From Hyphomonadaceae bacterium (GTDB lineage: Bacteria; Pseudomonadota; Alphaproteobacteria; Caulobacterales; Hyphomonadaceae): a stretch of 33,770 nucleotides of DNA. The stretch's first letter is position 1, and each line of letters opens with the position of its first letter. A program made the position numbers and the translations under genes. Below are positions 1 through 33,770 of this stretch, in pieces. The DNA is taken from NCBI GenBank assembly GCA_947474455.1, contig CANJIL010000032.1, forward strand, positions 1 through 33,770, read 5' to 3'. Below the pieces are notes generated by a model, which saw nothing but the letters and a program-made list of their open reading frames with translations, searched no databases and was not told the origin of the DNA.

Positions 1-933
1 CACAGCCTCATCGCTCGTCAAGTTGATCGACAGAGATGCGATTGCATCGTCAATATGGTTTGGCGTGAGTGCGCCCACGATCGGCGCAGCGACGACCGGA
101 TTGCGACGCAGCCGGGCCAGTGCGACCTGCGCCTGGTTCACATCGCGCTCGGCGGCGATGGCATCCACCGCATTGACAATTTTCTCGTCGCTTGCCGTCG
201 TGGGGTCATCGCGACTGGCATAGGTAGCCTCGGCTTTCGAGCGTGCGCTTGTCGCGCCCCATGGCCGGGCGAGGCGTCCGCACGCGAGCGGGCTGTAGGC
301 CATCGTCTGTCCGCCTTCGTCGGCGCAGAGCGGCAGCATCTCGCGCTCTTCCTCGCAAGCGAGCAGATTGTAAGTGTCCTGCATCGACACGAAACGCGAC
401 CAACCGTTCGTCTTCTGCAGATGAAGCGCCTTGCCGAATTCCCAAGCCATCATCGAAGACGCGCCGAGATAGCGCACCTTCCCCATCTTCACGAGATCAT
501 GCAGCGCTTCCAGCGTCTCTTCCCTCGGTGTTGCCTGATCGCGGCGATGAATCGGATAGAGATCAATGTAGTCGACGCCGAGCCGCCGGAGACTGTGGTC
601 GATCTCTGTCATGATCGCCTCGCGCGACAGGCCGATGGCGTTTGGGCCATTGCGCGTGGAAGCGGACAACTTGGTGGCGATGACCACACCATCGCGATTG
701 GTGACATCCCTGAGCGCCCCGCCCAGAATCTTCTCGCTCGATCCGTTGGAATACATGTCGGCGGTGTCAAAGAAGTTGATCCCCGCTCTGACCGCGCGGC
801 GGATCAGTGCGCCGCTGGCGTCCTCGTTCAGCGACCAGGCGGGATAACCGCGGACTGACTCTCCAAAGCTCATACAACCGATGCAGATCGGGGAGATATC
901 GAGACCGGTGCGGCCGAGCTTGACGTATTGCAT
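1..933 (-). CDS. aldo/keto reductase, partial (3' end beyond window)
   Basis: NADPH-dependent aldo/keto reductase of the aryl-alcohol dehydrogenase-like group, reducing aldehydes or ketones in the cytoplasm; the natural substrate cannot be read from sequence. The frame is open for 311 codons from ATG 933 to the left edge without a stop, so the C-terminus (about 20 residues or more) is missing. The start MQYVKLGRTGL is the family's usual N-terminus. The catalytic tetrad is visible: Asp56 and Tyr61 in FFDTADMYSNG, Lys88 in VIATKLS and His129 in DLYPIHR. The segment MAYSPLACGRLARPWG matches the family's SPLARGRL cofactor loop. It is transcribed divergently from a decayed TetR gene, and two palindromes between them may be the operator. 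The family call is firm; the exact substrate is not. Confidence 0.88.
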   Translation of the reverse strand, partial: MQYVKLGRTGLDISPICIGCMSFGESVRGYPAWSLNEDASGALIRRAVRAGINFFDTADMYSNGSSEKILGGALRDVTNRDGVVIATKLSASTRNGPNAIGLSREAIMTEIDHSLRRLGVDYIDLYPIHRRDQATPREETLEALHDLVKMGKVRYLGASSMMAWEFGKALHLQKTNGWSRFVSMQDTYNLLACEEEREMLPLCADEGGQTMAYSPLACGRLARPWGATSARSKAEATYASRDDPTTASDEKIVNAVDAIAAERDVNQAQVALARLRRNPVVAAPIVGALTPNHIDDAIASLSINLTSDEAV

Positions 934-960
934 CCTTACGCCCTCGCAGCTTACAAACGG

Positions 961-986
961 TCGATCGTCCGATTGTTGACGATCGA
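961..986. promoter_or_regulatory. inverted repeat between aldo/keto reductase and TetR gene
   Basis: Perfect 9-bp arms TCGATCGTC (961-969) and GACGATCGA (978-986) with an 8-nt spacer lie 28 nt upstream of the reductase start. Position suggests promoter or operator function. Assignment to the neighbouring TetR protein is inference. Confidence 0.4.
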
Positions 987-989
987 GAC

Positions 990-1003
990 CGGACAATTGT
1001 CCG
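990..1003. promoter_or_regulatory. 14-bp perfect palindrome, candidate TetR operator
   Basis: CGGACAATTGTCCG is a perfect 14-bp palindrome in the divergent intergenic region. Its length and symmetry fit TetR-family operators, and it lies next to a TetR-family coding remnant. No -35/-10 could be placed with confidence. Confidence 0.5.
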
Positions 1004-1008
1004 TTTAG

Positions 1009-1596
1009 TTAAGAAGACCGACGGCTGACGACGAAGAAACACTGCGTGCCGATGCACGCGCCAACCGGGATCACCTCCTAGATGTGGCGAGGACAGTCCT
1101 TGCGGCCGATCCGACAGCTCCGCTCAGCACCATCGCTAAGACCGCTGGCGTCGGCCAGGGGACGCTTTATCGCCACTTCCCGACCCGCGAGGCGCTGGTG
1201 CTGGGCGTCTATCGCAAAGAGATCGATGCGATCGTGGCGCTTGCGCCGACGCTGCTGGCCGAGCATTCGCCGCTGCGGGCCTTCCGTCTGTGGTGCGACC
1301 GGCTCGCGAAATCCAGCAGGATAAAGCATGGGATCGCCGATGCGCTTCATGCGGCGATATCGGGCCAGGACATTCGCGAGACCTATGAGCCGATGGTGGC
1401 CGCAGTTCGCCGGATGCTGGATTCCTGCGAGGCTTCCGGCGACATTCGTCCGGGCGGCGACGCAGAAGATGTCCTGACATTCCTCGGCGTATTGTGGCGC
1501 ACACCGGCTACTACCGCCGGCAAAGTACGGGCGAGCTAGCTCCTAGCGTTTGTCCGTCGCGGGTTGGGCGCCGATGACGCGGAACCGCGAGGATAG
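1009..1596 (+). pseudogene. TetR-family regulator (SbtR-like C-terminus), lost start and in-frame amber codon
   Basis: The reading frame encodes a TetR repressor: the helix-turn-helix core is IAKTAGVGQGTLYRHFPTRE, followed by an SbtR-type ligand domain (FRLWCDRLAK, EDVLTFLGVLWR). Homology to the family's N-terminus (LRADARANRDHLLDVA) begins well upstream of the first usable start, GTG 1084, which would cut the first HTH helix. In-frame codons run back to a stop at 1006 with no ATG, GTG or TTG before that homology. At the 3' end an amber codon at 1537-1539 interrupts the frame. The next codons (LLAFVRRGLGADD, to the stop at 1594) look like the family's usual LLDLVLRGL ending. I read this as a gene with a lost start and a nonsense mutation. 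A shortened 151-residue protein from GTG 1084 is the alternative. Confidence 0.6.
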
Positions 1597-1601
1597 GGAG
1601 G

Positions 1602-2087
1602 CTAGATTGCCTGGCTGGGGGCGACGTGGACCGGCGCAGGCGGCGGACTGGCGACAGCATCGGGGCTTTCGCCTGCCTTGCGGAGAAGCACGTCGATCTG
1701 GTTGAGGCTCGGCGCGGGGCTGCCGGCGGCTTGCGCCGCGACGCGGATACGATCGGCGGAGACCCCCTTGGCGACCAGATCGTCGGCGACTGCGGAGAGA
1801 CGGGTCAGGGCAAGCTGCAAGGCGCGCGGACCATCCACGCGAGAATTGATCCGTGCAACGAGGTCGATGCCGTCAGGCTGGCAACTGGCGGCCGTTTCGC
1901 TGATACGATCTATGAGGGCAAGCGCCTGTGGTGAAGCGACCGTCTCACCCGAAGCGAAATAGATCGAAAGGCTGCCGCGCGGGCACGACGCATATTCCGG
2001 CGCCGACGATACGGTCTGTGCGCGCGCGCTTGTCGCGACAAGAACAAGAGCGAACGCTGCGCCGAGAAAAATGGGGATACGCATCAT
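1602..2087 (-). CDS. secreted OmpA-like periplasmic protein
   Basis: A 161-residue exported protein. The signal peptide runs from MMRIPIFLGAAFALVLVA to a likely cleavage after SARA|Q. The mature part resembles a divergent OmpA/MotB C-terminal domain: a beta-strand segment SLSIYFASGETVASPQA (compare the family's YFDFDS), a helix with regularly spaced leucines, then a second conserved half with VAKGVSADRIRVAAQ resembling the LxxxGxxxxRI motif. The C-terminal tail is Pro/Ala-rich. ATG 2087 was chosen because it places the signal peptide at the N-terminus; an upstream TTG (2108) is less likely. Peptidoglycan binding is the family role; whether it holds here is inference, as the binding Asp/Arg are not all evident. 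Confidence 0.6.
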   Translation of the reverse strand: MMRIPIFLGAAFALVLVATSARAQTVSSAPEYASCPRGSLSIYFASGETVASPQALALIDRISETAASCQPDGIDLVARINSRVDGPRALQLALTRLSAVADDLVAKGVSADRIRVAAQAAGSPAPSLNQIDVLLRKAGESPDAVASPPPAPVHVAPSQAI

Positions 2088-2199
2088 GGTTACTGTACGG
2101 ACGGACAACCGTCAGGCGTCCATTGAGTCCAGTCATGCAGGACAGGCGCCGAGTGTAAACGCCACACACGAATGATCATGTGTGGCGCTTCTGCACCGA

Positions 2200-2337
2200 C
2201 TATTGCTTTGCGTCTTCGGCGGCGTTGTCGATCGCATTGCCGGTCGCCCTCACATCTTCACCAACACCCTCAACCGTGTTGCAGGCGGCGGCGGAAGCCG
2301 CGAGCATAAAAACGAGAGCCGCAAAAGCCGTCTTCAT
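2200..2337 (-). CDS. entericidin EcnA/EcnB-like small lipoprotein
   Basis: A 45-residue lipoprotein starting at ATG 2337; GGAG six bases upstream favours this ATG over the adjacent one at 2340. The sequence has a short signal peptide with lipobox-like SAAAC, then the hallmark NTVEGVGEDVRATGNAID, nearly identical to the entericidin consensus (CNTxxGxGxDxxxxGxxI), and a short acidic tail. Entericidins are outer-envelope lipoproteins of the EcnAB stress/lysis type; in many alphaproteobacteria they are abundant and of unknown role. It stands alone between the OmpA-like gene and the DUF1328 gene. Confidence 0.85.
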   Translation of the reverse strand: MKTAFAALVFMLAASAAACNTVEGVGEDVRATGNAIDNAAEDAKQ

Positions 2338-2528
2338 CATAATCTCCATGTCCCGTCGGCGGATTAGCCAACCGCCACCTCAACGCTTTGCCGATTGGGA
2401 TGTTCCGTAAATACGCAACAATCCCTTCGCAGGCGAAACGACACCTGTGAGTCGGCCGCCTGCACGGAACACACCGCAATGCCGCGCGTTGGTTTCTCAA
2501 CGCAATTTACCTTGTGGAGGAGTGCGCC

Positions 2529-2702
2529 ATGTTGGGATGGGCTCTTGTATTCTTCGTTCTCGCCTTGGCGGCTGCCGCACTTGGATTTGGCGGCCTGGCG
2601 GGTGCTGCCGCGTTTAATATGCAGATACTGTTCGTCATCTTCTTTACGTTGACGATCCTAGCGTTCGTCGTCCGGGCCGTGCAGGGACGATCGGTGCTTT
2701 AG
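2529..2702 (+). CDS. DUF1328 (YtjA-like) small inner-membrane protein
   Basis: A 57-residue protein with two hydrophobic segments. MLGWALVFFVLALAAAALGF followed by GGLAGAAA is the DUF1328 signature, and the second helix is ILFVIFFTLTILAFVV. A strong Shine-Dalgarno GGAGGAG sits 6-12 nt before ATG 2529; the in-frame GTG at 2514 overlaps that sequence and is rejected as start. The family is widespread in proteobacteria and often stress-induced; its molecular role is unknown. The gene appears monocistronic. Confidence 0.88.
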   Translation: MLGWALVFFVLALAAAALGFGGLAGAAAFNMQILFVIFFTLTILAFVVRAVQGRSVL

Positions 2703-2917
2703 GCGAAAGATCCATCCAGAGGGTTTGCGTGAGGTCCGCATGGTGCCGGCCTCTTCGCATGCATAGGGGCACCCAATCGCGTCCCGGACCTGCCCGCGCC
2801 CGGATCGGACCATGCACATTCACGGATTTGCGCGAGCGTCGTCGACGAATCCCGGTTGCTCAGGATGCGGGACGCGGTAGCTCCGCGCAAATTCGATCGG
2901 AATGATTGGAGGTACAC

Positions 2918-3335
2918 GTGTCAGATGTTGTACCTAAGGAAGAGTTTCTCTATGGTGCCGGTGGCGTGAAGATCTTCGTCCGCTTCTGGCGGCCGCAGCC
3001 AGCCCGCCCGGCATCATCGTCATCAGTCACGGCTTCAATTCGCACACCCGCCAATTTGCGTGGGCCGCGCAGCCCGGTCGGCGTGCTATGGAAGGCTGAC
3101 AGGCGACTGGAAGCGAGCTTCCCGAAGATCACGCTGCCGGATCCTGATCCAGCACGGTTCGCAGGACAAGGCGAACGCGCCAGCGGGCAGCGAGTTCTTC
3201 CAAAAGACCGCCAGCTCGAAGGGCAAGACGCTGAAGGTCTGCGATGGCCGTTTTCACGACCTGCTGGCCGACACCGGCAAGGAAGGCGTGATGGCGGACA
3301 TCCAGGCGTGGATCGACGGGCAAATTCCGAATTAG
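2918..3335 (+). pseudogene. alpha/beta-hydrolase (monoacylglycerol lipase-like), deleted and frameshifted
   Basis: Three frame segments reassemble into one hydrolase. Frame a from GTG 2918 (preceded by GGAGG) gives EEFLYGAGGVKIFVRFWRPQ. After a one-base loss near 3008, frame b gives GIIVISHGFNSHTRQFAWAA, the oxyanion HG strand. Then most of the core is missing, including the nucleophile elbow G-x-S-x-G. The C-terminus resumes as FPKITLP and, after another shift near 3140, as LIQHGSQDKANAPAGSEFF with the acid Asp and the His in DGRFHDLL, ending at TAG 3333. About half the normal length of 270-300 residues remains. The missing nucleophile means it cannot be an active lipase. An internal deletion plus two indels argues for real decay, not sequencing error. 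Confidence 0.82.
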
Positions 3336-3341
3336 GCGCGG

Positions 3342-4103
3342 CTACATCGTGTCCCTAAGGTCCTGGAGCACGCGTTCGGCCGCATCGAGGCGGACGAGGC
3401 CGCTGCGTGGATCGTCGATGTCGAGCACGGTATAGATCGTCAGCGAGACAGCGGCGGCGAAGAAGCCGCCGTGGATGAGGCCGCGCCTGCCATGCCGCGC
3501 CATGGCGTGGCCGGCGAGCAGCCCGCTGAGCAGGGCGACGCCGATCAAGAGGCAGAGCACAAGGCCTGGCAAATGGGTGCCGAGCGTGACCTTCCGCTCC
3601 GTGGCGATCTCGATCATCCTCGTAATGGATGGCAGCACGACCTGGGCGGCGAACTGGCGTTCGGGCTTCACCACGGCGGCGCCGACTCCTGTCCAGATCT
3701 GCGACTGGAGCTGTTCGGCCCCTTCGAACGCCTTGTGCGGATCACTGCCGCTGTCGATCATGCGGTAGGCTGCGATCCTGGCATCGAGATAGAGGGGGAA
3801 GAGTTTCATCACCGCGCGCAGGTCGTTGGGCTCAAGGAGGTCGATGGCGAGGTAGGCGGTGCTGATGGCGTTGGCTTCCTCGATGATGAGGTCGCGGCGA
3901 TTGTCGAGCCGGTTGACGGCGCCGGCGAAGGCGAAGCCGAGCAGCAGGCCAAGCAGGGCGAACACCGCGCCATCGATGATGCTGGTCTCGGCGGACCCCT
4001 CGGCGGACTGCCTGAAGCGCTGGCCAAGCCAGAGGCCGCCCATGATAAACACCAGCATGCCGGCAAACAGGCCGAGGCACAGGACAGCAGGAGGCAACAT
4101 CAT
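3342..4103 (-). CDS. DUF4239 family integral membrane protein
   Basis: A 253-residue membrane protein with two N-terminal transmembrane helices (about 5-25 and 44-64), a long soluble middle region and two C-terminal helices (about 175-197 and 208-228). The block FALLGLLLGFAFAGAVNRLD followed by RRDLIIEEANAISTAYL is the DUF4239 (bestrophin-like) signature. Function is unknown; the fold relation to bestrophin channels is only predicted for the family. No partner gene is adjacent: the 3' end nearly touches the convergent lipase pseudogene, and upstream lies the tRNA on the other strand. Confidence 0.8.
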   Translation of the reverse strand: MMLPPAVLCLGLFAGMLVFIMGGLWLGQRFRQSAEGSAETSIIDGAVFALLGLLLGFAFAGAVNRLDNRRDLIIEEANAISTAYLAIDLLEPNDLRAVMKLFPLYLDARIAAYRMIDSGSDPHKAFEGAEQLQSQIWTGVGAAVVKPERQFAAQVVLPSITRMIEIATERKVTLGTHLPGLVLCLLIGVALLSGLLAGHAMARHGRRGLIHGGFFAAAVSLTIYTVLDIDDPRSGLVRLDAAERVLQDLRDTM

Positions 4104-4232
4104 GTGCTCAGCTAATCCCGCAAATGGACGGCGTCCAGATGGCCGAACAGGGTGATAAGAGGCGAATCTCGCTTCGAATGCACCCGGTTTCCATAAATCT
4201 AAAAATGCGTATGGTGCCGGCCTTCACCGGTG

Positions 4233-4308
4233 GGGCCTGTAGCTCAATGGTTAGAGCCGGCCGCTCATAACGGTCTGGTTGCAGGTTCGAGTCCTGCCGG
4301 GCCCACCA
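4233..4308 (+). tRNA. tRNA with CAU anticodon (probably tRNA-Ile2; Met possible)
   Basis: A complete cloverleaf of 76 nt with encoded CCA. Acceptor GGGCCTG pairs with CGGGCCC; D-stem GCTC/GAGC; anticodon stem GGCCG/CGGTC with loop CTCATAA (anticodon CAT); T-arm GCAGG-TTCGAGT-CCTGC. The G1-C72 pair excludes initiator tRNA. The short D-loop (AATGGTTA) and overall similarity to bacterial ileX-type tRNAs favour the lysidine-modified Ile2 reading AUA, but an elongator Met identity cannot be excluded by eye. Confidence 0.92.
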
Positions 4309-4437
4309 ATCCTTCGTCCTGCTCGGTTCGAATGCGCGGGCAACATGCTCTCAGAGGCGAATTGCGGGCGCTCGCGCGGGCGCCGAAATCCAGAGCGCTG
4401 CTAGATACACGTTTCTCAACGCGGATCTCATCCGACA

Positions 4438-4486
4438 TTAGCGCGCCAGGAGGTCCTGCTCGCGGCACAGGGCCCTGGCGCGCTAA
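4438..4486. repeat. 13-bp perfect inverted repeat downstream of the tRNA
   Basis: Arms TTAGCGCGCCAGG (4438-4450) and CCTGGCGCGCTAA (4474-4486) flank a 23-nt loop in the otherwise gene-free stretch 4309-4540. There is no T-run on either side, so a simple intrinsic terminator is doubtful. Its place fits the end of the minus-strand operon 5351-4541, or a structured RNA element. Confidence 0.55.
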
Positions 4487-4540
4487 GCGATCTTTCATCG
4501 GACTGGGACGGGTTCGACGAGATACATTGGAGCACGTCCC

Positions 4541-4657
4541 TTACTGTTTGCGCGGCGGTGATCCGCCGCGACAGTACAGCCCGACGACGCCCAGGACCAA
4601 GGCAAAACAGCTCATCACCGCGATAACGCCCGGTATAAATAGGTTTTCAATGCTCAT
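4541..4657 (-). CDS. 38-residue single-span membrane protein
   Basis: A short frame starting at ATG 4657, five bases after the stop of the upstream lipoprotein gene, and ending at TAA 4541. The product begins MSIENLFIPGVIAVMSCFAL, continues with a hydrophobic stretch to GLY and ends in a charged tail (CRGGSPPRKQ). This is one transmembrane helix with a positive cytoplasmic end. Tight spacing suggests it is the last gene of the 5351-4541 operon. No family is recognised. The ribosome-binding sequence is weak (GAAG), so expression may depend on coupling. Confidence 0.5.
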   Translation of the reverse strand: MSIENLFIPGVIAVMSCFALVLGVVGLYCRGGSPPRKQ

Positions 4658-4662
4658 GGTCG

Positions 4663-4941
4663 CTATGCTTCAGGCTGGTTAACGGGCGCGCAGGAGGGAA
4701 GGCGAACCAGATTGTCAGCGTCGCAGCTGAAGGCCTTGCCGTCGACTTTTGCCTCCCAGGTCACGCGCACAGAGTTCGCGTCGTGTTTCGAGATGACAAT
4801 ATCGGCGGCGTCTGTGTTGCCTAATGCTTCCATCGTCGCGGTTTTCAATTTTGTTTCGAGATCAGCGACGGTCGGCTCCGAACAGGCCGCCAGAGCGGCA
4901 GACGCGAGCACCGCGCCAACAACAAATCTTGCAATTTTCAT
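4663..4941 (-). CDS. small lipoprotein, conserved hypothetical
   Basis: A 92-residue protein with a lipoprotein signal peptide: MKIARFVVGAVLASAALAAC, lipobox LAAC at Cys19-20. The mature region has an amphipathic helix (DLETKLKTATMEALG), then a beta-rich part with VRVTWEAKVDGKAFSCDADN. The two Cys near the C-terminus (CDAD and PSCAP) could form a disulfide in the periplasm. Its ATG overlaps the stop of the upstream gene by 4 nt, so the two are translationally coupled. No characterised family is recognised. Confidence 0.7.
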   Translation of the reverse strand: MKIARFVVGAVLASAALAACSEPTVADLETKLKTATMEALGNTDAADIVISKHDANSVRVTWEAKVDGKAFSCDADNLVRLPSCAPVNQPEA

Positions 4942-5351
4942 AAGGCGCTCTCCTTCATGTGAGACGTGTCCGCTTTGGGCGTGCGATGGGGGGTCTTCTG
5001 CGTGACCCGGTAGGTCAGCGACCGGCCATCGCTTTCGTGAATGGTGAGGTAGTCTCCGACTGCGAGCCGATGCTCGCCGAGCCGATAAACCGGCTCGTCA
5101 GCGCCTTCGCGCATCTCGTCGTAGTGGAAGAACCAGTTGCTTCCATTGTGCGACAACCTGCCATCGGCATCCTTGTCCTCACCCGGCTTGAACCGGATGA
5201 CGGTGCAGTCCTCGCGGTGATCGCGCCATTCCGCTGCGTCGAGGTGGTCGTTCGCATCCAGCGGCGCCACAACAACATAACCTTGGCCGTCGTCTCCCCC
5301 CGGGAAGCCGGGGTTTCGGGCTAGCCTGAGAACGATCTGATGCAAGGACAT
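4938..5351 (-). CDS. conserved hypothetical, first gene of a box-controlled operon
   Basis: A 137-residue soluble protein, rich in charged and aromatic residues, without signal peptide or membrane span. A recognisable block is NGSNWFFHYDEMREGADEPV followed by YRLGEHRLAVGDYLTIHE and TYRVTQ, which reads as a small beta domain. I recognise no named domain. It heads an operon with the lipoprotein (4-nt overlap) and the 38-residue membrane protein. An FNR-type box centred 57.5 nt upstream of its start is shared with the divergent histidine kinase gene, which ties this unknown protein to the oxygen-responsive set. Confidence 0.7.
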   Translation of the reverse strand: MSLHQIVLRLARNPGFPGGDDGQGYVVVAPLDANDHLDAAEWRDHREDCTVIRFKPGEDKDADGRLSHNGSNWFFHYDEMREGADEPVYRLGEHRLAVGDYLTIHESDGRSLTYRVTQKTPHRTPKADTSHMKESAL

Positions 5352-5401
5352 AGCGGCCTCCCCTCATGAGAGACGGCTAGCATCGCCCGTGGGATCGCCG
5401 T

Positions 5402-5415
5402 CTGATCCACGTCAA
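5402..5415. promoter_or_regulatory. FNR/FixK-type box in the divergent kinase/operon promoter
   Basis: CTGATCCACGTCAA matches TTGAY-N4-RTCAA at 9 of 10 positions. Its centre lies 57.5 nt from the start at 5351 and 56.5 nt from the start at 5465, almost exactly midway, so it could serve both directions. Confidence 0.65.
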
Positions 5416-5464
5416 AGCTCACCCATTAGTTTTGTGGCGTCTGGACCGATGATGGTGACGAGGC

Positions 5465-7102
5465 TTGCAAGTGACCGACCCGGCGAAACCTCAGCCCCAC
5501 TCTGAGCCTGCGCCGGCTGGCGTAATTCCTGGCAACCCTGTAGAGCTGCGCGATGTTTTTCCGCTCGCCGGCGCGAACTTGAAGGATTTGATTTCGGACA
5601 ACCGTTTCCTGGTCGTGCCGGAGACGATGGTCGACGGTCTGATCGTCATAGATTTGAACGGGATCATTCACTATGTGAACCCGGCCTGCGTGCGGCTTTT
5701 CAACTATTCGTTCGACGAGCTGATTGGCCAAAATGTCAAGATGCTCATGCCTTCGCCCTTTCGGGAGGAGCATGACGGCTACCTCGCCCGTCATCGGGAG
5801 ACGGGCGTCAGGCGCATCATCGGAATCGGACGCGAACTCCAGGGCCTGAAGTCGGATGGCACTGTCTTTCCGATGTACCTGTCGGTCGGCGAAGCCCGCG
5901 CGGACGATGAGGCGATCTTCGTGGGCATCATCTATGATCTTACGGAGAAAAAGCGCTCCGAAGAGATCATCCTCCATCACCAGAAGATGGATGCGATCGG
6001 CCAGCTCTCTGGCGGCATCGCCCACGACTTCAACAACATTCTCAGCGTGATCAGCGGCAATCTCGAAATGATTGCAGCGGCGGACCTCCCGCCGGCAGCG
6101 CGGCGCGCGGTCGTGCGCGCCGAAGATGCGGCGAAACGTGCGGCGCGGATCACCCAACGCCTCCTCGCCTTTGCGCGCCGGCAACCATTGCGCGAGCAGA
6201 CGGTTGCGCTGAACGCCGTACTGGAGGACATGTCCGACATTCTGCAGCGCTCCATCGGCGAGAGCGTTGAGGTTGTGATGCATCTAGCGCCCGACGCGGG
6301 CGAGGTCGCGACCGACATCGACCAGTTCGAGACCGCTGTGCTGAATCTGGCCGTCAACGCGCGCGACGCCATGCCCAACGGCGGAATGTTGACCATCGAG
6401 ACCGAGGGCGTGCGGTTCGACGACGATGCGCAATCGGCGCAGGAGGCGCCCGCGGGTGAGTATATCCGGGTGTCCGTCTCCGACACCGGCATCGGCATGT
6501 CGCCCGAGGTGTGTGCGCGCGCAATCGAGCCATTCTTCACGACCAAAGAAGTCGGATCGGGCACCGGACTCGGACTGAGCATGGTCTACGGCTTCATGAA
6601 GCAGATCGGCGGCCACGCGCGCCTTTACAGCGAAGTCGGCCGTGGAACGCGGGTCAGCCTGTTCTTCCCGCGCCATCGGGCAAATACCGCCGTCGAGGCC
6701 CGCGAAACCGACGTCTGGGCGCCGGACGGACGTGGCGAGACGATCCTAGTTGTCGAGGACGATCCCGATGTGCGACTGATCACAGTGTCGCGTCTGGAGG
6801 GCCTCGGCTATCGCGTCAGGATCGCGGTGGACGGCAGGACGGCGCTTGAAGCTGTTCGCGCCCATGCGGAAATCAAGCTCGCACTCGTGGATGTGGTCAT
6901 GCCGGGCGGAATGGACGGACATGCGCTCGCGGACGAGATCGGGCGGATCGCGCCCCACGTGAAACTCATCCTGACATCGGGGTATTCGCCACGCATGGCA
7001 GCATCTGGCGCCCGCTCGAACCTGCCATTCCTGTCAAAGCCCGCCACCCGGGCCCAGACAGCGCAAATCGTTCGCAAGGTCCTCGATGGCGAGCGCTCCT
7101 AG
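5465..7102 (+). CDS. hybrid histidine kinase with FixL-like heme-PAS domain and C-terminal receiver
   Basis: A 545-residue soluble sensor. Order: PAS about 45-160; HisKA with phospho-acceptor His187 in GGIAHDFNN; HATPase with N-box Asn298 (NLAVNARDA), DTGIGM at 340 and GTGLGL at 366; receiver 426-540 with Asp432/Asp433, phospho-acceptor Asp476 (LALVDVVMP) and Lys525. The PAS block MPSPFREEHDGYL (His103) and RRIIGIGRELQG (Arg123) matches the FixL heme-binding consensus: proximal His on the F helix and the ligand-stabilising Arg. An O2-sensing heme kinase is therefore likely, though binding is inferred. Start TTG 5465 is uncertain; GTG 5471 is an alternative. No membrane span. The kinase lies opposite a wrecked response regulator gene, so its own receiver or a distant partner must relay the signal. 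Confidence 0.88.
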   Translation: MQVTDPAKPQPHSEPAPAGVIPGNPVELRDVFPLAGANLKDLISDNRFLVVPETMVDGLIVIDLNGIIHYVNPACVRLFNYSFDELIGQNVKMLMPSPFREEHDGYLARHRETGVRRIIGIGRELQGLKSDGTVFPMYLSVGEARADDEAIFVGIIYDLTEKKRSEEIILHHQKMDAIGQLSGGIAHDFNNILSVISGNLEMIAAADLPPAARRAVVRAEDAAKRAARITQRLLAFARRQPLREQTVALNAVLEDMSDILQRSIGESVEVVMHLAPDAGEVATDIDQFETAVLNLAVNARDAMPNGGMLTIETEGVRFDDDAQSAQEAPAGEYIRVSVSDTGIGMSPEVCARAIEPFFTTKEVGSGTGLGLSMVYGFMKQIGGHARLYSEVGRGTRVSLFFPRHRANTAVEARETDVWAPDGRGETILVVEDDPDVRLITVSRLEGLGYRVRIAVDGRTALEAVRAHAEIKLALVDVVMPGGMDGHALADEIGRIAPHVKLILTSGYSPRMAASGARSNLPFLSKPATRAQTAQIVRKVLDGERS

Positions 7103-7124
7103 CGCGGAGTGGGACAGCCCATCT

Positions 7125-7565
7125 CACCACAGCAGCCAGGGACATAAGCCCTCCCTCGCCCCGTCTAAATTGGGTTCGCGCCATCGCCGTGAGTCGAGAG
7201 TTTGCGGCGGACACGGCTCACCAATGTGTCGATACTGAGATCAAGCCACACCTACTCATCCTTGTGGGTCACATCCCGATCGCATCACATGCCCAAACCC
7301 GGAATGGCGCGGTCGACGAAAGCGGCGAGTAGATTGAATTCAGCGTCCGCGAGATCGATCGCCTGACGGGCGACCATTGCGATGCTATGACGCCCAGGCA
7401 CGAAAACTAACGAGCCGAAACGCGCGTGCCGCTCCTCTGGCAAGACTTCAGGGCCACGGGCGGCGCGGCTTCGAGATACAATCGCTTGCGCCGACTTCCA
7501 GACCGACGACCCAGTCTATCACCGCCCTGGCCGGAGGATAATGGGCGTCCGGAAGTGTTGCCTTC
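7125..7565 (-). pseudogene. OmpR/PhoB-family response regulator, heavily decayed
   Basis: Translating the minus strand piecewise recovers an OmpR-type regulator in order. The receiver end is RAVIDWVVGLEVGASDCISK P (the Lys of the KP motif) with a stop at 7448. The start of the effector domain is GSLVFVPGRHSI...AIDLADAEFNLLAAFVDR (7411-7291) in another frame. Then comes DVTHKDE, an in-frame TAG, and the recognition region DLSIDTLVSRVRRKL (7250-7190). A last part aligning with the winged-helix RGxGY turn follows past a further stop near 7165. The phospho-acceptor half of the receiver is missing. Several stops and frame changes show a true pseudogene. It may be the fossil partner of the kinase encoded on the opposite strand. 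This explains the otherwise gene-free interval 7103-7746. Confidence 0.75.
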
Positions 7566-7746
7566 TCGGCTACCTCGGACACTTGCTTTTTGCCTGCGGT
7601 GAGCACCGCGAAGAAAGCGTTTCAATCAGATCCCGGGTGAAGCCTTTCGCAGCGCACGAGAAAAATCGGCGCCAATCGTACAGAGCGCCGCACCTTATCC
7701 CGATCCGTAGTCGCGCATGAAGGCCGTGTCGACACTCGCATTTCGC

Positions 7747-8115
7747 TTAGACCACAACGAACCGAATCGCTCCGGTACCGGGTTCTGTCTGGATAACCGG
7801 CAGGCCAGCCACGCGCCACGCTTCCAGGCCGCCAGCCAAGTAGGATCGGATCGGCACGCCCGCGCGGGCGCACATGTCGAGTGCTCTTGCTGATCGCTTG
7901 CCCGTGCCGCAATAGAGAACCACAGGACGCCCTCCGACGGGCACGGCATGCACATCGAAGGTCGATAGCGGATAGAGGAGCGCACCGGCAATGCGCCGTG
8001 CGGCGTACTCCCCGGGCTCGCGTACATCGATCAAACAGATCTGGCCACGCCCCAAAGCGCCGCGAATCTCCTCCGGCGTCTCGGTCGGCGGCAAGCTCTT
8101 GACGTGGCTTGTCAC
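7747..8115 (-). CDS. single-domain rhodanese-like sulfurtransferase
   Basis: A 122-residue cytoplasmic rhodanese domain. CLIDVREPGEYAARRI is the CH2A region and YCGTGKRSARA the active-site loop with catalytic Cys69; the conserved LAGGLEAWRVAGLPV closes the fold. The loop length of six residues after Cys is that of sulfur-handling rhodaneses, not Cdc25-like phosphatases. It moves sulfane sulfur between thiol acceptors. Its ATG overlaps the stop of the upstream cytochrome c gene by 4 nt, so it is the last gene of an operon running 8995-7747. The link with cytochromes suggests sulfur or redox chemistry, but the donor is unknown. Confidence 0.9.
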   Translation of the reverse strand: MTSHVKSLPPTETPEEIRGALGRGQICLIDVREPGEYAARRIAGALLYPLSTFDVHAVPVGGRPVVLYCGTGKRSARALDMCARAGVPIRSYLAGGLEAWRVAGLPVIQTEPGTGAIRFVVV

Positions 8116-8612
8116 GGTGCAGCCTCCTTCGGCTGACGCGCGTTCGGATCATCTGGGACGATGCGTTTCGGATCCCGGCCTCCAGACGCGGGCGAAAGGG
8201 GGGGACTTGGCCTAAGTGAGAGAACGTAAGCGATGATGTCGTCGGCCGTGTCAGGCGCGAGCACAATGTTGGGCATGGTCGGATGGCTGGTAACCAGCCA
8301 CACATTGAGCGCCATGGCACTCATGCCCTTGGTCTTTGCAACGGACGCGAAGGCCGGCGCAGTGTTGAGCGGGGATGATCCCGGTCCGGGCTCGGTGCGG
8401 TGACATTCAGCGCACATCGTCGCCGCGGACGCGCGACCACGCTGGGGATTGCCGGGCGTCTGTGCGCTGGAAGCGGGAATACAGGCGAGCAGCACCGGGA
8501 GAACGAGCCCGATCAGGCTAGGGTAAGCGCGCGATGCTGACGCCTCCGTTCTGAAACGACCTTGGGCCACTTGATGGACTGCAGCCGTGATCCGGACTGA
8601 CATGTGCGTCAC
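8112..8612 (-). CDS. exported monohaem cytochrome c
   Basis: A class I-like cytochrome c. One haem motif, MCAECH, follows an N-terminal export signal (LIGLVLPVLLACIPASSAQ); the distal ligand is probably Met in HPTMPNIVLAPD, and the C-terminal helix is ADDIIAYVLSL. A Pro-rich, basic tail of about 30 residues follows. The start is uncertain: GTG 8612 overlaps the upstream stop (4 nt) and ATG 8603 is nine bases later; either leaves an unusually long n-region before the signal. It acts in the periplasm as an electron carrier. It is encoded between another cytochrome and the rhodanese, with 4-nt overlaps on both sides. Confidence 0.82.
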   Translation of the reverse strand: MTHMSVRITAAVHQVAQGRFRTEASASRAYPSLIGLVLPVLLACIPASSAQTPGNPQRGRASAATMCAECHRTEPGPGSSPLNTAPAFASVAKTKGMSAMALNVWLVTSHPTMPNIVLAPDTADDIIAYVLSLRPSPPLSPASGGRDPKRIVPDDPNARQPKEAAP

Positions 8613-8995
8613 TTTCCGCTTATGGACTTGAGATAGGCGATGAGTGCGTCCGCGGCGCGCACGTCGAAGTCGAACCGCGGCATCTCGTCATGTCCGACTT
8701 GCAAGGCATCAATGAACCGATAGGCGAGATTGTCGGGGTCGTAGATAGCAAGCGCGTCGCGGAGCGGCGGCGCTGCCGGGTTTGGGCTGCGCGACCGGGC
8801 GTCGACTGCATGGCAGACCGCACACTGCGCATCGGCGATACGACGGCCATCCGCGACCTGACCGGCGTCCGGCGTAGCGCTGGTTCCTCCCCACCCCTGT
8901 TCCTCGCTTTCCGATTGCGGCGAGGAGGTCGTCGCGCATGCACTGGCGGCGAGGACGGCCGTGATCATCAGCGTGGCTATTGCCCTGGCGTACAT
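8609..8995 (-). CDS. lipoprotein monohaem cytochrome c
   Basis: A 128-residue protein with a lipoprotein-type signal (MITAVLAASAC; lipobox SAC is weak), a Ser/Glu-rich linker, and one haem site QCAVCHAVD. The putative sixth ligand Met sits in GHDEMPRFDFDVRAADALI. The motif MPRFDF-x-V is shared with the cytochrome at 9108-9476, which marks the two as paralogues. Start ATG 8995 has AAGGAA five bases upstream. It is first in the cytochrome-cytochrome-rhodanese operon, and an FNR-type box lies 85 nt upstream. It is probably membrane-anchored, passing electrons in the periplasm; the redox partner is unknown. Confidence 0.85.
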   Translation of the reverse strand: MYARAIATLMITAVLAASACATTSSPQSESEEQGWGGTSATPDAGQVADGRRIADAQCAVCHAVDARSRSPNPAAPPLRDALAIYDPDNLAYRFIDALQVGHDEMPRFDFDVRAADALIAYLKSISGK

Positions 8996-9073
8996 CTAAA
9001 TTCCTTTGCCCTCCCCCCCACGGGTCCGAAGCGGCGTGTGTGATGGACGCTAGCTGAACCTCGCCGCGGCCGT

Positions 9074-9087
9074 CTGATGCGGATCAA
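9074..9087. promoter_or_regulatory. FNR/FixK-type box upstream of the cytochrome c operon
   Basis: CTGATGCGGATCAA matches TTGAY-N4-RTCAA at 9 of 10 positions. It lies between the stop of the 9108-9476 cytochrome gene and the start at 8995 (85.5 nt from the start codon), so the operon 8995-7747 probably has its own promoter. Confidence 0.6.
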
Positions 9088-9107
9088 ACGGCAATTGACT
9101 CTCGCAG

Positions 9108-9476
9108 TCAGGGTTTCGGTCCGGCCTGAGGGGCAATTGCCTCCAGATAGGCCACCAGAGCGATCGCCGCCGTGACGTTGAAATCGAACCGCGGCATGTT
9201 GCCGTGATCGATGGGCAACCCTGCGACCAGATCGTCGGCCAGATGGTCTGATCCGCGACGCCCGACAAGCATGTCGAGTGGCGGTGCGCGATCCCGGCCG
9301 CCCTCGCCGGAGATGGGATGACACGCAATGCATCGTTCGCGTGCGAGTCTTTCCCCCGCCACGACCATATCGTCCGCGTAGGTGCGTCCAAACGTGCCCG
9401 GATCCGGGGCCACGCGAACGACTGGCGCGGGCAGGAGGCCGCATCCGGCGATCATCATCAGGCAGATCGCGGCCAC
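9108..9476 (-). CDS. lipoprotein monohaem cytochrome c
   Basis: A 122-residue c-type cytochrome with lipobox MIAGC, haem site RCIACHPISGEGG and putative axial Met in HGNMPRFDFNVTAAIALVAYL. It is the paralogue of the 8609-8995 product (same MPRFDF block and C-terminal helix). GTG 9476 is taken as start because no ATG or TTG precedes the hydrophobic segment in frame; upstream basic codons (RRKGA) suggest that the signal may begin earlier with a non-standard or lost start. It follows a Usp gene and a 66-codon gene on the same strand, likely one transcript. Confidence 0.78.
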   Translation of the reverse strand: MAAICLMMIAGCGLLPAPVVRVAPDPGTFGRTYADDMVVAGERLARERCIACHPISGEGGRDRAPPLDMLVGRRGSDHLADDLVAGLPIDHGNMPRFDFNVTAAIALVAYLEAIAPQAGPKP

Positions 9477-9539
9477 CGGCCCGATCGGAGCGAGGGGTGC
9501 GCCCTTCCGGCGGCAGCGTGCGGAGGGCGGCGAAATGGG

Positions 9540-9740
9540 CTACTCCTTGCGCGCAAGGAGCCGGACGGCAGCGGCGGTCATTGCCTCAAGTGCGACCGTT
9601 TCGGCAGGGTGCGCCATGACTTCGCGGCCAACCCACAACACGAACCCCGCCCGGCGCGCCTCGCGATGGGCGTCCGGACTTGCCGGGGCCTGACCGTCCG
9701 CGAACCGCCCTAGCCATGCGCTCGGCGCTTTGAAAGACAT
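9540..9740 (-). CDS. small hypothetical protein between Usp and cytochrome c genes
   Basis: A 66-residue frame starting 15 nt after the Usp stop, with AGGGAC upstream of ATG 9740. The predicted product is basic and Ala/Arg-rich, with a central VLWVGREVMAHPAETVALEA segment and no membrane span. No family is recognised. Colinear position and spacing favour a real gene in the 10595-9108 operon, but base composition alone could also produce such a frame. Confidence 0.42.
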   Translation of the reverse strand: MSFKAPSAWLGRFADGQAPASPDAHREARRAGFVLWVGREVMAHPAETVALEAMTAAAVRLLARKE

Positions 9741-9755
9741 TGGTCGTCCCTGCTC

Positions 9756-10595
9756 TCAATGAGAAAGGAACAGCGGCATGGGCGGATCTGCAAGCAGGCC
9801 GCGACTTACGCCGCCCATGACAAGCTCGCGAACCCGCGAGTGGCCATAGAGGCCAAGGACGATGAGATCCGCGCCTGTGCGACCTGCGTGAAGCCGAATG
9901 AGGCCTTCAACTGGCGCGTCGTCATTGCGGTCTACGTGCAGCTGCGGCGTCGGGCAACCATGATCCTGGAACAGGCGCAGCATCGACGCGTCAAGCTCAT
10001 TGGGAGCGTCGCGTGAAACGCGAAGGATGTGGATCTCTTCCGCCGCTTCCAGAAACGGCCAAGCATCGCGCACAGCGCGCATAGCCTCACGCGTCTCCTT
10101 CCAGGCAATGAGGATCTTCTTTCCGAAGGGCACTGGGAAACCACCATGCTTCAGGACGATGACAGGCCCACCTGACGCCATGCCGACGGCTTCGGCCGGG
10201 ATCACATGTTCGCTGAAGGATGGTTTGATTTCCGAGGGTAGAATGACGAGGTCGTGCCGTTTGGCGGTTGCAAGCATCTGGTTGTCTGTCTCGAGATCGA
10301 CGTCGAGCCAGCGCGTGTGAATGGCCTTGTCTGCAAGGCTGGCCATAAAGACATCCTTGGCTAGACCGCTCGCTTTCGAGATGGCCTCCGCCTGCTCTGC
10401 GCGATAGGCGTCGAGGACACCCTGCGAAATCGGTGTGATCGCGTCCGCAACGACATAGCGGGGAACCTTCGACGAGTATACAAAGCCTCCTGTCAGCGGG
10501 CATTTGAATCGCACCGCCAAGGATGATGCCGCCGCGACGCGCGCCTTGGCGCCTGCGGAGCTATCGACATGGACGAAGATATTGCGATAGGTCAT
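9756..10595 (-). CDS. universal stress protein, tandem Usp domains
   Basis: A 279-residue double-Usp protein starting at ATG 10595 with AGGAGG eight bases upstream; an upstream in-frame extension overlaps the next gene and is rejected. Domain 1 (1-150) starts MTYRNIFVHVDSS. Domain 2 (150-279) carries the ATP-loop motif GLYGHSRVRELVMGGVSRG, of the G-2x-G-9x-G-(S/T/V) type that binds nucleotide in ATP-binding Usps. Such proteins accumulate in stationary phase, anoxia or oxidative stress. An FNR-type box is centred 56.5 nt upstream. It is the most divergent of the four Usps here. Confidence 0.9.
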   Translation of the reverse strand: MTYRNIFVHVDSSAGAKARVAAASSLAVRFKCPLTGGFVYSSKVPRYVVADAITPISQGVLDAYRAEQAEAISKASGLAKDVFMASLADKAIHTRWLDVDLETDNQMLATAKRHDLVILPSEIKPSFSEHVIPAEAVGMASGGPVIVLKHGGFPVPFGKKILIAWKETREAMRAVRDAWPFLEAAEEIHILRVSRDAPNELDASMLRLFQDHGCPTPQLHVDRNDDAPVEGLIRLHAGRTGADLIVLGLYGHSRVRELVMGGVSRGLLADPPMPLFLSH

Positions 10596-10620
10596 GGGTT
10601 CGCCTCCTGATAAAGCCAAC

Positions 10621-11223
10621 TTATGCGGCGTTGCGCGGCGCAGCTTGACAGGGGTCAAGCGCGGCCAGATTTGCGGGGCCAGACACCGCAAGGTCGACAG
10701 GAGCATTCGCGAGGCGCTCCAGGAGCCTGCGTCGACGCGCCAGCGGCCACCACTCGTAAAGCAGGATCTCGATCGGCCGCCAGTTTGCGACCCAGCCAAC
10801 GATAACGAGCCCTTCACCGAGAAATCCCACGATTGCGCCTCCCGGCACCAGGCCTTGCAACAGCTGACGCAGGACAATGCAGACGGCCAGCACGCCCAGT
10901 CCAATTCCCAGAGACACCTGAGCGATTGTCAGAAGCTCATGCATATCGCCCCGCGTGCGACGTGCACGATACAAAAAATGCCCTGCAACTGCTGCGCGAA
11001 GGCCTTCGACGTCCACACTGGTCGCCGCGGAGTCTGGCAGGTAGATGCGCATCGCCAGCGCCGCGTCGCCCGGAAGTTCCTGGGCCCACCCGACAATGTA
11101 GTCCTCCGCGCCCCGCGCAAGATCGCGTGTAGGAATCGGGAAGGGATCGAAAGGATCAAACAACTGTTCGAGGCTCTGCAGCCGGAGCTCGATCAGGCTG
11201 AAGACCGGAGCGCCGACCTTCAT
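10621..11223 (-). CDS. conserved hypothetical membrane protein
   Basis: A 200-residue protein. The first 95 residues are soluble and acidic with a repeated DPFDPFPIP element. A hydrophobic hairpin then follows (VSLGIGLGVLAVCIVLRQLL and IVGFLGEGLVIVGWVANW), then EILLYEWWPLARRRRLLERL, a basic amphipathic helix probably on the cytoplasmic side. Its start overlaps the stop of the helix-hairpin-helix gene by 4 nt, so the pair is coupled. The box controlling the downstream Usp gene lies inside its last codons. No named family is recognised. Confidence 0.72.
   Translation of the reverse strand: MKVGAPVFSLIELRLQSLEQLFDPFDPFPIPTRDLARGAEDYIVGWAQELPGDAALAMRIYLPDSAATSVDVEGLRAAVAGHFLYRARRTRGDMHELLTIAQVSLGIGLGVLAVCIVLRQLLQGLVPGGAIVGFLGEGLVIVGWVANWRPIEILLYEWWPLARRRRLLERLANAPVDLAVSGPANLAALDPCQAAPRNAA
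10645..10658. promoter_or_regulatory. perfect FNR/FixK-type box upstream of Usp 9756-10595
   Basis: TTGACAGGGGTCAA matches TTGAY-N4-RTCAA at all ten positions, is centred 56.5 nt from ATG 10595, and lies within the 3' end of the preceding gene. Confidence 0.75.
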
Positions 11224-12083
11224 ACGGGCTCAGACGATGTCTCGCGATCATAATAACGCTCGCAGGCGTCCTCCTGACCGCGGACCACGCGCTTGCCCTT
11301 CAGCGCGCCATGCGTTTCTGTCACGATCGTGCATTGCCAGTCGGGTTCGAGATCGCTGCTTACGAAGATAACGACCCAGTCTTGGAACTTGTTGAGCTGG
11401 TGCGCCCGTGCCGTATTTGAATACATCGCAGTAAAGTACCAGCCACGATAATGCGTGTGCATGACGGGGAGCCATGCAATCCCTTTCGGATTGAACCGGC
11501 GAGGCGCGATGAGTTTGAGCTCGTTGCGACTTGCTCTGTCGTGATAGGCCGCATCGACCTGCAACAGAAGTCTGATCGAGGGAATTTTGCCCCGGCGAAC
11601 ACGGCCCCGAAGCAGCTGGAAACGATCCCGCAAGGCCGCCCGGATCGCCCCCAGTCTCCTTTCACCAAACCCCGCCAGCCGATCCAGACGGCCATCATGG
11701 GCCGCCTGTTCAAGCTCTTCGAGTGAATCGATGTGAAGATCGGTATGCAGCCTTTGCGCGAGTTGCGGCCCGATACCTGGAACGGTCATGAGTAGGGTTT
11801 CGGGATCGAGCTCACCGGTCAACCGTTCAAGCGCGGACCAGCGTCCGGTCGCGATCATCTCCGCGATGGCCGAAGCGATGCTGCGTCCGATCGTAGGCAG
11901 GGCGATCAGCCCCTCACGGCCCTCGCTGGCAAGAATCTCGTCTACGGGCCGTCCGAGCTGATCAACGACGTCGGCCGCGCGTCGGTAAGCCTGTGCGCGA
12001 AATCCTGTCTCGCCCTGATGCTCGAGCAGCTCGCTCATCTGCCGCAATCTGCCTGCGATGCGAATATTCAGACGGTGCGCCAT
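11220..12083 (-). CDS. PolX-like helix-hairpin-helix DNA-binding protein without polymerase domain
   Basis: A 287-residue protein starting at ATG 12083 (GGAG six bases upstream). Residues 1-80 match the 8-kDa lyase-like N-terminal domain of family X polymerases (MSELLEHQGETGFRAQAYRR; LPTIGRSIASAIAEMIATGR, an HhH motif). A second HhH, LLMTVPGIGPQLAQRL, follows, then DRLAGFGERRLGAI. The palm/nucleotidyl-transferase and PHP domains of PolX are absent. The C-terminal 120 residues form a separate domain (GWYFTAMYSNTARAHQL; DWVVIFVSSDLEPDWQC) of unknown role. It probably binds DNA and is possibly linked to repair under stress; that is inference. Coupled to the membrane protein downstream. Confidence 0.8.
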   Translation of the reverse strand: MAHRLNIRIAGRLRQMSELLEHQGETGFRAQAYRRAADVVDQLGRPVDEILASEGREGLIALPTIGRSIASAIAEMIATGRWSALERLTGELDPETLLMTVPGIGPQLAQRLHTDLHIDSLEELEQAAHDGRLDRLAGFGERRLGAIRAALRDRFQLLRGRVRRGKIPSIRLLLQVDAAYHDRASRNELKLIAPRRFNPKGIAWLPVMHTHYRGWYFTAMYSNTARAHQLNKFQDWVVIFVSSDLEPDWQCTIVTETHGALKGKRVVRGQEDACERYYDRETSSEPV

Positions 12084-12134
12084 GACGATCTCCAAGGCTC
12101 CGCACAGACTGTGTGCCGTGGCACGGCACTGTCC

Positions 12135-12148
12135 CTGATCCCGCTCAA
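12135..12148. promoter_or_regulatory. degenerate FNR/FixK-type box upstream of the HhH gene
   Basis: CTGATCCCGCTCAA matches the TTGAY-N4-RTCAA consensus at 8 of 10 positions. Its centre is 58.5 nt from ATG 12083, the same distance as for the better sites, which supports an otherwise weak match. Confidence 0.45.
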
Positions 12149-12162
12149 GGCGAACGATGCGA

Positions 12163-12178
12163 TTTGAGCAGACTCAAA
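12163..12178. promoter_or_regulatory. 16-bp palindromic element TTTGAG-N4-CTCAAA
   Basis: TTTGAGCAGACTCAAA is a perfect inverted repeat with 6-bp arms and a 4-nt spacer. It has the geometry of an FNR/CRP-family site but TTGAG half-sites. It lies between the stop of Usp 12191-13024 and the HhH promoter, 87 nt from ATG 12083. It could be a second site of the same family or a small terminator stem. Confidence 0.4.
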
Positions 12179-12190
12179 CTGCTTCCGCTC

Positions 12191-13024
12191 CTAGTGAGAC
12201 ATCAGCACAGGCACCGTTGCATGCTTCAGCACCTCACGCGTGACGCCTCCGAAGATAAACTCGCTCATCCGCGAGCGCCCATACGCGCCCATGACGATCA
12301 GATCGGCGCCTACGGCGAGGGCCTGCCCCAGGATCGCATCGGCCTCCGTTAGGCCACCCGAGCCAAGATTGAAAAGCTCGGCCTTGGCGCCTCGGAAAGC
12401 AAGATGCGCAGTGATATCCGCGCCTGGCTGTTCGCCATAGCCACGGGAGGGTTTGCCATCGACGGTGACGACGCTGACGCCCTCTGCCGCACGGATGAAG
12501 TCATCCGCATCGCCTAGCGCGCGCGCAGCTTCACGGGTTGGCTTCCAGGCGAACAGGACGCGCCGACCGATGGGTGCAGGCCTCCACTCGGGTGGGACGA
12601 TGATGACCGGCCGACCGGACTCGAACAACGCGGCTTCAAGGACCGCCCGGACAGAATCGGCATTCAGCTTGGTTGGCTTGGCCACCAGGGAGACATCGGC
12701 GTGACGCGCGCGCAAACCTAACACCGAGCCGGCGGCCCCGATATCCATCAGATAAGATTCCACCACAGCTCCGATCTCGCCCTGCAACAGGCGAGCCTTA
12801 AGCTTGTCGGCTTCGCTACGAAGGTGATCGCGGGCGTCCTCCAGCAGCTGGCCGTAGAGCGGATCAACCGCCAGGCCTTCAACTGGCGCATAGTTGGGTT
12901 CCCAGTTCACCAGCGCCGCCGTCACGCGGCCCGAGTTCTGCCGGGCAAGCTGCTCCGCAAAGGCGATGACAGGTTCGTTGGCAGCCTCCGATGTCACGAT
13001 AGCCAGAATGTCCTTGAGGCTCAT
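12191..13024 (-). CDS. universal stress protein, tandem Usp domains
   Basis: A 277-residue protein starting MSLKDILAIVTSEAANEPVI. Domain 1 keeps the Usp fold but lacks a clear ATP loop. Domain 2 (from about 150; RRVLFAWKPTREAARAL) carries MGAYGRSRMSEFIFGGVTRE, the G-2x-G-9x-G loop, and ends PVLMSH. It is a close paralogue of the Usp at 16512-17339: same WKPTR-AARAL and YGRSRMSEF-FGG-TRE blocks. An FNR-type box is centred 57.5 nt upstream. It is presumably a cytoplasmic stress protein induced at low oxygen. Confidence 0.93.
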   Translation of the reverse strand: MSLKDILAIVTSEAANEPVIAFAEQLARQNSGRVTAALVNWEPNYAPVEGLAVDPLYGQLLEDARDHLRSEADKLKARLLQGEIGAVVESYLMDIGAAGSVLGLRARHADVSLVAKPTKLNADSVRAVLEAALFESGRPVIIVPPEWRPAPIGRRVLFAWKPTREAARALGDADDFIRAAEGVSVVTVDGKPSRGYGEQPGADITAHLAFRGAKAELFNLGSGGLTEADAILGQALAVGADLIVMGAYGRSRMSEFIFGGVTREVLKHATVPVLMSH

Positions 13025-13074
13025 GTCCCTCTCCTCTGCGCGGGTTCACTTTCGACAGATTGCGCTGGCGCGCC

Positions 13075-13088
13075 GTGACGCAGGTCAA
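13075..13088. promoter_or_regulatory. FNR/FixK-type box upstream of Usp 12191-13024
   Basis: GTGACGCAGGTCAA matches TTGAY-N4-RTCAA at 9 of 10, centred 57.5 nt from ATG 13024. It is nearly identical to the box in front of the paralogous Usp at 17339 (GTGACGCAGATCAA). Confidence 0.68.
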
Positions 13089-13220
13089 ATCCGCGTGCAC
13101 CACCCAACGCGGACGCCACGCCTCGGGAAAAAGGTAGGGCGGAATGGCGAATAGGCCGAGCGATACTCACGGCAGGCTAGCACAAATGGAGACGCTGACC
13201 CGCCAAATAATGTCACGCGG

Positions 13221-13644
13221 CTAGTCGGTGCGGATCTTCACCTGCTGGGCTTTGGCGGAGGAAGGTTTCCGGATGTCGATCGTGAGCCACACCCTTGCTC
13301 ATCTGCGCCTTGTCCCTCGCAGCGTCCAGGCCTTGCGGGAGGGCGACTGCATGCTCGAAGGATCCGTAGGACTGTTCAGCGACGCGATAGTTCTTTCTCT
13401 TCTCATCCTTCGCGAATTTCTTCTCAGCGCGGATCGTCAGAACCCCGCCGACAACGCTGATATCAATATCCTTCTCGTCCATGCCGGGATGATCGGTCGA
13501 CGCCTTGATCATCGTATCGGTTTCCGTCACTTTCCTGCCGGGCGAAAAGCCAATGTCGGTGAACGCGGCGGGCCAGTTGCCGAAACTGTTGAACCTGCTG
13601 AAGACACGGTCGATCTCGTTCTCGAACAGATCAAACGGCGTCAT
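13221..13644 (-). pseudogene. Hsp20/alpha-crystallin small heat-shock protein, frameshifted near its C-terminus
   Basis: The frame from ATG 13644 encodes an alpha-crystallin domain: TPFDLFENEIDRVFSRFN at the N-terminus, MDEKDIDISVVGGVLTIRAE, and NYRVAEQSYGSFEHAVALPQ. At the KAQMSKGV point (about 13285-13292) the frame runs into DRHPETFL. The adjacent frame continues perfectly as LTIDIRKPSSAKAQQVKIRTD to a stop at 13221. So one extra base in GTGGCTC separates the family's G-V-L-T-I strand from the rest. In the broken frame the I-x-I-like tail that drives oligomerisation is lost. The start is also unclear: TTG 13701 lies in frame, while an ATG at 13735 is one frame off, which hints at a second indel. 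Sequencing error is possible for either. Confidence 0.75.
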
Positions 13645-13806
13645 GCGACGCGCATGCTGGCGCAGGCGCGGGCGATGCTTTGACCAGCGGCGGCGCGGCA
13701 AATTGGGGACGGGTCATCGCCTTAGTGGTCATTTGGGCCGCCTCTATGGCTCACCAACTTCGGCCTGTCTGCGACCACTCGCTTGACGCCGATTCAGAAG
13801 GACCAC

Positions 13807-13836
13807 GAAAAAGGAGGCGCGGGCAACGCCCGCGCC
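13807..13836 (-). terminator. intrinsic terminator of the FNR-type regulator gene
   Basis: Stem GGCGCGGGC/GCCCGCGCC (13816-13824 and 13828-13836) with a 3-nt loop, followed on the minus strand by a T-rich run (complement of 13807-13812). It lies 23 nt after the regulator's stop. Confidence 0.82.
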
Positions 13837-13858
13837 TTAGCTTCGGATTCACAGCTGG

Positions 13859-14554
13859 TCATGCAGCCAACATTGCGTACCCGGCCTCCTCCACAACGCC
13901 GCCTTCCGCCAAGCATTCAAGTGCGCTGCGATTAAGCAGGCGGAAGTGATACATCGAAATCATCTTGATCCATTTGCGCCGCTGGAAATCGGACATCTTG
14001 CGAGAAACCGTTTCGAAACGCAGGCCGAGAAATTCTGCCATTTCGCTTCGGCGCATGGGGAGATCGAACTCGGCATCCCGCCCCTGCGAGACATCAGCGA
14101 CCGCCAGAAGAAACGTTGCGAGCTTCTGGTCTGCAGAATGCGCGCCCACACTGGTGAGCTGGGCTTGCGCCGCGCCAAGCTGATTTCCAACCTGACCGAT
14201 CAGCTGGACCGCGAGCTGGGGATCACGGGCGCATATTTCGGCCAGGCGCTTGACCGGGATGGCTCGCACTTTCAGCGCCGTGACCGCCTCGCAGCCATTG
14301 GCGTGCCCAGCCGCGCCCTCGAGGCCCATGATGGAGCCGGCGCTGCAGAATCCAACGACCTGCCGCTGGCCATCGACCAAGGTGCGGTAGAGTTTTGCCC
14401 ATCCGCTCTCTATTATGTAGAGACTGTTGCGTGCATCTCCCTCGAAAAAGAGGTGATTGTGGGCAGCAATCTGCCTGATTTCGCCCGGATGGTTCGCGAC
14501 CCAACCGTCCGGCGAACGATCAAAATCGATGATAGCGCCACCGTTGATGCACAT
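13859..14554 (-). CDS. Crp/FNR-family transcriptional regulator (FixK/FNR-type, no N-terminal Cys cluster)
   Basis: A 231-residue regulator starting at ATG 14554 with GGAG eight bases upstream. A cyclic-nucleotide-binding-like beta roll covers residues 20-125 (HNHLFFEGD; SLYIIESGWAKLYR; GFCSAGSIMGLEG), then the dimer helix and a winged HTH at 165-200 (MRRSEMAEFLGLRFETVSRK). E181-x-x-S184-R185 matches the FNR residues that read TTGAT. The N-terminus has one Cys only (Cys2) and no C-x2-C-x5-C cluster. It therefore does not look like a canonical 4Fe-4S FNR, and may act downstream of the heme-PAS kinase, as FixK does. The family signature and the surrounding TTGAT-N4-ATCAA boxes make it the prime candidate regulator of the island. 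A terminator follows it. Confidence 0.9.
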   Translation of the reverse strand: MCINGGAIIDFDRSPDGWVANHPGEIRQIAAHNHLFFEGDARNSLYIIESGWAKLYRTLVDGQRQVVGFCSAGSIMGLEGAAGHANGCEAVTALKVRAIPVKRLAEICARDPQLAVQLIGQVGNQLGAAQAQLTSVGAHSADQKLATFLLAVADVSQGRDAEFDLPMRRSEMAEFLGLRFETVSRKMSDFQRRKWIKMISMYHFRLLNRSALECLAEGGVVEEAGYAMLAA

Positions 14555-14664
14555 ATCATGTACTCCGTATGAGCTTGTCGATAAGGCACACATGACTCCC
14601 CAACCTTGCGGGGATTTGCCCGAATGTGGCGAAGTGTGTCTGGCAGCTGAAAACCGCCGAAATG

Positions 14665-15070
14665 TCACAATTGGTGCGGGGCGCCGTTGGAACGATGCCT
14701 TTGTGACCAGACATCCGCTCCAAACTCGGCGCGAGAGGCCAACGCGCCCATTCCCAGGAGTTCGCCCAGTGCCGGCAGGTTGAAAAGATAATCTGCAGCC
14801 GATCCGCCCTGCCCGTCGAAGGTCTGGGTCAGGTCGTAATCGAACTCCTCCGGTCTGAAGTCGCCTCGGCCGATCGAGGCCAACGCCACAAGAACAACCT
14901 GTGCTTCAACGGCCAAGGCGGCGATCGCAGCCCGAAGGGCGCGCCGGCGGGTCCCCGTCCGGTTTCAGCAGCCCATCTTCATCGTACCAACCGCTCGCAG
15001 CGAGTGCGAGCTGATCAGCCCCGTGCTCGTGCGAGAGCGAGACGATTCCGGAGAGCCATTCACACGACAC
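14665..15070 (-). pseudogene. DUF3775-like protein, frameshifted
   Basis: Two frames join into one protein. From GTG 15070: VSCEWLSGIVSLSHEHGADQ, then LALAASGWYDEDGLLKPDGD. Near 14940 the frame changes, and the second part reads ALRAAIAALAVEAQVVLVAL-ASIGRGDFRPEEFDYDL, then SAADYLFNLPALGELLGMGA. The pattern L-x-x-L-x-x-x-x-Q-x-x-L-V-A-L-x-x-IGRGD and the YL-x-x-x-P-L-x-x-x-L block are those of DUF3775, a small family of unknown function. Only an ATG or GTG-started 83-residue piece is open today. A single indel accounts for the break, so sequencing error is possible. The family assignment is by eye. Confidence 0.5.
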
Positions 15071-15136
15071 CTCTACCAGAGTGGTGCGTCGCCTCTTTGC
15101 GCTTGCCAGACATAATCGCCCCTGACTTCGCGCGCA

Positions 15137-15979
15137 TCAATGCGACAGCAGCACAGGCGTACTACAGTTGTTGAGGATGTGCTCGGTCGCGCCGCCCAAG
15201 ACAAACTCCTTGATTCTGGAGCTCCCATAAGCACCCATGACGAGAAGTTCTGGGGAAACTTCCTCCAGATAGGCCGCGAATGACGCGCCAATGCTTCGAT
15301 GACGGCCATCGATCTCATCAGGAACAGCGCTAATGCCGTGGGTGCGCAGGTGGCGGACAAGGTCGCCCGCCTGCCCGGCCGTTGCGGATGCTTTCTCCCC
15401 GACGGCGGTCATCACACGCACGTCCTCCACCCGCTTCAGCACCGGGAGAGCATCGGCAACCGCACGCGCCGCACTGCGACTGCCGTCCCATGCGACCGCA
15501 ACACGCGTCAGTCGACCGGATGGAAGGAGGGACTTTTGCGGATTGAAGGCGAGGACTGGCCGCCCGGAGCCAAAAATGACATCTTCTGCAACCGACCGCT
15601 GACTGTCCACACGTGCGCCAACGACGATCAGGCTGAGGTCAAATGTGCGCGCCAGCTTGGCCATGCATGGACCAACACCATGCAGGCTAGCGCGGACAAG
15701 TTTCGCTTCGTGCCGAATACCTGCCTTTTCGGCGAGGGATTGAAGGTGTGTCAGCGACGCCTTTGCCGCATCGAGACTTTTGCGTTCTTCGATGCGCGCG
15801 AGCTCGCTGACATGTAGCAGGCGCTCCGCCAGCCAGTTTTCCGGTGCATTGATGTCGATATTGATGGCAATGCCTGTCAGCGTCGCATCGAGCATTTTCG
15901 CAAAACCGACGGCCTGTTCGACCGCGGCCAGGGGCGTCGGCTCTGCGTAGGTATCTATATGAAGAGCAATGTCGCGCAT
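15137..15979 (-). CDS. universal stress protein, tandem Usp domains
   Basis: A 280-residue double Usp. Domain 1 (MRDIALHIDTYAEP; FDLSLIVVGARVDSQ) lacks a normal G-2x-G loop. Domain 2 (RVAVAWDGSRSAARAVADAL) has the loop MGAYGSSRIKEFVLGGATEH and ends PVLLSH. It differs from the other Usps by the WDGSRSAARA block common in alphaproteobacterial UspA-like proteins. It lies 59 nt downstream of the DUF883 gene on the same strand, and no box of its own is seen, so it is likely co-transcribed from the promoter at 16411-16424. Cytoplasmic, probable nucleotide-binding stress protein. Confidence 0.92.
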   Translation of the reverse strand: MRDIALHIDTYAEPTPLAAVEQAVGFAKMLDATLTGIAINIDINAPENWLAERLLHVSELARIEERKSLDAAKASLTHLQSLAEKAGIRHEAKLVRASLHGVGPCMAKLARTFDLSLIVVGARVDSQRSVAEDVIFGSGRPVLAFNPQKSLLPSGRLTRVAVAWDGSRSAARAVADALPVLKRVEDVRVMTAVGEKASATAGQAGDLVRHLRTHGISAVPDEIDGRHRSIGASFAAYLEEVSPELLVMGAYGSSRIKEFVLGGATEHILNNCSTPVLLSH

Positions 15980-16038
15980 CGATCCGATCCTCGGCGGTGG
16001 ATGAAACGGCGCACCGCCAACGCCAAATGTTGCTGGTG

Positions 16039-16359
16039 TCAGGATTTCCCTTTGCGCGCGCCCCTCCGCGTGTGCGTAACGGCATAGCCGAGAAGGCCAA
16101 CCGCCGCCGCTGCGAGGGCGGCTGTCGCGACGGGGTGCTCGCGCACCTCCTCCCCTGCCCTCTTCGCCAGTGCCGCTGACTGCTTCCTAATATTTTCGGC
16201 GAGGTCCGAGGCTGCATGCACAAAGGCGGCCGCCGATTTGGAAACGGCGTCACTCGCATCTGCACCTAGATGCTGCGTCATCCGCCCTATGCCGCGTACG
16301 ACCTCATCATAACCTTTGGAAAGATCTTTGACTTTCCGGTCTACAGTTTGCTCAGCCAT
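16039..16359 (-). CDS. DUF883 (ElaB/YqjD-like) membrane-anchored protein
   Basis: A 106-residue protein. A long amphipathic helical region (residues 1-75; VDRKVKDLSKGYDEVVRGIG, then ASDLAENIRKQSAALAKRAG) precedes EEVREHPVATAALAAAAVGL-LGYAV, the typical single C-terminal transmembrane helix of the DUF883 family, and a basic tail (RRGARKGKS). Members of the ElaB/YqjD group sit in the inner membrane and some associate with stationary-phase ribosomes. A perfect FNR-type box lies 58.5 nt upstream. It probably forms a transcription unit with the Usp gene downstream. Confidence 0.82.
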   Translation of the reverse strand: MAEQTVDRKVKDLSKGYDEVVRGIGRMTQHLGADASDAVSKSAAAFVHAASDLAENIRKQSAALAKRAGEEVREHPVATAALAAAAVGLLGYAVTHTRRGARKGKS

Positions 16360-16410
16360 GATTCACTCCTGCTGCTCAGTATCATCATGAACGAGAGCGC
16401 GACTGACCGA

Positions 16411-16424
16411 TTGATTGGTATCAA
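16411..16424. promoter_or_regulatory. perfect FNR box upstream of the DUF883-Usp unit
   Basis: TTGATTGGTATCAA is a perfect TTGAT-N4-ATCAA palindrome centred 58.5 nt from ATG 16359. Confidence 0.8.
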
Positions 16425-16511
16425 ATGTCGCGGGCGCGTCTGGCCCCCAGTCGCTGACGACGTTGCAAAGCGTTGTGATTGAACATTGGCGAAATCGCCG
16501 CCCGAAAGCGC

Positions 16512-17339
16512 CTAGTGCGCCATGAGTATCGGAATGTTCGCGCTGCGCAGCATTTCCCGTGTCATCCCGCCAAAGACAAATTCGCTCATCCGTGACCGGC
16601 CGTAACCGCCCATAACAATCAGGTCGGCATCGACCGCGGCGGCATGGTCGAGAACTGCACGCGCTTCGCTCCGGCCGAGTGGCGCCAGCACGCACGAATG
16701 CACCTTGATACCCCGGCGTCCGAGATGAGCGGCTACATCGCCGCCGGCCGCCAGGCAGTCGTCCTCGGTGTGGTCCGCATCCACCTGCACGACCGCGACA
16801 CTGTAGGCATGCGCAAGCAGGTTGGCCGCTTCAGCGAGCGCCCGGGCAGCTTGTCGCGTGGGTTTCCATGACACGACAATGTTCCGGCCGATCTCCCGCG
16901 GTTTCCATGCAGTCGGCGCCAGCATGACCGGCCGACCGGACGCAAAGAGCGCAGCTTCGGCCAGCCGCTGCTGCGCATGGGTTTGTGCGCAGCCGACGAC
17001 GGTAACGTCGTGATGCCGCGCCCGTGTGGAGACGGCGTCTGCGAGAAGCCCGAGTTCAACCACATCCCCCTCCACTGTCCCGGTGGCCGGCAATCCTGCC
17101 TTTAGCCTGCTGTTCAGGGCGTCAAGATCCAAGATCAGGCGCGCCTCCGTCTGAGCACGAATATCGGCCCAGACTGGGCTGGCGACCCAGCCGTCCGCCA
17201 TGATCAAGGCCGGCATCCACGCCACCATCAGCGCAGACACCCTGCCTTCGTTCTGGGAAGCCAGCTGCTGGGCGACGGCGACCACGCTGTCATTCGGCGC
17301 ACCGGAGGCAGTCACGGCGAATACGTTCTTGAACTTCAT
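16512..17339 (-). CDS. universal stress protein, tandem Usp domains
   Basis: A 275-residue double Usp starting at ATG 17339; GGAGG six bases upstream decides between this and the in-frame ATG at 17351. Domain 1 starts MKFKNVFAVTASGAPNDSVV. Domain 2 has NIVVSWKPTRQAARALAEAA and the ATP-loop MGGYGRSRMSEFVFGGMTRE, ending PILMAH. Paralogue of the 12191-13024 product, so probably an old local duplication. An FNR-type box is centred 55.5 nt upstream, back to back with the box of the divergent cytochrome gene. Confidence 0.93.
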   Translation of the reverse strand: MKFKNVFAVTASGAPNDSVVAVAQQLASQNEGRVSALMVAWMPALIMADGWVASPVWADIRAQTEARLILDLDALNSRLKAGLPATGTVEGDVVELGLLADAVSTRARHHDVTVVGCAQTHAQQRLAEAALFASGRPVMLAPTAWKPREIGRNIVVSWKPTRQAARALAEAANLLAHAYSVAVVQVDADHTEDDCLAAGGDVAAHLGRRGIKVHSCVLAPLGRSEARAVLDHAAAVDADLIVMGGYGRSRMSEFVFGGMTREMLRSANIPILMAH

Positions 17340-17387
17340 CTTGCCCTCCATGCGGGCCGGAAAGTGTTGCAAGCGCCCGTTTTTGTC

Positions 17388-17401
17388 GTGACGCAGATCA
17401 A
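17388..17401. promoter_or_regulatory. FNR/FixK-type box facing Usp 16512-17339
   Basis: GTGACGCAGATCAA, 9 of 10 matches to TTGAY-N4-RTCAA, centred 55.5 nt from ATG 17339. Confidence 0.68.
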
Positions 17402-17412
17402 GCCTGCTGGAT

Positions 17413-17426
17413 TTGATACAGATCAT
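17413..17426. promoter_or_regulatory. FNR/FixK-type box facing the divergent cytochrome gene
   Basis: TTGATACAGATCAT, 9 of 10 matches, starts 11 nt after the previous box. It is centred 40.5 nt before ATG 17460, so a class II promoter here would give a very short leader or a leaderless mRNA. Confidence 0.62.
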
Positions 17427-17459
17427 CCCGGGACGCAGCCGAACCGCCATGCTGGCCCC

Positions 17460-18005
17460 ATGATCACGCGGCGGATCTTCAGTTCACTTGCAATGGTCGT
17501 AGCGGGCATCACCCTGCTCGCCGCCTGCGATCGAAGCACAAGCGCCCAGACGCCAAGTCATTCACCGACTGCAGCTGGCGTCGCCATCGCGGTCGAAACC
17601 GGAGATCAGCTTCCGCTGTTTGTTCCTTATCGCGGTTTGATGGTTGGCATTATCGACTGGTCTTCGTTTGGCGTCTTCCATCTTGCGACAAATGACAAGC
17701 CGCTCACCGACAGCGACTGGACCGCCGCCGGGCTCGCAGCCGTCAATCTGATCGCCGTGTCTGTCCTGCTCACGACACCCAACAGCAATGCAGACGATCA
17801 GCGCCGCCTCGCGGATCCCGCCTGGACGGAGAGCGTTGCAGATTTTCAGAACGCCAGCGTTCTGGTCGCCGCCGCGGTAGATAAGCGAAATCGCTTTGAC
17901 TTCAACCGGACCGCGGACATGCTCGCGACCACCTGCCAGACCTGCCATGACATGTTTCGCATCATGCCTCCCGACGACGCCACTTCACGTTTTGCAGCCC
18001 GATAG
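17460..18005 (+). CDS. lipoprotein with C-terminal c-type haem site (cytochrome c'-like)
   Basis: A 181-residue exported protein. Lipoprotein signal MITRRIFSSL...ITLLAAC (lipobox LAAC, Cys23), then a helical middle (GLAAVNLIAVSVLLTTP; FQNASVLVAAAVDKRNRFDF), and a haem-binding CQTCH (Cys159, Cys162, His163) close to the C-terminus, followed by DMFRIMPPDD. A haem motif at the end of a four-helix-type protein is the layout of cytochrome c' and cytochrome c-556; these bind NO or O2 or move electrons. The helical-bundle assignment is by layout only. The gene is divergent from a Usp gene and upstream of a lipid-kinase pseudogene. Confidence 0.75.
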   Translation: MITRRIFSSLAMVVAGITLLAACDRSTSAQTPSHSPTAAGVAIAVETGDQLPLFVPYRGLMVGIIDWSSFGVFHLATNDKPLTDSDWTAAGLAAVNLIAVSVLLTTPNSNADDQRRLADPAWTESVADFQNASVLVAAAVDKRNRFDFNRTADMLATTCQTCHDMFRIMPPDDATSRFAAR

Positions 18006-18034
18006 GCTCGCCTTCTTAGACCTTTGAGGTCTCC

Positions 18035-18665
18035 GTGAAAGTGACAGCACTCATCAATCCGACGGCTGGCATCGTCGGTCCGGACGGTCGGCTTCGTAGG
18101 GTGGAGCTGCTTGAAAGCGTCGGAATTTGCGACGCCGTGGTCATAGTGCTTGATCCCGACAATGCTGCCGGCCAGATGCGCGGTCTGATCGAGCGGACGT
18201 GCGACCTTTCGATTTTCCGGGGCCGGGGAGGCGCGCGAGGATGTTCGCAAGGCGACTTCGGCCGCGCGATGCAGGACGCAAGCGTTGCGGTCGATGCGGA
18301 GCGTCATCTCCAGCTGAATTCGGAAACCGGCGCAAGTGACCGGCTTCCGTCTGGAAACATCATTGCGGCGCTGGTCGAGCCTTCGCCGGCCCGCGCCGCA
18401 TGGATGTAGCCACCCTGAATGTTCCGCCTGCCATGGCTGCCTTACGCTTTGCCTGGACTGCAATCCGCTCGGACTGGCGGCATCTCGACGGGGTCGTTGT
18501 TCGAACCGCAGATACGCTGACGATCGTCGATCCTCCGGCCAATCCGTGCTCGCAATCATGGATGGCGAGCAGGCAGCGGTCGGATCGCAGTTCATCCTCC
18601 GTTGCAAGGAGAGCGCCGCGCTGAGCGAGCGGTTGATCCGGTCGTTGTCCGGGGCCCCGGACTAG
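18035..18665 (+). pseudogene. diacylglycerol kinase-like (YegS/DagK family) lipid kinase, decayed
   Basis: From GTG 18035 the frame reads MKVTALINPTAGIVGPDG and CDAVVIVLDPDNAAGQMRGL-IER, the start of a DAGK catalytic domain, but the GGDGT nucleotide motif is gone (IFRGRGGARG). Downstream another frame gives MDVATLNVPPAMAALRFAWT and GVVVRTADTLTIVDPPA, and a third gives SVLAIMDGEQAAVGSQFILR, the C-terminal beta domain of the same family. The interval totals about 630 nt against some 900 for an intact gene. A deleted catalytic motif plus two frame changes show an inactive relic. It follows the cytochrome gene by 29 nt and overlaps the 3' end of the convergent Host_attach gene. Confidence 0.78.
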
Positions 18666-19093
18666 ACGTTCGCCCTATTCATCGCGGCGTCGATTTCCGC
18701 AAGCGAGCTGTGCGTCATGCCATGGCAGGTCTCAAAGACGATCCGTTCGCGCGTTTTCGAGGCGATGAAATCGCGTAAACCGTTCATGACAGGCGGCGGC
18801 GCGACAATCGCGACCCCCTTGATGCCTTCGGTGACAGCGGCTTCATTTGCACGATCCGCCACGCGGTTCAGGAAAATCTCGAGTTCTTCCTGATCGCGAA
18901 TTGATCGCGGCTTCACACGCAGACGCCCCGCCGTACGTATGGTCCTGCACGGCAAGTGCTCGCCATGCGTGAGCAGATCCGCCGTCTCTGCGTAGTCTGG
19001 CTTTTCCACGATCGCGTCTGTTCGTGATGGGCGAACGAAAAAGCGCGCGGAGTGCTCATCTGCGACCAAAATCAGTGCTGGATAGTCGGTCAT
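18662..19093 (-). CDS. Host_attach/baeRF-like (eRF1 domain-related) protein
   Basis: A 143-residue cytoplasmic protein starting at ATG 19093 (GGGAG upstream). The N-terminal strand ALILVADEHSARFFVRPSRT corresponds to the family's xxWVLVADGxxARxF. The C-terminal half has ANEAAVTEGIKGVAIVAPPP, VMNGLRDFIASKTRERIVFE and then a TH-x-x-L-x-E motif. This is the Host_attach / bacterial-archaeal eRF1-like fold; despite the name, the role is unknown and ribosome-related functions have been suggested for relatives. An imperfect FNR-type box is centred 52.5 nt upstream. A second, broken member is at 20106-20499. Confidence 0.72.
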   Translation of the reverse strand: MTDYPALILVADEHSARFFVRPSRTDAIVEKPDYAETADLLTHGEHLPCRTIRTAGRLRVKPRSIRDQEELEIFLNRVADRANEAAVTEGIKGVAIVAPPPVMNGLRDFIASKTRERIVFETCHGMTHSSLAEIDAAMNRANV

Positions 19094-19138
19094 CTTCAAC
19101 TCCCTGCATGCAGTTCAGCACGGCCGATGGACGTTGCC

Positions 19139-19152
19139 TTGATCCAGGCCAA
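19139..19152. promoter_or_regulatory. FNR/FixK-type box upstream of the Host_attach-like gene
   Basis: TTGATCCAGGCCAA, 9 of 10 matches to TTGAY-N4-RTCAA (C for T in the second half-site), centred 52.5 nt from ATG 19093. Confidence 0.55.
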
Positions 19153-19336
19153 AGTGGGCACGCGTCGCTTTTGTTCGGGGGCCCGCCAGCGCCGGCAACC
19201 AAGCAAGCATCAGTAGGGCCTGCCAGTCCAAGCAGCCCCGCTGGCGAGGCTTCGCCACACAAATAGGCTCCGAGATCCTGCTTCATCAACAGAATCGCAA
19301 AGCTAGTCTCGAGAGAGAACAAATCCGCAAGAGCTG

Positions 19337-19885
19337 TCAGGCCGGCCATGAAGCGAGCTCCCAGCCTTTCAATCCGAAGAGTTTGCAGACACAGCGCGCG
19401 ACCCACGCCAGAATAGGCAGCAACACGGTCAGTTCGACGCAAACAGCCAAGAACGCGCCGAGCACAGGCGCCCCAAGCAACACGTGCATCGCGCCAAAAA
19501 AGACGCCTACGCCAAACCCGACGGCGCCAAGGCCAACACCCGCGACCATTGCTCGCAACAAGGCCGATACAGCTACAAACAGCGGTCCACGCATACCGCT
19601 TACCGCAACTTCAGGCTTCCCGTGCCGCATCTTTGGCTTTCCAAACGATGGCCGGCCATAATTTGCACAGGCAGCCAGGAATTCTTTTCCCACAAGACGC
19701 GCCGCTTCTGGGTCAACATGTTGGGACAATGTGGAGGGTACGACGCAGACAACCGGGCATAGGACCAACGCCGCGCGTGCAAAATACGTCCTCTGAGCGG
19801 ACGTCATCGCCACGGCAGCACGTATGCGATCGGCTGGTGCGCGCTCAATTTGAATGAGAGACGAAGCTGCATCGATTGCGGGCAT
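19337..19885 (-). CDS. hypothetical membrane protein
   Basis: A 182-residue protein with one hydrophobic segment near the N-terminus (about 35-52) and a glycine-rich hydrophobic block at about 100-168 that holds two or three transmembrane helices (AGVGLGAVGFGVGVFFGAMH; FLAVCVELTVLLPILAWVA). Between them is a basic soluble stretch (GRPSFGKPKMRHGKP). No family is recognised. A perfect FNR-type box lies 63.5 nt upstream, which supports this start and places the gene in the island's regulon. ATG 19807 is an alternative start. Confidence 0.6.
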   Translation of the reverse strand: MPAIDAASSLIQIERAPADRIRAAVAMTSAQRTYFARAALVLCPVVCVVPSTLSQHVDPEAARLVGKEFLAACANYGRPSFGKPKMRHGKPEVAVSGMRGPLFVAVSALLRAMVAGVGLGAVGFGVGVFFGAMHVLLGAPVLGAFLAVCVELTVLLPILAWVARCVCKLFGLKGWELASWPA

Positions 19886-19941
19886 CGCATCTGTCCAAAC
19901 TTGCAGATAAGGTGACCTTGGCGCCCGGCGGTGCGGCGGCC

Positions 19942-19955
19942 TTGATCGCGGTCAA
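19942..19955. promoter_or_regulatory. perfect FNR/FixK-type box
   Basis: TTGATCGCGGTCAA matches TTGAY-N4-RTCAA at all ten positions, centred 63.5 nt from ATG 19885. Confidence 0.72.
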
Positions 19956-20105
19956 ATCCGGCGCGGCCAGGTTTGCGCCAAACACATGCGATCTTTTCGC
20001 ATCGCCACTGAGCGCAGTGGCGCGACTCGCGAACCGACTGTGAGCATGACGTTCCCGTGGCAGCGCCGAGCGGCCCGGGCCGCAGTTATTCCAATGGCGC
20101 AGCCG

Positions 20106-20499
20106 CTAGACTTTGAGAGCCTTGAGCCGTGCATCGGTATCACGAACCTTGTCGCGCGCTACTCCCGCAACGTGATTGCTCAGGACGCCAAGTGCGCGGG
20201 TGAGGCGAAGATGACGAGGCGGCCACAGGCCGTGTGCGGTCATCGCAATGCTTATGCTCCCTGCGATGTGGGCGAAGAAGTGCTGTTCATCATCATCATG
20301 ATGACCGTCGTGAGGCTCATGACGGCGGTGATCGCATTGTCTGGCGCCGTCGTGAACGGCGGTCGCGTGGCGATCACGCTTGCGCGCCCCGGTCGCCGTG
20401 ACGGCCAGATCCGTCAGTTCTTCCAGTCGGGGGTCAAGTCTGACGCCAGGGAAGAAGCGCGCCGTCTGCGATCACAATCCAGGTTGTCTCTGTTGTTAT
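20106..20499 (-). pseudogene. second Host_attach/baeRF-like gene, decayed
   Basis: The minus strand encodes TTWIVIADGA just after a near-start (ATA 20499, preceded by GGAAGAAAAA), matching the Host_attach N-terminus TWIVVADGARAR. After a frame change come LEELTDLAVTATGARKRDRH, a His/Asp-rich stretch (HEPHDGHHDDDEQHFFAHIA) equivalent to the family's DPHxxExxxFAxxIA, and HLRLTRALGVLSNHVAGVA, ending KALKV at TAG 20106. The start codon appears to have become ATA and at least one indel splits the frame, so this is a relic. The plus-strand frame over the same bases has no plausible protein features. Confidence 0.65.
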
Positions 20500-20755
20500 T
20501 TTTTTCTTCCTGAATAGGAGCAATTCAGAATTCTCCAGAACGTGTTGGACGACCTTATTCTGCATCAGAATCACCGTTGCGCCGATGTTCCCTCACGCGA
20601 AGGCGTTGCTTTTTCGCTACGTTTTGGAGGCGCTTCCAGAGCGCCACGCGACGCCGCAAGTTCGCGCTTGCTGCGCCACAGGCCTGCCCTATTTGGACTG
20701 CGAATTCAGTCCGATATCGGCTACGCTCCCCTGAACGCCGAACGAGATAGCGACC
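20500..20755. other. gene-free spacer
   Basis: No coding frame with family features was found on either strand. Two small hairpins are visible: TGAAT/ATTCA around 20512-20528 and GGCGCT-TCCAG-AGCGCC at about 20629-20645. It separates the stress island from the SIMPL gene and presumably holds the latter's promoter, which I could not place. Confidence 0.4.
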
Positions 20756-21529
20756 ATGGAAAGGTCAAACAAGATGACACGCCTTGCTCCCGCCCTGCTT
20801 GCCGCCACCGTCCTGGCTGGCTGCGCGACTGCACCCATGGCGATGGCGCAACCGCCCTCGCCCGGCCCGTGGCCAATGCCGCCGCAAAGCACGATCCAGC
20901 CCGAGACCACGATCACACTGACCGGCAAGGGCACGGTCGATCATGCTCCTGACGTCGCGATGATTAACGTCGGCGTGCAGGTGGAAGCCAAGACCGCCGC
21001 CGATGCAATGACGCAACAGGCCGAGCAGATGAACGGCGTGTTCGCGGCTGTGAAGACCGCCGGCATTGCCGATCGCGACATGCAGACGGGCAATCTGTCC
21101 CTGAACCCGGTCTATGAGTATCCCAATAACGCCCGCCCGCGCCTCACCGGCTATCAGGCGTCGAACCAGCTGACGATCAAGGTCCGCAAGCTCGACACGC
21201 TCGGCAAGACAATGGACGCGGTTGTGAAGGGCGGCGGCAACACGATCAACGGTGTGTCGTTCTCGATAGACCAGCCGGACAAACTCCAGAGCGACGCCCG
21301 CATCGAGGCGATCAAGGACGCCTCCTCCAAGGCCGAGCTTTATGCGCAGGCCGTGGGCTACAAGGTGAAGCGGATCGTCACGATCAACGAGCAGGAGTTC
21401 TATCCGCAGCCCGCGCCGATCATGATGCAGATGCGCAATCAGGACATGGCGGCCGCAGCGACCCCGATCGCGGCCGGCGAAGTCTCGCTGACGCAGACGG
21501 TGAGCGTGGTGTTTGAGCTGACGAAGTAG
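20756..21529 (+). CDS. SIMPL-domain (DUF541) periplasmic protein
   Basis: A 257-residue exported protein. The signal peptide ends in VLAGC (possible lipobox) and a Pro-rich linker follows. The SIMPL/DUF541 domain runs from TTITLTGKGTVDHAPDVAMI to the C-terminus, with ADRDMQTGNLSLNPVYEYPN, LTGYQASNQLTIKVRKLD and a terminal VSVVFELTK strand, all typical of the family. SIMPL proteins (for example the E. coli oxidative-stress defence protein YggE and Brucella BP26) form periplasmic oligomers of unclear function. ATG 20756 or ATG 20774 may be used; only the shorter form has a compact signal peptide. A strong terminator follows. Confidence 0.85.
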   Translation: MERSNKMTRLAPALLAATVLAGCATAPMAMAQPPSPGPWPMPPQSTIQPETTITLTGKGTVDHAPDVAMINVGVQVEAKTAADAMTQQAEQMNGVFAAVKTAGIADRDMQTGNLSLNPVYEYPNNARPRLTGYQASNQLTIKVRKLDTLGKTMDAVVKGGGNTINGVSFSIDQPDKLQSDARIEAIKDASSKAELYAQAVGYKVKRIVTINEQEFYPQPAPIMMQMRNQDMAAAATPIAAGEVSLTQTVSVVFELTK

Positions 21530-21552
21530 CGATTGCTTCTGCCCCAAGACAG

Positions 21553-21585
21553 GAAACGCCGCCCGTGGATAACGGGCGGCGTTTC
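21553..21585. terminator. bidirectional intrinsic terminator
   Basis: Perfect 13-bp stem GAAACGCCGCCCG/CGGGCGGCGTTTC with a 7-nt loop between the convergent SIMPL gene and panD; T-rich downstream (TGTTTCCC) on the plus strand. Confidence 0.88.
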
Positions 21586-21606
21586 TGTTTCCCGGGGAGG
21601 AAGATC

Positions 21607-21966
21607 TCAGGCGATGCCGGAGACGATCTCGTTTTTCTCGTTGAGCTTCACGATGGCGGGCGCGTGCTGTTTCGCGGCGTGCTCGTCCAGCTGGGCCCAG
21701 GCCGCGATTATCACGCGGTCCTGCGGCTGGAAGAAGCGGGCGGCGGCGCCGTTGACGCCGATGGTTTTCGAGCCGCGCGGCGCCTCTATCGCATAGGTGG
21801 TGATGCGCGCGCCATTGGTGATGTTCCAGATGTCGACCTGCTCGTGCGGCAGGATGCCAGCCGCCTCGAGGAGGTCGATGTCGATGGAGCAGGAGCCCTC
21901 GTAATGGAGGTCGCACTGGGTGACGGCGGCCCGGTGGAGCTTGCCCTTCATCATGGTCAGGATCAT
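21607..21966 (-). CDS. panD: aspartate 1-decarboxylase, pyruvoyl-dependent
   Basis: A 119-residue proenzyme that decarboxylates L-aspartate to beta-alanine for pantothenate and CoA synthesis. The conserved start [20 protein letters not shown] contains Lys9 and the self-cleavage site Gly24-Ser25 (usual context GS-x-x-ID; here GSCSID); cleavage makes Ser25 the pyruvoyl group. The core [16 protein letters not shown] and the C-terminal block [20 protein letters not shown] are diagnostic. Length is normal. AGGAGG precedes the start. It is monocistronic here, closed by the terminator at 21553-21585. Confidence 0.96.
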
Positions 21967-22201
21967 TGCAGTCCTCCTAACGTCCCCGCTTTCGCCGGGT
22001 TATTGCGCAAACCTTAACGCAGGAGGGTTTCTCCGCCGTAAAGGAATTGCACAGCCTTTTGTCCGACTCGATCCGGGCTTTCGCCCCCGCGACGGGTTGG
22101 TAAAGGTGGGAATGGCCCAGATATAACCCAGTTGGTTAGGAAATCCGGCGTAATCCCCGAGGCGCGACCGATACATACGGCAGCCGTAAGGAACCCTGTA
22201 T

Positions 22202-23215
22202 ATGGCCCATGACGCCCGTTTCGTCCAGTCCGGCGGCCATACCATTCGTGTGATTGTCGAGGGAGCCGGGCCGCTGGTTCTGATGGTCCATGGCTGGCCG
22301 GAGAGCTGGTATTCCTGGCGCCACCAGATCGGACCGATCGCGCAGGCCGGTTACACAGCGGCAGCGATGGATGTGCGGGGCTATGGCGGGTCGTCGAAAC
22401 CACGGCCGGTTCAGGCTTATGACATGAAATCGCTGATCTCGGACGTCCAGGCCGTGGCGGACGCGCTGGGCGGCGGCAAGGCGATCCTTATCGGGCATGA
22501 CTGGGGGGCGCCGATCGTGTGGAGTTCGGCACTGGTCGATCCGGGTCGGTTCACGGCGGTGGCCGGCCTGGCGATCCCCTATTCCGGACTGGGAGAAGAG
22601 CCATTCATCGACAGCCAGCAGCGGAAGCAGGCCGCCAACGGACGTTTTTTCTATCAGGTCTACATGCAGGACGAGGGCGTCGCCGAGACGGAGCTGGAAG
22701 CGGATGTACGCGGCGGGTTGCGGAAGATCTATTACGCCCTTTCCGGCGGAGCGCCGGACAACGCATGGCCGAAGGACAAGATGCAGGGTGATACGTTGCT
22801 GCATCGTCTGGTTGATCCGGAGGTCTTTCCATCCTGGCTGACGGCGGATGACATCGATTATTTCGTGAAGGAATTCGAGGGCTCAGGCTTTCGCGGGCCG
22901 CTCAACCGGTATCGCAATTTTCATCGCGACTTCGAATGGCTTAGCAGGTTCGGGAATGGAACGATCGAACAGCCGGCGCTATTTGTCGCCGGCGAGCAGG
23001 ACATGGCCTTCAGACTGTTCGGGCGGCAGGCCGAAGACAGGATGCGGAGCTTGATGCCAAACCTGGGGGGCTTCCACGTGCTGCCCGACTGCGGCCACTG
23101 GACCCAGCAGGAGAAGCCCGCCGAGGTGAACACCCTGCTCCTCGCTTGGCTGAAGGAGCTGCGGAGCCGGACGGCGAGGCCGGCTGCTATTTCCAGGACC
23201 GCAAAGCGAGCATAA
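22202..23215 (+). CDS. alpha/beta-hydrolase, soluble epoxide hydrolase-like
   Basis: A 337-residue hydrolase. Oxyanion motif HGWPES at 30-35, nucleophile Asp100 in the elbow GHDWGAP, lid tyrosines in FFYQVYM (Tyr151) and GPLNRYRN (Tyr237), acid Asp267 (AGEQDMAF) and His299 (CGHWTQQEKP). An Asp nucleophile with two lid tyrosines is the signature of epoxide hydrolases, which open epoxides to diols through an alkyl-enzyme ester; haloalkane dehalogenases would have Trp in place of the lid tyrosines. The substrate is unknown. A non-conserved basic tail (RSRTARPAAISRTAKRA) extends past the domain. The gene stands alone, upstream of the glycine riboswitch. Confidence 0.9.
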   Translation: MAHDARFVQSGGHTIRVIVEGAGPLVLMVHGWPESWYSWRHQIGPIAQAGYTAAAMDVRGYGGSSKPRPVQAYDMKSLISDVQAVADALGGGKAILIGHDWGAPIVWSSALVDPGRFTAVAGLAIPYSGLGEEPFIDSQQRKQAANGRFFYQVYMQDEGVAETELEADVRGGLRKIYYALSGGAPDNAWPKDKMQGDTLLHRLVDPEVFPSWLTADDIDYFVKEFEGSGFRGPLNRYRNFHRDFEWLSRFGNGTIEQPALFVAGEQDMAFRLFGRQAEDRMRSLMPNLGGFHVLPDCGHWTQQEKPAEVNTLLLAWLKELRSRTARPAAISRTAKRA

Positions 23216-23332
23216 TCAAAGCATCCCCAGTCTTGCGACGGCCTGCCATTGACGCCCATCGCTCGCTGAGGGCAGATGCGTTCGACGTCTGGTTCCGCCG
23301 TGAGGCGCAGCCAGGCGGCTAGGTCGATCGAT

Positions 23333-23535
23333 CCCCGCGGGAGAGAGCTGCATCCCCTTCTTACTTGAAGGTGTGGGCAGCCGCCGAAGGCGCAACCGCC
23401 CCGGAAACGCTCAGGCAAAAAGGGCCGCGGGAGTGACGACATCGCTGGAAAGCGCGAGACGAGATCTCGCCGCCGACGGAGTAAGCGTCGCACACTTGTG
23501 ACGGGAATCTCTCAGGCAAATCCGACAGCGGGGGC
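23333..23535 (+). promoter_or_regulatory. tandem glycine riboswitch upstream of gcvT
   Basis: Two glycine aptamers in series. Aptamer 1 (about 23333-23432) has the core CGCCGAAGGCGCAACCGC, then ACGCTCAGGCAAAAAG, closed by CCGCGG repeats. Aptamer 2 (about 23441-23535) has GCTGGAAAGCGCGAGACG, CGCCGACGGAGTAAGC and CTCTCAGGCAAATCCGACAG. These blocks are the classic conserved cores. As in other bacteria it should switch on the gcv operon when glycine is in excess. Exact P1 ends are estimates. Confidence 0.93.
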
Positions 23536-23575
23536 GTAGTCGCGAATGCGATGGCGCGGACCTGTCGGAGTTGAA

Positions 23576-24736
23576 ATGGCGGAAGTCTTGAACGTTCCTC
23601 TGAAGAAGACGCCGCTGCATGCATTGCATGTAAAACTGGGCGGCCGGATGGTCGAGTTCGGCGGTTATGACATGCCGGTCCAGTATCCCGAAGGCATCAT
23701 GGCCGAGCACAGCTGGACGCGCACGCACGCCGGCCTGTTCGATGTCAGCCACATGGGGCCGAGCTTTCTGGCGCTGCCCGAGCTGGGCGGCGGCGAGGAC
23801 GCGCATCGGAAGATTTCCGCGATCGTTGAGAGGCTTGTGCCGTCTGACATTGCCGGGCTGGCGCCGGGCAAGGTGCAGCTCACGGTGCTGCTCAACGAGG
23901 GTGGCGGGATCGTCGACGACCTGATGATCGGCCGGCCAGCGGCCGCTGATCTTCAGGGCATGCTGTACATCGTGGTCAACGCCGGAACGAAGGACAACGA
24001 CTTCGCGCTGATCCAGAAGACAGCGGGTTCGGAAGCCGCGTTGCGCCGGGCGGATGACCGCGCGCTGATCGCTCTGCAGGGACCGGAGGCAGAAGCCGTG
24101 ATCGCATCGATCATTCCGGAAGCGGTCGCCCTCACCTTCATGCATTTTGCGCGCGTGGAGCATGCTGAGTTCGGTCGCATAATGGCGACGCGCTGCGGCT
24201 ACACGGGCGAGGACGGGTTTGAGATTCTAGTGCCGGCGAACAAGGCCGAGGCGTTTGCCGAAAGGCTGCTGTCGGATGCCCGGGTGAAACCGATCGGGCT
24301 GGGCGCCCGGGATTCGCTGCGGCTCGAGGGCGGCCTGTGCCTGTATGGGCATGACATCGACGCGAGCAAGACGCCGGTCGCGGCTTCACTGTCATGGATG
24401 ATCTCCAGGGTGCGTCGCGACCGCGGTGATTTCCCCGGCGCGCAGCGGATTCTTGGCGAGCTGAAGGACGGCGTTCCCTCGAAGCGCGTGGGCATCAAGC
24501 CGCTGGGCCGGGCGCCGGCACGCGAGGGCGCGGAAATCCAGAGCGCGGACGGCCAGGTTGTTGGCGTGATAACATCCGGCGGGTTCGGGCCGACAGTGAA
24601 CGGGCCTGTTGCGCAGGGCTATGTCGATACGAGCTACGCCAAAGTCGGGACGCCGCTGAAGCTGATCGTGCGCGGCAAGGCGCTGGAAGGTGAAGTGGCA
24701 ACGCTGCCTTTCGTGCCTGCAAAATACAAACGCTAA
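23576..24736 (+). CDS. gcvT: glycine cleavage system T protein (aminomethyltransferase)
   Basis: A 386-residue THF-dependent aminomethyltransferase; it takes the aminomethyl group from GcvH, releasing ammonia and making 5,10-methylene-THF. N-terminal LKKTPLHALHVKLGGRMVEF and FDVSHMGPSF, the folate-site region YTGEDGFEILVPANKA, and GARDSLRLEGGLCLYGHDID are diagnostic, and a GCV_T C-terminal barrel (GGFGPTVNGPVAQGYVD) follows. ATG 23576 has GGAG at good spacing and starts where the family does; the frame's upstream ATG 23546 would add a non-homologous ten residues. First gene of the operon, 40 nt after the second aptamer. Confidence 0.96.
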   Translation: MAEVLNVPLKKTPLHALHVKLGGRMVEFGGYDMPVQYPEGIMAEHSWTRTHAGLFDVSHMGPSFLALPELGGGEDAHRKISAIVERLVPSDIAGLAPGKVQLTVLLNEGGGIVDDLMIGRPAAADLQGMLYIVVNAGTKDNDFALIQKTAGSEAALRRADDRALIALQGPEAEAVIASIIPEAVALTFMHFARVEHAEFGRIMATRCGYTGEDGFEILVPANKAEAFAERLLSDARVKPIGLGARDSLRLEGGLCLYGHDIDASKTPVAASLSWMISRVRRDRGDFPGAQRILGELKDGVPSKRVGIKPLGRAPAREGAEIQSADGQVVGVITSGGFGPTVNGPVAQGYVDTSYAKVGTPLKLIVRGKALEGEVATLPFVPAKYKR

Positions 24737-24748
24737 GAGGGATCCAGC

Positions 24749-25120
24749 ATGACTACCTACTACACGAGCGAGCACGAATGGATCAGCGTCGAGGGCGATG
24801 TCGGCACCGTGGGCATCACGGCATTCGCGGCGGGGAAGCTAGGTGATGTGGTGTTCGTCGAGCTGCCCGACGCCGGGAAGAAGGTGAAGAAGGAAGGCGA
24901 CATGGCTGTCGTCGAGTCAGTGAAGGCTGCGTCCGACGTCTACGCGCCGGTGTCAGGCGATATTGTGGAAGCCAATGCGGCCATCGTGGAGGAACCAGCG
25001 AAGGTGAATGCCGATCCCGAAGGCGAGGGCTGGTTTGTAAAGCTGAAGCTTTCGAACTCGGGCGAGCTTTCGGGCCTGATGGACAAGGCCGCCTATGACG
25101 CTTTCTGTGCGAGGCAGTGA
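24749..25120 (+). CDS. gcvH: glycine cleavage system H protein
   Basis: A 123-residue lipoyl carrier of the glycine cleavage complex. Hammerhead domain with the lipoylation Lys59 in [18 protein letters not shown]-terminal [20 protein letters not shown], and C-terminal [12 protein letters not shown]. Length and order are normal. It shuttles the methylamine arm between GcvP and GcvT. Twelve bases after gcvT, with AGAGGGA upstream of the start. Confidence 0.96.
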
Positions 25121-25128
25121 GGACCTGA

Positions 25129-25764
25129 ATGCACGCAGCTCCCGCCTTTCATGTGGACAATGCGTCCGAACTGGCCGCCTTCATCGAGGCGCGCCGTTTC
25201 GCGACGCTGGCTCTCTCAAGCGAAAGCGGGCCGGAGGCGGCGCACATTCCGATGATTCTGAACCGCGACGCGGCGGGAAACCCGGTAGCGCTGGAAGGTC
25301 ATGTGGCGCGGAACAATCCCGTGGCGGCGATTGCGGCGCAGCCGGTGCGGGCGCTGGCAATCTTCATTGGCGCTGATGCCTATGTGACGCCTTCGCTCTA
25401 CCCCTCCAAGCGCGAGCACGGGAAGGTCGTGCCGACGTGGAACTACATTGCGGTGCATGTGAGTGGGGCCGTTCAAGCTTATACCGATGCCGCCGCGCTG
25501 CACCAGCAGGTGAGCCGGATCACGGACATGATGGAGCAGCCGGCGACGGCGCCTTGGTCCGTCAGCGATGCGCCGGAGGATTACATCGCGAAGATGCTCA
25601 ACGCGATCACCGGCCTGCGCCTGCAGATCGATGCGATCGAGGGCATCCGCAAGCTGAGCCAGAACAGGCCGGAGGGCGATCGCGCTGGCGTGCTCAATGG
25701 ATTCGCACATTCATCCGATCCAGCCGCGAGGCAACTTGCGGCGGAAATGTCGAAAGAGGTCTAG
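25129..25764 (+). CDS. PaiB-type FMN-binding split-barrel protein embedded in the gcv operon
   Basis: A 211-residue protein of the PaiB family. HIPMILNRDAAGNPVALEGH and HVARNNP, then the strongly conserved TPSLYPSKREHGKVVPTWNY (about 88-107) and PWSVSDAPEDYI, and a C-terminal KLSQNRPEGDRAGV. The fold is a flavin-binding split barrel. In Bacillus, PaiB with PaiA affects protease and sporulation genes; the biochemical role is unsettled. What is odd is the location: 8 nt after gcvH and 3 nt before gcvPA, inside the glycine cleavage operon, so it is made under the same riboswitch. It may link flavin or PLP/polyamine metabolism to glycine use, which is inference. Confidence 0.88.
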   Translation: MHAAPAFHVDNASELAAFIEARRFATLALSSESGPEAAHIPMILNRDAAGNPVALEGHVARNNPVAAIAAQPVRALAIFIGADAYVTPSLYPSKREHGKVVPTWNYIAVHVSGAVQAYTDAAALHQQVSRITDMMEQPATAPWSVSDAPEDYIAKMLNAITGLRLQIDAIEGIRKLSQNRPEGDRAGVLNGFAHSSDPAARQLAAEMSKEV

Positions 25765-25767
25765 TTC

Positions 25768-27114
25768 ATGCGCTACCTGCCCCTCACCGCGGATGACCGC
25801 GCGGCGATGCTGAAGACCATCGGCGCGCAGTCGGTGGACGACTTCTATGGCGACGTGCCGGCGGGGGCGCGGCTGAGGGGTCCTGTGGCGGGATTGCCGA
25901 ACCATCAGGGCGAGCTGCAGGTGGAGCGGCACATGACGAAGCTGGCGGCGAAGAACCGCGCGGCTTCGGATGGACCGTTCTTTGTCGGATGCGGCGCCTA
26001 TAAGCATCACATTCCGGCGAGCGTGGACCATATCATCCAGCGGTCGGAATTCCTGACGACCTATACGCCTTACCAGCCGGAGATCGCGCAGGGCACGCTG
26101 CAGACTATGTTCGAGTTCCAAACGCAGGTGGCGGCGCTGACCGGAATGGAGGTGGCGAACGCCTCGATGTATGACGGCTCAACCGCATGCGCCGAGGCGG
26201 CAGTGATGGCCTGCCGCGTGACGAGGCGGAACACCGTGATCATGTCGGGCGGTCTGCATCCGCACTATGCGGACACCACCCGCACGCTGTGCGAGGCGGC
26301 GGGGATCAACGTCATCCAGTTGCCGCCAGCGATAGATGGCGAGCTTGAGCTGGCGAATGCTGTGACCGAAGTGGCGGCCTGCGTGATCGGGCAATCGCCG
26401 AATGTGTTCGGGACGGTGACGGACCTCACGCCGGTAGCGGACGCAGCTCACGCCAAGGGCGCGTTGCTGGTGACCGTGTTCACAGAGGTTCTGTCGCTTG
26501 GACTGGTGAAGCCGCCGGGTGAGATGGGAGCCGACATTGCGGTGGGCGAAGGCCAGTCGATCGGCGTACCGTTGGGCTTTGGCGGACCGTATGTGGGGTT
26601 ATTCACCTGCCGGTCGAAATTCATGCGCCAGATGCCGGGGCGACTGTGTGGCGAGACGCTGGATGCGGACGGCAAGCGCGGCTTCGTGCTGACCCTGTCG
26701 ACGCGCGAGCAGCACATCCGCAGGGATAAAGCGACCAGCAACATCTGCACGAACTCCGGGCTGTGCATGCTGGCCTTCACGGCGCACATGACGCTGCTGG
26801 GCGACAAGGGGCTGACGCATCTGGCGACGCTGAACCATGAAGCGGCGTGCGATCTTGCCGACGCCCTCTCCGCAGTCAGGGGCGTGAAGGTGCTGACGGG
26901 GCGCTTTTTCAACGAGATCGCGTTCGAAACATCAAAACCCGCAGACCTGATTCTGGCCGCGCTTGAGAAGCATGACGTCATCGGCGGCGTGCGTGCGTCG
27001 CGTCTGTTCCCAGGCGCGGGAATGGACAATGTGATCCTGGCTGCCGCGACAGAGTGTGCGACGGCTGAAGACATCAAGACTTATGCCGCGGCTCTGGCGG
27101 AGGTGCTGAAATGA
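25768..27114 (+). CDS. gcvPA: glycine dehydrogenase (decarboxylating), subunit 1 (P-protein alpha)
   Basis: A 448-residue half of the split P-protein. It begins [20 protein letters not shown], typical for subunit 1, with the conserved [39 protein letters not shown] and [20 protein letters not shown] blocks. With GcvPB it decarboxylates glycine and loads the methylamine group on GcvH. The catalytic lysine is carried by the other subunit. Its stop overlaps the gcvPB start (ATGA), a common device for equal synthesis. Length is normal. Confidence 0.96.
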
Positions 27115-28682
27115 CCATGAACTCAACCGGCCGCCCGACCTCACTTGGCGCTATCGACGGCGAGCGACCCTCGCACACTGTCTCCGGCTCGAAGGGCCTG
27201 CTGCAGGCGGAAGGGCTGATCTTCGAGATCGGCTCCGTCGAGAAGACGGGCGTTGATCTGGCGAAGCCGAAGGGCACGAAGAACCGGCTTGGCGGCGTGA
27301 CGCGTGGCAAGCCTTCCGGCCTGCCCGGCTTAACGGAGCCAGAGGCCGTGCGCCATTATGTGCGCCTCAGCCAGAAGAACTATGCGATCGACCTCGGTCT
27401 GTTCCCGCTTGGATCGTGCACGATGAAGCATAATCCGCGGCTGAATGAGAAGGTCGCGCGCCTGCCCGGCTTTGCGGATGTGCATCCGATGCAGCCGCAG
27501 ACGACTGTGCAGGGTGCACTGGAAGTGATCACCGAGCTCGCCGACTGGCTCATGAAGCTGACCAATATGCCGGCCGTGGCGATGAGTCCGAAGGCGGGCG
27601 CACACGGCGAGCTCGCGGGCATGCTGGCGATCCGCGCGGCCTTGATCGCGCGGGGCGAAAGCGAGAAGCGCAAGCGCGTGCTGGTTCCGGTTTCGGCGCA
27701 CGGCACTAACCCGGCGACGGCGGCGCAGTGCGGCTTCATCATTGATGAGATCAATGCCGCGCCGGATGGCCGGGTCGACCTCGAAGACCTGAAGGCCAAG
27801 CTGACGGATTCCTCCGACGTCGCAGGCATTATGCTGACCAACCCTAACACCTGCGGCCTATTCGAGCGGGACATCAGGGCGATTGCCGACCTGATCCACG
27901 CGGCAGGTGGATACTTCTATTGCGACGGCGCGAACTTCAACGCGATTGTCGGCCGGGTGCGGCCGGGCGACCTCGGCGTCGATGCGATGCACATCAACCT
28001 GCACAAGACGTTTTCGACGCCACATGGCGGCGGGGGCCCGGGCTCAGGGCCGACCGTGCTGTCGGAAGCGCTGGCGCCCTATACGCCGGTGCCGTTCATC
28101 GTGACGACGGCTGAGGGCCTCCGTTTCGTGGAGCATCACGAGGAAGCGCCGAATTCCTTCGGCCGGATGTGCGCCTTCCATGGGCAGATGGGCATGTTCA
28201 CGCGCGCCCTTGCCTACATTCTCAGCCACGGCGCGGACGGCCTGCGGCAGGTGGCGGAAGATGCGGTGCTGAACGCCAATTATGTGCTGGCGCGCCTCAA
28301 ACCGCTGATGTCGCCCGCCTTCGAGGGCTATTGCATGCATGAGGCGCTGTTTTCGGATGCTTTCCTGAAAGACACCGGCATCGAGACGATCGACATCGCC
28401 AAGGGGCTCATCGACGAGGGATATCACCCGATGACGATGTACTTTCCGCTGGTGGTGCACGGCGCGATGCTGATCGAGCCGACGGAGACGGAGTCGAAAG
28501 CGGAGATCGACAGGTTCTGCGATGCGCTTGCCTCGATCGCGCGGCGCGCAGTCCAGAAAGATCCGTCGCTAAAATCTTCGCCGCATCTTGCGCCCGCCAA
28601 GCGGCTGGACGAGACACGGGCGGCGAGGTCGCCGCGATTGAAGTGGACGCCCGAGTCGCCGACGCTGAAGGCGGCGGAGTAA
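27111..28682 (+). CDS. gcvPB: glycine dehydrogenase (decarboxylating), subunit 2 (P-protein beta)
   Basis: A 523-residue PLP-carrying half of the P-protein. Lys299 in [17 protein letters not shown] forms the Schiff base with PLP. Other signatures are [20 protein letters not shown] near the N-terminus, [17 protein letters not shown] and the Asp-containing [14 protein letters not shown]. The C-terminus (about 25 residues, SPRLKWTP) is a little longer than in most family members. Last gene of the riboswitch-controlled operon; a large inverted repeat follows. Confidence 0.96.
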
Positions 28683-28688
28683 TCCGCG

Positions 28689-28770
28689 ACCGCCGGGCGC
28701 CTGCCCGGCTGTCGCTGCGGCGCAGCGAGCAGTGGTAATGCGGCGCTAGCCGGGCAGGCGCCCGGCGGTC
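28689..28770. repeat. 23-bp perfect inverted repeat after gcvPB
   Basis: Arm 1 (28689-28711; starts GACCGCCGGGCG) and arm 2 (28748-28770) are exact complements over 23 bp. The 36-nt loop holds a second small hairpin (CGCTGC/GCAGCG at about 28714-28728). It can end both the gcv transcript and the convergent YdeI-like gene, whose stop lies in arm 2. The long GC-rich arms without a T-run look more like a REP- or MITE-type palindromic element than an ordinary terminator. Confidence 0.75.
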
Positions 28771-29225
28771 CCAGATGATTTCGTGTTCGCCCGCACCATC
28801 GCAACGGTCTTCTCTATGCGACGAAGGCGCGTTTCGCGCGCCTTCGCTTCCTCAACCGCGCGTACGTGTTCCTTGCGATGAGTGAAAGCAAGCGCCGCGA
28901 AGTCTTTGGTGAGGCCAGCTTTCTTGAGGGCGGCGGCAAGATCATTCGGAACCTCGACTTCGCGCGGCGCGGTATCAAGCTCCAGTGTCACCTCAACCTT
29001 GTCGCCGCCTTTCACGCCGGCGGCGTCGCGGTGTTGCTGGGCAAGCGGCAACATGAATTTGCCGCCCATGAAGAAGACGGCGCTGCGGTAGGTGTAGCCG
29101 TTCAGCGTAACGCAGACCTTTGGCCTCTTGCCCGCGCCGAGTTTTTCCACGATGGCTTCGGGCATATCGATGCCGGTCGCGTTCATGTCTTCGGCTTGTG
29201 TGATGTCAGTCTTGAATTTCGGCAT
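28746..29225 (-). CDS. DUF1905/YdeI (OmdA-like) protein
   Basis: A 159-residue protein: a DUF1905 beta-barrel (KVCVTLNGYTYRSAVFFMGG; VKGGDKVEVTLELDTAPREV) followed by the YdeI/OmpD-associated helical part (LTKDFAALAFTHRKEHVRAV, then EEAKARETRLRRIEKTVAM). Relatives are tied to bacteriocin protection or stress; the mechanism is unknown. ATG 29225 with GGAGAG upstream fits the family start. The last codons (TAGRLPG) and the stop are supplied by an arm of the palindromic repeat, so the native C-terminus was probably replaced. Confidence 0.85.
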   Translation of the reverse strand: MPKFKTDITQAEDMNATGIDMPEAIVEKLGAGKRPKVCVTLNGYTYRSAVFFMGGKFMLPLAQQHRDAAGVKGGDKVEVTLELDTAPREVEVPNDLAAALKKAGLTKDFAALAFTHRKEHVRAVEEAKARETRLRRIEKTVAMVRANTKSSGTAGRLPG

Positions 29226-29306
29226 GCTGCTCTCCTCTCCGCTCACGCTTCTGACCGGAGGAAGAGCCGGCCATCGCAGCCCCGACAATTCAATGTAGAA
29301 ATTTGT

Positions 29307-31136
29307 TTAGAGCCCCGCCAGGGTTGCGATCCAGAACGTCGCCAGCGACGCCACGTAAGCAAGGCCTATCAGGTAGGCGAACATGAAGCCGGTCCATTTC
29401 CATGAGTTGGTCTCACGCCGGACGGTGGCCAGGGTGGCGAAGCATTGCGGCGCGTAGACATACCAGGCGATGAAGCTAAGAGCCATCGGCAGGGTCCACG
29501 CGGCAGCGAGCGTGACGTGCAGCGCTTCGCTGGTCTCATCGACCGGTCCGAGCGAGTAGATCAGGCCGAGCGAGGACACGGCGGCTTCGCGGGCAGCCAT
29601 GCCGGGGATCAAGGCGACAACCATTTCCAGGTTGAACCCGATGGGACGGAAGATTGGCTCAATCACTCTGCCGATCATGCCGGCATAGCTGCCTTCGAGA
29701 CCCGCCCCGCCATTCGGGAAATAGGCGAGCCCCCAGAGCGCGACAGTCGTGCCGAAGATGATCGTGCCTGCGCGCTTCAGGAACGCCCATGCCTTCGACG
29801 CCAACCCGAGGAAGAAGTCGCGCCAGACCGGCAGTTTGTAGGTCGGCAGCTCCATGATGAGCGGCTGGCTAGGACCTTTGGTGGCCGTGCGCTTGAGGAC
29901 GAAAGCTACGGCGACGGCGCTGACGACGCCGATGACGTAGAGCCCAAACAGGACCAGCCCCTGCAGGTTGAACGGCCCGACCATGTTCTGCGGGATGAAG
30001 ACGCCGATCAGCAGCGTATAGACGGGCAGGCGCGCCGAACAAGTCATCAAGGGAGCGACCATGATCGTGGTGATGCGATCGCGCTCTTCCTCGATCGTGC
30101 GCGCGGCCATGATGCCCGGAATGGCGCAGGCGAAGCTGGACAGCAACGGAATGAAGGCGCGGCCGCTAAGGCCTACGCGCAGCATCAGTTCGTCCATCAG
30201 AAAGGCGGCGCGGGCCATATAGCCGGAGGCTTCGAGGAACAGGATGAAAGCGAACAGGATCACGATCTGCGGTAGGAAAACCACGACCGAGCCGACGCCG
30301 TTGATGGCCGCGTCGATGACGAAGCCATGCAGGATTTGGTTGGAGATAAGCGGAGACGTCGCTTCCTGAAGCGAGGTGAAGCCTGCCTCGATAGCATCCA
30401 TCAAAGGAGTCGCCCAGGCGAACACGGCCTGGAACACCACGAACAGCACCGCCACGAGAACGGCGACACCGGCCACAGGATGCAACAAGATCGCGTCCAT
30501 GCTACGCGTGCACTTGTTCATCGCCGGCTCGACCATGGTCTCGCTGGCGATGCGGCGGGCCTCGCGCTGGAGAGCGCGAAGATCATGGATGGGCTCCGCC
30601 ACCACCGCGCCCGGCGACATGGCTTTCAGCACCTCGTCGATCTTGGCGATCAGCGCCTCGCGGCCCGCCTTGCGCGTCGCGCGCGTGGTGACGACAGGCA
30701 CGCCAAGCATGGCGGCGAGCTTCGGCACATTGATCTTCACGCCGTCGCGTTCGGCAAGGTCGATCATGTTGAGCGTGACGATGACGGGCAGGCCCAGCGA
30801 CTTCATCTGCAGTACAGTGTGCAGGTGAGTGCGGAGGTTGGCGGCGTCGGCTACGAGGATAAGTGCGTCTGGCGGCGGATCGCCCCGCTTGCCCTGGATG
30901 GCTTCGACCGCAACCCTCTCATCGGTCGAGCGGGCTTCGAGCCCATAGATGCCGGGAAGGTCGATCAGCGTTACATTGGCCCCGCCAGGCGTTTCGAAAC
31001 GCCCGTTGCGCGTCTCGACCGTCGTGCCGGCATAGTTGGCCGTCTTGGCGAGGCCGCCGGTAAGGCCGTTGAAGAGGGTGGTCTTGCCGCTATTGGGGGC
31101 GCCAACCAAGGCCAGCCGGAAGGTCGGGGTCGTCAC
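29307..31136 (-). CDS. feoB: ferrous iron transporter FeoB
   Basis: A 609-residue inner-membrane Fe(II) transporter. The N-terminal G domain has G1 GAPNSGKTTLFN, G2-like NYAGTTVE, G3 DLPGIYGL and G4 NMID. The Gate repeats follow (EASGYMARAAFLMDEL; SFACAIPGIMAARTI), then the core and second gate (IPGMAAREAAVSSLGLIY). It ends CFATLATVRRETNSWKWTGF. It starts with GTG 31136, overlapping the feoA stop by 4 nt (GTGA). Shorter than the E. coli protein (773 residues) but normal for this clade. With FeoA it imports ferrous iron, mostly at low oxygen. Confidence 0.96.
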   Translation of the reverse strand: MTTPTFRLALVGAPNSGKTTLFNGLTGGLAKTANYAGTTVETRNGRFETPGGANVTLIDLPGIYGLEARSTDERVAVEAIQGKRGDPPPDALILVADAANLRTHLHTVLQMKSLGLPVIVTLNMIDLAERDGVKINVPKLAAMLGVPVVTTRATRKAGREALIAKIDEVLKAMSPGAVVAEPIHDLRALQREARRIASETMVEPAMNKCTRSMDAILLHPVAGVAVLVAVLFVVFQAVFAWATPLMDAIEAGFTSLQEATSPLISNQILHGFVIDAAINGVGSVVVFLPQIVILFAFILFLEASGYMARAAFLMDELMLRVGLSGRAFIPLLSSFACAIPGIMAARTIEEERDRITTIMVAPLMTCSARLPVYTLLIGVFIPQNMVGPFNLQGLVLFGLYVIGVVSAVAVAFVLKRTATKGPSQPLIMELPTYKLPVWRDFFLGLASKAWAFLKRAGTIIFGTTVALWGLAYFPNGGAGLEGSYAGMIGRVIEPIFRPIGFNLEMVVALIPGMAAREAAVSSLGLIYSLGPVDETSEALHVTLAAAWTLPMALSFIAWYVYAPQCFATLATVRRETNSWKWTGFMFAYLIGLAYVASLATFWIATLAGL

Positions 31137-31372
31137 TCGGCAAGCTCCACCTGAACCAGCGCCGCTTCCCCTTTGCGAAGCGCGATGACGGTGCGGTTCA
31201 ACCGAATCGACAATGGCGCGCCGCCGAGCCATCCCTTGCCTAGAAGCTCGACTTCGTCGCCTTCAGCGAAGCCAATTTCGCGTAGTTTCGCGACCAGCTT
31301 CTGGTCGCCGGCGGTAAAGCCTGAGACGCGACCGACCCTGCCCTTGGCAAGTCGATCCAGCCCTAATGTCAT
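31133..31372 (-). CDS. feoA: FeoA ferrous iron transport accessory protein
   Basis: A 79-residue SH3-like protein of the FeoA family: LDRLAKGRVGRVSGFTAGDQ, LREIGFAEGDEVELLGKGWL-GGAPLSIRLNRTVIALRKGE. It acts in the cytoplasm on FeoB. ATG 31372 is chosen by family alignment; an in-frame ATG at 31387 adds five residues. It is translationally coupled to feoB and lies 29 nt after a Fur-like box. Confidence 0.92.
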   Translation of the reverse strand: MTLGLDRLAKGRVGRVSGFTAGDQKLVAKLREIGFAEGDEVELLGKGWLGGAPLSIRLNRTVIALRKGEAALVQVELAE

Positions 31373-31400
31373 CGACCCCGTATCCATCCTGCACATATAT

Positions 31401-31415
31401 TGAGAACCATTCTCA
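31401..31415. promoter_or_regulatory. Fur-type iron box upstream of feoAB
   Basis: TGAGAACCATTCTCA is a perfect 6-3-6 inverted repeat with AT-rich flanks, 29 nt upstream of the feoA start. It resembles Fur-family (Fur, Irr, Mur) operators; which one binds is not decidable from sequence. Confidence 0.75.
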
Positions 31416-31499
31416 TTAGCAATTGAAATCGGTGCGCCGGGCTTTCCGTCGCACGTGCGCGCTCTAATCCCGCGGAAGGTGGGCCGGCGGGGTGTTGAA

Positions 31500-32249
31500 A
31501 TGACCAGAACTCTACGGGCCGCACTGCTTTCAGTACCGGCGATAGCGGCTGCCGGATGTGGGGGCGGCGGCTCGAGCCCAAGATAACCCCCAACTTCCCC
31601 TCCGACATCTCCGCCCACGTCACACCACCGCCCTGTCCGCCGATGGGGCCTAACTTGCCGCCGGCGTTCACCTCGTCGGCCACAGTGACGAGGCGTGAGA
31701 ACATGGTCGGCGTAGTCTACCGGCCCGTCGCTGCCGACCCCGAGGCGGTGGCATTCTCTACCGCGCCATAATCGGCGGGCCTGACGCCGCACGATTCGTA
31801 ATGAACCCTTTGACGCGCGAAGTGCGTTTCTTAGCGCAGCCCGATTTCGAAACGCCGGCGGACGCCAACGGCAACAACGTCTACGACATCACCTTCACGG
31901 CCACGGACTCGGCCAACAACACCGTCACGCAGAATGTGACCATCACCGTCGCGAACGTGGCGAATGGATTTCGGGTCCGCCGCGGTGCGTCGGGATTGAC
32001 GGCGCCGATCTATGCGGCGGGATTGCCGGATGGGTCGGGGCGTGTCGCGATCGTCATGCGCGGCGGCGTCATCAGCGTGTTGAAGCCGGCCGCAGGCGCA
32101 TTCGAGGTCGCGGATCTTCTCAATACCTCTTCGCAGGTTGATACGACCGGCGAGAAAGGATTGTTGTCCATCGCCTTCTCGCCAAACTTCGTGGAAGACC
32201 GGACTTTCTACATCCACTTCAATCCGACGAGCGGGAACGTCACGGAAAT
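31500..32249 (+). pseudogene. lipoprotein cadherin-like / glucose-sorbosone dehydrogenase-like gene, frameshifted and cut by IS
   Basis: From ATG 31500 a lipoprotein signal reads MTRTLRAALLSVPAIAAAGC followed by GGGGSS and a Pro-rich linker, interrupted by a stop. A second frame has PPAFTSSATVTRRENMVGVV and YRPVAADPEAVAFSTAP, a cadherin-like repeat. A third frame (from 31801) gives FETPADANGNNVYDITFTAT, then TVTQNVTITV. It then enters a beta-propeller of the glucose/sorbosone dehydrogenase family: GFRVRRGASGLTAPIY and TTGEKGLLSIAFSPNF. At 32250 the frame ends abruptly at the IS left end, losing most of the propeller (usual length 450 residues or more). A PQQ-type sugar dehydrogenase role is family knowledge; this copy is dead. 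Confidence 0.78.
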
Positions 32250-32308
32250 TGGTCTGAGCCCCGCGTGGTCCCTCGTTTGAATGGAGAGTCCGTCACCTGG
32301 AGACGGAC

Positions 32309-32572
32309 ATGCGGAAGAGCAGATTTACCGAAGAACAGATCATCGCGATCCTGGCCGAGCAGGAGCGTGGCGTGCCGACAGTGGACGTCTGTCGCAAGCA
32401 TGGGCTGAGCACGGCAACTTTCTACAAATTCAAAGCAAAATACGGCGGGATGGACGTCACCGACGCGCGGAAGCTGAAGCTGCTTGAGATCGAGAACGGC
32501 CGGCTGAAGCGGATGCTGGCTGACGCCATGCTCGATAACACCGTGCTGAAAGACCTGCTGGGAAAGAACTAG
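32309..32572 (+). CDS. IS3-family transposase OrfA
   Basis: An 87-residue protein: HTH region [40 protein letters not shown], then a leucine zipper [29 protein letters not shown]. It binds the terminal repeats and can be fused to OrfB by -1 frameshifting at a GGGAAAG stretch near 32560, just before its stop. Confidence 0.95.
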
Positions 32573-33423
32573 CGACGCCCCAGCGGAAGCGGGATGCGGC
32601 GCTCAAGGCGATGGCCAGGCACGACATCTCCCAGCGCCGCGCCTGCCGGCTGGTCAGCGTCGATCCGAAAACAGTGAGGCGGGAGCCCGAGCCGGACAAT
32701 CCGGAGATCCGGGTCCGCATGCCCGACATCGCGGGCGAGCGGCGGCGCTTTGGTTATCGCCGCATCGGCCTGATGCTCGAACGGGAAGGCATCGAGATGA
32801 ACCACAAGAAGCTGAGGCGGCTCTATCGCGAGGAAGGGCTGGCGGTGAAACGGCGACGCGGCCGCAAGCGGGCCACGGGGACACGCGAGCCGATGGCTCT
32901 GCCCTCTGGTCCGTCCAAACGCTGGAGCCTGGACTTCGTCGCCGACACGTTCGGCGCAAGCCGTCGGTTCCGCATCCTCGCGGTGATCGACGACTATACG
33001 CGCGAATGCCTGACGCTGGTGGCGGACACGTCCCTCTCCGGCGGCCGGGTTGCGCGTGAACTCGACGCCGTGATGCGGCTCTACGGCAAACCCGAGTTGG
33101 TGGTCAGCGATAATGGCAGCGAACTCACCTCTCGCGCTATCCTCGAATGGCAGAACGAGAGCGGCGTCGGCTGGCATTACATCGCGCCGGGGAAGCCGCA
33201 GCAGAACGGCTTCATCGAAAGCTTCAACGCCCGGCTGAGGGATGAACTCTTGAACGAGGAGGTGTTCGACAGCCTTGGGGCTGCAAGAAAGGCGCTGGCC
33301 ATCTGGCGCCACGACTACAACAACGTGCGTCCCCACTCGGCCCTGGGCGGCATCCCGCCTGCGGCCGCGCGCGGGTCGTCCGAGCTCTGTGGGGGCTCAA
33401 CGCCCCGCGCGCTCGGATCGTGA
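32570..33423 (+). CDS. IS3-family transposase OrfB (DDE integrase core)
   Basis: OrfB is in the -1 frame relative to OrfA. It is probably read through the frameshift (junction near 32560) or from ATG 32611, which gives 270 residues. Domains: HTH_21 region ([40 protein letters not shown]) then an rve core with the DDE triad in [17 protein letters not shown] and NGFIESFN (spacing D-x-E of 35), and the terminal [14 protein letters not shown] motif. It looks intact, so the element may still be active. Confidence 0.93.
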
Positions 33424-33661
33424 GAAAAACCGAGTTATCAAAACCTAGGACTCTCCGAAAGAACGTGGGATCCGAGGGGCTCAGACCACCTAATCCACGC
33501 GCCCGAACACAGATCGTTCGGCATAACAAGGCCGGGGCAATCGGGCGGTTACGGTCCACCTGCGGAACGCGGCGCCGGCTGCGGCCGACGCGTGACCAGA
33601 TCGGCGAAGTCATCACGATGGGTAAGCGTCCGGGCTGGCTGACCTTGCGGACCTGAGAAAG

Positions 33662-33770
33662 TTAGACCGGGTGCAACAGCCCGTCGGCTTTCAGCGTCGC
33701 GATCGCCTGATGAAGCGACAGCCCCTGGTGGAGCCGATGCCATTTGCCAGTGTGCCGATGCCACATGAGG
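33662..33770 (-). CDS. 3' end of an unknown gene, partial
   Basis: The minus strand is open from the right edge to TAA 33662. Visible residues end MWHRHTGKWHRLHQGLSLHQ and AIATLKADGLLHPV, an aromatic/His-rich C-terminus that looks like a real protein end. I do not recognise a family with confidence. The gene starts outside the window. Between it and the IS end (33489-33661) nothing else is seen. Confidence 0.35.
   Translation of the reverse strand, partial: LMWHRHTGKWHRLHQGLSLHQAIATLKADGLLHPV

Follow-up and report, generated by a model that had tools for sequence, protein, structure and literature searches.

Predicted control of a putative hypoxic-survival gene island by a FixK-type regulator in a relative of Hyphomonas

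Introduction

Do the TTGAY-N4-RTCAA boxes dispersed among the Usp and cytochrome genes of this DNA belong to one regulon, and if so, which regulator binds them and which signal does it follow? The DNA, referred to as the window, is a stretch of 33,770 nucleotides from a Hyphomonadaceae bacterium, an environmental relative of Hyphomonas (assembly GCA_947474455.1, contig CANJIL010000032.1, positions 1-33,770). A sequence-only reading had listed ten such sites near island genes and proposed that they form an FNR/FixK-type regulon of class II geometry. FixK, DNR and FNR sites are indistinguishable by sequence, according to PMC2908626. In the portions of PMC4999443 used, FixLJ is reported in all four Caulobacterales surveyed, with targets limited to redox processes, and the appearance of the hybrid-FixL cascade is placed in Rhizobiaceae by this comparative survey. 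The evidence on the island is computational throughout, and its control by oxygen is a prediction.

Materials and Methods

The genome (3.293 Mb) was scanned with the pattern TTGAY-N4-RTCAA; sites that fit it in full are called strict, and otherwise at most one mismatch was allowed. Shuffled sequence and the reversed pattern served as controls. Genes were called with a purpose-written program that uses codon usage and Shine-Dalgarno sequences and is blind to the sites. Composite promoters, consisting of a site, 42-70 nt, a Shine-Dalgarno sequence and an ATG, were scanned in 15 same-genus genomes, with the spacing shifted by 50 nt or the half-sites scrambled as controls. The K-box-like repeat upstream of fixK, which is not identical to GTTACA-N4-GTTACA, was found by a targeted search.

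Results

Binding Sites and Promoter Spacing

All ten sites listed earlier were recovered (Table 1). Nine fit the pattern with at most one mismatch, the exception at 12135 (CTGATCCCGCTCAA) needing two. The window holds ten matches with at most one mismatch, one of which, at 5588, falls within the coding sequence of the kinase rather than in a promoter; 100 shuffles gave a mean of 2.05 and a maximum of 8, and none reached ten. Genome-wide, 221 such sites were found (reversed pattern: 85), of which 18 are strict (reversed pattern: 2), and the boxes are enriched in upstream regions. The window contains 10 of the 221 sites against 2.19 expected (Poisson P 1e-4), 3 of the 18 strict sites (P 8e-4) and five of the seven composite promoters of this genome (P 2e-9). 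The window was chosen on account of its sites, which makes these P values too favourable by a factor of about the number of windows (~100). The genome-wide scan, a check named beforehand, thus favours the earlier reading for this genome. Enrichment in the island holds, but confinement to it does not: promoters of the same type are present elsewhere in the genome (contigs C3, C6 and C40) and in relatives.

Table 1. Features of the window, with distances from site centres to start codons.
Feature	Position	Strand	Remarks
Small predicted lipoprotein (by eye)	4663..4941	-	Orthologues adjoin hFixL in relatives
137-aa conserved protein, function unassigned, predicted to be FixK-site-driven	4938..5351	-	Divergent from hFixL
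FixK/FNR site	5402..5415	.	Common to 5351 (57.5 nt) and hFixL (56.5 or 62.5 nt)
Putative hybrid FixL (hFixL): haem PAS, HisKA/HATPase, receiver	5465..7102	+	Start TTG 5465 or GTG 5471
c-type cytochrome	8112..8612	-	Downstream of 8609-8995; sub-threshold Pfam cytochrome matches; 55% homologue in G003
c-type cytochrome	8609..8995	-	PF00034 above cut-off
FixK/FNR site	9074..9087	.	85.5 nt from cytochrome start 8995
UspA (Usp protein)	9756..10595	-	PF00582 on longer ORF 9756-10904; caller start 10595
Strict FixK/FNR site	10645..10658	.	56.5 nt from 10595; inside last codons of upstream gene
Protein, function unassigned, membrane-bound by eye	10621..11223	-	67% homologue in G003 island
PolX-N-terminal-like HhH protein	11220..12083	-	PF14716, PF14520; PolX model 63 bits, cut-off 426
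Weak site, 2 mismatches	12135..12148	.	58.5 nt from 12083; not kept in G003
UspB (Usp protein)	12191..13024	-	PF00582
FixK/FNR site	13075..13088	.	57.5 nt from 13024
Hsp20 family gene, C-terminus apparently out of frame	13213..13644	-	PF00011 on ORF 13213-13701
FixK-type Crp/Fnr regulator	13859..14554	-	ETVSR recognition helix; lacks FNR cysteine cluster
K-box-like direct repeat GACACA-N4-GCCACA-N4-GGCAAA	14615..14640	-	Upstream of fixK
UspC (Usp protein)	15137..15979	-	PF00582
Small protein, function unassigned	16039..16359	-	74% homologue in G003 island
Strict FixK/FNR site	16411..16424	.	58.5 nt from 16359
UspD (Usp protein)	16512..17339	-	PF00582 on ORF 16512-17450; caller start 17339
FixK/FNR site	17388..17401	.	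55.5 nt from 17339
Second FixK/FNR site	17413..17426	.	Upstream of 17339 (80.5 nt); 73.5 nt from 17493
Cytochrome c'-like protein	17493..18005	+	Sub-threshold PF01322 on ORF 17364-18005; 60% homologue in G003
BaeRF/Host_attach family protein	18662..19093	-	PF10116, PF18856 on ORF 18662-19099
FixK/FNR site, one mismatch	19139..19152	.	52.5 nt from 19093
Strict FixK/FNR site	19942..19955	.	Possible target 19885 (63.5 nt), a weak gene

The nine distances quoted earlier (57.5, 56.5, 56.5, 58.5, 57.5, 58.5, 55.5, 52.5 and 63.5 nt) are arithmetically right, and the gene caller chose identical starts for seven of the nine (5351, 10595, 12083, 13024, 16359, 17339 and 19093). The distances of the kinase and of 19885 are soft, because the caller preferred GTG 5471 (62.5 nt) over TTG 5465, so that the kinase start is unsure, and left ORF 19337-19885 uncalled. 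A site with no more than one mismatch precedes seven independently called starts; for six of these starts the distance falls in a 6-nt span of 52.5-58.5 nt, and for the seventh it is 85.5 nt. The tight spacing of the six has a simulated P of 5e-6 under a simple uniform-placement null. Across the 15 same-genus genomes, 88 composite promoters were found, compared to 16 with shifted spacing and 7 with scrambled half-sites. After removal of near-copies, 114 site-gene pairs remained, of which 27 are at 55-59 nt; the reversed pattern gave 3 in all.

When the site centre is set at -41.5, the commonest base at the implied -11 position is A (32/54; 21/43 and 28/66 with near-copies removed), an excess that is not unique, as columns 36, 48 and 56 of the 50-65 nt class have 19, 19 and 20 of 43 against 21. 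At the nine quoted promoters this A is present in five and absent in four. Downstream of site 9074, TAGCGT lies at about 21 nt, one base off the -11 register. The arrangement is consistent with class II activation from a site at -41.5 and a -10 element aligned with it; the spacing controls, the A excess and the syntenic conservation speak for the proposed geometry, and the A missing at four of nine promoters against it.

Conservation and Membership of the Island

In the syntenic relative G003, four of the five compared island promoters keep their sites (UspA, UspB, 16039 and UspD). The sites are kept at 56.5 nt for UspA (10645), 58.5 nt for UspB (13075) and 56.5 nt for 17388, while that at 17413 is kept at 79.5 and 70.5 nt. 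The 16411 site is kept at 58.5 nt if the start of the G003 gene is 2059, where homology begins, or at 46.5 nt from the called start. The G003 island also holds a close relative of the window FixK regulator.

Membership is less secure for some genes. The HhH gene (12083) rests on two-mismatch sites, with a second one at 87.5 nt, which are missing from G003, and 19885 has a strict site upstream while the gene itself is doubtful; these two and site 9074 are outside the tight spacing or conservation. No site with up to two mismatches occurs in the 200 nt upstream of UspC, which may be transcribed by read-through from 16359. The only site found upstream of the Hsp20 gene has two mismatches and lies at 145.5 nt. 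The DUF883 protein that had been counted among the targets is not borne out: no DUF883 match was obtained, and 16039-16359 has only a sub-threshold match to DUF1206 (Pfam).

The 137-aa protein has no Pfam or NCBIfam matches. Its orthologues in eight relatives are 61-70% identical, seven of the eight having a site at 56.5-63.5 nt, and a 43% homologue adjoins hFixL on a Terrarubrum plasmid. The lipoprotein gene 3' of it is probably on the same transcript.

The Sensor Kinase, FixK and the Linked Response Regulator

The PAS domain of 5465-7102 matches FixL structures (E 3e-30). Its haem His and Arg columns, which we take to correspond in role to H200 and R220 of BjFixL, are kept in all 13 aligned rows that represent the genus and G020, as well as in all 3 rhizobial rows. 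With haem-PAS, histidine kinase and receiver domains predicted, the protein is by its sequence a hybrid FixL. When hFixL9 of R. johnstonii was used as query, the top match belonged to this gene family in G020 and in 14 of the 15 same-genus genomes. At each of the 13 loci read, the gap preceding hFixL contains a site with no more than one mismatch, and the same gene order is found on the Terrarubrum plasmid. G005 and G010, both in many contigs, yielded the kinase but no FixK orthologue. No FixJ scored above the cut-off in this 99.94% complete genome (best 90 bits versus 255).

The window regulator has cysteines only at 2, 70, 88, 108 and 214 and lacks the N-terminal cluster of four that would hold a 4Fe-4S centre, and FNR proper was rejected as its identity. 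An ETVSR or ETISR recognition helix, presumably in the role of the FNR-type ExxSR motif, is found in 13/13 regulator sequences. FixK/FNR models and structures match best and DNR far lower; the best NCBIfam model is FixK, at 120 bits and below its curated cut-off of 300. The protein is therefore classed, from sequence features, as FixK-like, which keeps the FixK half of the earlier "FNR/FixK-type" label. As it has no FNR cysteine cluster, direct oxygen sensing by this protein is unlikely, and the FixL-type kinase of the island is the more likely sensor. A paralogue on contig C1 (52% identity, identical ETVSR helix) could bind the same boxes; its upstream region lacks the fixK repeat.

A repeat with at most two mismatches to GTYACA-N4-GTYACA is present in 14/14 fixK upstream regions read. 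In 634.7 kb, 15 matches above 16 bits were found, of which 14 precede fixK and the remaining one sits at the edge of a contig. The exact K-box GTTACA-N4-GTTACA was not found upstream of the window fixK, where the conserved variant stands instead. Exact GTYACA-N4-GTYACA occurs seven times in the 15 genomes, upstream of fixK in G014 only. Another OmpR-type regulator gene has an exact copy 52 nt ahead of it in G009 (contig C48) and in G011 (contig C148), which shows that such repeats also occur away from fixK and might be bound by a second regulator group. Of these two regulators, the one placed in trees, that of G009, falls outside the FxkR group.

On contig C40, a response regulator with OmpR-type domains adjoins cbb3 oxidase genes. 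It groups with FxkR with support of 97/96 when Terrarubrum is included and 89/88 without. This linked regulator is the best match in 8 of the 13 genomes in which the linked gene is complete and second or third in five. With FxkR9 as query, some unlinked regulators score higher. In 13 genomes of the genus the linked gene is a neighbour of hFixL or cbb3, and in G002, G014 and G020 it is divergent from fixK, with the repeat in the gap between the two.

Discussion

The reading that we consider probable is that an hFixL-FxkR-FixK-type cascade outside Rhizobiaceae drives a hypoxic-survival island, which would form the stress branch of a FixK regulon. Oxygen-sensing cascades of this type are known mainly from root-nodule bacteria and allied species. 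When oxygen is scarce, hFixL would become active and would signal, by a predicted phosphotransfer route, through the FxkR-group regulator, which would act at the repeat upstream of fixK. FixK would then bind sites centred at -41.5 as a class II activator of sigma-70-type promoters with leaders of about 16 nt. Its targets would include UspA, UspB, UspD, perhaps UspC via read-through, the cytochromes, the 137-aa protein and the BaeRF-like protein. hFixL itself is probably a target, which would amount to positive feedback, and the island would serve survival without oxygen.

That AT-rich palindromic boxes fell into intergenic gaps by chance or composition, with start codons picked to fit, is scarcely credible: the earlier sites and starts were chosen by eye and two of nine starts are doubtful, but the independent calls, the four kinds of control and the conservation of sites already largely contradict it. 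A DNR-type circuit, reading identical boxes in response to NO or redox state instead of oxygen, is improbable. PMC2908626 describes the motifs of FNR, FixK and DNR as practically the same and the cytochrome c'-like gene would also suit NO stress; however, the model and structure matches of the regulator point away from DNR, the linked sensor is FixL-type, and ccoN is on the same contig in 9 of the 11 same-genus relatives having the orthologue.

Two further explanations accept the sites. The activator could be another Crp/Fnr protein, the C1 paralogue or both, with 13859 one of several inputs, as the identical recognition helix and the five Crp-type HTH proteins above the Pfam cut-off in this genome would allow; we regard this as unlikely, as the window regulator lies within the island, has its close relative in the G003 island and, unlike the paralogue, carries the repeat. 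We infer that the window FixK is the activator. Somewhat unlikely, too, is a real FixK regulon whose fixK repeat is read by another OmpR-type regulator instead of hFixL-FxkR. The mixed best-match results and the exact K-boxes before the other group's own genes in G009 and G011 favour it, whereas the adjacency to hFixL or cbb3, the repeat shared in divergent gaps and the tree support of 97/96 argue for the linked regulator.

In the mycobacterial DosR regulon, haem-based sensing also lies upstream, and the DNA sites of DosR, a response regulator of the LuxR type, are different. Many Usps are under the DosR system in hypoxia, as mentioned in the relevant part of PMC6127331. The Burkholderia cenocepacia lxa locus is similar in content (six Usps, a heat shock protein, a BON protein, cytochrome c, low oxygen) but belongs to another bacterial class, spans BCAM0275-BCAM0323 and has its proposed regulator, BCAM0049, outside the locus (PMC6127331, same part). 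The earlier comparison to a Dos/Anr-type dormancy stimulon is thus fair as an analogy of content, the islands being compared by gene content alone. The Sphingopyxis granuli uspA and ccoN class II promoters share the -41.5 centre and Usp and cbb3 targets, although the regulators there are FNR-type and here FixK-like (PMC7713065, in part).

A close likeness is to the Rhizobium cascade on pRL9 of R. johnstonii 3841 (PMC7888657, sections used). Shared are the hybrid FixL, equipped with a haem PAS and a receiver (46% over 501 aa), an OmpR-type regulator (45%), a FixK-type protein (33% to FixK9b over 168 aa), a K-box-like repeat before fixK, and cbb3 and hemN, nearby in relatives of the window genome. 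In contrast to the rhizobial GTTACA, the repeat here is a GWCAC-type variant, the response regulator and cbb3 are on another contig, and fixK and hfixL do not form one operon. Rhizobial activating anaeroboxes lie at -32 to -34 by that paper's own counting (same sections). Caulobacter FixK also lacks an FeS cluster and regulates cco and hemN (PMC4999443, portions used), whereas here FixJ is not above cut-off and the sensor is hybrid.

It is possible, though we hold it tentatively, that hFixL-FxkR-FixK is a transferable alphaproteobacterial oxygen module and not an invention of rhizobial symbiosis. It would occur in one Hyphomonadaceae-related genus or more (kinase in 14/15 genomes of the genus searched) and on the Terrarubrum plasmid, with a diverged K-box, commanding Usp/cytochrome hypoxic-survival islands with hard-wired class II spacing. 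The 137-aa FixK-driven protein beside hFixL would be a conserved fourth part, possibly a feedback partner with a function like that of FixT. The island offers a sequence-level example of a regulon recognisable by promoter geometry, with about 9 sites in 15 kb. It suggests a hybrid-FixL cascade outside Rhizobiaceae, in free-living bacteria of the Hyphomonadaceae group, one of which apparently lacks FixJ. If this is true, the same FixK boxes would receive input from two different oxygen cascades in this part of Alphaproteobacteria, and the 137-aa protein, 10621-11223 and 16039-16359 would gain a testable role in low-oxygen survival.

Frequency and placement of the sites

The sequence-only reading had proposed a dispersed FNR/FixK-type regulon, with TTGAY-N4-RTCAA boxes at a fixed distance before the genes of a stress island. 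All of its sites and distances (site centre to start codon, as throughout) were reproduced at their coordinates. The window contains ten boxes with at most one mismatch, against a mean of 2.05 in shuffled sequence. In the source genome (3.29 Mb, 99.94% complete, 103 contigs, one of which, C32, is the entire window), 18 strict sites (no mismatches) were found, and 221 when up to one mismatch was allowed, compared with 2 and 85 for the reversed pattern. By pattern match with at most one mismatch, 10 of these 221 sites are located in the window, where about 2.2 are expected. Over 21 loci (389.5 kb) drawn from the source genome and its relatives, sites outside called genes number 18 of 19 for the strict class and 40 of 60 for the one-mismatch class; for the reversed pattern these numbers are 1 of 1 and 2 of 4.

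Twelve of the 15 strict sites of the source genome outside the window were inspected, and none of the twelve lies at 50-65 nt from a called gene start. Four overlap a gene or touch its edge, a fifth lacks any start within 300 nt, and the closest spacings are 46.5 nt (LptC-like gene, by eye), 68.5 nt (ABC transporter) and 69.5 nt (cytochrome). At one of the twelve, C6:100945, a Shine-Dalgarno sequence and an ATG follow 61.5 nt on, forming the composite pattern described below.

Coordinates of the features and distances from box centre to start codon (window coordinates unless another contig or locus is named)
Feature	Coordinates	Strand	Box, source (nt)	Box, G003 (nt)
137-aa protein	4938-5351	-		
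hFixL hybrid kinase	5465-7102	+		
UspA	9756-10595		56.5	56.5
HhH gene	11220-12083			
UspB	12191-13024		57.5	58.5
Hsp20 gene	13213-13701	-		
fixK regulator	13859-14554	-		
16039 protein			58.5	58.5 (start where homology begins); 46.5 (gene caller's start)
UspD	16512-17339		55.5 and 80.5	56.5 and 79.5
Short DAGK-like ORF	18035-18409	+		
Integrase-core (rve) gene	32611-33423	+		
Second FixK-type gene	G000:C1:133560-134144			
Exact repeat, source genome (L152)	G000:C46:10762-10777			
282-aa DAGK-type protein, G011	L056:14188-15036		61.5 (G011)	
137-aa family member, Azospirillum thermophilum plasmid	L174:10001-10360			

Spacing and promoter register

A composite pattern, consisting of the box, a set gap (42.5-69.5 nt), GGAG and ATG, was searched in 15 same-genus genomes. 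It has 88 matches; a gap longer by 50 nt leaves 16 and scrambling of the half-sites 7, all counts coming from relatives that are not independent of one another. The shifted gap is the fair control for spacing; the scrambled pattern has one C fewer and is therefore slightly AT-richer, and the reversed composite (0 matches) is a weak control because its Shine-Dalgarno/ATG part is reversed as well. In the source genome the counts are 7 vs 3 vs 1. Five of the seven are the window promoters 5351, 10595, 13024, 16359 and 17339 (named by start coordinate), and the remaining two are C3:129623, flanked by PNPOx-like and DUF1003 genes, and C6:100945. After removal of near copies (rows more than 80% alike), the distances of 114 site-gene pairs peak sharply at 55-59 nt (27 pairs), with 11 pairs at 60-64 nt and 5 at 50-54 nt; the reversed pattern gives 3 pairs overall. 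Chance and start-codon picking as the origin of the pattern were rejected on these controls.

Within the -10 element the best-conserved base is -11, and a box centred at -41.5 places base 37, counted from its first T, at this position. Base 37 is A in 32 of 54 oriented sites (0.38 bits), which places it near the top of the columns outside the box, close to columns 14 and 23 and to the Shine-Dalgarno region (0.39-0.42 bits). After near-copy removal, A is present in 21 of 43 sites of the 50-65 nt class (P 5e-5) and in 28 of 66 with longer leaders (P 2e-5). In each class this column has the most A, with columns 36, 48 and 56 close behind in the 50-65 nt class. Of the nine window promoters of the sequence-only reading, 5351, 10595, 13024, 19093 and 19885 have A at -11, and four do not. 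A CTGGCC motif seen by eye 5' of some sites received no backing from position counts.

FNR boxes at -41.5 are known, including those of uspA and ccoN (PMC7713065), uspA belongs to the alphaproteobacterial FNR core and the FNR, FixK and DNR motifs are near-identical (PMC2908626). The lxa locus has been described as a low-oxygen Usp cluster (PMC6127331) and an Hsp20 with an anaerobox as FnrN-dependent (PMC11784457). The observation was right, and the reading as an FNR/FixK-type regulon is well supported.

Conservation of the island

The same island is present on two contigs of a compared genome, G003, in which the Usps and the 16039 and 17493 proteins are 59-74% identical. The G003 regulator is 69% and 87% identical to the window fixK product over its two halves. 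A single close relative of the regulator with a name was found, in the MAG Hyphomonadaceae bacterium C5_metabat.bin.27 (87% over 114 residues), and the host is accordingly regarded as an environmental alphaproteobacterium close to Hyphomonas. The UspA, UspB and UspD boxes are kept in G003 despite diverged flanks (see table), and so is the 16039 box, at an unchanged distance if its start is placed at the beginning of the homology. All 13 loci read have a box with no more than one mismatch in the gap 5' of hFixL. The HhH gene, counted in the regulon by the sequence-only reading, stands apart, with a weak box in the window and none in G003. Box-dense islands with eight strict boxes each were also observed in G002 (C13; L126/L127) and G014 (C24; L128/L129), where they precede Usp, 16039-like, 10621-like and DUF2267 genes and are adjoined by P-type ATPase genes.

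Regarding the other genes of the window, the family similarity of the Hsp20 gene ends near residue 138 of 162, beyond which the sequence looks like a different frame; a disrupted gene or an error of sequencing may be the cause. The short DAGK-like ORF resembles part of the G011 protein and looks like a fragment. The rve gene, of transposase type, lies close to the end of the contig, which may therefore be bordered by a mobile element.

The FixK-type regulator

The regulator belongs to the Crp/Fnr proteins, carries ETVSR in its recognition helix and lacks the FNR cysteine cluster, on which ground FNR proper was rejected. Its top NCBIfam model is FixK (120 bits, below the cut-off of 300), and the closest solved structures are the FNR of the 9qly group and FixK2 (4i2o). 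Orthologues (54-66% identity) are present in 11 of 14 other same-genus genomes, with none found in G004, G005 and G010, and G020 has one at 59%. In nine of these 11 genomes ccoN is on the same contig, several also with hemN and hFixL; ccoN is absent in G002 and G014. In the source genome, cbb3 is located on contig C40, where one-mismatch boxes precede ccoN at 87.5 nt and a cytochrome-like gene at 53.5 nt.

Autoregulation through a box of its own was rejected for the window fixK, as none with at most two mismatches is found in 200 nt upstream; fixK of G003 and G012 has a strict box about 120 nt upstream. A second FixK-type gene of the source genome, on C1, is 52% identical and shares the ETVSR helix, and its upstream region has no fixK repeat. 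Just 3' of it is a one-mismatch box whose distance to a called 127-aa gene is 78.5 nt.

The probable input to FixK

The hFixL PAS domain aligns with FixL structures (E 3e-30). The His that ligates the haem and the Arg of the haem pocket have their columns kept in all 13 aligned genus and G020 sequences and in three rhizobial hybrids. The kinase core is closest to CckA and is followed by a receiver. Rhizobium johnstonii hFixL9 is described as acting through FxkR and FixK (PMC7888657). With hFixL9 as query and 20 candidates scored per genome, the hFixL family is the top match in G020 and in 14 of the 15 genomes of the genus, at 409-446 bits. Among the 45 further genomes sampled from the family and order, the highest score belongs to a partial match (363 bits), and full-length matches reach 275-302 bits. 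Within the same 20 candidates per genome, G004 is the sole same-genus genome without a hybrid FixL; its best Crp/Fnr match to the window regulator is 35% identical.

The rhizobial K-box bound by FxkR is given as GTTACA-N4-GTTACA (PMC7888657 and PMC4999443). All 14 fixK upstream regions read contain a direct repeat at most two mismatches from GTYACA-N4-GTYACA, which is often followed by another copy 22 bp further on, and in an alignment of ten such regions 14 of 16 invariant columns fall within the repeat block. A matrix scan of 634.7 kb, which left out the G009 and G011 contigs bearing exact copies before another regulator, gave 15 matches above 16 bits, of which 14 are upstream of fixK and are the same 14 as the training set. 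The fifteenth, in G010, is next to hemN at the edge of a contig; fixK was not found in that genome. The exact repeat was rejected as a genus-wide fixK marker, with seven matches in 15 genomes and one upstream of fixK. The sole exact copy in the source genome (L152) has no called same-strand start within 300 nt downstream. In G009 (C48, L147) and G011 (C148, L150) an exact copy (position 1501) precedes an OmpR-type regulator gene, its centre being 52 nt away. These regulators are a second group that may use K-box-like sites, and their repeats slightly lower the confidence in the overall explanation and in the wider proposal of a transferable module, both given below.

An OmpR-type regulator adjoins hFixL or cbb3 in relatives and is on C40 in the source genome. 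In G002, G014 and G020 this regulator and fixK are divergently transcribed, with the repeat in between, which is the arrangement of fxkR9-fixK9b (PMC7888657). Its clade with FxkR has good support (97/96) in one tree, from which seven distant OmpR-type rows were removed and to which four outside rows and Terrarubrum were added, and moderate support (89/88) in the other. Of 13 genomes having a complete linked gene, it is the best match in 8 and second or third in 5.

FixLJ is reported from four of four Caulobacterales studied (PMC4999443); no FixJ above the cut-off was found in the source genome, and the cut-off was reached in one of 14 control genomes. A PmrAB-like pair stands beside fixK in G001 and G006 but in none of the other loci read, and identity between its regulator and the FxkR-like proteins is 30-31%; both candidates were rejected. 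What this analysis adds to the regulon is a probable upstream cascade of the hFixL-FxkR-FixK type.

Distribution of the proposed cascade

On a Terrarubrum plasmid the order is ccoN / 137-aa homologue, hFixL, regulator, fixK. The last two are separated by a similar repeat, with one mismatch, and the 137-aa homologue has a one-mismatch box at 53.5 nt. For the plasmid matches H28, H37, H40 and H41 the annotation shows no hFixL within 5 kb, and H43 is unannotated. The window 137-aa protein has no Pfam or NCBIfam name; its family also occurs on an Azospirillum thermophilum plasmid, with a Usp gene near and a bacteriohaemerythrin gene adjoining. A stress island on R. leguminosarum pRL23b5 (L145) combines an fxkR-like regulator / fixK-hfixL with Hsp20, BON, phosphoketolase, P-type ATPase and Usp genes, and has nine strict boxes in 25 kb and no strict reversed matches.

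The hFixL-FxkR-FixKf cascade has been placed in the Rhizobiaceae ancestor (PMC4999443). By titles and abstracts, the FxkR/hFixL literature consists of rhizobial, legume and plant-microbe work and an Alphaproteobacteria survey, and none on Hyphomonadaceae and FixK addresses this topic; most subscription papers and bioRxiv were outside the scope of both searches. That the cascade is a transferable alphaproteobacterial module, with the 137-aa protein as a fourth part, is a tentative and rather doubtful proposal. A FixK regulon governed by the hFixL-FxkR-FixK-type cascade is the likely overall explanation, under which the island would be controlled by oxygen and may serve survival.
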